From positions 1-51,888 of the forward strand of contig JAPOVY010000069.1 in assembly GCA_026707905.1 (NCBI GenBank): 51,888 nucleotides of DNA. The letters are read 5' to 3'. The first letter of the stretch is position 1. Every line of letters starts with the position of its first letter. Made by a program: the position numbers and the translations under genes. Positions 1-51,888 of this stretch are shown here, in pieces. The notes beneath the pieces were generated by a model. It had not been told where the DNA came from, did not search any database, and saw nothing but the letters and a program-made list of their open reading frames with translations. This DNA comes from Gammaproteobacteria bacterium (GTDB taxonomy: Bacteria; Pseudomonadota; Gammaproteobacteria; Pseudomonadales; Azotimanducaceae).

Positions 1-410
1 GCCATATTCGCATGACGGATCGCGTCTGCCGAACGATCAAGTCCAGGTGATTTGCCGTACCAAAGGCTATAGACACCGTCGTACTGCTTACCTTGGAACA
101 ACCCAACCTGTTGCGAACCCCATGCCGCTGTCGCGGCAAGGTCCTCGTTAATCGCGGCGTTGAAAACGATGTTAGCGGACTTGATCTCCTCTCGAGCACG
201 GGTTAACTCAAGATCTAAACCAGCAAGAGGTGAACCGCGATATCCTGTGACGTACCCCGCCGTATGCCGATCACTTTTCCTGTCGAGCTCGCTCTGCTCA
301 AGTAGTAACCTAACAATGGCTTGTGTACCTGTAAGCCAAATATCCGACTCGTTGAGAGCGTATTTCTGCGACAGCGTAATCCGCTCTAAACGGGAGTTAG
401 CGTCGCTCAT
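1..410 (-). CDS. Indolepyruvate ferredoxin oxidoreductase, N-terminal part (runs off the window)
   Basis: The reading frame starts at the ATG complementary to 408-410 and stays open to the left edge, so only about 136 N-terminal residues are visible. They contain a glycine-rich stretch GYRGSPLAGLD and the segment FNAAINEDLAATAAWGSQQ, which I recognise from the large fused indolepyruvate:ferredoxin oxidoreductases of proteobacteria, usually over 1,100 residues. These cytoplasmic TPP and iron-sulfur enzymes oxidatively decarboxylate aryl-pyruvates to aryl-acetyl-CoA in aromatic amino acid breakdown. The cofactor-binding and gamma-like domains lie outside the window. The gene is divergent from an Lrp-type regulator, a common pairing for this family, and shares its 135-bp control region. 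Family assignment is secure; the substrate is inferred. Confidence 0.85.
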   Translation of the reverse strand, partial: MSDANSRLERITLSQKYALNESDIWLTGTQAIVRLLLEQSELDRKSDRHTAGYVTGYRGSPLAGLDLELTRAREEIKSANIVFNAAINEDLAATAAWGSQQVGLFQGKQYDGVYSLWYGKSPGLDRSADAIRHANM

Positions 411-480
411 AACGCGTGGTTTATCAATAGCACAGCAAGTAAATGATATTGTTTTATCGCCACACTAACTTAACTATTTT

Positions 481-532
481 TTGGTGATTTAGGACTTATG
501 TAGTATATTTGTCCTTTAAACAAGGTAAATAT
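481..532 (+). promoter_or_regulatory. Putative promoter and Lrp-type dyad upstream of the Lrp gene
   Basis: The AT-rich divergent region holds a weak -35-like TTGGTG (481-486), a 17-bp spacer and a -10-like TATATT (504-509). An imperfect dyad overlaps the -10: ATATTT at 505-510 mirrors AAATAT at 527-532, and 9 of 14 base pairs match overall. AT-rich imperfect dyads are typical Lrp/AsnC targets, so autoregulation plus control of the divergent oxidoreductase is plausible. This is pattern reading only. Confidence 0.4.
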
Positions 533-545
533 AGGATTTCGTTTT

Positions 546-1016
546 ATGAGCGAGTTAGACCAGACGGACGAACGTTTGCTAGAAATCCTCCAACGCAACG
601 CCACGATCACAATGCAGGAGCTTGGATCGATGGTCGGACTGTCACATACACCGTGCTGGCGACGTGTGCGCCGACTCGAAGAAAAAGGATATATCAGCAA
701 GCGTGTCACCTTGCTCGATCCGGAAAAACTCGAACTCAACGTCAACGTATTCGTATTTGTCACATTAAATCGCCACCAGTCAAATGCGCTGACACGGTTC
801 GAGAATGCTGTCAATGACATACCTGAGATTGTCGAATGCTATTCCGTGTCTGGTCAAGCGGACTTTCTTTTACGCGTTATCGTGCATGATGTGAGTGCGT
901 ATGACACGTTACTGAAGCGTACGCTCATTCACTTACCGGAGATCGGCAACCTCAATTCCACGATCGCACTTCAGCAAGTGAAGTACTCGACTGAATTACC
1001 ACTGCAATCATTGTGA
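546..1016 (+). CDS. Lrp/AsnC family transcriptional regulator
   Basis: This 156-residue protein has the standard Lrp layout. An N-terminal winged helix-turn-helix lies at about residues 5-50 (DERLLEILQRNATITMQELG, then VGLSHTPCWRRVRRLEEKGY). A RAM/ligand-binding domain follows at about 65-145, with the ECYSVSGQADFLLRV segment characteristic of the family. Such proteins form octamers or similar assemblies, bind amino acids and control local amino acid metabolism genes. The gene is divergent from the partial indolepyruvate oxidoreductase gene, so the likely target is aromatic amino acid or keto acid catabolism. The ATG at 546 begins the HTH at the usual distance; the ribosome site (GGATTT) is weak. 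Confidence 0.93.
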   Translation: MSELDQTDERLLEILQRNATITMQELGSMVGLSHTPCWRRVRRLEEKGYISKRVTLLDPEKLELNVNVFVFVTLNRHQSNALTRFENAVNDIPEIVECYSVSGQADFLLRVIVHDVSAYDTLLKRTLIHLPEIGNLNSTIALQQVKYSTELPLQSL

Positions 1017-1022
1017 GTCGAG

Positions 1023-2630
1023 CTACATCCGAAAAATCCCAAACTGATTGTTGTTCTGACGTAGTTTCCGAGTAACTACAGTCAAAGCCATCGAAAGCGC
1101 TTGACGAGTGTCGCACGGGTCCAGGATTCCATCGTCCCACAACCTCGCGCTTGCAAAGTAAGGGTGCCCCTCAGCTTCGTACTGATCACGGATTTCATTC
1201 ATGAAATACGTTTTTTCGTTTTCAGACCATTCGCCGCCGCGTGCCACAAGGCTATCCTCGCGGACGGTCGCCAACACGTGTGCCGCTTGTTCCCCGCCCA
1301 TCACTGATACACGTGCATTCGGCCACGTCCACAGCATTCGTGCACCGTACGCGCGCCCGCACATCGCATAGTTTCCTGCACCAAACGAACCACCGATGAT
1401 CACGGTCAGCTTAGGCACACTCGCACACGCGACTGCCGTGACCATCTTCGCGCCGTCTTTGGCAATTCCTTCGTTTTCATATTTCTGACCTACCATGAAT
1501 CCACTTATGTTCTGTAGGAATAGCAGGGGCGTCCCTCGACGATCTGCTAGCTGAATGAAGTGTGCCGCCTTCAACGCCGATTCCGAGAACAAAACGCCAT
1601 TGTTCGCAAGGATTGCGACAGGGAAACCATGAATTCGCGCGAAGCCACAGACTAACGTCTCACCATATAACGGTTTAAACGCGCTGAACTCCGATCCGTC
1701 GACCAAACGTGCAATCAGTTCGTGAACGTCATATGGTGTTCGATTGTTCTGAGGAAGAATGCCGTAGATTTCCGACGGATCGTAAAGCGGTTCTTGAGGT
1801 GTCGTGACGTCAACCGTACTCTCATAAGTCACGTTTGAGTCGGCGACCGCTGTGCGCGCGATTGCTAGTGCGTGTTCGTCATCGTTAGCCAAATAATCGG
1901 TTACGCCGGAATGTCGTGAATGTACCTCACCGCCGCCGAGTGATTCCGCATCAATCTCCTCGCCGGTCGCTGCTTTAACTAACGGAGGACCACCAAGGAA
2001 GATCGTTCCTTGTCCCTTCACAATGATCGCCTGGTCGCACATCGCCGGCACGTATGCGCCACCTGCGGTGCAAGATCCCATTACGACGGCGATCTGTGGG
2101 ATTCCAGCAGCCGACATCGTGGCTTGGTTATAGAAGATTCTGCCGAAGTGCTGTTTGTCTGGAAATACATCGGACTGTAATGGCAAGAATGCTCCGCCAG
2201 AATCCACTAGATAGATACATGGCAATCCGTTCTCAAGCTCGATCTCCTGCGCACGCAAGTGTTTTTTTACGGTTATCGGATAGTAAGTGCCGCCTTTAAC
2301 CGTCGCATCATTTGTTACGACGACACATTCTTTACCTGCTACGACACCGATGCCTGCGATCAGGCTCGCCGCAGGAACGCTATCTTCGTACACCTCATAC
2401 GCCGCGAATGTTGAAAACTCTAAGAACGGAGTTCCTGGATCGAGAAGACGCTTGACACGCTCACGAGGAAGTAACTTGCCTCGACTCACGTGCCTGTTTC
2501 TTGACCGCTCGTCGCCGCCGAGTGAGATTTCCGATTGGCGAGTTTCAAGATCCTTGATGGTAGCTAGGTACGCGTCACGGTTTGCTTGAAAACCGGCATC
2601 AGATGTTCGAATGGCAGATTTGAGAATCAT
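1023..2630 (-). CDS. liuB: Acyl-CoA carboxylase carboxyltransferase (beta) subunit, methylcrotonyl-CoA type
   Basis: The 535-residue length equals that of typical methylcrotonyl-CoA carboxylase beta subunits. Visible landmarks are [11 protein letters not shown] near residue 50, a first crotonase-like half with the [14 protein letters not shown] oxyanion region near 185-200, and a second half with [16 protein letters not shown] and [15 protein letters not shown] (about 370-425). It transfers carboxyl from carboxybiotin to a branched enoyl-CoA in leucine or isoprenoid degradation. The biotin carboxylase (alpha) partner, normally adjacent in liu operons, is not in the window. It converges with the Lrp gene, only 6 bp apart, and is divergent from the thiolase-like gene. 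A geranyl-CoA or propionyl-CoA carboxylase beta subunit is the alternative; the length and [10 protein letters not shown] segment favour MCC. Confidence 0.85.
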
Positions 2631-2804
2631 GGTATTTGCCTTCCGCGTTCTTCCAATTTTCTATTAAGTACTTTCAATTCATCTAGGAGTAAACAGAACG
2701 GTGTACACGGTTAATCCACGCCAAGTGAGCGAGGATTTAAACACCTTCGTCAGCTCGACGAAACCGAGAGCTCAAAATATGCAGTGCGAAAGTTAATAAA
2801 CCCA

Positions 2805-4283
2805 ATGAACATTCCCGCCTATACGCCTGTTCTCGTGGGCGTGGGTCAAGTACTCAACCGTATCCAGGACTTGAGTGAAGCACTCGAACCGCTAGAGATG
2901 ATGTGGCAAGCCATTCAACTTGCTGAAGAGGACGCCGAAGCTGGAAGGTTCTTGAGCGACGTGCAATCGGTGCGTGTGGTTCGAGGTATGTGGAGTTACC
3001 AGAATCCCGCAAAGTTAATCGGCGAACGTCTAGGCGCAGTCAACTTCGAGACCGTCGGTACCTTAATCGGAGGCAACCAGAACCAGGCAGTCATCAACAC
3101 CACTGCATGCGAGATCCGCGATGGCAAACTTGATCTGGTATTAATCACTGGCGCTGAGAATGGAAATAGTTCGACCAAAGCCCGGAAGCAGCGCGTCCTA
3201 CTGCAACAAACGGACGCACCAGGAAACTACGACCGGATCATTGGGGCAGAACAACAACCAGAACACCACGAATACGAAGTCGCGAAAGGGATTCAACGTG
3301 CGATTCAGGTCTATCCAATGTACGACAATCGCATCCGCTTCACTCGCGGCGAAACGATCGCTGAGCACATAGATCGAGTCTCTGGGTTGTGGTCCCGATT
3401 TAACGACGTCGGTTTGCGGAACCCTAACGCGTGGGTTCAAACAAACATGACGGCCGAAGAGATACGAACGCCGAGCGAGAGCAATCGGCCAATTAGCTTC
3501 CCTTACACCAAATTCATGAATGCGAACATGTCGGTCAATATGGGCGCGGCGTTGGTCATGATGTCGACAAAACGAGCCAAAGCGATTGGGATTCCAGAAG
3601 CCAAGTGGGTCTATCCTCTTGCTGGTGTGAAAGGCTACGACCACTTCTCGGCGTCCGTTCGAGACGAATTTGATGCATCGCCGGGCATTCGCGCCGTCGC
3701 GGCATGTCTGCTTGAACACTCTGAAGTATCCGCTGACAAGCTGGACTACGTCGACCTATACAGCTGTTTCCCGTCAGCAGTTCAGGTCGCGGCTAAGGAG
3801 TATGGCTTGTCAGAAGAACGCGACTTGACCGTAACGGGTGGATTGACGTTTGGCGGCGGACCGTTGAACAACTACGTCATGCATAGCATCGCGCGCACCG
3901 TTGAACTGTTGCGTGATCATCCAGGTGGCAAAGCGCTCGTCACTGCGAACGGTGGCAACATCTACAAGCAAGTACATGGAACATACGGAAAGGAACCCCC
4001 TAATCGGCCGTTCGTTGCGGACGACGTGCAATCGCAGATCGACGCTCTTCCCTCACGAGAGTGTCTCAGTAGCTACGATGGACCGGCGAACGTCGAGTCG
4101 TACACTGTGATGTATAACGGCTTCCAGCCTTCGATAGGACACGTTGCCTGTCGGACGACGGACGATAAACGCACCTGGGTCAATACGACGGATCCCGAAC
4201 TCGTTCAGGCAATGACGCAAGAGGAATTCTGTGGTCGTTCTGTCTACGTGAAAGACGGTGAAGAACTCAACATTTTGACTTAA
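2805..4283 (+). CDS. Thiolase-superfamily protein (acetyl-CoA acetyltransferase-like / SCP-x-like)
   Basis: With the ATG at 2805 the protein is 492 residues and starts MNIPAYTPVLVGVGQV, like long-form thiolase-like proteins; a GTG at 2784 would add seven residues. The N-terminal half contains GGNQNQAVINTTACE where classical thiolases carry the nucleophilic cysteine, so the canonical acyl-enzyme cysteine is not evident there. The C-terminal half keeps DLYSCFPSAVQ (Cys about 321) and GGGPLNNYVMHS (His about 360), conserved in this subfamily. A role in thiolytic cleavage or acyl-CoA condensation is inferred. It is divergent from the acyl-CoA carboxylase beta subunit gene, so the two may share a control region and a branched-chain acyl-CoA pathway. 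Confidence 0.8.
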   Translation: MNIPAYTPVLVGVGQVLNRIQDLSEALEPLEMMWQAIQLAEEDAEAGRFLSDVQSVRVVRGMWSYQNPAKLIGERLGAVNFETVGTLIGGNQNQAVINTTACEIRDGKLDLVLITGAENGNSSTKARKQRVLLQQTDAPGNYDRIIGAEQQPEHHEYEVAKGIQRAIQVYPMYDNRIRFTRGETIAEHIDRVSGLWSRFNDVGLRNPNAWVQTNMTAEEIRTPSESNRPISFPYTKFMNANMSVNMGAALVMMSTKRAKAIGIPEAKWVYPLAGVKGYDHFSASVRDEFDASPGIRAVAACLLEHSEVSADKLDYVDLYSCFPSAVQVAAKEYGLSEERDLTVTGGLTFGGGPLNNYVMHSIARTVELLRDHPGGKALVTANGGNIYKQVHGTYGKEPPNRPFVADDVQSQIDALPSRECLSSYDGPANVESYTVMYNGFQPSIGHVACRTTDDKRTWVNTTDPELVQAMTQEEFCGRSVYVKDGEELNILT

Positions 4284-4500
4284 ATGTTGCGCTCGGTACC
4301 AAACGTCAGATTCAACCTCGGTTATCGCCATTCGTTGCCAATGGACCTAATCATTGATAAACGTGCATCTCGAAACACGCTTGTTGGTATTAGTAAACAT
4401 CACGAAAGAGCGATCAACAATCAAGCTACGGGGTCGCCCAGTAAACCCGAAAATGCTCACATCAAGGTGTCCGCACTTCAGCGGATATGAGAGGAAAATC

Positions 4501-5739
4501 ATGCAAATCCGAACTTGGCTAATCGCCATATGGACGCTCGCAGCCGTTGCAGCTGTTGGCGCAGAAATCCCAATCGCAGAAGCTGAGACTGTCGGCATGT
4601 CGTCGGATCGACTACTCCGGATCGACACTGCAATGCATCGACACATTGAAGCTGGCAATATCCAAGGTGCGGTGACTGCAGTTGCGAGGCGTGGCAGGGT
4701 CGTTCACTTTAAAGCGTACGGCATGATGAACGTCGAAGCGGAAACACCTATGTCAAGAGACGCGATCTTCATCATGATGTCGTCAACAAAGCCCGTCTTG
4801 GGTGTCGCTGCAATGATGATGATCGAGGAAGGGTTGATACGCCCGAACGATCCGGTTACTGACTATATCCCGGAATTTGCCGAGATGGAGGTCGCCGTAC
4901 TAAAAGAACCTGCAGACGAAGACATCAGTCCTTTCTTCTTCGACCGACAAAACCCACCCGAACATAGATTGGTCCCAGCAGAGACTCCTATCACCATAGA
5001 ACACCTGTTGACTCACACATCCGGACTCGCGAGTGGCGGTTTAGGATCCATGCAAGCGCAACGACGCGAACGCGAATCGCTCGCAAGCTATATTCCTACC
5101 CTCGGTACGAGCATTCTGGATTTCCAGCCTGGTTCACGTTGGACATATAGTGGCGGAACGGGACTGGACGTCGTCGCACGAATCATCGAAATCGTCTCCG
5201 GAATGCCTTACAACGAGTTTGTACAAACACGGATTTTCGATCCATTGGATATGAAAGACACCCACTACAACGTACCTGCCTCAAAGACGGACAGACGTGT
5301 TGTTATTCAAGGGGTTGACATGTCCCGCTTCGATCGGGAGACAGCCTACTACTCCGGTTCGTACGGACTCTCAAGCACGGCGCGGGACTATCTTCATTTC
5401 GAGCAAATGTTGGCGAATGGCGGCGAGCTCTTCGGCAACCGCTTGCTCGGATCACGGTCCGTCGAGATGTTCGCGAGCAACCACGTAGGCGACCTGTTTG
5501 GCGGTTTCACTCAGAGCGCTCAGGGACAAGGCTTCGGCTATACGGTTGCCGTGGTACTTGATCCGATCACCGCAAACAGCCGACGCAGCGCCGGTGCGTT
5601 TGGTTGGGGTGGCGCGTTCGGTACGCGTTCATGGACCGATCCAGCCGAAGAACTCACGGGAGTACTGATGTTGCAGCAACCTCACCCGGGTGCTCAGTAC
5701 GATTTTGAAAACGCGGTTCGGCAAGCGATCGTTGACTAA
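4501..5739 (+). CDS. Secreted serine hydrolase, beta-lactamase/esterase family VIII type
   Basis: The start is the ATG at 4501, preceded by GAGAGGAAA and followed by a clear signal peptide (cleavage near VGA-E, residue 21), giving 412 residues; an upstream in-frame extension from 4354 lacks these signs. The class C beta-lactamase fold is indicated by the SxxK motif SSTK near residue 97, the YSGG tyrosine motif near 218 (FQPGSRWTYSGGTGLD), and a C-terminal GWGGAFGTRSW segment in the place of the KTG box. Family members are periplasmic or extracellular esterases that hydrolyse short acyl esters or amides; true beta-lactam resistance is unlikely. The gene stands alone, 217 bp after the thiolase-like gene. 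Confidence 0.88.
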   Translation: MQIRTWLIAIWTLAAVAAVGAEIPIAEAETVGMSSDRLLRIDTAMHRHIEAGNIQGAVTAVARRGRVVHFKAYGMMNVEAETPMSRDAIFIMMSSTKPVLGVAAMMMIEEGLIRPNDPVTDYIPEFAEMEVAVLKEPADEDISPFFFDRQNPPEHRLVPAETPITIEHLLTHTSGLASGGLGSMQAQRRERESLASYIPTLGTSILDFQPGSRWTYSGGTGLDVVARIIEIVSGMPYNEFVQTRIFDPLDMKDTHYNVPASKTDRRVVIQGVDMSRFDRETAYYSGSYGLSSTARDYLHFEQMLANGGELFGNRLLGSRSVEMFASNHVGDLFGGFTQSAQGQGFGYTVAVVLDPITANSRRSAGAFGWGGAFGTRSWTDPAEELTGVLMLQQPHPGAQYDFENAVRQAIVD

Positions 5740-5977
5740 AACGGGACGGATTCGGCCTACAGTCACCAAAGGGAATGCCTATAGGCTGTCTATTTCGATC
5801 AAGTAACCGTTTTTAGCTAGAGAACTAATGTGTATCTCAAGCAGGTGGGATCGAACCGGCCTTTCCGTGGAATAGATTGCGTAGTCATCGTCACGTAGCA
5901 TCGCAACCCATACAGACTTCCTTCCAATTTTGCGTAGAACGTAAAGCGGTGCATCGCATTGATGATTGATGGAACGG

Positions 5978-6000
5978 CGTGTTCATTGAAGTTGAACACG
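5978..6000. repeat. Perfect 8-bp inverted repeat (hairpin or operator)
   Basis: CGTGTTCA (5978-5985) is mirrored by TGAACACG (5993-6000) around a 7-nt loop, followed by TTT. It could be a weak terminator, far downstream of the serine hydrolase, or a protein-binding dyad. Confidence 0.5.
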
Positions 6001-6096
6001 TTTCTCGCTATGGATGTCAAGCTTCGTCCTAACCATGCAACATACTAGAGAAATGCGCCATCTCGATGACGACGACCTACTTGATCAAACGACCGG

Positions 6097-6116
6097 CTAT
6101 CGTGTACCAACGATAG
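6097..6116. repeat. Perfect 7-bp inverted repeat
   Basis: CTATCGT (6097-6103) is mirrored by ACGATAG (6110-6116) with a 6-nt centre. It lies about 135 bp upstream of the glutamate-cysteine-ligase-like gene, where it may be an operator or leader hairpin. Confidence 0.45.
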
Positions 6117-6251
6117 ATTGCGTTTTCGACAGAACACCAACGAAACATCCCTCTAATTGCCATCGACGGTTAAACTCACCCTCTATGTTTGAAGCGAGAA
6201 AATAAACTGTCTAACGAAACTCTATTTCCGTTTGCACCAACGATTTAATAC

Positions 6252-7382
6252 ATGAAATTTACGATTGGAGTCGAAGAAGAGTTCTTCTTGGTCGATCCGG
6301 CTACTCGGGACTTGATCTCGCAACCTACTGAAGCGATATTTGAAGCATGCGAACGGAATGCCGGACCGCATCGGATCGTGCATGAGTTCCTAAATACACA
6401 AATTGAGACCAACACAAAAGTTTGTACATCGATCGGCGAACTTCGCGGCGCGTTGCTCGAGACGCGTCGCATCGTGTTAAACGCCGCAAACGAACACGGT
6501 GCCGCTGTGATCGCGGCTTCCATGCACCCGTTTGCCAAGTGGCAAGAACAATCCCCTACACCTAAGGAAAGGTATGAAGAGTTTGAGTTGCGAATGCAAG
6601 ATGCGGTCCGGCGTATATTGGTTTCTGGGATGCACATCCATGTCGGCTTTGGTGACGAAGATCAGCGCATTCGCGTTATGTCCACGATACGACATTACAT
6701 GCCAGTATTCTGTGTCCTCAGTGCATCATCACCCATCGTTGAAGGTCGTCAGACAGGATTTAGGTCATTTCGTCTAAATTACCTCAGTGGGTTACCTCGA
6801 ACCGGCATCCCACCATATTTGAGCAGCTGGTCGGACTATCAAAACGTTATTGACGAGCTGGAATCTCTCGAATTCATAAATGACGGAACAGAACTTTGGT
6901 GGGATATCCGACCGTCAGCGAAGTATCCGACGATTGAACTGCGAATTTGCGACACGTGCTCGCTAGTAGACGACGCCGTCGCGCTTGCTGCCCTGTACGT
7001 GTGTCTGATTCATCATCTGCAGACCCTTGATGAGACGGGTAAATTACCTTCTCACCAGAGTCACCAGTTAATCGAGGAGAACAGATGGCACGCTCAACGT
7101 TATGGCATCCTGGCTTTCTTCGCCGATCCGACGGTGAACGAACGTCGAATCGTCGGAGAAATTGTCGAAGAACTCCTCGACACACTGAAGACAAGTGCAC
7201 AAATCTGTGAGTGCGAAGCAGAACTTGCTTCAATAGGGTCGATCCTAGCACGCGGCACGAGCGCTGATCGCCAATTTGACACGATGAAACTAGCCGAACT
7301 GGATGGGGCAAGCGAGAAAGAGTCCCTGCGAAATGTAGTAGATATGCTGATCGCTGAGACCAAGGTTGGCGTAGGTGAATAA
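6252..7382 (+). CDS. Carboxylate-amine ligase, glutamate-cysteine ligase type 2 (YbdK-like)
   Basis: The 376-residue protein opens with FTIGVEEEFFLVDPATRDL, the hallmark N-terminus of the GCS2/YbdK family, whose members are usually about 370 residues. HIHVGF near residue 120 and ELWWDIRPSAKYPTIELRICD near 210 also match. The family makes ATP-dependent amide bonds between a carboxylate (typically glutamate) and an amine such as cysteine; in many bacteria the physiological substrate is unknown. The protein is cytoplasmic with no signal peptide. The gene is isolated, with a 512-bp upstream region and a convergent aminotransferase gene downstream. Family assignment is firm, substrate uncertain. 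Confidence 0.9.
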   Translation: MKFTIGVEEEFFLVDPATRDLISQPTEAIFEACERNAGPHRIVHEFLNTQIETNTKVCTSIGELRGALLETRRIVLNAANEHGAAVIAASMHPFAKWQEQSPTPKERYEEFELRMQDAVRRILVSGMHIHVGFGDEDQRIRVMSTIRHYMPVFCVLSASSPIVEGRQTGFRSFRLNYLSGLPRTGIPPYLSSWSDYQNVIDELESLEFINDGTELWWDIRPSAKYPTIELRICDTCSLVDDAVALAALYVCLIHHLQTLDETGKLPSHQSHQLIEENRWHAQRYGILAFFADPTVNERRIVGEIVEELLDTLKTSAQICECEAELASIGSILARGTSADRQFDTMKLAELDGASEKESLRNVVDMLIAETKVGVGE

Positions 7383-7587
7383 GGAACGACGCGTCTTGCG
7401 ACGTAGTATCAATCGGTCCTCGTTACGGTCGCTTGTTAACCCTGAGAGGTCGTCGCCAATCACAGCATAGATTCCGGTCCACCAACGTCCAGGACCATGT
7501 GTCGCCCACACTATGGCGATTCGTCCAAGTAGAAAGCGAGTGCGAGAACCGATGTATAGGTCAGACGATACTGCGCTAGAAAGTCCG

Positions 7588-8988
7588 CTAATCGTCTAAC
7601 GCACTTACGTACTTTAAAGTGTCGTCTAAGGCCTTTTCAAACTTGGAGAACATCTCATCGATTTGATCTTCAGTGATGATCAACGGTGGACAAAACGCAA
7701 GAGAATCGCCCGCAACGGCGCGCGAGATCAATCCGTGTGAACGACACCGATCCATGCAATGGACGCCAACAGCGTGTTTGGCATCGAACGATTCACGAGT
7801 TGCCTTGTTCTTAACTAACTCTATCGCACCGATCAACCCTTCTCCGCGAACATTTCCTACGAGAGGGTGGGTATCGAAACTGCGTAAGCGCTCTTGGAAC
7901 GCCGGGGTTACGTTTCGAACGTGATCGTAAACACCGCGCTCTTCCATGAGTTCGAGATTGCGCACAGCGACTGCCGCTGCAACGGGATGTCCGGAGTATG
8001 TGAATCCGTGACCAAACAACTTTGATTCTTCGGTTGCGCGTTCAAAAACGTCGTACATAAACTCCGGTATGATCACGGCGCTGATCGGGAGATATGCGCT
8101 TGAAAGCGCTTTTGCGACACTCATCGTTGTCGGTTCAATACCCATGGTCTGACACCCGAAGCGATTGCCGGTCCTTCCGAAACCATTGATCACTTCGTCT
8201 GAAATGAAGTGAATTTGGTATTTCGCTAGTACGCGCTGAATCTTCTCGTAATATCCGTCAGGAGGCACGATCACGCCGCCTGCGCCAAGAATTGGCTCAG
8301 CAATAAACGCTGCGACCGTTTCCGGTCCTTCTTCAACGATAAGATCTTCGAGATTGTTTGCTAACCGCGTCGTGAACTCATCTTCCGTTTCACCCTCATT
8401 CGCTTCGTGGTAGTAAAACGGCGAGTTGGTGTGCTTAACCCGGTCAATCGGCAGATCGAAATTCTTATGGAACGGTGGCAAACCGGTCAAACTACCGCTT
8501 ACCACTGTGACGCCGTGGTAGGCGTTCCACCGCGATATGATCTTCTTGCGTTCAGGTCGTCCGATCAAATTGGAATAGTGCCACTGCAACTTAACCTGTG
8601 TGTCATTGGCGTCCGAACCCGATAGGCCGAAAAACACGCGTCCGGCATCGATCGGTACCATGTTCATCAACATTTCCGCAAGTCGAACACTTGGCTCGTT
8701 CGTGATACCAGTGAAGAGCTGCGAGTAAGCAAGTTTTTCGATTTGCTGCTTCGCAACTTCGCCGAGTTCTTTTACACCATAACCCAAAGCGGTGCACCAA
8801 AGCCCAGCGAGTCCTTCAATGTATTGGTTACCTTGGTTGTCCCATAGATAAACGCCTTCGGCGCGAACATGTACGTTCGGTCCACGACGTTTTACGTCCG
8901 CAAGATTCGAGTTTGGGTTTATCAGGTAGCGAAGTGATCTCGCCTCAATCGAGTCCGGCGCAAACTCGTTATGTAAAGGATCACTCAT
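7588..8988 (-). CDS. Class III (omega) aminotransferase, PLP-dependent
   Basis: This 466-residue protein carries the class III aminotransferase layout: FGLSGSDANDTQVKLQW near residue 120 for phosphate binding, the pyridine-nitrogen aspartate in FISDEVINGFGRTG (Asp about 264), and the Schiff-base lysine in SVAKALSSAYLP (Lys about 293). The family moves amino groups from omega-amino acids, taurine, beta-alanine or polyamines to pyruvate or similar acceptors. It is the last gene of a leftward run: alanine racemase, a short-chain dehydrogenase (61 bp upstream) and this gene. That context suggests use of an amine or amino acid with alanine as amino partner. The exact substrate cannot be read from the sequence. 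Confidence 0.92.
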   Translation of the reverse strand: MSDPLHNEFAPDSIEARSLRYLINPNSNLADVKRRGPNVHVRAEGVYLWDNQGNQYIEGLAGLWCTALGYGVKELGEVAKQQIEKLAYSQLFTGITNEPSVRLAEMLMNMVPIDAGRVFFGLSGSDANDTQVKLQWHYSNLIGRPERKKIISRWNAYHGVTVVSGSLTGLPPFHKNFDLPIDRVKHTNSPFYYHEANEGETEDEFTTRLANNLEDLIVEEGPETVAAFIAEPILGAGGVIVPPDGYYEKIQRVLAKYQIHFISDEVINGFGRTGNRFGCQTMGIEPTTMSVAKALSSAYLPISAVIIPEFMYDVFERATEESKLFGHGFTYSGHPVAAAVAVRNLELMEERGVYDHVRNVTPAFQERLRSFDTHPLVGNVRGEGLIGAIELVKNKATRESFDAKHAVGVHCMDRCRSHGLISRAVAGDSLAFCPPLIITEDQIDEMFSKFEKALDDTLKYVSALDD

Positions 8989-9049
8989 CCGTGAGTACCG
9001 ACATACATCTTTCTCTTAAAGTTAGAACGAAAAAGTGACGTAACGTTCG

Positions 9050-9862
9050 CTAAATCAGATCTGCCGGTTCGAGCTTGAATTCAGAAATCACTTCATCCGC
9101 GTAAGCAATTCGACCCGTTATTTCGTTGGGATCGCCGTTGCAGAGACGCAGGCAAGCTTCAGCCATGTGCTCTACCGGTGTAACTCGATCCTTGTTAGCC
9201 TCGTTGATTAACTTGTGGTGCACGACACCAGGTGTCGCGACCAGCCCTGGTGAGATGACATTGATACCGACACCCGTACCAAAAGTTTCCTGTGCGAGAC
9301 CTGTCGTAAACCGTTCAAGCGCTGCTTTACACATCCCATACACAGTGCCGCCATGCCCTCCTGGCGCTTTTGCGACTGGATGAATGGCCGCATGCGATGA
9401 AATGTTCAAGACCCAACCGCGACCTCGCTCTAGCATGCCTGGTAAGCACATCTGTGCGAGCTCGAACGGTGCCCACACCTGCACGTCCATCATCGTACGA
9501 AAACGTTTTTCGGCGAATTCAACGACCGGGATGAACCAGGTTACGGCGGCGTTGTTGACCAAGACATCAACTTGACCGTAGTGATCGATGGCTTGCTCGA
9601 TCAATCCGCGTCGATCGGTTTCGTCAGCCAAGTTCGACTTAATGGCAACTGCTTCGCCACCCGCGTCAGTAATCGTCTTAACCGTCTGTTTGATCGTACC
9701 TTCAAGAAAGTGATCTGATTCTTCTACAGTTCGTGCGGATACAACGACTTTAGCGCCTTCCATCGCAAATCGACGTGCGATAGCCTCGCCAATACCTCGA
9801 CTCGCGCCTGTAACGACGGCGACCTGTCCTGCTAAGACACCGTTCTTGTTTACTTCCGCCAT
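9050..9862 (-). CDS. Short-chain dehydrogenase/reductase (SDR)
   Basis: The 270-residue protein is a classical SDR. It has the Rossmann motif VVTGASRGIGEAIA near residue 17, VLVNNAAVTWF near 105, a catalytic serine in LNISSHAA near 155 and the YxxxK pair in YGMCKAALERF near 175. An insertion after the first strand-helix unit (SDHFLEGTIKQTV) resembles SDRs related to hydroxysteroid dehydrogenase-like proteins. It oxidises or reduces a hydroxyl/carbonyl group with NAD(P). It lies between alanine racemase (34 bp upstream) and the class III aminotransferase, most likely in one operon, so it may act on the same carbon skeleton as the aminotransferase. Confidence 0.9.
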   Translation of the reverse strand: MAEVNKNGVLAGQVAVVTGASRGIGEAIARRFAMEGAKVVVSARTVEESDHFLEGTIKQTVKTITDAGGEAVAIKSNLADETDRRGLIEQAIDHYGQVDVLVNNAAVTWFIPVVEFAEKRFRTMMDVQVWAPFELAQMCLPGMLERGRGWVLNISSHAAIHPVAKAPGGHGGTVYGMCKAALERFTTGLAQETFGTGVGINVISPGLVATPGVVHHKLINEANKDRVTPVEHMAEACLRLCNGDPNEITGRIAYADEVISEFKLEPADLI

Positions 9863-9896
9863 GAGATTCTCGCACCGGTTTTAAAAAGATGTGCAG

Positions 9897-10937
9897 TTAT
9901 ACATACAGCCTTTTAACGCGTTTTCCAAGACCCGTCAAAAACTCATAGCCGAGTGAATTTGCCGATTTCGCGACGTCGTCACAGTCGATATTCTTGCCGA
10001 AAAACTCTACCCAGTCTCCAATTTTCAGTTCTGGACACGCCGTCACATCTAGGTGCGTCACATCCATAGAAATGTAACCTCGAATCGGTAGCAGCTTCTC
10101 ACCAAAAGCAAAGTTGCCACAGTTTGAGAGAACCCGTGGAACACCGTCTGCGTATCCGATACCGACAACTGCGATACGTGTAGGCGCTTCGCAGGTGTAG
10201 GATCGACCATAGCCAATGCTTGTCCCGGCTTCGATGTCCCGTATTGAAAGCACTCTTGCCTCACACGTCGCGACAATCGAAGTGGGATTTTCGCGCTTGG
10301 AAAAGGGGTTTGCTCCATATAAACCGATACCGGGACGAGCGATGTCACCTTGGAATCGTGCACCCATCAGCGTACCCGCAGAGTTTCCGATACTTGTGCG
10401 AACGCCTTTGAGTTGACGCGTTACGCCGTGGAACCGCTCGAGCTGTTCTTCGTTGAATGGATCGTCCGGGTCATCTGCGCACGCTAGGTGTGTCATCAAC
10501 AGATGCAAGTTCTCGGACATTAATTGAGCCACTTTAATTGATTGGAAAGGAATCCCCAATCGTTCCATGCCCGTATCAATATGAACTGCAAAGCGCTGCC
10601 GCGACGCCCTCTGTGCAACTTCGAGTAGCTCAACGTCATTGATTACGGGTATACATCCTGCATCTAGCGTCGCCTGAATGCCTTCTAGGCTTAAAGGGGG
10701 CTCGAATACGTATCTATCTGCATTGACTTGAGGTCTTATCTCGAGCGCTTCGTCAAGTGTTGCGACGAAAAATGAACGACATCCTTCTGCAATGAGTCGT
10801 TCAACCACAGGCGCTGCGCCTAATCCATATCCGTTAGCTTTAACGACGGCGCCAACTTCTCCTTCGGCGCACGATTGAAATAGCCGATAGTTGCTGACGA
10901 GTGCGTCCAGATCGACTCGCACACGCGCAAAACTCAT
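9897..10937 (-). CDS. alr: Alanine racemase
   Basis: The start is the ATG at 10937, preceded by GAGGA at a good distance; it gives 346 residues beginning MSFARVRVDLDALVSNY, matching the family start. An upstream GTG at 11000 would add 21 unlikely residues and nearly abut the divergent gene. The PLP lysine is in AVVKANGYGLG (Lys33), the catalytic tyrosine in GIGYADGVPR (Tyr262), and GYISMDVTHLDVT closes the active site. It interconverts L- and D-alanine for peptidoglycan or, given its operon with an SDR and an aminotransferase, for D-amino acid catabolism. Only 68 bp separate it from the divergent hydrolase start. Confidence 0.95.
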   Translation of the reverse strand: MSFARVRVDLDALVSNYRLFQSCAEGEVGAVVKANGYGLGAAPVVERLIAEGCRSFFVATLDEALEIRPQVNADRYVFEPPLSLEGIQATLDAGCIPVINDVELLEVAQRASRQRFAVHIDTGMERLGIPFQSIKVAQLMSENLHLLMTHLACADDPDDPFNEEQLERFHGVTRQLKGVRTSIGNSAGTLMGARFQGDIARPGIGLYGANPFSKRENPTSIVATCEARVLSIRDIEAGTSIGYGRSYTCEAPTRIAVVGIGYADGVPRVLSNCGNFAFGEKLLPIRGYISMDVTHLDVTACPELKIGDWVEFFGKNIDCDDVAKSANSLGYEFLTGLGKRVKRLYV

Positions 10938-11005
10938 ATCACAGTCCTCATCGCGCAAGTGGGCGCTTGCGATAATCGCTCCTGAGTGAAAACCAGGCAA
11001 TAATC

Positions 11006-11917
11006 TTGCGCAAACTCCTATTCTCGATAACTTGCTTTCTCGCGGTAAATGTCATGGCCGATGTATTTGATCTCGTTGAACATCACATGGTGGACAACGA
11101 CGGTGTCGCAATTCATTATGTCACTGTTGGACCAATAGATGCACCACTTGTCGTGATGATTCACGGTTTCCCAGATTACTGGTACACGTGGCGTGAACAA
11201 ATGGATGCGCTACGTTCTGACTATCGCGTACTCGCTGTGGATCTCAGAGGTTACAACCGATCGGCGAAGCCTCAAGGGGTGGACAACTACACGCTGGACA
11301 AAGTGGGTAGCGACGTTGCAGCGGTCATCGCCGCACAAGAACAACCCTCAGCCACTGTCGTTGGACATGATTGGGGAGGTGCGGTTGCTTGGTCTATCGC
11401 AATGAACTTACCGGCAATCGTCGAGAACCTGATCATCTTGAACTTACCGCATCCTCGTGGCTTGGCTCGAGAACTTGCGAACTCAGAGGAACAACAGAGA
11501 GCTAGCCAATACGCCTTCGATTTTCAGAATCCTGATGCTCACAAGATGCTTACACCAGAGGCGTTGGTCGGCGTCAGTCAAAGACTCTCAGATGATAAGG
11601 TCAAGGGACGCTACCTTGAGGCGTTTCAACGTTCCGATATGGAAGCGATGTTGAACTACTACAAAGCGAACTATCCGAAACCAGGCGAGGAGTTCATGCC
11701 GGAGTATCCAAACGTCGAGGTCCCGGTGCTAATGTTCCACGGGCTTCAGGACGGCGCGTTGCTTCCCGGCGCGCTTAACGATACGTGGCAATGGGTCAGC
11801 AATTCGCTTACTCTTGTCACGATTCCGAACGCCGGTCATTGGGTGCAGAGCGATGCCGTCGACGACGTCAATCACGTAATGGTTGACTGGCTAAAACGCC
11901 GCTATCCTAGGAGTTGA
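11006..11917 (+). CDS. Secreted alpha/beta hydrolase, epoxide hydrolase-like
   Basis: The frame begins at a TTG (11006) with a signal peptide (MRKLLFSITCFLAVNVMA, cleavage before DVFDL), giving 303 residues. The alpha/beta hydrolase core shows the oxyanion motif MIHGFPDYWYTW near residue 51, the nucleophile elbow VVGHDWGGAVAW with Asp122 as nucleophile, and the C-terminal catalytic histidine in NAGHWVQSD. An aspartate nucleophile with HGFP fits epoxide hydrolases or haloalkane dehalogenases rather than serine esterases. A periplasmic or secreted location is inferred. Its last 11 bp overlap the end of the convergent flavoprotein gene. Confidence 0.88.
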   Translation: MRKLLFSITCFLAVNVMADVFDLVEHHMVDNDGVAIHYVTVGPIDAPLVVMIHGFPDYWYTWREQMDALRSDYRVLAVDLRGYNRSAKPQGVDNYTLDKVGSDVAAVIAAQEQPSATVVGHDWGGAVAWSIAMNLPAIVENLIILNLPHPRGLARELANSEEQQRASQYAFDFQNPDAHKMLTPEALVGVSQRLSDDKVKGRYLEAFQRSDMEAMLNYYKANYPKPGEEFMPEYPNVEVPVLMFHGLQDGALLPGALNDTWQWVSNSLTLVTIPNAGHWVQSDAVDDVNHVMVDWLKRRYPRS

Positions 11918-13511
11918 TCAGTACACCTGGATTCAGGTTTCCAGCGGGATCGAGGGTTCCTTTGATCGCCTGAAGCATGTCGCCAAATTGGTCTGGACGC
12001 TGACGTTCCCAGGCTTCTTTATGCATGCGACCAACCGCGTGGTGGTGCGTCACGGTACCGCCAGCATCGACTATCGCATCGTTTGCGGCGGTCTTGATCG
12101 CATACCAAATCGCATTTTCTTCGCCAATTGGCACTGGACCAGAGAACGTGTAATACGGGGCTGGTCCATCAGGGTATACATGTGTAAAGCGACAACCTAA
12201 GGTCGCTCCTTGACCGATTGATTCCTTCAATACCGTGCCTACCCTTGTGCGAATGGTCTCATCGAAACTTGGCCAACGCTCCCACGTAATGGCCGTCTCA
12301 AACGTATCCGATAACACACCTAAGCCGAGGTGGGTACCTGCGTTCACACCGATAAATGCGTTCCGCCAAGCACCTACCGATCCTCCGCGACCCGTCGCAC
12401 TCCCGGTACCATCATCAACAACGACAGCTTGGTCATCAATCATTCCACCATGGTCGCGAGCGATCGCAACTGCCTGTTCTATGAAATAGCGTTGCGGTAT
12501 ATCCGCAGATTCAAACCCGATGATCAATAACGCATTTGATCCAGTCACGCCTGCGGATAGCTGAGCTTCAACGGGATCAAGAATCCGCAAATTGGCCGGG
12601 TGCAACTTGGTTTGAACGATGGCTCTCACCGCCTCGGTCCCTTCGTGCCAATCGCGGAAGAGCACCCCTGCAGATGCCCGATACTTTGGGCGCTTCTGCA
12701 ACCTTAGCCAACACGAAGAAATGATTCCAAGCGTACCTTCAGACCCAATGATCATGCGATCGGGACTCGGTCCTGCGCCGCTTCCAGGCAGACGTCTACT
12801 TTCGTACCAACCCGCCGGCGACAACATTCTTATCGACTCTACAAAATCGTCGATGTGCGTGTGATTTGTCGCGTAGTGACCACCGGAACGAGTAGCAACC
12901 CAACCGCCAACCGTTGACCAAGGGAACGACTGTGGGAAGTGGCGCAAAGTTAAGCCCCTGGTTTTTAATTGGGCTTCCAAGTCAGGACCATAGATACCCG
13001 CTTGAAGATTTGCGGCACGCGACACCTCGTCAATCTCGAGAATTCTGTTCAATCGCTCAAGGTCTATTGATACTGCATATTCAGATTCTTTAGGTACATT
13101 GAGACCCCACACGACACTCGTTCCGCCACCGTATGGGATGGTGACGATGTTGTTTGAGACACACCATTCGAGTACTTTCTCCAGCTCTTCCTCCGAGCTC
13201 GGATATGCAACCGCGTCTGGCGGTTCGTCAAACTGCGCTCTGATTGCCTTCAGGAGTTCCAACGAATGTCCACCGTATGTGTGCGTAATGCGATCAACCT
13301 TCGCGTCGGTGACGAAGTCTTCTAGTGAAGAAGGTACTGTAAGTCTCGATGAGCGTAGCCGAATACTGTCGATACTCGGAATGGGTGGCGGCGACATCTC
13401 AACACCGGTACGTTTTGACGCTGCCTTCGCCGCTGCGAGACGTACTTCATCTGTCGGTTCATCTGAAACATGACCCCATGTCCAGAAACTTCGACGTTCA
13501 GCATTGGTCAT
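11907..13511 (-). CDS. FAD-binding oxidase, alkyldihydroxyacetonephosphate synthase-like
   Basis: The 534-residue protein has the vanillyl-alcohol-oxidase FAD fold: PSSEEELEKVLEWCVSNN and IPYGGGTSVVWGL (about residues 100-130) bind FAD, and FPWSTVGGWVATRSGGHYA (about 195-215) continues the domain. The cap domain carries GSEGTLGIIS. The C-terminal HHHAVGRMHKEAW is a strong match to alkyldihydroxyacetonephosphate synthases (AGPS), which form ether-lipid bonds. Bacterial homologues often have unknown substrates, so ether-lipid formation is only possible here. It converges with, and overlaps by 11 bp, the secreted hydrolase gene. Confidence 0.9.
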   Translation of the reverse strand: MTNAERRSFWTWGHVSDEPTDEVRLAAAKAASKRTGVEMSPPPIPSIDSIRLRSSRLTVPSSLEDFVTDAKVDRITHTYGGHSLELLKAIRAQFDEPPDAVAYPSSEEELEKVLEWCVSNNIVTIPYGGGTSVVWGLNVPKESEYAVSIDLERLNRILEIDEVSRAANLQAGIYGPDLEAQLKTRGLTLRHFPQSFPWSTVGGWVATRSGGHYATNHTHIDDFVESIRMLSPAGWYESRRLPGSGAGPSPDRMIIGSEGTLGIISSCWLRLQKRPKYRASAGVLFRDWHEGTEAVRAIVQTKLHPANLRILDPVEAQLSAGVTGSNALLIIGFESADIPQRYFIEQAVAIARDHGGMIDDQAVVVDDGTGSATGRGGSVGAWRNAFIGVNAGTHLGLGVLSDTFETAITWERWPSFDETIRTRVGTVLKESIGQGATLGCRFTHVYPDGPAPYYTFSGPVPIGEENAIWYAIKTAANDAIVDAGGTVTHHHAVGRMHKEAWERQRPDQFGDMLQAIKGTLDPAGNLNPGVLINS

Positions 13512-13982
13512 CTAGCCGTTCCGAAAACTATCACGTGAGCAATTTTCACCGATGACGATCGAGTGACCGTTGATGATCGAGTCCGTTTACACCAAGGTTG
13601 TCATAAAACGCGGATCGATAGAAATAAGTTGTCGTTCGCCCACGCCTCTCATCAAACATGCGTACGGCGTCTCGCACCTATTCTGCTACGGCCATTTCTG
13701 TAAGGCGTATCTACGAATTTACCGAAGTGTTTGTAAAGAAGAGTGTCAGCGAACCTAGAATTGATATGTTATAACGTACCACCCCTCTAGCGTATCGACG
13801 TCAAACGGTTGTTTCGATCCGTGCCTTTCGTCCATGCGCAATCCAGTCACTTCGTGCGGTGCCGCTTTTGAAACCAAGTGCTCGTTCGCCGTTCGGCAGT
13901 TCTTTTCGAGCGACGCCTGTCCTAGTCAAGAATGCGCAGCATGAGTCCCTAAGGTAAACACTTGGTGTTGACCACTTTAGGC
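13512..13982. other. 471-bp intergenic region carrying a Zur-like site
   Basis: No gene is supported; a 62-codon open frame at 13570-13758 has no recognisable content. Notable elements are a short imperfect direct repeat around GATCGAGT (about 13556 and 13577) and the Zur-like palindrome at 13763-13780, annotated separately. The remaining 200 bp to the small secreted protein would be a long 5' leader. Confidence 0.5.
13763..13780 (+). promoter_or_regulatory. Zur-like operator upstream of the first zinc receptor locus
   Basis: GATATGTTATAACGTACC has a perfect 8-bp palindromic core GTTATAAC (13768-13775) with ATG/CGT flanks. This resembles Zur boxes, which combine GTTATA and TATAAC half-sites; here the half-sites overlap rather than being separated by one base as at 18013-18025. 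It lies about 200 bp upstream of the small His/Cys protein and 530 bp upstream of the receptor gene. Moderate support, strengthened by the second site. Confidence 0.5.
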
Positions 13983-14243
13983 ATGCGTCGATTTACGTGC
14001 TTCGTCGCGCTGGTATTTTGCGTCGTTCAGGTAATCGCTGACACGCATCTACACCTTGACGAGCATGACGAGGGTGACTGCACGGTCTGTTCGATCGTAG
14101 AACCCGGATCGGTTGTAGAGATAGGCAGACCGAATGCCCAAATCTGGCGTTGGCACCTCGTTGAAGGCTCGCCGACGTATGCAGTAGCACTTCCTGCGCG
14201 GCTATATGCGCTCGATTGGTCACGCGCCCCTCCCATCTCCTGA
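13983..14243 (+). CDS. Small secreted His/Cys protein upstream of the ZnuD-like receptor
   Basis: With the ATG at 13983 the product is 86 residues; a TTG at 13962 would only lengthen the N-terminus. A signal peptide (MRRFTCFVALVFCVVQVIA) is followed at once by a metal-ligand cluster, THLHLDEHDEGDCTVC, with His22, His24, His28, Asp26/29/32, Cys33 and Cys36. The remainder is hydrophobic and ends WSRAPPIS; small DUF2946-like metal-associated proteins often end in a similar R-A-P-P motif, though I cannot confirm membership. The gene lies 68 bp before the receptor gene on the same strand, downstream of a Zur-like site, so a periplasmic zinc chaperone or accessory role is inferred. Confidence 0.7.
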   Translation: MRRFTCFVALVFCVVQVIADTHLHLDEHDEGDCTVCSIVEPGSVVEIGRPNAQIWRWHLVEGSPTYAVALPARLYALDWSRAPPIS

Positions 14244-14311
14244 CAAGACCTTAAACAAGCGCGCTCGCCGTTTACGGTCGCGCACACCTGTTCGCAAATC
14301 GGAGATAAACA

Positions 14312-16483
14312 ATGAAACTTAAACAACCTGTTATTTGGGCAGCGATGTCATGCCTCGCGATCGCCGCGATCGCCCAAGACGGCTCTTCCGAAGATGATTC
14401 GGACGTTATTGAAGAAGTCGTCGTCAAGGCGCACCCCCTCGGGCAAGACGGACTTGCACAACCGAGCGACGTTCTGGATGCTGACGAACTAGAACTGAAG
14501 GCGGTGGACAACATCGGTGCGACGGTCGGTACTACGCCAGGTGTTCACAACAGCTCGTATGGCGTTGGCGCAGGTCGACCTGTCATTCATGGCCTTAGTC
14601 GCGCCCGTGTTAGGGTCATGGCGGACCAGATTGACACCCTCGACGTTTCCGTTAGCAGCGAAGACCATGCGGTCACGGTCGACCCCATTGTCGTCGAACG
14701 GATTGAAATCCTGAAGGGATCTTCCACGCTTCTCTATGGTTCCGGTGCGATCGGTGGCGTCATTGACATCCAAACTGGACGTATACCGAACGAGGTTCCC
14801 CAACGCGTGGAAGGCACGATTGATGTGCGCGGCACCGACAACGGAAACGGAGTGAATGGCTCCTTCCGACTCAATGGCGGTCAAGAGAACCTGGCGTGGC
14901 ACATCGACGCATTCTCGCGCGAGGCAGAGGACTACGACATCCCTGGATTAGCGGAATCTGCATATCAAATCGCTGCTGAGGAAGAGGAAACTCACCACGA
15001 TGAACACGATGATCATGAACATGAGCACGAAGACGCTGATCATCACGAGGAAGAGGAAGAACACGGCGAGGAAGCTCACGGATTTCTGCCCGGCAGCGGA
15101 GTTGAAAGTCGCGGCGGGTCCGTTGGCTTTTCCGTGGTCGGCGAACGAGGATTTGCCGGCGTATCCATTAGTCGACTAGATTCTGAGTACGGTATTCCTG
15201 GCCACAGCCACGCCCACCATGACCATGGGCACCACGACGAGGAAGAGCATCACGAAGAGGAAGAAGAACACCACGAAGAGGAAGAAGAACACCACGACGA
15301 AGAAGAGGAGATGCCGCCAGTCGTCGATCTTCTGCAGACACGCATCGACCTAGAAGCCGGTTTGGCTGACCCATTCGGCGCATTTGAGAATCTCAACTTC
15401 CGACTCGGTATCAATGACTACGAACACGCAGAGAACGAAGCGGGTGAAGTGGGGACCGTCTTTACGAACAATGCCTGGGAAGCACGCGCACAACTGACGC
15501 ATGGTTTGATGGGCAGCTGGAGCGGTACCTTCGGTCTTCAATTTGGCGATCGGGAGTTTTCCGTCGTAGGCGAAGAAGCCGCCACACCACCCGTGGACAC
15601 ATCCTCGTTCGGTCTCTTCTGGGCCGGCGAAAGGTCGCTTGGCGATCTCGGTCTTGAGGCCGGTCTTCGTTACGACCGTGTCAAGCACGACCCTCACGGA
15701 AATTCGAGCCGCGGATTCAACACCGCGAGTGCATCGATCGGACTGATCATGCCTCTAAACGAAAGTTGGTCCGGCACATTACTGGCCGACCTATCCTCCC
15801 GTGCGCCCGTCGGCGAGGAACTCTTTTCCGACAGCCCACACCCCGGTACAGGCGTCTTTGAGGTCGGCCACCCAGAGCTCGACCACGAAAGTGCGCGAAA
15901 CTTAAGCGCAACCTTGTCCGGTGGGGCAGAAGGCTGGTCCCTAAGCGGTACCTTCTACTACACGCTTTTCTCGGACTTCATCTACCAAGCAGCGACTGGC
16001 GAGGAGCGAGAGGAATTCGAAGTGTATCTGTATTCGCAAGCGGACGCGACATTTCCTGGATTTGAAGTGGAAGGGCGGGTGACGGTCGCCGAATGGGGAG
16101 ACCGGCGTCTCGAGCTAGGTGCGTTCTTCGACACTGTATCGCCGACACTTGACATCTCCGGGAATGACAATGTACCGCTTATTCCCCCTGATCGGATCGG
16201 CTTGAACCTAGCGTTCACGAGCGACCGCTTAAGGGCTAATGTTGAGTACATACGGGCTTCCGAGCAGGACGATGTTGCGGTACTTGAGTTGCCGTCAGAT
16301 TCCTACGCCGACTTGCGCGCACGCATCGCCTGGCGCGTACGTCCGGGTGATAGGACGGTCGACTTGTTCCTGGCAGGGCGTAACCTCACAGATGACGAGC
16401 AGCGCTTGCACACGTCCGTCGTCAAGGACTTAGCCCCTCAACCAGGACGCACAGTTGAAGCAGGGATGCGCTTGCGCTTCTGA
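14312..16483 (+). CDS. znuD: TonB-dependent outer-membrane receptor, ZnuD-like (zinc uptake), copy 1
   Basis: A 723-residue receptor with a signal peptide (to about residue 21) and GGAG ten bases before the ATG. The plug domain spans about 32-160, with a probable TonB box EEVVVKAHPL, GRPVIHGLSRARV and RIEILKGSSTLLYGSGAIGG. The rest is a beta-barrel ending in ERTVEAGMRLRF-like C-terminal aromatic closure. Two extracellular-loop insertions are extremely rich in His, Asp and Glu (residues about 222-257 and 298-333), as in neisserial and Acinetobacter ZnuD zinc receptors. It should bind zinc outside and move it across the outer membrane using TonB/ExbBD. It follows the small His/Cys protein gene and has a paralogue at 18052. 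Zinc specificity is inferred from loops and Zur-like sites. Confidence 0.85.
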   Translation: MKLKQPVIWAAMSCLAIAAIAQDGSSEDDSDVIEEVVVKAHPLGQDGLAQPSDVLDADELELKAVDNIGATVGTTPGVHNSSYGVGAGRPVIHGLSRARVRVMADQIDTLDVSVSSEDHAVTVDPIVVERIEILKGSSTLLYGSGAIGGVIDIQTGRIPNEVPQRVEGTIDVRGTDNGNGVNGSFRLNGGQENLAWHIDAFSREAEDYDIPGLAESAYQIAAEEEETHHDEHDDHEHEHEDADHHEEEEEHGEEAHGFLPGSGVESRGGSVGFSVVGERGFAGVSISRLDSEYGIPGHSHAHHDHGHHDEEEHHEEEEEHHEEEEEHHDEEEEMPPVVDLLQTRIDLEAGLADPFGAFENLNFRLGINDYEHAENEAGEVGTVFTNNAWEARAQLTHGLMGSWSGTFGLQFGDREFSVVGEEAATPPVDTSSFGLFWAGERSLGDLGLEAGLRYDRVKHDPHGNSSRGFNTASASIGLIMPLNESWSGTLLADLSSRAPVGEELFSDSPHPGTGVFEVGHPELDHESARNLSATLSGGAEGWSLSGTFYYTLFSDFIYQAATGEEREEFEVYLYSQADATFPGFEVEGRVTVAEWGDRRLELGAFFDTVSPTLDISGNDNVPLIPPDRIGLNLAFTSDRLRANVEYIRASEQDDVAVLELPSDSYADLRARIAWRVRPGDRTVDLFLAGRNLTDDEQRLHTSVVKDLAPQPGRTVEAGMRLRF
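15248..15310 (+). repeat. Three tandem 21-bp units encoding HHEEEEE heptads
   Basis: Units at 15248-15268, 15269-15289 and 15290-15310 differ at only a few bases and encode successive His-His-acidic heptads in the second loop of the receptor. Such in-frame repeats can expand or contract by slippage, changing the number of metal ligands without breaking the frame. Confidence 0.85.
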
Positions 16484-16508
16484 GAACGAGAACCCGTTTG
16501 AATCAGTA

Positions 16509-16538
16509 GATGGGAGTCTCCGCAGCGAGATTCCCATC
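16509..16538 (+). terminator. Hairpin after the first ZnuD-like receptor gene
   Basis: GATGGGAGTCTC (16509-16520) pairs with GAGATTCCCATC (16527-16538) over 12 bp with one G-U pair and a 6-nt loop, 26 bp after the receptor stop. It lacks a clear T tract, so it is a probable but not classic terminator. Confidence 0.5.
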
Positions 16539-16640
16539 GTACCGATAACTCGGACTGCAAAGAGTCGTGAAAATCGAAGTGGTTAAATCTTCGTGAAAAC
16601 GGCACGGTGACCGGTTTGATCCGGTTCGATGCGCCAGGTC

Positions 16641-17045
16641 CTACTCCAGACCGGGGATGACGTTCGCCTCGATCTTGTGACCATCAAGGTCATATACATA
16701 CGCGGCGTAGTAATCAGGTCCGTAGTCTGGTCGAATCCCTGGTGGACCCGCGCATGTTCCACCGGCTTCCAATGCGACCTGATAGAACTCGTCCACGGTC
16801 GCGCGACTTAAAGCTAGAAACGAAAAGTGCACGCCGTTGGCCGTCGACGCAGATTCTCCGTTGAAAGGCCGTTGCACCCAAAACTCCGGAAAAAACTTGC
16901 CATACGCTACAGCGAAATCCGGTACTTCATGCTGACGCGACGCACCGACCGTCGCCAAGACAACATCGTAAAACTCAATTGCCTCATCAAGTCGGTTCGT
17001 CCCAATAGAGACATGATTGATGATGCTTGGAATTTCATCGTTCAA
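16641..17045 (-). CDS. VOC/glyoxalase-fold protein
   Basis: The chosen start is a TTG (17045): a perfect AGGAGG lies seven bases upstream and the residues that follow (NDEIPSIINHVSIGTNRLDE) match the usual start of VOC proteins. The product is 134 residues. Two beta-alpha-beta-beta-beta halves carry the probable metal ligands His11 (INHVSIGT), His73 (GVHFSFLA) and Glu126 (DGHKIEANV). The family includes glyoxalases, extradiol dioxygenases and resistance proteins; the substrate here is unknown. The start overlaps the stop of the upstream Cys-rich protein gene as TTGA, so the two are translationally coupled. Its place between two zinc receptor genes may be coincidental. Confidence 0.85.
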   Translation of the reverse strand: MNDEIPSIINHVSIGTNRLDEAIEFYDVVLATVGASRQHEVPDFAVAYGKFFPEFWVQRPFNGESASTANGVHFSFLALSRATVDEFYQVALEAGGTCAGPPGIRPDYGPDYYAAYVYDLDGHKIEANVIPGLE

Positions 17046-17470
17046 GGCGTTTCCTCCTTTTCTACCTGACGCTCCACGCGACGGCATTCTTCAGTTTCAG
17101 TTCGTCGGTCTTCGATGAGCGTATCCCACTTGGGAATGACGCATCCGTAGACTCTTTCGAGGATCGGATCGACTTCGTCTGCGCGAATCAATTCGGGCAA
17201 CTCCTCGCTCATATCCATACGGCAATCTGCGAGCATCTTTCGTAGCTCGCGTGAACACTCAGCATGTGGCACGTCAAAACACGCTCTGAACTCAGGCGCG
17301 TCGCATACGACGTCGACCATTTGATTGGACATCATGGCGAACATTGCGTCAACACGTATGGGTGGCGGCGTGCGCTCTTCTTCAGAAATGGAGAATCCGC
17401 TCAATACGAGTACAAGACCACCGAGAAATACGTTGGTAAATTGTCGCCGTGTTCGCTCATAGACTGCCAT
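17042..17470 (-). CDS. Cys-rich secreted or membrane-anchored protein of unknown function
   Basis: I do not recognise this 142-residue protein. AGGA precedes the ATG. An N-terminal hydrophobic segment (about residues 12-28, FTNVFLGGLVLVLSGFSI) is a signal peptide or anchor. The mature part holds six cysteines (VVCDAPEFRACFDVPHAEC, then ADC, YGC and EEC) between charged helices and ends in a highly charged tail. The even cysteine count suggests disulfide bonding in the periplasm. The stop overlaps the start of the VOC gene (TTGA), so both come from one transcript. No catalytic motif is seen. Confidence 0.7.
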   Translation of the reverse strand: MAVYERTRRQFTNVFLGGLVLVLSGFSISEEERTPPPIRVDAMFAMMSNQMVDVVCDAPEFRACFDVPHAECSRELRKMLADCRMDMSEELPELIRADEVDPILERVYGCVIPKWDTLIEDRRTETEECRRVERQVEKEETP

Positions 17471-17522
17471 TCAATCCTCATTCTCGACTTTGCCTGTCCT
17501 AGTTTAACTAGGTAGGTTTTGG

Positions 17523-17546
17523 ACGGAGGGAGATCCTACCCTCCGT
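17523..17546. repeat. Perfect 8-bp G/C-rich inverted repeat between divergent genes
   Basis: ACGGAGGG (17523-17530) is mirrored by CCCTCCGT (17539-17546) with an 8-nt loop, and TTTTT follows at 17556-17560. It looks like an intrinsic terminator but sits between two divergent starts, so an operator or a leader attenuator for the thioesterase gene is equally likely. Confidence 0.5.
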
Positions 17547-17573
17547 AGAATCAAGTTTTTGTCCGGGCTAACG

Positions 17574-17981
17574 ATGACCAACATGTCGCTTGCCAACTCA
17601 GAACGGATCGCGACAGAGAACTTCGCAGCTGAACTTGGTATCGAGCTAGTCGAATCGGAACATGATCGTGTGAAAGTAAAGCTGCCCTACGACTCCAAGC
17701 TCGGAATCAGCAGAATACACGGCGGCGCGATTAGCGCTCTGATCGACGTCGCCGCAACGGCTGCTTTCTGGGCAACGCCACTGGTAAATCCAAAGTCTAT
17801 GGGCGCTACTGTTGGCATAACAGTTAATTTCCTGAAACTCGCTGTTCGAACCGATCTATGGGCTGAAGCCTTCGTGCGTCGTCGTGGTGGCACACTATGT
17901 ACTGCGAACGTATCAGTGACCGACAGCCAAACAAACGAAGTAGCCATCGCGGTCGTGACCTACAAATTAACGCACGACTAG
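17574..17981 (+). CDS. PaaI-type hotdog thioesterase
   Basis: The ATG at 17574 (a second at 17583; TTG at 17559) gives about 135 residues, the usual length of PaaI/YdiI-like thioesterases. The central hotdog helix motif RIHGGAISALIDVAATAAFW is clear, followed by strands including VGITVNFLKLAV and the C-terminal VTYKL. Such cytoplasmic enzymes hydrolyse aromatic or medium-chain acyl-CoA esters. The gene sits just upstream of the second zinc receptor gene, whose Zur box begins 30 bp after this stop, but has its own divergent upstream region with a strong hairpin. No functional tie to zinc is apparent. Confidence 0.88.
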   Translation: MTNMSLANSERIATENFAAELGIELVESEHDRVKVKLPYDSKLGISRIHGGAISALIDVAATAAFWATPLVNPKSMGATVGITVNFLKLAVRTDLWAEAFVRRRGGTLCTANVSVTDSQTNEVAIAVVTYKLTHD

Positions 17982-18010
17982 CTAGAACGACTCAGTGTTG
18001 AATCAGATTT

Positions 18011-18027
18011 ATGTTATAATATAACGT
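18011..18027 (+). promoter_or_regulatory. Zur box overlapping the -10 of the second ZnuD-like receptor gene
   Basis: ATGTTATAATATAACGT contains the perfect 13-bp palindrome GTTATAATATAAC (18013-18025), matching the GTTATA-N-TATAAC core known for gammaproteobacterial Zur. It includes a consensus -10 TATAAT (18015-18020), so zinc-loaded Zur bound here would block RNA polymerase. The receptor ATG is 26 bp downstream, implying a very short leader. No good -35 is visible. Confidence 0.75.
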
Positions 18028-18051
18028 TACATATTGTTTCGGGTATCCAAC

Positions 18052-20244
18052 ATGCAAACAGTTGGTCGGGATTTCCTCAGCTACTTTAGCGTAGCAACGC
18101 TGTTAGTTGCTTCATCTATTGTTGCGGACGAAGGAGAAGACGCTCGCAACGCTGACGAGTCAGACGAGCTGGAAGAACTCGTCGTAAGAGCACATCCGTT
18201 GTCACACGATGGGATATCACAGAGCATAGACGTACTGATGGGCGACGAACTCGCGAGAGCAGTGGAATCGTCAATCGGTGAAACCCTCGAGGCGTTACCC
18301 GGAGTTCGCAGTGCTTCATTCGGACCGTCGGTCGGCAGACCCGTCATCCACGGTTTAGGGGGTGTTCGGGTCAAGACGATGGTTGATCGCACGAGCACGA
18401 TGGATTTGAGCAAGCTCGGCGCCGACCACCTTGTTGCTGTAAATCCTCACATGGCGAACCTGATCGAGGTGATCAAAGGACCTAGCGCGATGGTCCACGG
18501 GAGTGAGACAATCGGCGGTATCGTGAACGTGGACACAGGGCGAGTGCCGAAGTCGGTTCCGTCCGACGGTTGGGATGGTCGCTTGGACGCCAGTATGTCC
18601 GATAACTCAGCGCGACAAGCGCTCGCCGGTCGCATCGATTTCAGCGCAGACAACCTCATTCTCCATGCCGACTTCGATGCACGTCAGACAGATGATTACG
18701 ACATTCCCGGATGCGCGGAATCATCGTATCTTCACGAAGCGGAAGAGGAAGACCACCACCACGACGAGGACGAACACCACGACGAAGAGGAACACGAAGA
18801 AGAGCACGAGGAAATATGCGGCACCCTACTTAATAGTTACACCGATGTTTTGTCTGGATCGTTTGGTGGCAGTTACGTCGATGACCTTGGTTATGTCGGT
18901 ATTTCCTATTCATCCAACGTCGGTGAATATGCGATTCCAGTTCCTCATACCCATGGCGCTGAAGAACACCACGATGAAGACGAACATCACGACGAAGACG
19001 AACATCATGATGAAGACGAAGCTGAACACGAACATGAGGATGAACATGACGAACATGAAGGACCGCCAACTTCCCTTCTTGATTTTGAGCAGCAACGTCT
19101 TGACTTCGATTTCCGTCGCCAGAACGTCGGCGACTCGATCGAGCAGCTGCAGGTCCGCTTCGGAATAAGTGAATATCAACACGATGAACTTGAAGAGCCT
19201 GGCGGTCACGCCGAAACAAGCTTTTTCAATGATGAATACGAACTCAGAGTTGACGCGACTCTCAATCGTGCGCATACGTCAGTCGTAGGTGTCCACCTAT
19301 CTGGTCGGGACTACGAAGTAATTACCGAGGAAGATCCAGTCCTACCAGTGAAAGAGTCGCGCCTTGGTGTTTCATGGTTACATGAACGCCCATTAGGACC
19401 CACGACGTTAGAAGTCGGAACCCGTATAGAAGCGAAAAAAGTGGATTCCGATGACTTCGGGGGACGCAACTTTTCTGACTATGCACTCTCACTCGGCCTA
19501 CTGTCGGATCAATCACGCGATTGGGCATTCAAAGTTGAATTGAGCCAATCAAGTCGAGCACCAGCGCTAGAAGAACTTGCCAGCCGCGGTTTCCACCTTG
19601 CAACCAATGCTGTGGAAATTGGTAATCCAGATCTCGGCAGCGAATCGCAAACTGGATTTACCGTCAATGCCGTACGACAAACCGGCAATCTCGAACTCGA
19701 CCTAACGGCATATCACCGTCGCTTTACAGACTTTATCTATATTGCGAATTCAGGTGAGTTTGATCACGGTGCTCCTGTTTTTACTTACCTACACCGTGAT
19801 GCGACATTCACCGGTTTCGACGGAACAGCGCTTTACCATCATTCACTTGATGGCGCTGGGGAGCTTGATCTAAGACTAAGTTACGACGCACTTGCGATTA
19901 CGGTAGGTAGAAGTTCCGAAACGAGATTACCTCAAATCCCGTCAGAACGTTTAACTGTCGGGGTGGATCTATACCAGAATGCGTTGTTCGCGAGTCTTGA
20001 AATGTCCCACAACGCTGCCGTATCAAACACAGCGATGTTTGAACTTCCGACTGACTCGTGGTATGACCTTTCGACGCGCATCGAGTATACCTTTGCAGGA
20101 CTCGGTGACTCAGCAGACGTGACCATATATCTGAAAGGCAAAAACCTTACAGACGAAGAACAACGTAGTCATGTGTCAATCATCAAAGACTGCGTACCTT
20201 TACCAGGTCGAATGCTTGAGGTCGGTTTTAGACTCAGCATCTAG
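18052..20244 (+). CDS. znuD: TonB-dependent outer-membrane receptor, ZnuD-like (zinc uptake), copy 2
   Basis: The ATG at 18052 begins a signal peptide (to about residue 25); a TTG at 18034 is an unlikely alternative. The 730-residue protein parallels the receptor at 14312: probable TonB box EELVVRAHPL, GRPVIHGLGGVRV, IEVIKGPSAMVHGSETIGG, two His/acidic loops (about residues 228-254 and 299-336), and a barrel ending in GRMLEVGFRLSI. Unlike copy 1, two cysteines (Cys221 in IPGCAES and Cys256 in EEICGTL) bracket the first loop and could form a disulfide. The Zur box immediately upstream strongly supports zinc-repressed expression. Divergence between the copies is high outside the motifs, so the duplication is old or one copy was acquired. 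Confidence 0.88.
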   Translation: MQTVGRDFLSYFSVATLLVASSIVADEGEDARNADESDELEELVVRAHPLSHDGISQSIDVLMGDELARAVESSIGETLEALPGVRSASFGPSVGRPVIHGLGGVRVKTMVDRTSTMDLSKLGADHLVAVNPHMANLIEVIKGPSAMVHGSETIGGIVNVDTGRVPKSVPSDGWDGRLDASMSDNSARQALAGRIDFSADNLILHADFDARQTDDYDIPGCAESSYLHEAEEEDHHHDEDEHHDEEEHEEEHEEICGTLLNSYTDVLSGSFGGSYVDDLGYVGISYSSNVGEYAIPVPHTHGAEEHHDEDEHHDEDEHHDEDEAEHEHEDEHDEHEGPPTSLLDFEQQRLDFDFRRQNVGDSIEQLQVRFGISEYQHDELEEPGGHAETSFFNDEYELRVDATLNRAHTSVVGVHLSGRDYEVITEEDPVLPVKESRLGVSWLHERPLGPTTLEVGTRIEAKKVDSDDFGGRNFSDYALSLGLLSDQSRDWAFKVELSQSSRAPALEELASRGFHLATNAVEIGNPDLGSESQTGFTVNAVRQTGNLELDLTAYHRRFTDFIYIANSGEFDHGAPVFTYLHRDATFTGFDGTALYHHSLDGAGELDLRLSYDALAITVGRSSETRLPQIPSERLTVGVDLYQNALFASLEMSHNAAVSNTAMFELPTDSWYDLSTRIEYTFAGLGDSADVTIYLKGKNLTDEEQRSHVSIIKDCVPLPGRMLEVGFRLSI
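18967..19020 (+). repeat. Three tandem 18-bp units encoding HHDEDE
   Basis: Units at 18967-18984, 18985-19002 and 19003-19020 encode identical hexapeptides but use different synonymous codons, so the repeat is kept at protein level while the DNA has drifted. It forms the second metal-binding loop of the receptor. Confidence 0.85.
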
Positions 20245-20276
20245 TCACCAAAAGATCTGACGCTACTGCATTGAGT

Positions 20277-20308
20277 AAGCTACTGCGGATTTCGCACCGC
20301 AGTAGCTT
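20277..20308 (+). terminator. Strong hairpin after receptor copy 2, abutting the next start codon
   Basis: AAGCTACTGCGG (20277-20288) and CCGCAGTAGCTT (20297-20308) form a perfect 12-bp stem with an 8-nt loop. The next ATG is only five bases beyond. GCTACTGC also occurs at 20262-20269, so an alternative pairing with the same 3' arm is possible. Termination of the receptor transcript is likely; control of the following gene is possible. Confidence 0.7.
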
Positions 20309-20313
20309 CCCTT

Positions 20314-21306
20314 ATGTCTACCGTTTCACAAGAAGTTCATCTCGTAGCACGTCCTGACGGTCTTCCTACGTCTGAACAGTTCCAATTGGTCGAATCTGAA
20401 GTATCGGACCCTGCATCTGGTGAAGTTCTGGTCCAAAATCGCTGGATGTCCGTCGATCCAGCCATGCGACCTCGATTATCCAATGGACAACAACCCATCA
20501 ATCAGGTCATATCTGGCGGCGCGTTAGGATCTGTCGTCGCGTCGCGCAATGAACGATTTAAGGAAGGTGATATCGTTCAACACGGTTCAGGTTGGCGCGA
20601 ATACCACCTTTCCGACGGTTCGGATCTCGACCACTTGGATGCCGCAGGATTTCCTGAAACACTATCTATGCATGTACTCGGTACGACCGGATTTACGGCT
20701 TGGGGCGGGATGCTGATCACGGGAAAACTTCAGGATGGCGAAAACGTCTTCGTATCCGCAGCTGCGGGAGCGGTTGGTTCAGTCGCGGTTCAGATCGCCA
20801 AGTTGAAAGGATGCTATACCATTGGATCAGCAGGATCTGAATCAAAATGTAATTGGTTACGAGACACGCTAGGTGTCGATGTCGCGATTAACTATCGAGA
20901 AGGTGTTTTACGGAAAAACCTGAAGGCAGCGGCGCCTAACGGACTGGACGTCTATTTTGATAACGTTGGCGGGGAACATCTCGACGCAGCACTACCAAGG
21001 ATGAACGTTTTCGGTCGGATACCTATCTGCGGAATGATCTCAGCCTACAACAACTTCGGAGCGATTTCTACGGGTGTCACCACGCTTGCGAATATGGTGT
21101 ATCAGCGGATTACGATGCAAGGCTTTGTCGTTTGGGACTTCAATGATCGAAAGGACGAGTTTCTCGACGACATGCGTGGCTGGCTCAAGAATGGAAGAAT
21201 GCACTACGAAGAAACCGTCTTCAACGGAATCGAATCTGCCTCAGAGGCGTTAATCGGTTTATTTACCGGTCAGAACACCGGCAAAATGCTAGTGAAACTC
21301 GCGTAA
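20314..21306 (+). CDS. NADP-dependent oxidoreductase, zinc-independent MDR family (CurA/PTGR-like)
   Basis: The 330-residue protein matches medium-chain reductases of the leukotriene B4 12-hydroxydehydrogenase/CurA type. It shows VQNRWMSVDPAMRPRL near residue 40, the nucleotide-binding VSAAAGAVGSVAVQIAKLKG near 147-166 and GLDVYFDNVGGEHLDAAL near 210-227. No zinc-ligand cysteines are present. Such enzymes reduce the double bond of enones, using NADPH, in the cytoplasm. The family start fits the ATG at 20314, yet no ribosome site can exist there because a 12-bp hairpin ends five bases upstream; a leaderless message is possible. It converges with metY. Confidence 0.9.
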   Translation: MSTVSQEVHLVARPDGLPTSEQFQLVESEVSDPASGEVLVQNRWMSVDPAMRPRLSNGQQPINQVISGGALGSVVASRNERFKEGDIVQHGSGWREYHLSDGSDLDHLDAAGFPETLSMHVLGTTGFTAWGGMLITGKLQDGENVFVSAAAGAVGSVAVQIAKLKGCYTIGSAGSESKCNWLRDTLGVDVAINYREGVLRKNLKAAAPNGLDVYFDNVGGEHLDAALPRMNVFGRIPICGMISAYNNFGAISTGVTTLANMVYQRITMQGFVVWDFNDRKDEFLDDMRGWLKNGRMHYEETVFNGIESASEALIGLFTGQNTGKMLVKLA

Positions 21307-21331
21307 CGCAGACGCGAGCTTTCGACGAATC

Positions 21332-21356
21332 CCGCCGAGACTCGTAGCCTCGGCGG
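21332..21356. terminator. Bidirectional hairpin between convergent genes
   Basis: CCGCCGAG (21332-21339) pairs perfectly with CTCGGCGG (21349-21356) around a 9-nt loop, between the oxidoreductase stop (21306) and the metY stop (21367). Its position suits a shared terminator; T tracts are short. Confidence 0.6.
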
Positions 21357-21366
21357 TACGCTTTGA

Positions 21367-22638
21367 CTAAACGGCAGCTAACGCCTGGTCAATGTCCTCA
21401 AGAATATCTTCGATGTGCTCGATGCCGATCGAGAGGCGAATCATCTCTGGTAATACGCCGACACTCCGTTGCTCGTCTTCCGTGAGTTGCCGATGAGTGG
21501 TCGATGCCGGGTGGCACGCCAGTGATTTGGCGTCACCGATGTTTACCAGTCGCTTAAACATTTTCAAAGCGTCGTAAAACTTCACACCTGCATCAAAACC
21601 ACCATTTACGCCGAACGTGAGAATGCCTGAAGCTCGACCGTTCATGTAGCGTTGCGCAAGATCGTAGTAACGGTCGCCTTCTAAACCAGCGTAGCTCACC
21701 CATTCGACTTTCGGATGATCCTGCAGATGTTTCGCGACGGCGATCGCGTTATCGCAGTGCTTCTCCATCCTCAGAGTTAGGGTTTCGATTCCCTGCATTA
21801 ATAAGAAAGCGTTGAACGGTGAAATGGCTGATCCCGTATTCCGAAGAGGTACCGTCCTAGCGCGCCCGATGTAGGCGGCTGGTCCAAGAGCGTCGGTGTA
21901 AACAACGCCGTGGTAGCTCGGTTCGGGTGTCGTGAACATTGGATACCTGTCGGAATTTGCGACCCAGTCAAACTGACCGCCATCCGTGATCACGCCGCCA
22001 AGGGAATTCCCGTGTCCGCCCATGTACTTCGTTAAAGAATGTACAACGATATCGAACCCGTAGTCGATTGGTTTTAACAATACTGGCGTGGCAACCGTGT
22101 TGTCGACAATCGTTGCGATACCGTGAGATTGCGCCATGTCCGCTAGTGACTTCAGATCAACGATGTTGCCAGCAGGATTTCCAATGCTCTCGCAAAAAAT
22201 CGCCTTTGTGCGATCGTCGACGAGCTTCTCAAGATCTTCTGCATTGTCGCCGTCTGCGAATCGGACTTCGATCCCTTGCTTCGGCAGCATATGAGCAAAT
22301 AGGGTATAGGTGCCACCGTAGAGCTGCGGCACTGAAACGATGTTGTCACCTACTTCTGCTAGATTCAGGATGGAATAGTTAACGGCCGCCGAACCCGCAG
22401 ACAGCACCAGTGAACCCACACCTTTTTCCAGCGCAGTCACCCGTTCCTCTAACACAGCCTGGGTCGGGTTCATGATGCGTGTATAGATATTGCCAGGAAC
22501 GGCTAAGTTGAAGAGATCTGCGCCATGTTGTGCGTCGTCAAACTCATATGCTACCGTTTGATATATAGGCACTGCGACCGCGTGCGTTGTAGGTTCCGAC
22601 TCGTAGCCACCGTGAATCGCAATCGTTTCGTCTTTCAA
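21367..22638 (-). CDS. metY: O-acetylhomoserine aminocarboxypropyltransferase (sulfhydrylase)
   Basis: The start chosen is a TTG (22638) with AGGAG eight bases upstream; the product then begins (M)KDETIAIHGGYESEPTT, like other MetY enzymes, and has 423 residues. Upstream in-frame codons (to 22674) are poor. Landmarks are VPIYQTVAYEFDDAQHGADL near residue 25, YTRIMNPTQAVLEERV, and the PLP lysine in VVHSLTKYMGGHGN. It converts O-acetylhomoserine and sulfide to homocysteine in methionine synthesis. It is the downstream neighbour (71 bp) of the PhyH-HEAT, sulfatase and AHSA1-like genes, so some read-through from that operon is possible. Confidence 0.93.
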   Translation of the reverse strand: MKDETIAIHGGYESEPTTHAVAVPIYQTVAYEFDDAQHGADLFNLAVPGNIYTRIMNPTQAVLEERVTALEKGVGSLVLSAGSAAVNYSILNLAEVGDNIVSVPQLYGGTYTLFAHMLPKQGIEVRFADGDNAEDLEKLVDDRTKAIFCESIGNPAGNIVDLKSLADMAQSHGIATIVDNTVATPVLLKPIDYGFDIVVHSLTKYMGGHGNSLGGVITDGGQFDWVANSDRYPMFTTPEPSYHGVVYTDALGPAAYIGRARTVPLRNTGSAISPFNAFLLMQGIETLTLRMEKHCDNAIAVAKHLQDHPKVEWVSYAGLEGDRYYDLAQRYMNGRASGILTFGVNGGFDAGVKFYDALKMFKRLVNIGDAKSLACHPASTTHRQLTEDEQRSVGVLPEMIRLSIGIEHIEDILEDIDQALAAV

Positions 22639-22709
22639 GAAAAGCGCTCCTATTAAAAACAAACGCTTTGACACAGGGTCAAAGCGGCGGGAATGATAGA
22701 AAACGACCT

Positions 22710-23390
22710 TTAGTAAGGTCGGTGATAGTCTTCGATTAAGATCTTGTAAAGTCGAGTGAGCGCCTCATAATCCCACGCTTGATTTACGCCAGAAAACTCA
22801 CTTCGCAGATCGTCAACGCCACAATGCCAGCCTGACAACACACCTTGCCAGTGCGTACCTTCACCACCTGGTTGCTCCTCCGCGAGAGAATCGGTCCCTG
22901 TACGTGCGTCATCCGGCACAATCAAGTCGGGTGCCATGTAATCGCGAAGTTTGAACATCGTCTCACCATCGATCGAATCGAGACTAAACCAAGTCCAACC
23001 ACCCGCAACCGCATCAAACCGAAGTTCGCGACCTTCTTCGAAAACGCCAATCTTGCCGTGCCAACCTTCGGGCGCGAAGTTGAAAGGCGCCCCAGCTCGT
23101 GACTCAAATTCCGCAGGGAACATCCATGCCGACAGTTTCTTAGAGTCAGCTAGGAATTCCCATGCGGTCCGCATGTCCGTCGGTAATACACGTGTAATCT
23201 GTGCAGTACGCTTATCCAACAAGATCACTGACTCGTGCAGAAACGTAAGGAGCGCAGACCAGTCTTCGAATGCGAACGTATTAGCGAACGCGTCCAGATT
23301 CACTGCCGATGAGCAGGTCATGTTCCGTCCTGCGGCGGCTTCTAGGCACGCGATTGATCCTTCGATGGACTCAAGTGCACGGTCAGGCAT
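22710..23390 (-). CDS. SRPBCC/AHSA1-domain protein
   Basis: A 226-residue protein. After about 70 residues of unclear origin, which include a PhyH-operon-like start MPDRALESIEGS, an AHSA1-like domain begins: ITRVLPTDMRTAWEFLADSKKLSAWM, then GKIGVFEEGRELRFD and HWQGVLSGWHCGVDDL. AHSA1/SRPBCC proteins have a helix-grip pocket for hydrophobic ligands or act as co-chaperones; the bacterial versions are mostly uncharacterised. The start overlaps the end of the sulfatase gene by 8 bp, so the two are co-translated. A role in handling a lipophilic substrate of the sulfatase/PhyH pair is speculative. Confidence 0.75.
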   Translation of the reverse strand: MPDRALESIEGSIACLEAAAGRNMTCSSAVNLDAFANTFAFEDWSALLTFLHESVILLDKRTAQITRVLPTDMRTAWEFLADSKKLSAWMFPAEFESRAGAPFNFAPEGWHGKIGVFEEGRELRFDAVAGGWTWFSLDSIDGETMFKLRDYMAPDLIVPDDARTGTDSLAEEQPGGEGTHWQGVLSGWHCGVDDLRSEFSGVNQAWDYEALTRLYKILIEDYHRPY

Positions 23391-24897
23391 GGGCGAAATT
23401 GCGCTTATCCGTAAGCATTGGCACGATGTCGCACGTCTTCATATACCACTCCAGCATTCGTTCGCGATGTTGAAGGATTTCGTCCGCGTACGAGGAGTTA
23501 GTAATCTGGTTTACAGTCTCTCCGGGATCATTCGTCAAGTCGTAAAACTCATCAAGTTCGTACGCTCGTCGCACATATTTGAAGTTCGGTGTACGACACA
23601 TGGTTGCCTTCGTGTGCTTCAGTTGCTTAGATTCTTCTACCTGCAGTGTCACGCGCGGTGAATACAGACCGAGGGGAGTGTTAGATGCCAAACTTTCTCG
23701 TTCGCTCGCTTGGACCTCTCCTTGTAATCGACCGCCCTCTGTGAATACAGCTTCTCGGTGAGAGTCCTTCATGCCCTTTAAAAGTGGGAGGAGAGATTCG
23801 CCGAAGTGCCAATACCCGCAGTCGATCCCGGCCAGCTCGTAAACAGTCGCCGGAAAATCCACCAGTTCAACTAACTGATCGTAAATCCCAGCCTGAATCC
23901 CAAGATCACTGGGAGGCTTAAAGATGAATGGAACTCGCGACAGACAATCTTGGAAGGTGTTCTGGGTTTTCTCGACCAACCCGTAGTCGCCTGTAAAGTC
24001 GCCATGATCGGAAAACAGGAACAGCGCGGAACGTTCGTAGCGTTCATTCGCTTTCAATGCGTCAGTTAACAAACCTAACTGATGATCGACACGTGAACAC
24101 ATCCCATAGTACGTCGCCCGAAGTTCACGCCACCGGTCCTCCGTCCACTCCGTTAAGCGCTGACCATCCCTTATTCCTCGTAAAAGCGATGGCTTGTCAT
24201 TCCAATTTGTATATTCGAATCTAGGTGGAATAACGTCTCGATCCGTGATCGAATACCAAGGTTCCTCCACGCAGTATGGAGGATGCGGATAGCCGATTGG
24301 TAAGAAAAGGCACAATGGTTGATCGCCATCGTAGCTCGATAGGAAATCAATCGCGCCATATACCATCGCCCAGTCGCCATCAAAGTACATTCCGCCGTCG
24401 GACCGACTCAACCTTCCTTTGAAAAAGCTGTAGTAGTTATCACCGACTGGATCACCTCGCCACTCTAGATTCCCGCCATGATTTCCTTCTGATGGTTTGA
24501 CGCCCCAGCGTTCGTAGTCATCGTGAGTGGGTTGAAATTTGACGTCGCAGTGGTCGGCGTAGCCGAGTTGCCCCGGCACCATATCGTTCTTGCCACCCCA
24601 CCAAACGAAATAACCGTGCTCACGCAAGACCTTAAGTAGATTTGGTTCGTCGAAATTCGGATTAAGCATGTGATGCATCGTTCGATGTCCTCGAACGTGC
24701 GGATACCAACCTGTCATGAATGAACATCGGCTGGGCGTGCAAACAGTCGCTTGAGCAAACGCATGACGGAAGGACACCGCATCGCTCGCAACAAGCTCAT
24801 CAAGCACAGGTGTATTTACGGCTGGATGACCAAGATGCCCAACGGCATCACCGCGCCACTGATCGGGATTGAATATGACGATATCGGGGCGTGTCAC
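23383..24897 (-). CDS. Sulfatase, formylglycine-dependent (type I)
   Basis: The 504-residue protein begins at a GTG with GGGAG upstream. IVIFNPDQWRGDAVG supplies N-terminal metal-binding residues; the signature VCTPSRCSFMTGWYP carries Cys53, the residue converted to formylglycine in C-x-P-S-R sulfatases. FLFSDHGDFTGDYGLVEKTQ near residue 295 completes the calcium site. There is no evident signal peptide, so it may act in the cytoplasm on an imported sulfate ester. It sits between PhyH-HEAT (36 bp upstream) and the AHSA1-like gene (8-bp overlap), which suggests a three-gene pathway for a sulfated organic compound. A sulfatase-maturing enzyme is not in the window. Confidence 0.93.
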   Translation of the reverse strand: MTRPDIVIFNPDQWRGDAVGHLGHPAVNTPVLDELVASDAVSFRHAFAQATVCTPSRCSFMTGWYPHVRGHRTMHHMLNPNFDEPNLLKVLREHGYFVWWGGKNDMVPGQLGYADHCDVKFQPTHDDYERWGVKPSEGNHGGNLEWRGDPVGDNYYSFFKGRLSRSDGGMYFDGDWAMVYGAIDFLSSYDGDQPLCLFLPIGYPHPPYCVEEPWYSITDRDVIPPRFEYTNWNDKPSLLRGIRDGQRLTEWTEDRWRELRATYYGMCSRVDHQLGLLTDALKANERYERSALFLFSDHGDFTGDYGLVEKTQNTFQDCLSRVPFIFKPPSDLGIQAGIYDQLVELVDFPATVYELAGIDCGYWHFGESLLPLLKGMKDSHREAVFTEGGRLQGEVQASERESLASNTPLGLYSPRVTLQVEESKQLKHTKATMCRTPNFKYVRRAYELDEFYDLTNDPGETVNQITNSSYADEILQHRERMLEWYMKTCDIVPMLTDKRNFAHA

Positions 24898-24933
24898 GAA
24901 AACGAACTCCCTCTTTTGAAAGTCTCTACACCT

Positions 24934-26895
24934 TCAAGCAAGTGATTCTGAAAGCGAGTCTGTAGCGTATTTCACAACCGCATCCTCGCGAGCCATGCCA
25001 CTGGCAACGAGTGCTTCCAGCGAGTATATTGGCGTCAGCGCGAAGATTGTGTCAAGAGACGCAGCGAGCTCCTCTACTACAACATTGCCTTTCGGCGGCG
25101 AGACGCTCACTAATCGCTGCAAACAGTCCATCGCCAAACCAACACTAAAGACGTTTTTGTCGTCAGCTATCACCGTCCTCAGACGCGAAATTACATTCGT
25201 TAATTCGTCTCCGAGTTTGTCTGCGCCGTGTGAACACAACATGACCAGCGCCCAGAGCACGTTTTCTCGGACGACCGACCGAACGGGTTCAAAACGATCC
25301 TGCCCATAATCGAATCCAATGCCTTCGCACACGTCACAGTCGTCATTGGGTCTAACCATCTTGATACTGCGATTCTGAGCACGATCCATGCATAACCGAT
25401 TTACTTCTTGGTCGAGGCTTTGGGTCAGATAAGAAGCGATCAAGCTGATCGCTTTTTCGACATATAGACCGCGTTTAACAACACGACGACCAAGACAACC
25501 TAACGCATCCGCGGCGACAGAGCGAACGTACGCTGAGGCATCTTCGAGTAAGCATCGGCCAAGCCCATGGATGACTTGGTCAGTGTTGCTGCCAGCTGAA
25601 CCGAGTCCAAAGGCAGCCGCTTTTCGCACCCAACGTGCTTGAGAGGAGAGTCCGTTGAGGAATGAACCCGTCGCGTCTTCGCCAAAGGCGATCAAACCAT
25701 ATAGCGCTGCACGTCTCACGTTTTCGCGTTCGCTCTGTAAGGCGGTGTTTAAGACTGTGAGTGCAGCTTCTCGTCTTTCGTGTTGGGCTAGACGATACGC
25801 CGCACCGAGACGAATTGGTTCGTCGACATCGCCTTTGGATTCCAATCTCACCCCTAACTGACCAGGAGATTCTCCATCCTTGCCGTTCGCCGCGCCCAAT
25901 GATGGTCCTTTCCCCGTTCTGCTCCAGCTGTATTGATAACGCCACAGAGATTGAACGTCCTCATTCACACTAGCCAATTCTTGACGAGTCAATGCGTCTC
26001 GATGAGGTAGACTGAATTGCACAGAACATGCGGTTTCATCTAAATCCGGTTCTGTGGTGCGGTACAACCAGAATCGCCACATGAATCGGGGGTTCTCCTC
26101 CCACGTCCGCCAGTCGTCTATCCGGTGGTTGCGACGGTGCAAGAGATTGTGGGAATAGAGCACAACGCTTCCGGCCTTGAGTGGACCTACTTCGTAGGTT
26201 TGGCACAGCGGCCACTGTAGATTCAGAACAGCGTCGCGCATTCTGATGTCGTGCGCCGTTGTCTGTTCGACGATATCTTCAATGGCGTACTTTGAATTTG
26301 GACCACTTATGGGTACGTGTTCCATACGGTTCAATTGAAAGTCGAAATCCAAATGGTCAGCGCCTGCGAAGTTATCGTGATTCTCTTCGTGATTGAACGT
26401 CCAATATTGCGAATACGGTACGGTCGCGGTTGGCCCCATATCCGTTCTGACATCCTGGGGATAGTAGAGCATCTCGATCTGAACAGCGTGGTGATGTCGC
26501 TGTTTCCGCATGTTGTATGGTCCGTTGTCATCTTTATGCCAGTGCTGATCGTGTGACCCACTCATAAACGGTGTGTTGTGCGTGAAGGGCACGATCGCAT
26601 AGTTTTTCCCGATCAGCAATTCACATGCATCTCGAACACCTGGCGCGTTCGTCACGTTCATGATGTCTGGAATGTTCGTCGCAGTGATACGCTCTTTCGC
26701 TCGAAAAGCTTCGAGCTCCTTTTCGAAGATCTTATCGTGGGTCGACAGCGGAATTCCGAGTGATTCAGGCGCAAGTACGATCAATCCACGCGTAACAAAG
26801 TCCCTGACGATGTATTCGCGAGGTGTAGATTCGATTGGATTGGCGATCGAAGAGGAGCTCGATCCACCATCACTATTGGCGGCCTGATTTCGCAT
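24934..26895 (-). CDS. Phytanoyl-CoA dioxygenase family protein fused to HEAT repeats, copy 1
   Basis: This 653-residue protein combines two parts. Residues about 25-300 form a PhyH-type Fe(II)/2-oxoglutarate oxygenase: the metal triad is His120-x-Asp122 (QHWHKDDNG) and a distal His (249 or 253, YSHNLLHRRNHR), with an Arg for 2-oxoglutarate near 270-274 (PRFMWRFWLYR). Residues about 360-600 are HEAT-like helical repeats (RRAALYGLIAFGEDA, RKAAAFGLGSAG, RSVAADALGCLG). A CDVC pair (520-523) lies inside the repeats. The Asp in HxD rules against a halogenase. Copy 2 at 41343 has the same architecture and shares the RSxVRENV motif. It heads an operon with a sulfatase and an AHSA1-like protein. Oxidative attack on an alkyl or ester group is inferred; the HEAT part may bind a partner. 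Confidence 0.87.
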   Translation of the reverse strand: MRNQAANSDGGSSSSSIANPIESTPREYIVRDFVTRGLIVLAPESLGIPLSTHDKIFEKELEAFRAKERITATNIPDIMNVTNAPGVRDACELLIGKNYAIVPFTHNTPFMSGSHDQHWHKDDNGPYNMRKQRHHHAVQIEMLYYPQDVRTDMGPTATVPYSQYWTFNHEENHDNFAGADHLDFDFQLNRMEHVPISGPNSKYAIEDIVEQTTAHDIRMRDAVLNLQWPLCQTYEVGPLKAGSVVLYSHNLLHRRNHRIDDWRTWEENPRFMWRFWLYRTTEPDLDETACSVQFSLPHRDALTRQELASVNEDVQSLWRYQYSWSRTGKGPSLGAANGKDGESPGQLGVRLESKGDVDEPIRLGAAYRLAQHERREAALTVLNTALQSERENVRRAALYGLIAFGEDATGSFLNGLSSQARWVRKAAAFGLGSAGSNTDQVIHGLGRCLLEDASAYVRSVAADALGCLGRRVVKRGLYVEKAISLIASYLTQSLDQEVNRLCMDRAQNRSIKMVRPNDDCDVCEGIGFDYGQDRFEPVRSVVRENVLWALVMLCSHGADKLGDELTNVISRLRTVIADDKNVFSVGLAMDCLQRLVSVSPPKGNVVVEELAASLDTIFALTPIYSLEALVASGMAREDAVVKYATDSLSESLA

Positions 26896-27160
26896 ACGGC
26901 TTAGTTCTTTGACGTGTTACCATGATTGTGGCATCTCGTTAACCGCTTTAAATTGTGCTACTCAAAGTGAAGATACCTAACTGCGATATTTTGCTTAGTC
27001 CTATCGCGCTAACACATACGTGTCAGTTTCGTGCATCGACCGAACAGTCCGAAATCTATAAGAGATTCTGTGTCACAAAATCCGGCGTCCATATGATTTA
27101 CAGGATGCGTTACGGCGCGAAAGGCTTCCACTTAGTAAGACCATCCAGAAGAGTTAGGTA

Positions 27161-27916
27161 ATGAACCACGTAAAAGAAATCCTGCAAAGCGGCAAAACCG
27201 CCATTGGCACGACGGCTTCCCCGAATAGCGAGACACGGTTTCTCGCGGGTGCAGGTTTCGATTTTCTGTTATTCGATACGCAACATTCACCAGTCGAGAT
27301 AAAACAGCTGGGAGCGGCCATCGGAGCGATGCGTGGACGCACGGCGTCTCCCATCGTACGTGTTGGCGAAAATCGCGCCGATCAGATTTGTTACGCATTA
27401 GATGTTGGCGCTAGGGGCATCATCGTGCCTATGGTCAATTCAGCCGATGAAGCCCATGACGTCGTGAGTTTCTGCCGCTATCCATTCGCCGGTGTGCGCA
27501 GTTCTGCCGGAATGCGCGGTGAATGGGGGGAATTCAAAGACTATCGTGCATACATGGATGCCGTCAATGAACAGCTGGTGATTCTCCCGATGATCGAAAC
27601 TCAAGAAGCGATGGATAACCTCGACGAGATCGTCAAAGTGCCGGGTGTCGATGTAGTACTCGTCGGTCCATCCGACCTTTCGATCAATCTAGGTGTTCCG
27701 CTCGACTATACAAGCACCACCTACAAAGACGCGCTAACACGGATTGGTAGTACATGTCAGGATGCCGGAATAGCGGCGGGGATGTTCTTCGTTCCACCAG
27801 GCATCACGCCAGCTACACTAGTCGATCTCGGATTCCGGTTCTTCACGATGCCTTGGGAAGGCTGGGCTTCACGTGGTGTTACTGACGGTATCGCGGCTCT
27901 ACGAACGGAAAGGTGA
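27161..27916 (+). CDS. HpcH/HpaI-family class II aldolase
   Basis: The 251-residue protein is a metal-dependent aldolase of the HpcH/HpaI family. GFDFLLFDTQHSPVE supplies the catalytic His near residue 47; the metal ligands are Glu in LPMIETQEAMDNL (about 147) and Asp in VLVGPSDLSINLG (about 173). The family reversibly splits 4-hydroxy-2-keto acids to pyruvate or glyoxylate plus an aldehyde. The gene is divergent from the PhyH-HEAT/sulfatase operon with a 265-bp shared upstream region in which no clear operator is seen, so it may serve the same catabolic route. Confidence 0.92.
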   Translation: MNHVKEILQSGKTAIGTTASPNSETRFLAGAGFDFLLFDTQHSPVEIKQLGAAIGAMRGRTASPIVRVGENRADQICYALDVGARGIIVPMVNSADEAHDVVSFCRYPFAGVRSSAGMRGEWGEFKDYRAYMDAVNEQLVILPMIETQEAMDNLDEIVKVPGVDVVLVGPSDLSINLGVPLDYTSTTYKDALTRIGSTCQDAGIAAGMFFVPPGITPATLVDLGFRFFTMPWEGWASRGVTDGIAALRTER

Positions 27917-28149
27917 ATATTCGGCGGCAGGAATGGAATTAGAGGATCCTAAGTCTCGATTCGACCTAGCGAACTAACCTCGATTCCTCGAGACCTCTCG
28001 TTCGGAAGCACGTCAACATCGGTTCGAATCCTGATGTTGAAACGACCGCCAATCGTGATGCATAGCGACCTCTCTTTCTTGAACTGCCGGCTTCAGCCAA
28101 TTACAATAAAAGGTTAATCAACGCACAGCTCTTACCGCGGGAAGGTGTA

Positions 28150-31100
28150 ATGAGTGTTGCGTGCAGTGCAATGACTCCATTTCGTGGTATGAGTCCACCG
28201 AGTAGTGTGCGTCCTTTTCTCCCGTTACTCCTATGTTTCTCATACGGCTGTTTAGCAGCCGACGTATTCGCTCAAGACGAGGAAGACCAAGAAGTAACAG
28301 GCAACACATTCGGCATTCAAGCACCCATTAGTGACTTAGACGGACATCCAACGTTCGCTAGCCCACACTTTAATCCACTCGCGATTCACGGCGATCTCGT
28401 CTACGTCGTAAACACACCAGCCGATACGTTGGACGTAATCGATCCGACGTCAGACAGTGTTGTATTCCGCATCAATGTTGGCATTGATCCAGTCAGCGTC
28501 GTATCGAGACCAAACGCTGACGAAGTTTGGGTTTCGAACCACGTCTCTGACACGATCAGTGTGATCGACACCGACCCAGAAAGTGCGTTCTATCATCAAA
28601 TTGTTGCGACGATACAAGACGTCGATCGCTTTTCGTTCAGTACGAATTTCGACGAACCGGTCGGTATCGCATTTACTCAAGATGGAAAGAAGGCGTACGT
28701 AGCGTTAGGGCCGTCAAATCAGGTCGCAGTGATCGATGCTGAAACCCGTGTAGTTACCAAACACTTGAAGATAAATGCGCAGGATCCTCGAGCGTTAGTC
28801 GTTCGTGGCACGCGACTCTATGTGACGGCATTTGAATCAGGGAATACCACGCAGCTATCCGGATGTAATCCCGGACAGATTGACGGTTCTATGTGCACCT
28901 ATGACGCAGTGCAGCATACTCATACCACGAATAACGTGCTGTCCCTTGGTATCGATGTTGATATTGTCAGAAATCCGAAAGTGCCGGATCGAGACTTATT
29001 TGTATTCGACACACGAAGCGATCGTCTAGTCGATCAGGTGGAAGGCACCGGTACGTTGCTCTACGGATTGGCAGTCGATGGCAGACGCAATGTATACATC
29101 GCTCAAGCGGAAGCCAGAAACGATGCCAATGGACTGGCCGGTACACAAGACCACGGTCTCGCCGAAATGGAAAATCGCGCCTTTCTGAATCAGATCACAC
29201 GCGTCAATTGCAGCGATCGAAATTGCGACGATCCTGAGATCTTCGAACTTGAACCGCTCCCACCTGAACACCCAGACACAGGCGCGGCGCTGGCGACCCC
29301 GTTCGCCGTAGAAATAACTAAAGACAACACCACGCTGATAGGTACGGCTGCCGGTTCAAACAAGCTGTTCGTGTTTGATGTCGAGTCGGGTAGTGTTACC
29401 GGACGAGTCGATGTTGGTGCAGTACCGCGAGGTGTAAAGCTCGTATACGACGAAGGTGACGGCTTATCCGAAGCGTGGGTGATGAATGCCGTCTCGAACA
29501 CGATTACGCGTGTCGATCTATCGACTCTTTCAGAGCCGTCCATCATGGCCACTATCAAGCTCGAAGATCCCACTCCCGACCAGATGAAACTTGGTCGCAT
29601 CGCATTTAACGATGCGAATGCATCAACGACGGGGACTTTCTCATGCGATAGTTGCCACCCGGACAACAACGTCGATCAGCTCGTTTGGGTTCTTGATACG
29701 CCGCCTTGCGATCAAAGTCATCCAGGCTGTACCCAAATCCCCCCACGCTTGACGATGCCGGTGCGTGGACTTCGCGATACTCAGCCGTACCACTGGGACG
29801 GTATTCCGGGCGATCCATACGGAGGAATAAACGTGCAAAGCCTCTGGGACCCTGTTGAGCCTAACTGCGAACTCGACGACCCAGAATCTTGTACTCGATT
29901 CCTCGTTGACGGCAGCTTGGGAACGACCATGTGCGACGTTACCGACTGCCCGACTAACGAAGAAGATAAAGGCGGCGCGCTTGATATTGAGGAACGTGAC
30001 GCGCTCGCTCACTACATCCTAAACGTACCTTTTCCGCCGGCACCCAATCGTCCGTTCGACAATGAACTTTCAGCTTCCGCGAAAGAAGGCATTTTCGAAT
30101 TCAATTTCCTGAATGATTCCGGCACCGATACGGGTGCGCAAACGTGTGGAGCATGTCACAAACCCCCATTCCTGACGACGACGAATACGCCTTCAGCTCA
30201 AAACGTCAACGCAGGGGTCGGATCGTTCAATGGCATGGATGCACCGACCTGGCGGGGCGCATACGACCGTTGGATTGTCACACCTCAAGCTCGGTTCAAC
30301 GTTATTGATTTGATCGAGCGCATCGGTATGGACTTAGGTGCGGATATTCCCGAACAGGAAGTCTGGTTCCACGCAGGCGCACGAACCCAAGCAAATTGGG
30401 ATATGGTGCTTGAGTACAGTACGGGCTTCTCAGGTACGTTTGCGCGACAAGCGACGTTCAATTCTTCACTGGCTGACGATAGCGTTCATACCGATATGAC
30501 GGACCGTATCGCAGCCACACTCATCGCTGCGGCAGACAACGGTGCTGTTCTCTTGCACGCTGACGGGCTTTACATTGACCATGATGGCGACGTGGAAGCG
30601 AGTGCAGATTCAGGGCTCGACGACGATTCCACAGGCGACACGACTTCGGAACACGTATTCGGGCTCGCGCTGGAATACGTTGATGGCGAATGGCGAGATC
30701 GATCAGATAGCGATATCACTTATGAGCTTGTCGACTTACGAGACCAAGCGGTCGCAGGTGACCTCGTGCTCACGTTCACCGGTCGAATTGGACAAAACGT
30801 GCTACCAGATCAGCCACAGCCAGCAATTTGGCCGTTCTGGAACAGATTTGGCAACCTCTACGACGGCGTCGTACAGCAATCGCCGACTGTAGAAATAACC
30901 TACCTCACGGATGACTTAACGCTAACGCTTAAAGGGCGTCATATCGAGGACGACGCATTAATCTTCATCAACGGGCATGCGGTTTCAGGAACAGTAACGT
31001 GTGTGAACGAAATGCTTCCTTCATGTGAAGATGAGCGGATCGTTGTGACACTCGATGAAGCGCCCGTTCGATATGGTTTGAATTTCCTTCAGATTCAAAA

Positions 31101-31659
31101 TGAAGACGGCATGATCAGTAACGATGTCATGTTCTTCTCTCAGGAAGTGGACAAAACTGCTCGGGCGGGGAACCTAATCGTAAGTGGAGGAACGTTCGAT
31201 CGATTTATCTTCCCATTGCAGGAATTCTGGAATACCGTTGAGTCTCAAGGAAACAACGTTTGGATTGACAACGGCTTCATTAACGTCTCAATTGCACGCG
31301 TTAATACCGGTGAGCCATGGCGAGCTCAGATCAGTCACCACGTTTCGATCGACGAAGACCAAGAGTATTCGGTCTGCTTCCGCGCCAAGGCAAACTCAGC
31401 ACGGAGCATTGACGTTTACGTTGATCAAAGCATGCACGAATGGCAACGGTTGTTTACGGAAAACGTGGATTTGCGGAACTACTGGCAGAATTTCAAACAC
31501 ACGTTTACAGCTGACCGGACCGATATCACGGCACGAGTCGCTTTTGACTTAGCGGGTGCGTCCCCTTCAGTACAGCTAGACAACATTGGACTCTACGAAG
31601 GCGATACGTGCGGTACGCCAGATGTTACGACGCCTGTTGGATTTCATAGCAGTCAATAA
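28150..31659 (+). CDS. Large secreted beta-propeller / cytochrome c / CBM-like protein
   Basis: An 1,169-residue exported protein (GAAGG upstream; hydrophobic PFLPLLLCFSYGCLA in a long signal region to about residue 40). Residues about 55-470 form a YncE/YVTN-like beta-propeller (VYVVNTPADTLDVIDPTSD, VWVSNHVSDTISVIDTDPE). Two c-type heme motifs follow: CDSCH (499-503) and CGACH (666-670), in a di-heme peroxidase-like region with DAPTWRGAYDRW. Residues about 900-1000 look Ig-like, and about 1030-1155 resemble a CBM4/9 galactose-binding domain (VSIDEDQEYSVCFRAKANS, VQLDNIGLYEGD). It probably acts as an extracellular or periplasmic redox protein at a carbohydrate surface; the reaction is unknown. 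It is a single-gene unit. Confidence 0.8.
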   Translation: MSVACSAMTPFRGMSPPSSVRPFLPLLLCFSYGCLAADVFAQDEEDQEVTGNTFGIQAPISDLDGHPTFASPHFNPLAIHGDLVYVVNTPADTLDVIDPTSDSVVFRINVGIDPVSVVSRPNADEVWVSNHVSDTISVIDTDPESAFYHQIVATIQDVDRFSFSTNFDEPVGIAFTQDGKKAYVALGPSNQVAVIDAETRVVTKHLKINAQDPRALVVRGTRLYVTAFESGNTTQLSGCNPGQIDGSMCTYDAVQHTHTTNNVLSLGIDVDIVRNPKVPDRDLFVFDTRSDRLVDQVEGTGTLLYGLAVDGRRNVYIAQAEARNDANGLAGTQDHGLAEMENRAFLNQITRVNCSDRNCDDPEIFELEPLPPEHPDTGAALATPFAVEITKDNTTLIGTAAGSNKLFVFDVESGSVTGRVDVGAVPRGVKLVYDEGDGLSEAWVMNAVSNTITRVDLSTLSEPSIMATIKLEDPTPDQMKLGRIAFNDANASTTGTFSCDSCHPDNNVDQLVWVLDTPPCDQSHPGCTQIPPRLTMPVRGLRDTQPYHWDGIPGDPYGGINVQSLWDPVEPNCELDDPESCTRFLVDGSLGTTMCDVTDCPTNEEDKGGALDIEERDALAHYILNVPFPPAPNRPFDNELSASAKEGIFEFNFLNDSGTDTGAQTCGACHKPPFLTTTNTPSAQNVNAGVGSFNGMDAPTWRGAYDRWIVTPQARFNVIDLIERIGMDLGADIPEQEVWFHAGARTQANWDMVLEYSTGFSGTFARQATFNSSLADDSVHTDMTDRIAATLIAAADNGAVLLHADGLYIDHDGDVEASADSGLDDDSTGDTTSEHVFGLALEYVDGEWRDRSDSDITYELVDLRDQAVAGDLVLTFTGRIGQNVLPDQPQPAIWPFWNRFGNLYDGVVQQSPTVEITYLTDDLTLTLKGRHIEDDALIFINGHAVSGTVTCVNEMLPSCEDERIVVTLDEAPVRYGLNFLQIQNEDGMISNDVMFFSQEVDKTARAGNLIVSGGTFDRFIFPLQEFWNTVESQGNNVWIDNGFINVSIARVNTGEPWRAQISHHVSIDEDQEYSVCFRAKANSARSIDVYVDQSMHEWQRLFTENVDLRNYWQNFKHTFTADRTDITARVAFDLAGASPSVQLDNIGLYEGDTCGTPDVTTPVGFHSSQ

Positions 31660-31817
31660 ACGTCTCTAATTGTTCTCGGAAATAACTAGCGAACACGTCG
31701 TATGCTCGCTCGATACTAGCATCGTTTTCTAGTTCATCAAACCTCGTAACTGCAATCGACCGGACGAACGAACCGACACGGTGCGTCACGCATGGTTAGT
31801 AAACGCTATAGTCGAAT

Positions 31818-33365
31818 TCAAAGAGCTCCAATCGCGCCCTGCACACTCTTATCGTCCCATAACGCACGCAATTCCTCAAGTGGCGCATCCTCTACCGAAA
31901 CCGGCAGACCGAATATACCAGTGGATCGCTTCTCTTCGTCGTAAGGGGACCAAGTAGATAACGAGTCCGTAGCGGGATTGCCCGTGTGCGCGAACGCCAA
32001 CCAGGCATCCATTGTGGCTTCCGCAAGTTCGATGTGTGCCGGTTCACCACCGAAGAAACCGCGTGTTCCATCATTCAGATTGTGTGTGCCGAATACATAA
32101 CCAATATCGATAGCATGGCAAGATTTCAAAATACCACCGTACGCGGGGGACTCGACCGTGAACAGATACTGATATGCATCCTTCAGTCGCGAGTTCAAAG
32201 TCTCCGCTAGCACGATCCCCGGCATACGAAACCCACGATCGGATTCCAATACTTGCCACACGTCGGCAGGTGTTACGTCAGAACCGTTACGAGAGAGAAT
32301 CTCCTGGTACCCCTGTCCGAGTGCGCGTAAGTCCGGGCGCCCATTTTTTGGTTCAAGTCGACGCTCAAAATCATCTTGCGACATCGCCTTGATCGATGGG
32401 TCCATGACGCTAAAGAGTAACCACTCATCGCGAGTGCAACCCACCAATACAGAGACATCATCCGCAGAACCATTCGCTACGCAGTCGATAGGTCGGGCGG
32501 GTAGTTGTGCGCCGTCGATGCAGGGCTCGTAACACATCCAAGGCAACTTCGCTGAAACCTCAGCGCCAACTCGAGTGAGTTCCTCTGCAGATAGCTCAAG
32601 CAGCTTGCTCAAATTGCTGTTAGGCGATATTTCTAACGCGGCAAGTAATTGCGATGCAACATCGTTTGATTGAGCGAGCGTATTGGCTGTATGAGCAGCA
32701 CCACTCTGAGGGATCGCTTTGTGGAAGAGACCTTTCGCTTCACGCAAAGCTAAGAGTGCACCAACACTCATACCTCCAGCAGATTCACCGAAAATCGTGA
32801 CGTTATTCGGATCACCACCAAATCGAGCGATATTGTCCCGAACCCATTCCAACGCGAAGGCCTGATCAAGCAGTCCTTCATTGCCAGTTGAAGGTATTCG
32901 CCCACCGGTTACTTAATTTAAGTTCAAGAATCCCAACACGCCCAATCTGTAATTGATCGTAACGACAACGGCATTGCCGCGACGGGACAATATCGAACCA
33001 TCGTAAATCGGCGATGAACCCGATCCCGTGACAAACGCACCACCGTGAATCCAGACCATAACCGGTCTCGCTTCATTGTCTGCGCTCGGTGTCCAGACGT
33101 TCAAACTAAGACAGTCTTCTGCCAATACCGGCGGCGTTGCACCCTGCGCAAACGAAAGCGCCCCCTGTTCGGCTGCAACGATTTGCCACGATATTGGTCC
33201 AAACTCAGTGGCTTGTCGCACCCCGGTCCAGCTTTCTGGCGGTTTCGGCGCCGACCAACGATCCTCCCCGGTCGGCGCGGCCGCGTACGGAATGTTCTTA
33301 AAAGACAGAACACCGTCAGCGTTAACACCAGCGACTGTACCGTACGAGGTTTCAACTTGAGTCAT
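31818..33365 (-). pseudogene. Type B carboxylesterase interrupted by one in-frame stop codon
   Basis: The reading frame is intact from 33365 to 31818 (516 codons) except for a TAA at 32913-32915. Upstream lies the family N-terminus ([46 protein letters not shown]). Downstream, in the same frame, come [20 protein letters not shown] and [17 protein letters not shown] with the catalytic Ser, and [14 protein letters not shown] with the catalytic His. Relatives usually have Glu before VTGGRIP, so one GAA-to-TAA change explains the break. Without read-through only a 150-residue fragment lacking the Ser would be made. The rest of the gene shows no other damage, so the lesion is very recent or a sequencing error. 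Confidence 0.88.
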
Positions 33366-33449
33366 GACTCGGAATCTAAAAAGTAAATGTTCGCGTCGGG
33401 GATTATTCGGACGACGCTAGCGCTGATTAATGAGCACTTTCGCGATCGC

Positions 33450-34301
33450 CTAGTCTTCGTCCTCGTCGTTCAACGGTGCAGGACGAGTTGGCCGATGCGT
33501 GTAACGAGCATTTGGCGGCTCAAGAATCGCTAGCTTGCGATCGTCGATATCAGGATAAGTTCGGAAATCGTCGGGGTTGAAGTAATCGGCTGACCAAGTT
33601 GAGCCATGGGGAGAGAATTTGTAGAACAGTGTTCGGCGCGGCGCGTCAACCTGCCAGGGCAAAGTCCCATGTGTCAGTGCTTCCGTAAACACAATGGCAT
33701 CGCCAGCAGCCGCTGAAATGCGTTTCACACAGTCGGGTACACCTTTTGTTAGATCTCGCCATACCGATGGCATTGCTACATTCGATTTATGGGACCCAGG
33801 CACGCATCCGAAACCACCATCGTTTGGAAACGTGTCGAATAATTCAAAGGACACTGAAACGAGTCCGTTGTAAAAACGATTGTCATGGTATGACGTGAAC
33901 TGTGAGCCACCTGTACCCTTCCAACCGCCATGCAAGACAGCGCCTGCAAACCCCTTCTTCACGTGTGTATGCACATTGATGTGGTCAATGTGGAATGTGG
34001 GTATATAAGGGAGACCTCGTTTCGCTCGACCTTCTCGCACACCGTGATTTCCGATTATTTCCTCAAGCAATGGCGTAATCGAAGGCAAGTCAAGCAGATC
34101 CCGCCAAATCTTGCCCCAATGTAATGGTCCTTCACATTGCGCAATCGGAGGAAACTGCTCCGTTGAAGTTCGGAGTGTCGTGAGCAAGTCTTCAACTTGC
34201 GCTCTCTTCAAAGCATTCGGAATCACCAAGTAACCGAACGTGTCGAAGAGGTAACGTTGTTCCTCAGTCATCCCCACATGGGAGTCTGTTGAGTCGCTCA
34301 C
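33450..34301 (-). CDS. Phytanoyl-CoA dioxygenase family protein (divergent subgroup)
   Basis: A 283-residue PhyH-type protein: EEQRYLFDTFGYLVIPNAL opens the fold, DGGFGCVPGSHKSN (about 161-174) is the family core strand, and GDAIVFTEALTHGTLPW (His211) with PRRTLFYKF provides the distal His and 2-oxoglutarate Arg. The proximal metal pair is ambiguous: FHID (104-106) lies too far from the PGSH core, while SYHDN (His139) is at the usual distance but is followed by Asp140-Asn141 rather than x-Asp. Activity or metal use may therefore differ. The acidic tail NDEDED is odd. It is followed on the same strand by no near gene; the next upstream gene is the unknown protein at 34409. Confidence 0.85.
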   Translation of the reverse strand: MSDSTDSHVGMTEEQRYLFDTFGYLVIPNALKRAQVEDLLTTLRTSTEQFPPIAQCEGPLHWGKIWRDLLDLPSITPLLEEIIGNHGVREGRAKRGLPYIPTFHIDHINVHTHVKKGFAGAVLHGGWKGTGGSQFTSYHDNRFYNGLVSVSFELFDTFPNDGGFGCVPGSHKSNVAMPSVWRDLTKGVPDCVKRISAAAGDAIVFTEALTHGTLPWQVDAPRRTLFYKFSPHGSTWSADYFNPDDFRTYPDIDDRKLAILEPPNARYTHRPTRPAPLNDEDED

Positions 34302-34408
34302 GATACTACGCGTGATGTGAGATGCCGGAAATATGAACGTCGACTGAAATGAATTTCAAGCAAATACGTGACACAATTTTCATAGTTCGCTCAAGAGCAA
34401 AGTCATCG

Positions 34409-35254
34409 TCACTTTAACCATAGGGTTTCATTGAAGACTTCTGTTAATTCATTCGCTCGACCGACCCAAGAGTGACTCGTGTGCAGACGTAAATCACCTA
34501 TTCTCAAGCTGTAAACGATCGGTACTCCGGTGGGGAAGTAGTTGTCCTGCGCGTATTTATGTACGTCCTGAAATCCTGTTAGTTCATGTATTTCCAATGT
34601 GGGTCGATTCCGATTACGCGGATCCGCATTTTTAACTTCCTCTACCGCATTTAACATCGATTGCATAAGCTCAAATGGCCGCTCGAAATAGTATGCGTTC
34701 TCCGCTCTATTAAGTACCATCGAGACATTTCGATCCACGGTAACACCGTGTCTCGCCACTGAGTAGAACATTGTTATGGAACTAGGCAACTCGATTGCAT
34801 CGTCTTCCGCAAGGAGGTGCACATTGAACTTCTCCATAAACCAAAGTGGCCACCGCCGCTCATCGACTCGAAGTCCTTCGCCAGTCGCATGCTGAAGCAA
34901 GACCTTAGGTAATGTCTGAATCGGTTTGAACTTAAGAGGGATGAAATCGCCGATGGCGATCGGTCTGTCAAACGGATAAGTACGGTTCGAAATCGGGATA
35001 TTCTCAGTTTCTCCGCGCTGAATCGCTTCGGACAAAGCAGCTAAGATTGCTTGTGATCGACTTTGAATTTCAGAGATTTCGTCCGGAGTTAGGTCTTCCG
35101 GCGCTCTTGGCTCATGTACCTCACTACCCTCTTCGAACACATGTCCAAATAGTGCGGATCCGCAAAGAAAAACAACGGAAGCGTAGATCAGGCCGAACTG
35201 CCATTTCTTCAATTTTGTAAATCTACTGAATGACACTAAGTCGAATTTGTCCAT
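34409..35254 (-). CDS. Membrane-anchored protein of unknown function
   Basis: I do not recognise it. The ATG at 35254 gives 281 residues and places a single transmembrane or signal-anchor segment at about residues 18-38 (WQFGLIYASVVFLCGSALFG); the frame extends to 35389 but the extra 45 residues look non-coding. The mature part has an acidic linker, a PFDRPIAIGDFIPLKF segment and a C-terminal PTGVPIVYSLRIGDLRLHTSHSW region without known catalytic motifs. It lies between a PhyH gene (107 bp downstream) and a sulfatase gene (235 bp upstream), all on the minus strand, so co-expression is possible. Periplasmic exposure is likely. Confidence 0.65.
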   Translation of the reverse strand: MDKFDLVSFSRFTKLKKWQFGLIYASVVFLCGSALFGHVFEEGSEVHEPRAPEDLTPDEISEIQSRSQAILAALSEAIQRGETENIPISNRTYPFDRPIAIGDFIPLKFKPIQTLPKVLLQHATGEGLRVDERRWPLWFMEKFNVHLLAEDDAIELPSSITMFYSVARHGVTVDRNVSMVLNRAENAYYFERPFELMQSMLNAVEEVKNADPRNRNRPTLEIHELTGFQDVHKYAQDNYFPTGVPIVYSLRIGDLRLHTSHSWVGRANELTEVFNETLWLK

Positions 35255-35489
35255 CGTCGTTATCGATGATACCCAATCGTAATAATCGGGTTTATCGTCG
35301 CAGATTTCGCCATGCCGATGGATCCGCAACATTCGACTTTTGCGCCCGAGACACGTAGCCGAAACCACCTTCGGAGAAGCAAGGGACAAGCATGTGGTGT
35401 TGTTGATCCATCATGCCTAAATCAAATTTGTCTTGTCACTCAATAGACAATCTGCCAATAAACCCTCTCGCCCTTTCCTAGTTCATCTT

Positions 35490-37007
35490 CTACGCGATCC
35501 CTAGACGATCGAACTGTTCGTGTGGCGCTTCAACGGCATTCAATCCTTCATGGAGCAATTCAATCATGTCCTTTTCATCGCCAGCTCCTAGGCGATTTTC
35601 GTCCTCGGCGGGATCAAGATCAATGTTGTACAAATGGTGTTCATTGACACGAGGTCTAGCACACCAGTAGGGCAACAGATCACCTTCCTGAAACGGTTGC
35701 CGTATGACAGGTACATCCGAGCCAGGCATATAGTCCAGCGTCGCACGCATGTCTGGTTTCGGCCACAGACGATGGATTCCTGCGTACAACATTGTCGACC
35801 AGCGATTGGACCACATGGATAGAGGGAATCCGTTGTCAACCGGTGCCCGTGCGTACTTACGATGACCGTCGTAGACCATCACCCAATTGCCAAAGACGCC
35901 CCCGATTGCCCATTCCCTGACATGCTCCGCGTCACCGGTGAGGAGCGGCACAAGCGAAACGCCGTGTGTGTGATGATCCGGTTCAATATCAAATACGTCA
36001 CAGAGGGTTGCGTTGATATCGACGTTGGTAGTTAGTGCATCGATATGTTTCGACTCAACGCCCGGATACGCGATGTAGAGCGGCGTATGCCCGAGCGGTT
36101 CATATTGCGGTACCTGTGGTTTTCCCCAAATGTCCTTTTCGCCAAGATAGTGACCGTGGTCGGTACAGAGAATCACTATTGTGTCGCGCCACAGATCGCT
36201 CCTATCGAGCGCATCGAGAACTTTACCGAACCAGTGGTCGATCATGGAGAGCTTCGAACCATAGTTACATCGAATGTGACTGCCTTCGCGTTCTGTTATT
36301 ACGCCGCGCTCAATATTTCGTACGCCATATGGAGGCCAGATGATGCGTGGACCCTCCCATGTTGGGTCATATCGATCCATCCATGGTGTCGGAGAATCGA
36401 ATGGTTCGTGCGGATCGAACTCGTCGACATATAGCAGAAATCGATCGTGAAAGTCTGAGTTTAAGTCAATCCAGTTCGCCGTTGCATGCATCGTTTTCGG
36501 TCCTGGAAAATCCAGTTCCTCCCGAAAATACGTACGCGAACGGTCGTAATGCCACTCGCGACTACCTGCAGGTAACGCGGGTGCTCCAATCCAAGACGGA
36601 TCTGGTCTCGATTTCCATGGATCGTTCTCGTGTCCGCGCAGGTATTCCCATGCAAAGAAATCTGTGTGATAGTTCTCGCCACCTGTTTCAAATAGGTGTG
36701 GATGATCGGTGAATAGCATCGTATTCACACCCGCTTCACGCAGATGAGCCGTAATCGGGCGTTCCCACAGTTCGATCGAACCCCACGGTTTCCATAGAAA
36801 GTCCAAAGCACCGCAGAGTAGATCGTGTCGGGCTGGCATGCAGGGAAACGAGCCGATGAAGTGCCGATTGAATCGAACGGCACGTTGCGCGAAACGATCT
36901 ATGTTTGGTGTGTCGAACTCGTTTCCACCGTAGTCACCAATCATGTGTCGGTTCAAGCTATCAAGCAAGATCACAATCGCGTTTTTGGGCTTTGGTAAAG
37001 ATGGCAT
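35490..37007 (-). CDS. Sulfatase-family hydrolase (C-x-P-A-R type)
   Basis: The ATG at 37007 gives 505 residues; a TTG four codons earlier is a weaker choice. NAIVILLDSLNRHMIGDYGG carries N-terminal metal ligands and FIGSFPCMPARHDLLCG holds the formylglycine-type cysteine (Cys56) in a C-x-P-A-R context, found in a distinct sulfatase subgroup that continues with LWKPWGS. ILCTDHGHYLGEKDIWGKP near residue 285 completes the metal site. No signal peptide is seen. It is divergent from the PhyH gene at 37108 (100-bp shared promoter region), echoing the PhyH-HEAT/sulfatase operon at 23.4-26.9 kb. It could also hydrolyse phosphonate or phosphate esters. Confidence 0.92.
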   Translation of the reverse strand: MPSLPKPKNAIVILLDSLNRHMIGDYGGNEFDTPNIDRFAQRAVRFNRHFIGSFPCMPARHDLLCGALDFLWKPWGSIELWERPITAHLREAGVNTMLFTDHPHLFETGGENYHTDFFAWEYLRGHENDPWKSRPDPSWIGAPALPAGSREWHYDRSRTYFREELDFPGPKTMHATANWIDLNSDFHDRFLLYVDEFDPHEPFDSPTPWMDRYDPTWEGPRIIWPPYGVRNIERGVITEREGSHIRCNYGSKLSMIDHWFGKVLDALDRSDLWRDTIVILCTDHGHYLGEKDIWGKPQVPQYEPLGHTPLYIAYPGVESKHIDALTTNVDINATLCDVFDIEPDHHTHGVSLVPLLTGDAEHVREWAIGGVFGNWVMVYDGHRKYARAPVDNGFPLSMWSNRWSTMLYAGIHRLWPKPDMRATLDYMPGSDVPVIRQPFQEGDLLPYWCARPRVNEHHLYNIDLDPAEDENRLGAGDEKDMIELLHEGLNAVEAPHEQFDRLGIA

Positions 37008-37107
37008 CACGCGTCTCAAATTCTGTGATTACGAATGTGCTCGGACATGCTCTCAACACATACACTTGAATAATACGTTGGCGTTTTAATACGAAACGAG
37101 GACCCTA

Positions 37108-37977
37108 ATGAGCTCAAAACCTGATACAGCACGTGTATTTGGTGAGGATATTCATATCCCTGGTTTAGACGGTTGGGTCTCGAGTATTGCAGCTAACGGA
37201 TACACCTTAATTCCTGATTGGCTCACGTCCAAGCGCGTCCGAAAACTAGGCGAGGATCTGCGTCGAGAGGTCAATCCAATTCGTGAACTCATGCCGCCTG
37301 ATTTCACCACTGTTCGTGCTCACAACTTACTTGCGAAGACTCGATGCGTCGATGACTTGGTCTGCGATCCTCGACTAGTAGCGCTTGTTCACGGCGTGTT
37401 AGGACCGTACATTCAGATATCTGTAGTGGCGATGTTTGATCTATTACCGGGGGCTAAAGCACAAGGGTTACATCAGGATGACGGTCTATGGCCGATTCCG
37501 CGCCCTCACCCACCGTTTGTCGTCAATGCGGTCATAGCGGTCGACGAATTCACCAAAGAGAACGGCGCAACGCAGCTTGTCCCTAAATCTCATCTGTGGC
37601 ATGACCAAACCGTCAAGCAACCACCTGAAGTCACGCCAATTCAGGTTGAAATGAAACCCGGTACGATGCTCATTTGGACGGGTGCGCTTTGGCATGGCGG
37701 TGGCGCTAACAATACAAATGAAAGTCGCCTCGCCATAGACATTAACTTCAATCTGTCCTATCTTGCTCAACAAGAGAACCAATACGTCGGTGTACCTCGA
37801 TCAGAAGTAGAAAAAATGCCAGAACGTTTGCAAAGATTGATCGGCTATAAGTTCGGTTTGAATCACGTTGGTCCTGGCATGGTCGATCTTCGCGATCCAC
37901 TTCGCATGAGAGATCGAGTCAGTTACCAATACGATGTGAACGCCGACGACGTACCTAACATCGGCTCATTAACCTGA
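37108..37977 (+). CDS. Phytanoyl-CoA dioxygenase family protein
   Basis: A 289-residue Fe(II)/2-oxoglutarate oxygenase with a complete active site: His122-x-Asp124 (GLHQDDGLWP), distal His196 (GALWHGGGANN) and Arg207 (ESRLAIDINF); GATQLVPKSHLW is the family core strand. GAGGA precedes the ATG. Proteins like this hydroxylate or oxidatively dealkylate small molecules in the cytoplasm. It is followed after 30 bp by an O-methyltransferase gene, clearly co-transcribed, and is divergent from a sulfatase gene. Hydroxylation plus methylation, or demethylation with methyl recycling, of one substrate is a reasonable inference. Confidence 0.92.
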   Translation: MSSKPDTARVFGEDIHIPGLDGWVSSIAANGYTLIPDWLTSKRVRKLGEDLRREVNPIRELMPPDFTTVRAHNLLAKTRCVDDLVCDPRLVALVHGVLGPYIQISVVAMFDLLPGAKAQGLHQDDGLWPIPRPHPPFVVNAVIAVDEFTKENGATQLVPKSHLWHDQTVKQPPEVTPIQVEMKPGTMLIWTGALWHGGGANNTNESRLAIDINFNLSYLAQQENQYVGVPRSEVEKMPERLQRLIGYKFGLNHVGPGMVDLRDPLRMRDRVSYQYDVNADDVPNIGSLT

Positions 37978-38007
37978 TTTACTAACTCACTCACGCACGG
38001 AGATTTC

Positions 38008-38670
38008 ATGTCTTCTTCTACCATCGTCGTCGATGACCGCATTGACGCTTATCTTCTAAAACAAGGAAGACCTGAATCGGAAACTGCGGCCGCGCTTCGC
38101 GAGGCAACTGCGCCTATGCCAGCAGCGATGATGCAAGTATCGCCACTGCAAGGTGCATTCATGTCCTGGCTTGTAGGTTTTATGAATGTAGAGAACGCCC
38201 TAGAAGTCGGCACATTTACCGGATACAGCGCTTTGTGTGTCGCCGAAGCACTACCAGATCACGGAAAACTGATCGCCTGTGACGTAAGTGAAGAATGGAC
38301 AAGGATGGCAAAAGAGTACTGGGAGCGTGGGGGTGTCGCTCACAAGATCGACTTACAGCTCAGACCTGCGGCTGAAACGCTCGACTCGCTCATCTCTGAC
38401 GAACGAGAGGGCTCATTCGACTTCGCGTTTATCGATGCGGACAAACCTAATTACGACGTCTATTACGAGCGTTGCTTGCAACTGTTACGCGTCGGGGGTA
38501 TCGTCGCCGTCGACAACGTGTTGTGGGGAGGTCGGGCAGCGAACAAACTGGCAATTGATGAATCCACGAGAGCCATACGCGCGCTCAATAAGAAAATCCA
38601 GAACGACGATCGCGTTAGTAACGTTATGCTGCCAATCGGCGACGGTCTAACTCTGGCGACCAAGTTCTAA
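38008..38670 (+). CDS. Class I SAM-dependent O-methyltransferase (caffeoyl-CoA/catechol type)
   Basis: The 220-residue length and motifs fit cation-dependent O-methyltransferases: ALEVGTFTGYSALCVAEALP binds SAM (about residues 64-83), FAFIDADKPNYDVYYERCL carries the metal-binding Asp (about 140-158), and GGIVAVDNVLWGGR follows. GGAG sits seven bases before the ATG. The enzyme methylates vicinal hydroxyls of catechol-like substrates, or other hydroxyls in bacteria. It is the second gene of the PhyH-OMT operon; a strong hairpin closes the unit downstream. Confidence 0.93.
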   Translation: MSSSTIVVDDRIDAYLLKQGRPESETAAALREATAPMPAAMMQVSPLQGAFMSWLVGFMNVENALEVGTFTGYSALCVAEALPDHGKLIACDVSEEWTRMAKEYWERGGVAHKIDLQLRPAAETLDSLISDEREGSFDFAFIDADKPNYDVYYERCLQLLRVGGIVAVDNVLWGGRAANKLAIDESTRAIRALNKKIQNDDRVSNVMLPIGDGLTLATKF

Positions 38671-38702
38671 TCACACCGGCTCGCGCCAATCTACCTTCGC
38701 TG

Positions 38703-38742
38703 GATGCGTGAACGCTGCACCTAACGTGCGCGTTCACGCATC
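38703..38742. terminator. Long bidirectional terminator hairpin
   Basis: GATGCGTGAACG (38703-38714) pairs perfectly with CGTTCACGCATC (38731-38742); one more C-G pair, a bulged T and a 4-bp GCAC/GTGC stem continue inward to a CTAAC loop. TTTGTCTT follows on the plus strand. It lies between the convergent O-methyltransferase and PhoX-like genes. Confidence 0.8.
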
Positions 38743-38750
38743 GGTTTGTC

Positions 38751-40226
38751 TTAAAGAGTCGACCAAGGTCCTTCGATCGCGAAAGTGACGCCAGGTGATT
38801 GAAGATTCGCATATAACGTTTGACCATCTGCCGAGAACGTCGCACCCGCCCACTCGGAACGACGGTAATCTTGAGCCTCTATTCCCGGTCGTCCCGGCAC
38901 GCCACTCGTAAGGTCCGCGTTGTTTTCCGCAAACGTAATGACCTCGTGTCCGGGTTGCTTCGCAATTAACAGGCGACAGCCATACTTCAACGTATTGTCT
39001 GGGTGACTTACACCGCCGCCGTCCTCACAAAGGACGATCATGCCATTCACAGGATTAACTGCAATATTGTCGATCGCATCTGCTTCGTCTTCAGAACCAG
39101 ACGCATAGATACATACGAGTCGCTCGATACTTGCGTCATACAGCCAGACACTACCGGTCCCAGCCGGTCCACCTGCCGTATCAATCCAATAGAGCCGCCC
39201 TTCATACTCCCATATACCTTCGCCACGGCTAAAGTAAGCGCCACCGTCTGCTTCACCCTGTAAGAACGGACCTGACTTGCCTTCACCCATTAAGTTTTCG
39301 AAGCCGTTGCCGTAACTATTCAGTATTTCAGGATCGGCATCTGGGTCATCGATAGGTGCCCATTCGACATCGAATGCGGCGCCTTCTGGCGATGCAGTCA
39401 GATTTACGTTTGCTTTTCCTTTGACTCTTAGCATCGACAGCTTTCCACCTTCATCAAGTGCACCGACTTTCCTCTCTAGATTGTTCGGTACGAATCGATA
39501 AAAGCCGGAATTCGGACCGTTATCCTCCGTCAAGTAGGCATTACCAGTCGTTGTATCAATCGCGACTGCTTCGTGTCGAAAGAACCCCATGTCCTTAATC
39601 GGCGCGCCAGAGGCCTTTCCTAAGTGAGGGGGTGGCACCTCAAAAACGTAACCGTGGTCTTTTGCGCTTGACCCATCCGGCAGTCTAATGTTGCTACCTC
39701 GAAATGAAGTTTCTTCACACGTCAACCACGTACCCCATGGCGTTGGTCCACCTGCACAGTTGATCATCGTACCGCCAATCAACGGGACGGTTTCCTTAAA
39801 TCGACCTTCTCGAAGTACGACGCCCGTCACACCACCTCCGATTCCGAGTGGTGATCCCACCCGCTGAAGAACCTGCGCTGGCAACTGAAAGTCATCGTAA
39901 ACGGGTACACCTTCCCCTTCAATCGTATCGGCGTAGTACCTTTCGTGATTTCTTAGAAGGACGATTTCGGATTCGTCCGCGCCTTCAACAACTGCCATTC
40001 CGTCATGGCGATCGGGTACTAGACCACCGGTAGTCATCGAATCGCCGGTCCAGCTCATACTTCGGTACGTGAATCCCTCCGGTAACTGAATTAGCTCAAG
40101 ACCTGTTTCTGCATCAACAGTCGGCCGTAGCTGCGAAGCGCCACGTACAACCGGTGAAGCAAACACTAGTGGCGCCGTGCCTACTCCTAGAAGAGTCTTA
40201 CCAAGTAACTCTCGGCGACTAACCAT
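38751..40226 (-). CDS. PhoX-like (DUF839) protein with Tat signal
   Basis: A 491-residue exported protein. The N-terminus MVSRRELLGKTLLGVGTAPLV is a twin-arginine (Tat) signal, implying folding and cofactor loading in the cytoplasm before export. The body matches the PhoX/DUF839 beta-propeller family: LLRNHERYY, GGTMINCAGGPTPWGTWLTCEE near residue 152, FFRHEAVAIDTTTGNAYLTED and FSADGQTLYANLQSPGVTF near the end. PhoX proteins are Ca/Fe-dependent alkaline phosphatases; the length here is shorter than classical PhoX, so phosphatase activity is likely but not assured. It is divergent from heme A synthase with 76 bp between. Confidence 0.88.
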   Translation of the reverse strand: MVSRRELLGKTLLGVGTAPLVFASPVVRGASQLRPTVDAETGLELIQLPEGFTYRSMSWTGDSMTTGGLVPDRHDGMAVVEGADESEIVLLRNHERYYADTIEGEGVPVYDDFQLPAQVLQRVGSPLGIGGGVTGVVLREGRFKETVPLIGGTMINCAGGPTPWGTWLTCEETSFRGSNIRLPDGSSAKDHGYVFEVPPPHLGKASGAPIKDMGFFRHEAVAIDTTTGNAYLTEDNGPNSGFYRFVPNNLERKVGALDEGGKLSMLRVKGKANVNLTASPEGAAFDVEWAPIDDPDADPEILNSYGNGFENLMGEGKSGPFLQGEADGGAYFSRGEGIWEYEGRLYWIDTAGGPAGTGSVWLYDASIERLVCIYASGSEDEADAIDNIAVNPVNGMIVLCEDGGGVSHPDNTLKYGCRLLIAKQPGHEVITFAENNADLTSGVPGRPGIEAQDYRRSEWAGATFSADGQTLYANLQSPGVTFAIEGPWSTL

Positions 40227-40302
40227 ACCCCCGCTCCTAGAATTTGATGAATGGCTGTGACTGTCATTCTATAAATCACCTGTATTCATCTCGTTAAATA
40301 AA

Positions 40303-41286
40303 TTGACTGGATCGAGTGACCCGTCGACCCGAGTAGTTCCCTATCTGACAATCGCCGCCTTTCTATTAGGAATGCTCGTCGTCGTACTTGGCGCATACAC
40401 ACGGCTTGTCGACGCGGGACTTGGGTGCCCTGATTGGCCAGGCTGCTATGGCTTTCTGACGGTACCACAATCCGAAGTGGATATCGCAACGGCGAATGAG
40501 CGATTTCCAGAGATGCCTCTCGAAGCAGACAAAGCGTGGCCAGAAATGGTGCATCGTTACGCTGCAACGCTACTAGGCGTTGTGATTCTGGCAATACTCT
40601 TTACGGCTATCGTCAATAAGTCGCCACTTACCTACCCGATTGTTTTAACTGTTCTCGTCATCGCGCAAGGGATTTTTGGCGCGTGGACTGTTACGCTGAA
40701 ACTATGGCCGCAAGTGGTAACCGCGCATCTATTGGGTGGATTTGCCACGGTCGCTTTGCTCGGGCTCTACCTGATCAAACAAAAGGTTGTGCCGCCGATT
40801 GATCTGCCATTTTCGGCGTTTCGTGCCGCGTTACTCGTACTCTGTGTATTGATACTGCAAATCACACTGGGTGGTTGGACGTCGTCAAACTACGCCGCAT
40901 TGGCTTGCCCAGATTTTCCGCTGTGCCACGGGCAATTAATACCAGACATGGCTTGGTTCAGAGGATTCAACATATTTCAAGATATCGGCCCGAATTACCT
41001 AGGCGGCGAGCTATCTAACGACGCGCGAATCGCGATTCAATTCAGCCATCGACTGGTGGCGCTCGTACTTACCGCCATTACGATCTGGCTGATCATTCGC
41101 TTGAAAGGAAATGTCCGCTGGTTACTAGGTGCCGTATTAGCAACGCAATTCGCACTCGGTGTATCGAATGTGTGGTTCGATCTTCCCTTGGCGGTCGCAA
41201 CACTTCATAATCTTGGAGCCCTTGTGTATCTGCTCGTAATCGTCTATATCCTTTACGGTACGCGCACCCGTAGCTCAGTTGGATAG
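40303..41286 (+). CDS. ctaA: Heme A synthase (CtaA/COX15)
   Basis: The frame starts at a TTG (40303) without a clear ribosome site; earlier in-frame codons offer no better start. The 327 residues contain about eight membrane segments and the conserved [21 protein letters not shown] near residue 30, with the four heme-ligand histidines in [22 protein letters not shown] and TLHNLGA. It oxidises heme O to heme A for cytochrome c oxidase. No oxidase subunits are nearby, so the gene is detached from its usual cluster. The last eight codons lie within tRNA-Arg: the stop TAG is formed by the D-loop sequence, so the C-terminal tail TRTRSSVG is dictated by the tRNA. Confidence 0.92.
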
Positions 41287-41340
41287 AGCGTTTGCCTCCG
41301 GAGCAAAAGGTCACAGGTTCGAATCCTGTCGGGTGTGCCA
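41264..41340 (+). tRNA. tRNA-Arg (anticodon CCG)
   Basis: A full 77-nt cloverleaf: acceptor GCACCCG pairs with CGGGTGT (first pair G-U), D arm with GCTCAGTTGGATAGAGC, anticodon stem TTTGC/GCAAA with loop CTCCGGA (anticodon CCG, reading CGG), variable AGGTC, T arm ACAGG-TTCGAAT-CCTGT, discriminator G and encoded CCA (41338-41340). It overlaps the heme A synthase 3' end by 23 bp and ends two bases before the convergent PhyH-HEAT stop codon. Confidence 0.97.
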
Positions 41341-41342
41341 AT

Positions 41343-42923
41343 TCAAACGACGTATCGTCGATCTGCTAGATATTCAATAAGATCGGCTAACCAGGGTTCG
41401 CTAAGGTTTCGTACGGAACGCCGAATCGCCATGAACAGAAGACTCTTAGCGTATCGATCATGTTCTACGATCGCGTAGTGAAGCGTTTTTTCGATTTCTG
41501 ACGACGTCAATTGAGTCATCGTTAGCGCTAGCGCAACATTCTCCCGTACCGTTGATCGTGACATTCCACCATTGTTCGTATTGTCTGGTTCTACATCATG
41601 ATCTAGTCGTGCGATCAAGCGATCGTTAACATCAAGCGCGTTCGCGTGCGTGCGCAGCAGAATGCCTAAGGCGTACGCAGCATTTGACCTGACCAAGTCA
41701 TCAATATCGTTCTCTACTCGGTCAATCAGCCAATCGACTGCCATTTGATCGCAGCACATGGCTTCACGAAGCGCTAAGACCGTTGCTCGTCTAATCGGCG
41801 CACGATTGTCCGACATCATTCCTTCAAATTCGCGACTGTCGATCGAATTTACAAGACCTAACGCGTAGCCAGCAGCGCGTCTCACAGCTTCCTGATCGTG
41901 CGCGATGAACGAAATCAACGCGTGACGGATGCGATCGTCAACATTTGCCAATAAACCTAACTCATACGCGATTCGTATGCGTTCCGCATCCGTGCCCGCA
42001 TCAACAAGCATGTCAGTCGTAGTGTCATTGCGAGAAAGATCCCAATTAGGCGTCTCGCCGTTCAACCAGTACCAATTTCTCTCAACGATCCGTGCGATCT
42101 TCGCATTGTCGATCTGAGGTACTGGGACAGACTCGCTACGCCTCGTCGGTGTTGAGGGTGATGTCGCTCGATACAAGTAGAACTTGTACATGAAGCGTCG
42201 ACCATCAAAGTCAGGTTCCTGACGCGTACCGCGATGAGAAAGATCGTACGACGCAAGAATCGCGCCGCCGCACGGTACCTCCAGCTTCCTGCGCTCCAAG
42301 TTAGGAACACCCCACGTGTCTGCAACTTTTTGGATGTAGTTATCTCGTTCTTGAAGGGACGCGGTTGTAGGATCGAAGCGCTTCAAACTTCGTCCTAGTG
42401 GGTCACCACGGTGCCAGGTACCGTCGGGAAGCTCGTAGTCGTTCGTCCAATACTGGGTTCCCGGCAGTACCTCCGTGGGTCCGGTGGTCTGATCCGTCGG
42501 CTGAGGATAGTAGAAGAGCATGGCCCAGTCTGGACGATGGGACCGATAGTGGCCGCGGTCATTCCACGGTAAATTACCGTCTTGGTGGAAGAACTGGTCA
42601 TTCGCCGAGGACTCATGGATAAAGTCGTGTGGATAGAGCTGCCAGTCTTCTCCTAGGATGCTTGTGATCGCACCATCTATCGTCGGACTACGCAACAGTA
42701 ACTCGGCATCGGGAATGCGCTGACGCAGGTTGTCTGCGATGACCTTGATGTGCGGCGCAGCACCTTGACTCGCTGCGCCTTGTGCCATTCCGTAGGTCCA
42801 GCACGCCGCTTCGAACATACGCTGATGAAACGCTTGATCTAGCTCAGTTGGATTAAGTACGACATACCCGTCCTCCAGATACTGAACGATCTGTTGGTTA
42901 TTTAGAAGTATGGAATCTATCAT
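41343..42923 (-). CDS. Phytanoyl-CoA dioxygenase family protein fused to HEAT repeats, copy 2
   Basis: A 526-residue relative of the protein at 24934. The oxygenase half has His113-x-Asp115 ([10 protein letters not shown]), distal His230 ([10 protein letters not shown]) and Arg242/243 ([12 protein letters not shown]). The shared segment with [18 protein letters not shown] mirrors MLYYP and MGPTATVPYSQYWT in copy 1. Residues about 315-520 are HEAT-like repeats ([37 protein letters not shown]), including [12 protein letters not shown], also present in copy 1 as RSVVRENVLWAL. The start overlaps the stop of the HAD hydrolase gene as ATGA, so both are made together. Substrate unknown; the repeat half may be a docking or regulatory module. 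Confidence 0.88.
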
Positions 42924-43618
42924 CCGCAGAGCTGATCAGCTAAATCCGTGTAACTTTCGGCTTGAATTTCGAAACCTGACGAATCGCCTTCTGATCCCAT
43001 TTCCCAAACTTTAGGCTTAACGTGCGCTGCCTTCAAGCCCGCGCGTTGTGCCGCAGCTAAATCAGGCGGATGACACGCGACCATCATAGTTTCGGACGGT
43101 TCAACACCAAAGAGTCTCGCCGCCTTCTGGTATGCCTCGGCTTCCGGTTTGTAGACGCCAAGGAATTCACACGACAAGTACGCATCCCAGTCGATACCTG
43201 CGTGCTTCGAGGAGTCTACAACGATCGACAACGAGAGCACAGTTAGGATAGAGACGACGTAGCGTTCCCTTAGGCGTACGAGCGCTTCCGGGACGTCCTC
43301 CCATACGTTCATACGATGCCACGCGGAGTTCAAACGTTGTTTGTCATTCTCAGTTAGTTCTAGTTCGTTGTATTGTTCACCCAGTTCGTCCAAGACCGCA
43401 AGATGAATCTGGTCCGCGTTGCGCCACGAAAGATCTCCCTTCCGTACTTCGGCGAGTGTCTCGAACATTCTGCGACGCCATTGAAAACAAAACGCAGGAA
43501 CATCTAACTCGATACGCCGCTCGTCCGCGAGCTCTTTGACAGCCCCTTGCGTGGACGACTGCCAATCAAATATGCTACCACCCACATCAAATGTCAGTAC
43601 CTTTACCTTACTAAGCAT
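42920..43618 (-). CDS. HAD-superfamily hydrolase, haloacid dehalogenase type II-like
   Basis: The 232-residue protein has the HAD nucleophile in VLTFDVGGSIFDW (Asp11), a helical cap (about 20-100), the motif II region SILTVLSLSIVVD and the lysine/acid motifs GVYKPEAEAYQKAARLFG and MMVACHPPDLAAAQRAG. The layout is that of L-2-haloacid dehalogenases, but the usual FDxxGT reads FDVGGS, so phosphatase activity is as likely as dehalogenation. Its stop overlaps the PhyH-HEAT start (ATGA), an operon that pairs a hydrolase with an oxygenase in the same way as the sulfatase pairs with copy 1. Confidence 0.88.
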   Translation of the reverse strand: MLSKVKVLTFDVGGSIFDWQSSTQGAVKELADERRIELDVPAFCFQWRRRMFETLAEVRKGDLSWRNADQIHLAVLDELGEQYNELELTENDKQRLNSAWHRMNVWEDVPEALVRLRERYVVSILTVLSLSIVVDSSKHAGIDWDAYLSCEFLGVYKPEAEAYQKAARLFGVEPSETMMVACHPPDLAAAQRAGLKAAHVKPKVWEMGSEGDSSGFEIQAESYTDLADQLCG

Positions 43619-43781
43619 CTAATTCATCTCCTACGTTTCGTACCTTCGATTATCTTGCACTATGTCAGTCGTAATACGATGGAATAACAGTATCGCAACG
43701 CGTGAAGCTAAGCTGGTTTGTAGCAACATGCCTGTCTAGCAACCTGACTAAGGTGTATCTTGGAAAATCCAATCTCATAAA

Positions 43782-43799
43782 GGTAACATATCAGTTACC
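43782..43799 (+). promoter_or_regulatory. Inverted repeat, probable toxin-antitoxin operator
   Basis: GGTAAC (43782-43787) and GTTACC (43794-43799) form a perfect dyad with a 6-nt centre, just before the toxin frame. A second small dyad, TTGGA/TCCAA (43760-43772), lies upstream. Antitoxins of such loci usually bind palindromes here to repress their own operon. Confidence 0.55.
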
Positions 43800-43807
43800 A
43801 TTTCCAC

Positions 43808-44146
43808 ATAACGAAGGTTAAGGAATTTGTTGATGCTCGCGAAGTCAGTCCATTCGCGAGATGGTTCGATCAATTGAACGATCACGCTGCAGCAAGGGTC
43901 ACTTCCGCAGTGTCAAGACTTGAGCAAGGCAATTAATCCAATGTGAGAAGTGTTGGTGGGGGAGTACTCGAGTATCGGATCGACTTTGGTCCCGGCTACA
44001 GGGTTTATTTCGGGAAGGAAGGCGATGAAGTTATTGTCCTGCTTGGCGGCGGCACAAAAGTGCGTCAGCAACTAGACATCGATCAGTCACGTAACCGATG
44101 GCGTGACTACCGTCTGCAAAAACGGCAAGAGGAACAGAGCAAATGA
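43808..44146 (+). pseudogene. RelE/ParE-superfamily toxin remnant (start codon lost, internal stop)
   Basis: Translation of 43808-44146 gives an almost complete addiction-module killer protein of about 112 residues: TKVKEFVDAREVSPFARWF, then RVTSAVSRLEQGN, a TAA at 43934-43936, SNVRSVGGGVLEYRIDFG, PGYRVYFGKEG and VIVLLGGGTKVRQQ. In relatives the interrupted site reads GN(L/F)SNV, so a single TTA-to-TAA change fits. The expected start codon is ATA instead of ATG. The rest is well preserved, so inactivation is recent. The stop overlaps the antitoxin start (ATGA). A 67-codon remnant from GTG 43943 might still be made but lacks the N-terminal half. Confidence 0.85.
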
Positions 44147-44460
44147 CTTTAACACGATATTTCACGGAAACCCTCAAGGCACGAATTGAGAGGGATCCGG
44201 GCTTCCGTGCAGCGCTTCTTGAGGAAGCCGTGCAGTGCTTGCTCGTGGGCGAATTGGACGTTGGCAAATCCGTGCTACGCGATTATGTAAACGCCACAAT
44301 AGGTTTTAAAGAGCTAGGCTGCTTGACCGCTAAATCCCCGAAGAGCTTAATGCGAATGCTCAGTCCTCAAGGTAATCCGCAAGCAAAGAACCTATTCGAT
44401 ATCATCGCCTATCTTCAGGAACGCGAGGGGGTACAACTAAAGGTCACCGCGACTCGCTGA
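44143..44460 (+). CDS. Antitoxin, HTH DNA-binding (partner of the dead RelE-type toxin)
   Basis: An intact 105-residue protein. Its start overlaps the toxin stop as ATGA. The N-terminal TLTRYFTETLKARIERDPGF and central NATIGFKELG, KSPKSLMRMLSPQGNP match the addiction-module antitoxins that follow RelE/HigB-like toxins. The helix-turn-helix should bind the operator at 43782-43799 and autoregulate. Since its toxin carries two disabling lesions, it survives as an orphan antitoxin, possibly giving protection against related toxins carried by plasmids or phages. Confidence 0.88.
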   Translation: MTLTRYFTETLKARIERDPGFRAALLEEAVQCLLVGELDVGKSVLRDYVNATIGFKELGCLTAKSPKSLMRMLSPQGNPQAKNLFDIIAYLQEREGVQLKVTATR

Positions 44461-44471
44461 GGAAATTGCAC

Positions 44472-44789
44472 ATGCCTATGGAAAACCCACCACACCCAGG
44501 AGGTGTCGTAAAACGGCGATGTCTAGAACTGCTCGGACTGACGGTTACGCGTACAGCCGAAGGACTCGGGGTCCCTCAACAGACACATTCGGAATTGATC
44601 AATGAACGTTCAGGCATTTCAATTGAGATGGCTATCCGACTCTCTAAGTCATTCGGTTCAACTCCTGAAACCTGGCTTGGAATGCAGATGGCGTTCGACC
44701 TCTGGCAATTACGCAATCGCGAAGGCGAGATCGAGGTTGAACGGTTCGCGTCGGAACGCGAGTTCGCAGCCACCTTTAAAACAACCTAG
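44472..44789 (+). CDS. higA: HigA-family antitoxin without an adjacent HigB
   Basis: The ATG at 44472 follows GAGGAA by seven bases and gives 105 residues; a TTG at 44466 is inferior. NPPHPGGVVKRRCLELLGLT is the HigA N-terminal signature, followed by an XRE-type helix-turn-helix with LINERSGISIEMAIRLSKSF and TPETWLGMQMAFDLW. HigA normally neutralises and co-represses with HigB, encoded directly upstream. Here the upstream neighbour is another antitoxin, 11 bp away, so HigB is missing. It is likely co-transcribed with the preceding antitoxin. Confidence 0.9.
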   Translation: MPMENPPHPGGVVKRRCLELLGLTVTRTAEGLGVPQQTHSELINERSGISIEMAIRLSKSFGSTPETWLGMQMAFDLWQLRNREGEIEVERFASEREFAATFKTT

Positions 44790-45084
44790 ATGTTTTTGCT
44801 AACCAGTTTGATTTGAAATGAGAAAATAGATGCCACCTCTATCCACAAGAGACTTCGACTTCTTCGAAGCTTGCACAGCAGTGGTGGACCGATTGATAGG
44901 GTTAAAGACCCCCTAATCCACGGATCGTTGGAATCGGTGATACGAGCAATTGCTGGATAAACGACCAGTTCCGACGCACACACCAACACTTTTCGAGCAC
45001 TCGCCATTTCGCGACTAACCAGGCTAAAGATAATTTGAGAGGAAACGACTCATCTCAATTTCAATCCCCGAATAGGATTCCTCG
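44790..45084. other. 295-bp intergenic region, nothing recognised
   Basis: A short open frame on the minus strand (44786-45007) has no identifiable content and overlaps the antitoxin end. I see no clear terminator or promoter beyond AT-rich sequence before the GST gene. Confidence 0.4.
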
Positions 45085-45720
45085 ATGAAACTCTACGACA
45101 GCACACTCGCGCCTAATCCGCGACGAACTCGCATTTTTCTCGCTGAAAAAGGCGTTGAGTATGAAAAGGTGGAGTTCAATATCCCGAAAGGCGATAACCT
45201 GGATCCTGATTTTCTAAAAATCAGTCCGCGCGGGCTACTTCCTACGTTGGTACTTGATGACGGGACCGTACTGGACGAATCCGTGGCGATCTGCCGATAC
45301 TTCGAAGAAACAGTACCCGAACCGAACCTTATGGGAACCGACGCTAGGAGCAAAGCTCTAATCGAAGCAAGACAGCGACATATGGAATTCGATGGGTTGC
45401 AAGGCGCCGCCGATGCTTTTCGCAATTCCTACCCAGGCTTCGCGAGGCGCGGACTCGGTGGTAGTGTTGGCGAGGTACCCGCAATTCCTGAACTCGCTGA
45501 CCGTGGAAAAGCAAGCGTCGCGCGATTCTTCGCACGGCTTGACGAATATTTGGCGGATCATGCTTATTGTGCCGGTGATACGTTTTCCATCGCCGACATT
45601 ACTGCGTTTTGTGCGGTTGATTTCGCAACGACCGCTGCTCGCATTCCGTTTCCGGAGGACAAACCTAATCTCAAACGCTGGTACGATGAAGTGTCAGCAC
45701 GACCGAGTTCAAGCGCTTAG
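45085..45720 (+). CDS. Glutathione S-transferase family protein
   Basis: The 211-residue protein has an N-terminal thioredoxin-like domain (KLYDSTLAPNPRRTRIFLAE, with LPTLVLDDG and DESVAICRYFEE for glutathione binding at about residues 52-73) and an all-helical C-terminal domain ending in FSIADITAFCAVDFA and NLKRWYDEVSARPS. It may conjugate or isomerise electrophiles with glutathione in the cytoplasm. It lies 32 bp upstream of the amidohydrolase gene on the same strand and is probably co-transcribed. A specific substrate cannot be inferred. Confidence 0.92.
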   Translation: MKLYDSTLAPNPRRTRIFLAEKGVEYEKVEFNIPKGDNLDPDFLKISPRGLLPTLVLDDGTVLDESVAICRYFEETVPEPNLMGTDARSKALIEARQRHMEFDGLQGAADAFRNSYPGFARRGLGGSVGEVPAIPELADRGKASVARFFARLDEYLADHAYCAGDTFSIADITAFCAVDFATTAARIPFPEDKPNLKRWYDEVSARPSSSA

Positions 45721-45752
45721 CGCACTTCGACTCGAAAAACAGGGGGATAACC

Positions 45753-47426
45753 ATGTCACATGACATCGTTGTAAAAGATGGATTAATCGTTGACGGTACC
45801 GGCTCAGCTCCGTACTACGGAGATGTCGCAATCGACGGTGATACGATCACACAAGTTGGAAAAGTCGAGGGCACTGGCACCAAGACGATTCAAGCAGACG
45901 GCAAAGCGGTAACACCCGGCTTTGTGGACCTTCATACCCATTTTGATGCACAAGCGGGTTGGGATCCGTACCTAACGCCAGTTTCTTGGCACGGCGTAAC
46001 CACTGCGTTATTTGGTAACTGTGGTGTTACGTTTGCTCCTTGCAAGCCGGCCGATCGGGACTTCCTTGCAGGTATGATGGAAACGGTCGAGGACATCCCT
46101 AAGAACGCGATTCTGACGGGCTTGCCTTGGGACTGGGAGTCGTACGGTGAGTACCTGGATTCCATAGAAAAGCTCAACCCCGCGATCAACATCACGGGGA
46201 TGGTCGGACACTGCGCTTCCCGTTTCTATGTGATGGGTGAGCGTTCCATCACCGATAACGCGACAGATGATGAAATCAAACAGATCGCTGAGCTCGTCGG
46301 TAAATCCGTCGCAGATGGCGCGATCGGATTTTCGACCAATCGCTTGCCTGGCCACGTATTACCAGATGGTCGCTCGATTCCAGGTACTTTTGCTGAACCA
46401 AAAGAGTTAGTTGCGATATCGGAACAGGTCGGTAAACACGGCGGAATCGTTCAAAGCGTGCTCAACTACGGTAAATTGGACGAAGAGCTCGATATCGTGC
46501 GGAAGCAAGTTCGAGCGGCAGGGACTCGAGCTTTGTTCTCCGCGCCCTATACACCGAGCAACAATGGTGGTGTATCCGTATACGACGAACCAATCGCCGA
46601 CATGCAGGCGGAGGGACTTGACGTAACGGCACTTACATTACCTCGCTCAGGTGGTTTTCTATCCGGTCTACGTACCGACATGTTCATGTTCCGCACACCT
46701 GCATGGAATGAGCTTCGAGCGATGCGGTTTGATGATCGATTGGCTGCGATTCGCGATGCCGATAAGCGACAAAGACTAATCGACGAAGCTAAGGAACAAC
46801 CGAACACCCGCCGCGCTACCGCCAACTGGTACTGGCTCGGTGATGAAGACCGACCGAATTACACGAAAGGGGATTCGGAAAGCCTTGAATCACTCGCAAC
46901 AGCAGCGGGTGAACATCCCGCTGAAACATGGCTGCGATTTATGCTGGAAAGCGATGGTGAAGCGTTCTTCCACATTCGCTTCTTTAATCTTCAATTAGAC
47001 GCACTTCCCGCCTTCCTCAAGAAAGAGTATGTTCTTCCAGGGATCGGAGACGCTGGCGCACACGTAAGTCAAATCATGGATTCTGGTTGGACGTCGTTCA
47101 TGCTCGCTCATTGGGTACGAGATAAAGAGGCGTTCACATTAGAAGAAGCCGTTCGCAAACTAACGAGCACACAAGCCCGCGTTGTTGGCTTCAACGATAG
47201 GGGTACGCTCGATGAAGGCATGAAAGCCGATGTCAACGTCATCGATATGGATCGCGTCGCTGAACGTCAGCCGCAACTCGTACACGATTTCCCTGGTGAA
47301 GCACCGCGCTTAATCCAGAAAGCAGTCGGTTATCAAGCGACGATCTGTAATGGATCTCTGATTCTTGAGAACGACGAGCACACCGGTGAGAGATCGGGCC
47401 GAGTGCTAAGGAACCCTAACACCTAG
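45753..47426 (+). CDS. D-aminoacylase-like amidohydrolase
   Basis: A 557-residue amidohydrolase with GGGG-rich ribosome site upstream. DIVVKDGLIVDGTGSAPYYG begins the beta-sandwich; GFVDLHTHFDAQAGWDPYL carries the metal histidines (about residues 60-66), FGNCGVTFAPC the cysteine typical of D-aminoacylases, MVGHCASRF further ligands, and PGIGDAGAHVSQ the catalytic aspartate (near 433). The family removes N-acyl groups from D-amino acids, or acts on related cyclic or acylated amides. With the alanine racemase elsewhere in the window it could feed D-amino acid use. A strong hairpin ends the GST-amidohydrolase unit. Confidence 0.9.
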   Translation: MSHDIVVKDGLIVDGTGSAPYYGDVAIDGDTITQVGKVEGTGTKTIQADGKAVTPGFVDLHTHFDAQAGWDPYLTPVSWHGVTTALFGNCGVTFAPCKPADRDFLAGMMETVEDIPKNAILTGLPWDWESYGEYLDSIEKLNPAINITGMVGHCASRFYVMGERSITDNATDDEIKQIAELVGKSVADGAIGFSTNRLPGHVLPDGRSIPGTFAEPKELVAISEQVGKHGGIVQSVLNYGKLDEELDIVRKQVRAAGTRALFSAPYTPSNNGGVSVYDEPIADMQAEGLDVTALTLPRSGGFLSGLRTDMFMFRTPAWNELRAMRFDDRLAAIRDADKRQRLIDEAKEQPNTRRATANWYWLGDEDRPNYTKGDSESLESLATAAGEHPAETWLRFMLESDGEAFFHIRFFNLQLDALPAFLKKEYVLPGIGDAGAHVSQIMDSGWTSFMLAHWVRDKEAFTLEEAVRKLTSTQARVVGFNDRGTLDEGMKADVNVIDMDRVAERQPQLVHDFPGEAPRLIQKAVGYQATICNGSLILENDEHTGERSGRVLRNPNT

Positions 47427-47446
47427 ACATAACGAAATTTAGTTAC

Positions 47447-47479
47447 ATACAAGCGCGGCCGAACTGACCGCGCTTGTAT
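47447..47479 (+). terminator. Terminator hairpin after the D-aminoacylase gene
   Basis: ATACAAGCGCGG (47447-47458) pairs perfectly with CCGCGCTTGTAT (47468-47479) around a 9-nt loop, 21 bp after the stop. It lies between convergent genes and may serve both. Confidence 0.8.
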
Positions 47480-47531
47480 TGATTAAGCAAATAACCTTAG
47501 TCGGGTTGTTTCCTGTTTTCTTCCAACATCA

Positions 47532-48869
47532 TTATTCAATTGCGGACGCGGATTGAATGCTCCTCTTGTTTCGTACAAAGTCAATTTCTGCTACACGACC
47601 CCCGCCCACATAAATCGCAAGAGCCACGCTGCAAATCAGAGTAATTAGTAACAAGGTCCGGACAAGCAATCCAAAATCCAAACCGGGCATGAATATGAAG
47701 CATGCGCCCACACACATGTCGATGCGAATTTGAAGAAAATCCTGGAATTTGGTTGTGCGCTTTGGGTACGCGGCACAAGCCCAAGTAAAACAAAGCAGAT
47801 TCACTGTAATTAGCAATAACGCTTCATCGTAGAAGTTCGCGTAACCAGACCAATCAGCCGAGGGTTTTTCAATGAATATTGCATGGACTAGCGTAAAACA
47901 AACTACGAAGGCACTAGGGAAAATGCTCGCTTTCAGAATTCTCCGCGCGTATTCTGTACCAAGGCACACTCTGGAATCGCCTAATCCAAATTGCCACGCT
48001 TGACCCATCCACAATCCGGGGTTTTTGAGCAGACCAAACGGTGTCCCTGTCCCAATATAAACGATGATCCCTGTAACGATTGATAACACTAACGAGTGAT
48101 TGCTCCAAACTGATAAACCGCCGTGTTCGAATGAGAAAACGCTCACGAAAACGATCCCGATGATCGGGATCGGCCAGATGAAAGAAGGTAAAGCGTGTAC
48201 AGAAGGAGCCGCCCATCCACTAATCCTTAACCTACCTGCTACATTTGGATGAAATCGTTCCATAGCTGCCACCAAGAATGTGTCACTCACGATTGTGATC
48301 TTTTCAAACTCTCGTTTCAAGAGCCATGTTGCAATAAGCGCAACAGCCATCCCTACAAGCTGTACAAACATGTTAGAGATGCTTACGAGAATGACCGAAC
48401 GTGTCTCGACAGGAGCAAATGTAAACAACGTCCAAAAGACCAAAGCGAAACAAAAGATCAACGTCAAGTAAATCGAACCTAACTTACTATCCGTCCGCCT
48501 CGTATAGCAGGTTACTACTAAAGAAACCATCGTAATCATCCAAGCTAAGCCAATCGGAGGAGTAAAACTCTGCATCACAACGGAGACTAAGAAGGCGAGA
48601 GCAAAATAAACCCCGACGATTCCTAAGCTCGTTCTCAAGATTTTTCTGCGATATGCGGGTACGAGCTTATTCAGTTCCCACGCCATCGTGCGTCTGATGA
48701 AACTGATGCTCTCCCCGTATGCCAGTGCGGCAACAAGGAACATAGCGGAAGCGCCAGCAGCTCGCGATGAATCTATTATTCGCAGATTCAGTGGAACCAC
48801 GACGACTATGAAAAGCCACAACGCTAATTGGAATTTGTGACTTCTCGACGTGAAGAGAACGTCCTTCAC
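47532..48869 (-). CDS. ABC transporter permease-like membrane protein
   Basis: The start chosen is a GTG (48869) with AGGAG seven bases upstream, overlapping the ATPase stop as GTGA; the frame extends to 48959 but that part lies inside the ATPase gene. The 445 residues form about 10-12 hydrophobic segments (LALWLFIVVVVPLNLRI, AMFLVAALAYGESISF, LLLITVNLLCFTWACAAY). No catalytic motif is seen. It is the third gene of a GntR-ATPase-permease operon, so it is the membrane subunit of an exporter or regulator-type ABC transporter whose cargo is unknown. All three genes overlap, implying tightly coupled expression. Confidence 0.82.
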   Translation of the reverse strand: MKDVLFTSRSHKFQLALWLFIVVVVPLNLRIIDSSRAAGASAMFLVAALAYGESISFIRRTMAWELNKLVPAYRRKILRTSLGIVGVYFALAFLVSVVMQSFTPPIGLAWMITMVSLVVTCYTRRTDSKLGSIYLTLIFCFALVFWTLFTFAPVETRSVILVSISNMFVQLVGMAVALIATWLLKREFEKITIVSDTFLVAAMERFHPNVAGRLRISGWAAPSVHALPSFIWPIPIIGIVFVSVFSFEHGGLSVWSNHSLVLSIVTGIIVYIGTGTPFGLLKNPGLWMGQAWQFGLGDSRVCLGTEYARRILKASIFPSAFVVCFTLVHAIFIEKPSADWSGYANFYDEALLLITVNLLCFTWACAAYPKRTTKFQDFLQIRIDMCVGACFIFMPGLDFGLLVRTLLLITLICSVALAIYVGGGRVAEIDFVRNKRSIQSASAIE

Positions 48870-49699
48870 GTGGTTACTCCTATGAACAGATCTTCCAATG
48901 TCGTTTCTTCGACTCGCGCTTCGGGAGGTAGATCCAAATCCTCCGTATACCAGACCCACCTTTGCGTGCCCTTTCCCCCCAGTACACTCTTGATCGAACG
49001 AATACTCGAATCCTCAACCGTTACCAGTCGTACGTGCTGTTTCAGCGCATCGATCGAGCTTTGGCAGACGATTCGCCCTTCATGAAGAATCGCGATGTGC
49101 GAGCAGATTCGTTCGACGTCGCTTGTAATGTGGCTAGAGAGCAAAATCGTCTGATCGTGGTCGATATTCATTTCTACCAGCATACGCAGGAATTCTCGAC
49201 GTGCAGCCGGATCCAGTTTTGCTACGGGTTCGTCCAGTAGCAACAGATCAGGCATATGGCCAATCCCAAGCAGGATTGACACTTTTTGTTGGTCACCTGG
49301 TGAGAGTTCGCCGATTTTTCGATTAGCGAGTCTCCATTCCTTGATTAAGCGTGCAATTAACTCAGCATTCCATTCGTCTTGATAGAAGCTTGCGACAAAC
49401 TCAACACAGTCCTTAACTTTCATCCAACTGAAATTGTCGAACGCTTGAGGAACGTAACCGATACGTCTTCGGATTTCAGATGGCGAATCCTCAGACGGTA
49501 CTCCGAATACTGTTGCTTCGCCACCATCTGCATGCATCAGCCCTAGCGCGACACGCATGAGAGTCGTTTTTCCACAGCCATTACGACCCAGTAAACCTGT
49601 AACCGAGCCTTGCTCTAGCTTCAGGTTCGTACCGTTTAGTACATTGATCTCATCGTAACTAAGCGAGACACAACTAAGTTCTAGAGGCGTCTGCGTCAT
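48866..49699 (-). CDS. ABC transporter ATP-binding protein
   Basis: The ATG at 49699 (ATGA overlap with the regulator, GGGAGGAATC upstream) gives 277 residues. Walker A is GLLGRNGCGKTTL (about 33-45), the Q-loop is in GYVPQAFDN, the signature is LSPGDQQKV in place of LSGGQ, Walker B is LLLLDEPVAKLDP and the H-loop is SSHI. The last 60 residues form a CcmA/YtrB-like tail. It powers the permease encoded immediately downstream. This arrangement, a YtrA-like repressor first, matches ytr-type operons that respond to cell-envelope stress or antimicrobials in other bacteria. Confidence 0.94.
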   Translation of the reverse strand: MTQTPLELSCVSLSYDEINVLNGTNLKLEQGSVTGLLGRNGCGKTTLMRVALGLMHADGGEATVFGVPSEDSPSEIRRRIGYVPQAFDNFSWMKVKDCVEFVASFYQDEWNAELIARLIKEWRLANRKIGELSPGDQQKVSILLGIGHMPDLLLLDEPVAKLDPAARREFLRMLVEMNIDHDQTILLSSHITSDVERICSHIAILHEGRIVCQSSIDALKQHVRLVTVEDSSIRSIKSVLGGKGTQRWVWYTEDLDLPPEARVEETTLEDLFIGVTT

Positions 49700-50052
49700 G
49701 ATTCCTCCCAAAGTCGCTCAATTTGGGCAAGTAATTCGGACCGAGACATTCCAACTTTCTTCGCGTAAGCGATAAGCTCCTTGCTTTCACGTGTCGCAAT
49801 TCGCGCGCGCATCGGTCCACTTTCTGCGACCACCATTCCGATCCCTCTTTGTCGCTTCACGATTCCCGTTTGGTCTAACAAGGAGTACGCCTTCGATACC
49901 GTCATTGGGTTTACCCCCAACTCAGTAGCAATTGCCCGTACCGACGGCAGTTTGTCGCCAGGTGATAGTTGACCACTCGCAACGAGAGTCCGGCTTTGGT
50001 TAACGATCTGCTGGTAGATCGGGACATTCGATGATGGATTTATCTCGAACAA
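49696..50052 (-). CDS. GntR-family regulator, YtrA subfamily
   Basis: A 118-residue regulator: a winged helix-turn-helix (SSNVPIYQQIVNQSRTLVAS, LPSVRAIATELGVNPMTVSK, about residues 7-60) and only a short C-terminal helical tail, as in the YtrA subfamily rather than ligand-binding GntR types. It is the first gene of the operon and overlaps the ATPase gene as ATGA. A 20-bp palindrome just upstream is its probable operator, implying autorepression released by an unknown signal. Confidence 0.92.
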   Translation of the reverse strand: MFEINPSSNVPIYQQIVNQSRTLVASGQLSPGDKLPSVRAIATELGVNPMTVSKAYSLLDQTGIVKRQRGIGMVVAESGPMRARIATRESKELIAYAKKVGMSRSELLAQIERLWEES

Positions 50053-50067
50053 ACTAACTGGACAACC

Positions 50068-50087
50068 GTATTACTATATAATAATAC
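50068..50087 (-). promoter_or_regulatory. Palindromic operator of the YtrA/ABC operon
   Basis: GTATTACTATATAATAATAC has nine of ten base pairs matched (GTATTA mirrored by TAATAC, with TAT/ATA inside) and begins 16 bp upstream of the regulator start. AT-rich -10-like hexamers overlap it on the minus strand. Position and symmetry fit a GntR/YtrA binding site. Confidence 0.6.
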
Positions 50088-50236
50088 ACTGTGTTACGCA
50101 TAGGCGAATTAATCAACCAAGTACACACGTCAGTCGCATATACAGTGGTACGATTCACAGGAATAGTCTGCAAGCACTTGGCGAATATCTGAATTCTCGC
50201 ACTGCCTAATGATCGTATCAATTGACGAGAAGATGA

Positions 50237-51397
50237 ATGCAAACTGACGCTCATCGAACTACAAACGCAATCGAACATCGTGACTCAATGCGTGCATATC
50301 TTGACGATGGTAAGAAGCGCGCGTTGCGACTTCCGAATCGCGGATCGATTACGTACGACGAAACCGGATCAATCTCACAAGCGATTCTCGATGCCTACTG
50401 GCAGTATGGGTTTTTTGTCTTTACTGGCGTCCTGAGAGCTGATGAAGTCGAGGAACTTCGAGCCGATGTAGAACGCGTACTCGACGGTGCACCAAGTTCT
50501 CGGGGAGACCCACTAGACCACCGTGGTCAACCTGCGGTAGGTCACCAGTTCAAACGTCCGTCCTTCAGTTTCTCGAAGCCACTATCAGACCCACTAGGTG
50601 GTACGGAACGCAATCATGGTCGTCACCCCGTCAAGATGGCCGAACCGATACCTGACGAGAATGCACCAGAGGAATTCATCGATCTCCTTATTGGGAATCT
50701 ACAAATCATGGATTCGTGCTTACGGTTGTATGGCCATCCTGACCTTCTTAGTGTAGCTGCTGCAGTCAACGGCGACGACTTCGTACCGTTCAACGAAGTT
50801 ACCTTTTTGAAGGAACCTGGGCTCGGCGTATCAGTAGCGTGGCATCAGGACGGTACAACGCATTGGGATTCGCCTGATTGGAACCAAGGAAAACACGGCT
50901 TCAACTTTATGGCGCAAATCTATGGGAGTACGCCTTCAAACGGAGTTTGGGTGGTACCTGGTACGCACAAACAGGGGAAAGTTGACATCAAAGCACTTGT
51001 AGAAGAGTCTGGTTCCGAGAGGATCTCAACCGCCGTGCCCATGGTATGTGACGCTGGCGATGTCGTGATCTCAAATCGTCAGCTTGTACACGGTTCATTT
51101 GCGAATACATCGACAGAACGTCGAGTCACGCTGAACATGGGATTTCTCCCTCGCGAAAGCGTCCTCAATGTGACGAACGTTAATTTCGCGGGTCGAGAGC
51201 AAACCTACGATGAAGAGCGTGTACATCAGCGATCGCGCATGATCGCCATCGGCATCGATGCTCGGCACCAGAGATTTCCTGACGAGCGCCGATACGTGTA
51301 TCAACCACTTGTTGGTGAAGAGGACCTGAATAGGTGGAACGAGGACACGCGAGAGACCGTCGTTAAGGACTATAACCTACTTGATGTGCACCTCTAA
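50237..51397 (+). CDS. Phytanoyl-CoA dioxygenase family protein (long form)
   Basis: A 386-residue PhyH oxygenase with a complete triad: His203-x-Asp205 (VAWHQDGTTHWD), distal His285 (RQLVHGSFANTS) and Arg295/296 (TERRVTLNMGF); GVWVVPGTHKQG is the core strand. About 55 extra N-terminal residues precede the usual start AYWQYGFFVFTGVLRADEV, and a long C-terminal tail follows. Either ATG 50237 or a later Met (50288) could be the start. It is divergent from the YtrA operon with 184 bp between. A single-gene unit; substrate unknown. It is the fifth PhyH-type protein of the window and not closely similar to the others. Confidence 0.92.
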   Translation: MQTDAHRTTNAIEHRDSMRAYLDDGKKRALRLPNRGSITYDETGSISQAILDAYWQYGFFVFTGVLRADEVEELRADVERVLDGAPSSRGDPLDHRGQPAVGHQFKRPSFSFSKPLSDPLGGTERNHGRHPVKMAEPIPDENAPEEFIDLLIGNLQIMDSCLRLYGHPDLLSVAAAVNGDDFVPFNEVTFLKEPGLGVSVAWHQDGTTHWDSPDWNQGKHGFNFMAQIYGSTPSNGVWVVPGTHKQGKVDIKALVEESGSERISTAVPMVCDAGDVVISNRQLVHGSFANTSTERRVTLNMGFLPRESVLNVTNVNFAGREQTYDEERVHQRSRMIAIGIDARHQRFPDERRYVYQPLVGEEDLNRWNEDTRETVVKDYNLLDVHL

Positions 51398-51398
51398 T

Positions 51399-51416
51399 GG
51401 GCGATACATTTCGCCC
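51399..51416 (+). terminator. Small hairpin after the fifth PhyH gene
   Basis: GGGCGA (51399-51404) pairs with TCGCCC (51411-51416) around a 6-nt loop, starting directly after the stop codon. There is no T tract, so termination is uncertain. Confidence 0.4.
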
Positions 51417-51482
51417 GACAGTAATTCCTCAAACAACTGAAGGAGTCACTTAACCCTTCGTACTCACAATTAACTTATATCT

Positions 51483-51535
51483 CCCGTTCGATGGTAAACG
51501 TAGTCTAGCGTCGTTTACCTACTACCATGAACGGG
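51483..51535. repeat. Nested inverted repeat around the stop codon of the last gene
   Basis: CCCGTTC plus ATGGTA (51483-51496, one bulged G) pairs with TACCAT plus GAACGGG (51523-51535); alternatively GGTAAACG (51493-51500) pairs perfectly with CGTTTACC (51512-51519). The stop codon at 51505-51507 lies in the loop. It may terminate the minus-strand gene. Confidence 0.55.
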
Positions 51536-51888
51536 ATATTGGCATGCGCTGCATTTCCTTGTCCGTCGTATACCTCTACAAATATTCGATAAGTGCCAGC
51601 TTCCGGCGCCTTCAAACGCACTGTTGCTTGGTCAGACGCCCCGGCGAACGTGTTCGGGATATCTGCAATCGATGCTTCTAAGTCGCCGCCGATGGTAGTC
51701 GCATCGCTCTCTGGTTTAACGGACCATCGATAGGTGAGATCGTCGTTCTCAGTATCGCTTGCGACGACTTTAGCAACGTAATTCCTTCCTGATGTCAATC
51801 GAACGCTGTCGGATGCAGAACGACGGGCCAGTGAAATCGACTCGAGTACCGGTGCTTGATTTGTTGGAAGCCGACCAGTCCACACCAA
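51505..51888 (-). CDS. C-terminal part of a secreted protein with an Ig/PKD-like domain
   Basis: The frame is open to the right edge, so only about 127 C-terminal residues are visible. NQAPVLESISLA, AKVVASDTENDDLTYRWSV and EAGTYRIFVEVYDGQGNAA are typical of PKD/Ig-like beta-sandwich modules that follow catalytic domains in secreted glycoside hydrolases and related enzymes. The catalytic part, if any, lies outside the window. Extracellular or periplasmic location is inferred. Confidence 0.7.
   Translation of the reverse strand: MVWTGRLPTNQAPVLESISLARRSASDSVRLTSGRNYVAKVVASDTENDDLTYRWSVKPESDATTIGGDLEASIADIPNTFAGASDQATVRLKAPEAGTYRIFVEVYDGQGNAAHANIPFMVVGKRR

Follow-up and report, generated by a model that had tools for sequence, protein, structure and literature searches.

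A PhyH-like oxygenase fused to a HEAT solenoid, multiplied within one family of Gammaproteobacteria and flanked by locally changing neighbours

Architecture of the fusion proteins

The window analysed here, a stretch of 51,888 nucleotides, contains two genes, P0001 and P0002, each of which encodes a PhyH-like oxygenase domain followed by HEAT repeats, together with a sulfatase gene (P0003) and an AHSA1/SRPBCC-like gene (P0004) beside the former and a HAD gene (P0005) beside the latter (Table 1). A previous sequence-only reading had placed an N-terminal oxygenase and a C-terminal HEAT half in both open reading frames, and this layout, coordinates included, is borne out by our analysis. P0001 and P0002 are full-length homologues, since they could be aligned over 460 aa with 24% identity and an E-value of 5e-22, and a chance resemblance was rejected, partly on the strength of this alignment. 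The string RSxVRENV, which had been pointed out in both tails, is real (residues 539-546 of P0001 and 456-463 of P0002) and represents a family-wide repeat position, because its second Arg is conserved in 74/81 family copies.

Table 1. Features of the window discussed in the text
Feature	Coordinates	Strand	Description
P0001	24934..26895	minus	PhyH-like oxygenase-HEAT fusion, 653 aa
P0001 catalytic domain	26047..26826	minus	Double-stranded beta-helix, ~residues 24-283; H120, D122, H253, R270
P0001 HEAT solenoid	24940..25866	minus	~Residues 344-652
P0002	41343..42923	minus	PhyH-like oxygenase-HEAT fusion, 526 aa
P0002 catalytic domain	42156..42914	minus	~Residues 4-256; H113, D115, H230, R243
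P0002 linker Trp286 codon	42066..42068	minus	Interdomain linker; Trp in 84/84 copies
P0002 HEAT solenoid	41361..42014	minus	~Residues 304-521
P0003	23383..24897	minus	Sulfatase, CTPSR motif; adjoins fusion in 4/11 P0001-clade loci
P0004	22710..23390	minus	AHSA1/SRPBCC-like protein, sub-threshold family match
P0005	42920..43618	minus	Type II HAD (haloacid dehalogenase/epoxide hydrolase-like); 4-bp overlap with P0002

We refer to the oxygenase halves as PhyH-like, and not as members of PF05721 (PhyH), because P0001 and P0002 score 17.2 and 15.1 bits, respectively, below the gathering score of 22. Three of the five other full-length copies in the same genome pass this score (31.3, 28.5 and 27.5 bits) and two miss it (21.2 and 20.4 bits). 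The C-terminal half of P0001 matches the HEAT (38.9 bits, cut-off 23.5) and HEAT_2 (39.1 bits, cut-off 27.7) profiles, and that of P0002 matches HEAT_2 (34.8 bits) and HEAT_EZ (27.5 bits, cut-off 27) and misses HEAT (22.3 bits). The best PDB sequence matches of the HEAT tails are designed alphaRep proteins. AlphaFold models of P0001 and P0002 (pTM 0.88 and 0.79, respectively) contain both parts, with a double-stranded beta-helix predicted for each oxygenase half and a helical solenoid predicted for each HEAT half, and the structure-prediction check suggested earlier is thus in favour of helical repeats.

The HxD...H iron triad, described as intact in the sequence-only reading, and a distal Arg are indeed preserved in both proteins (Table 1), and we take the Arg (R270 in P0001, R243 in P0002) to be the 2-oxoglutarate-binding residue. 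In P0002 numbering, H113 and D115 are invariant in 83/83 fusion copies, and H230, R243 and the Trp of a W-x-W motif in the interdomain linker are invariant in 84/84. The invariance of the active site and the linker thus defines sharply a family of dozens of copies. The HEAT half diverges faster than the oxygenase head in 9/9 clades, which would suit a variable docking function but proves nothing. Conserved positions within the HEAT half of P0002 are 460, 498, 502 and 523-524. Structural comparison using VIA-align, which re-examined the top 1000 Foldseek matches, found that most of the fold matches listed are small-molecule enzymes, mostly natural-product tailoring oxygenases, with one of those listed lying outside small-molecule chemistry; P0002 is only ~11-17% identical to the matches listed.

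Copy number and distribution of the fusion

The layout had been described as a rare one shared by two genes, and while the layout stands, the number does not, given that the window's own genome carries seven full-length copies, P0001 and P0002 included. We identified 85 fusion places in 21 genomes, all belonging to one gammaproteobacterial family, and analysed 84 of these, leaving out locus L121 of genome G652. Five of the 84 copies are located at contig ends (L102, L139, L149, L156 and L158), L156 being without its N-terminal half. Among 12 other genomes of the genus (E-value 1e-20), six have between three and seven fusions each, and the other six have none; five further matches in this survey, found in five genomes including the window's own, are HEAT-less PhyH proteins. 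Within the bacterial family, the fusion is present in 17/61 genomes and 10/37 genera, with up to ten copies per genome.

In wider samples, fusions were found in 4/244 genomes of the order, all four within the same family (f1), and in 1/369 and 1/398 genomes of the class and phylum, respectively, this being the window's own genome in both cases; the number of candidates scored in each genome was capped at 6, 3 and 4 in the order, phylum and class sweeps, respectively, and distant or lower-ranked members may be missed in them. A wide distribution of the fusion was rejected, as none was found outside f1 in these samples. A contig scan of one genome per species for 84,980 species, using patterns derived from aligned members of three clades out of nine, yielded 74 loci, all from Pseudomonadota MAG records, of which 71 are assigned to Gammaproteobacteria; some of the record names, to our eye, resemble those of sponge and open-ocean projects. 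Searches of phage sequences with P0002 and of plasmid sequences with P0013 gave no match, and one viral contig showed a weak match over the oxygenase part only (268-aa ORF).

The copy numbers also bear on the idea that the HEAT solenoid recognises a macromolecule, such as a protein or RNA complex, and presents it to the oxygenase for a regulatory or translational modification. We hold this to be improbable, as the listed fold matches are largely enzymes of small molecules, half of the congeners surveyed are without any copy, and the divergent copies within one genome, with their many catabolic-type neighbours, are more in keeping with accessory metabolism than with a core modification.

Hydrolase genes beside P0001 and P0002

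The operon linkage of each fusion to a hydrolase, as proposed in the sequence-only reading, is sound in its geometry: P0003 is located 36 bp downstream of P0001, P0004 overlaps P0003 by 8 bp and P0005 overlaps P0002 (4 bp). The assignment of P0004 as AHSA1-like stands only in part, its match to AHSA1 being sub-threshold (E-value 0.044), and its core is common to two homologues. P0003 has the features of a type I sulfatase, with a score of 98.8 bits against PF00884 (Sulfatase; cut-off 25) and a CTPSR motif that fits CxPxR and presumably constitutes the formylglycine site. Such tight geometry favours a scheme in which each oxygenase and its adjacent hydrolase (the sulfatase for P0001, the HAD enzyme for P0002) catalyse successive steps on a single compound, e.g., hydroxylation and then desulfation, dehalogenation or epoxide opening.

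For the sulfatase, comparison with related genomes argues against this scheme. Orthologues of P0003 (at least 65% identity) are present in 10 genomes from two draws (8/61 and 5/19, three in both), and in four of those 10 the orthologue adjoins a P0001-type fusion. In the sister species G004 (87% completeness), the sulfatase and AHSA1-like genes are clustered with the two genes that follow them, without a P0001-type fusion in the genome, and a P0001-type fusion occurs without that sulfatase in G003, G007, G637, G667 and G652. Either gene is thus found alone, two genomes (G673 and G660) carry both but apart, and in G647 and G669 the sulfatase belongs to a gene run that also contains CoA-transferase-like and crotonase-like genes. 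Since sulfatase and fusion are found separately, the sulfatase gives the impression of a breakdown gene in its own right that became attached to the fusion locally.

The link between the HAD gene and P0002 is better. P0005 scores 125.9 bits against TIGR01428, just over the cut-off of 125.4, and its best PDB matches belong to the type II haloacid dehalogenase/cis-epoxysuccinate hydrolase group. The Asp nucleophile position is retained in P0005, with LTVLSLS standing for the LSN segments of three aligned homologues in what we take to be motif II, and the HPPD segment, presumably a catalytic loop, also differs from these homologues. Because motif II departs from them, the activity of P0005 is uncertain, which counts against sequential action. 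In favour of it, orthologues of P0005 are confined to 3/19 relatives (own genome counted), exactly those that carry a P0002 orthologue. In one of these genomes (G006) the two orthologues are separated by two small ORFs resembling, from their sequences, a toxin-antitoxin pair. In G004, CtaA directly adjoins the following gene (c15), P0002 and the HAD gene both being missing from this position, a pattern that joint gain of the two would produce, and the P0002-HAD pair is likewise absent from the fetched CtaA regions of G003, G007, G002, G005 and G012.

Homologues of the HAD protein also occur near other fusions. Using P0005 and c101 as queries, 11/1861 neighbourhood ORFs could be identified as such homologues, all at most four genes from a fusion and distributed over three clades, with some loci from the same genome; c101 was itself chosen as a fusion neighbour, so that the two hits of its own carry no independent weight. 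With P0005 alone, these two, near P0001-clade copies in G003 and G007, are matched with an E-value of ~1e-7, and L135, left uncounted, more weakly (E-value 1.2e-5). The presence of type II HAD homologues near X-clade copies, and of these more distant ones near P0001-clade copies, speaks for sequential action, against which stand the distance of the G003 and G007 proteins from P0005, the TIGR01428 score of the G003 protein (101 bits, under the cut-off, which the two X-clade HADs tested pass) and the location of the HAD genes near other clades on the strand opposite to the fusion. A further point in its favour is that, in the 17 fusion genomes, 5/25 strong type II HAD hits (at least 98 bits) lie within ~4 kb of a fusion against 0.25 expected, which becomes 2/9 (p 0.024) when collapsed to genera, for a HAD family picked after looking. 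At least one strong hit is present in 15/17 fusion genomes as against 11/44 others, an excess that may reflect only lifestyle or kinship. A haloacid or an epoxide as the substrate of P0002 is the most specific testable idea to come from this locus.

Gene neighbourhoods across clades

Pairs of fusion copies were compared for a neighbour in common within three genes. Such a neighbour is present in 63/92 pairs of the same clade and genus and in 41/272 pairs of the same clade across genera, 33 of the latter being from clade E (33/69), as against a between-clade background of 18/488 pairs within a genus and 116/2448 across genera. Part of the within-genus sharing amounts to plain synteny, as opposite-strand genes are also held in common. 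A same-strand ORF lies within 60 bp of 59/84 fusion copies, the ORF starts being approximate; in G+C-rich genomes the ORF caller extends some starts too far upstream, and small gaps and overlaps there are approximate as well.

Across genera, 0/39 pairs of the P0001 clade have any neighbour in common, and in the P0002 clade 3/25 do, all through a single cluster that reads from its sequence as a putative SDR, the HAD gene not being among the shared neighbours. Orthologues in other genera were expected to keep the same partner, and this is not observed for either clade; neighbours varying at random among homologues had been named in advance as the outcome that would speak against the proposal, and the sulfatase link does fail in this manner. 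These low counts weigh against sequential action on one compound, which we consider unlikely overall. Its HAD part has fared better; a general oxygenase-hydrolase module is not supported, the other copies having other neighbours. In the window's own genome, these copies adjoin TonB receptors, an amidase, enoyl-CoA hydratases, or a PhyH gene and a kinase. A TonB receptor is adjacent to the fusion in two clades (4/8 and 4/7), and in 2/7 loci of another clade the fusion is followed by an esterase, an ECF sigma factor, a FecR homologue and a TonB receptor. The search for the architecture with tabulation of neighbours, also suggested earlier, thus recovered a fusion family, though with mostly local partners in place of fixed hydrolases. 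The idea that the family as a whole has a sulfatase or a HAD protein as its fixed partner was rejected, as partners differ among copies and cross-genus sharing is low, and the hydrolase genes beside P0001 and P0002 look like local additions.

The 72 operon-like partner clusters near fusions match 92 Pfam families, each of which occurs in at most three clusters. Given that tailoring oxygenases prevail among the fold matches listed, the fusions might serve as tailoring enzymes of secondary-metabolite biosynthesis. We give this little credence: among the 25 partner families listed, out of 92, polyketide and peptide synthetases are missing, and TonB receptors, an amidase, an esterase family, an epoxide-hydrolase family and crotonases are represented.

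Only one strong link holds across genera, that of E-clade copies with an adjacent enoyl-CoA-hydratase-family gene. A gene of this crotonase family lies within three genes of the fusion in 22/35 E-clade loci, and a DsbA-fold gene in 15/35, several of the loci being shortened by contig ends; the other eight clades combined have 6/95 and 0/95, respectively. Crotonases and human PhyH act on CoA thioesters, and a CoA thioester is therefore a good first guess for the substrate of the E clade, one that is directly testable.

A proposed role in small-molecule breakdown

On balance, we favour the explanation that the fusions are paralogous hydroxylases that have been drawn into different routes of small-molecule breakdown, with the HEAT repeats serving as a docking scaffold. 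We hypothesize that a single early event joined an Fe(II)/2-oxoglutarate hydroxylase of PhyH-like fold to a HEAT solenoid, and that the fusion then multiplied. The substrate hydroxylated would most likely differ from copy to copy, being in each case a small organic molecule or the CoA thioester of one, and the neighbouring genes would supply the other steps of the route: a TonB receptor for uptake, or an amidase, esterase, sulfatase, HAD enzyme or crotonase for cleavage. Docking is the most likely function of the HEAT half, whether of the substrate, of a carrier or of a partner enzyme, and the W-x-W linker would keep this half attached to the catalytic one. The observed pattern fits accessory breakdown enzymes, i.e., one catalytic platform, many substrates and locally changing partners. 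To have its specificity set by a repeat scaffold would be unusual for a small-molecule oxygenase.

We tentatively put forward a bolder proposal, that this is an undescribed family in which a PhyH-type oxygenase is permanently equipped with a HEAT solenoid as its docking platform, with up to ten copies per genome each plugged into a different breakdown route, and that the branch with a crotonase pair and DsbA-fold isomerase-like genes, kept across genera, represents a new oxygenase-dependent acyl-CoA degradation pathway.

Comparison with known systems

The sequence-only reading knew of no described function for such a fusion, and in agreement with it we found no paper on an oxygenase-HEAT fusion among the titles and abstracts listed from the open-licence literature. 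Bacteria can contain very large numbers of PhyH-type oxygenases, mostly without assigned function; one report describes unusually many divergent PhyH-type genes per genome in sponge-associated Poribacteria, some of which adjoin phnZ, of the HD phosphohydrolase family (PMC3909097). The fusion family resembles this expansion in the abundance of divergent PhyH-type genes per genome and differs in belonging to another phylum and in its HEAT half, HEAT being absent from the main text of that report (PMC3909097). The PHYHD1 paper shows that PhyH-type enzymes, including one from a metagenome, can have an unexpected breakdown role.

P0005 is akin to the type II HAD/cis-epoxysuccinate hydrolase group (TIGR01428), whose cut-off it just passes and which supplies its best PDB matches, and departs from the group in motif II, in the HPPD segment and in its linkage to an oxygenase-HEAT fusion. 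Both tails resemble the HEAT/PBS-lyase-type repeats (PF02985, PF13646, PF03130), with HEAT_2 over the cut-off in the two and HEAT in P0001, and differ from such repeat proteins in being fused to an oxygenase. Lastly, the PhyH family (PF05721), which comprises human PhyH, PHYHD1, bacterial PhnY, EctD and tailoring enzymes, is the closest known relation of the catalytic half, though the window copies miss its Pfam cut-off and P0002 has low identity to the fold matches listed; the fusion is set apart from this family by its C-terminal HEAT solenoid and invariant linker Trp.

Genes surrounding the oxygenase-HEAT fusions

Besides its two PhyH-like oxygenase-HEAT fusions (P0001 and P0002), the window carries a PhyH-family gene that lacks HEAT repeats and scores far over the Pfam cut-off. 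A further ORF is weakly PhyH-like, and PhyH-type genes therefore number four in about 27 kb of the window. The nearest fusion relative without HEAT repeats among the neighbourhoods searched shares its contig with the two window fusions. Also present in the window are a second sulfatase, distinct from that downstream of P0001 (P0003), two TonB-dependent receptors encoded near each other, and a 1169-aa protein, which had no Pfam matches at 1e-8 and has a homologue in the equivalent place in two other species.

Genes adjoining fusions in relatives

In two relatives, a HAD homologue lies 20-23 bp from a fusion grouped with P0001, and both homologues bear only a distant likeness to P0005, the type II HAD protein overlapping P0002. 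In L101, the HAD gene accompanying the P0002 orthologue is set apart from it by two small ORFs that look like an antitoxin and a PIN toxin. Elsewhere, two fusions are followed by gene runs that look like a regulated unit for uptake and breakdown.

Coordinates of features in the window and in fusion neighbourhoods (L)
Feature	Location	Strand	Detail
PhyH-family, no HEAT	window 50237-51397	+	72.8 bits
Weak PhyH-like ORF	window 37108-37977	+	289 aa; E 2.8e-9 against fusion profile
HEAT-less fusion relative	L022 15418-16344 (C38, about 66.4-67.3 kb)		E 9e-35
Second sulfatase	window 35490-37019	-	PF00884, 103 bits
TonB-dependent receptors	window 14312-16483; 18034-20244	+	
1169-aa protein	window 28150-31659	+	
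HAD homologue	L106 9794-10489 (G003)	opposite to fusion	
HAD homologue	L112 9872-10567 (G007)	opposite to fusion	
Small ORFs	L101 9808-10414		
Fusion, esterase, ECF sigma factor, FecR homologue, TonB receptor	L126 9348-14803		
Same order	L137 2125-8026
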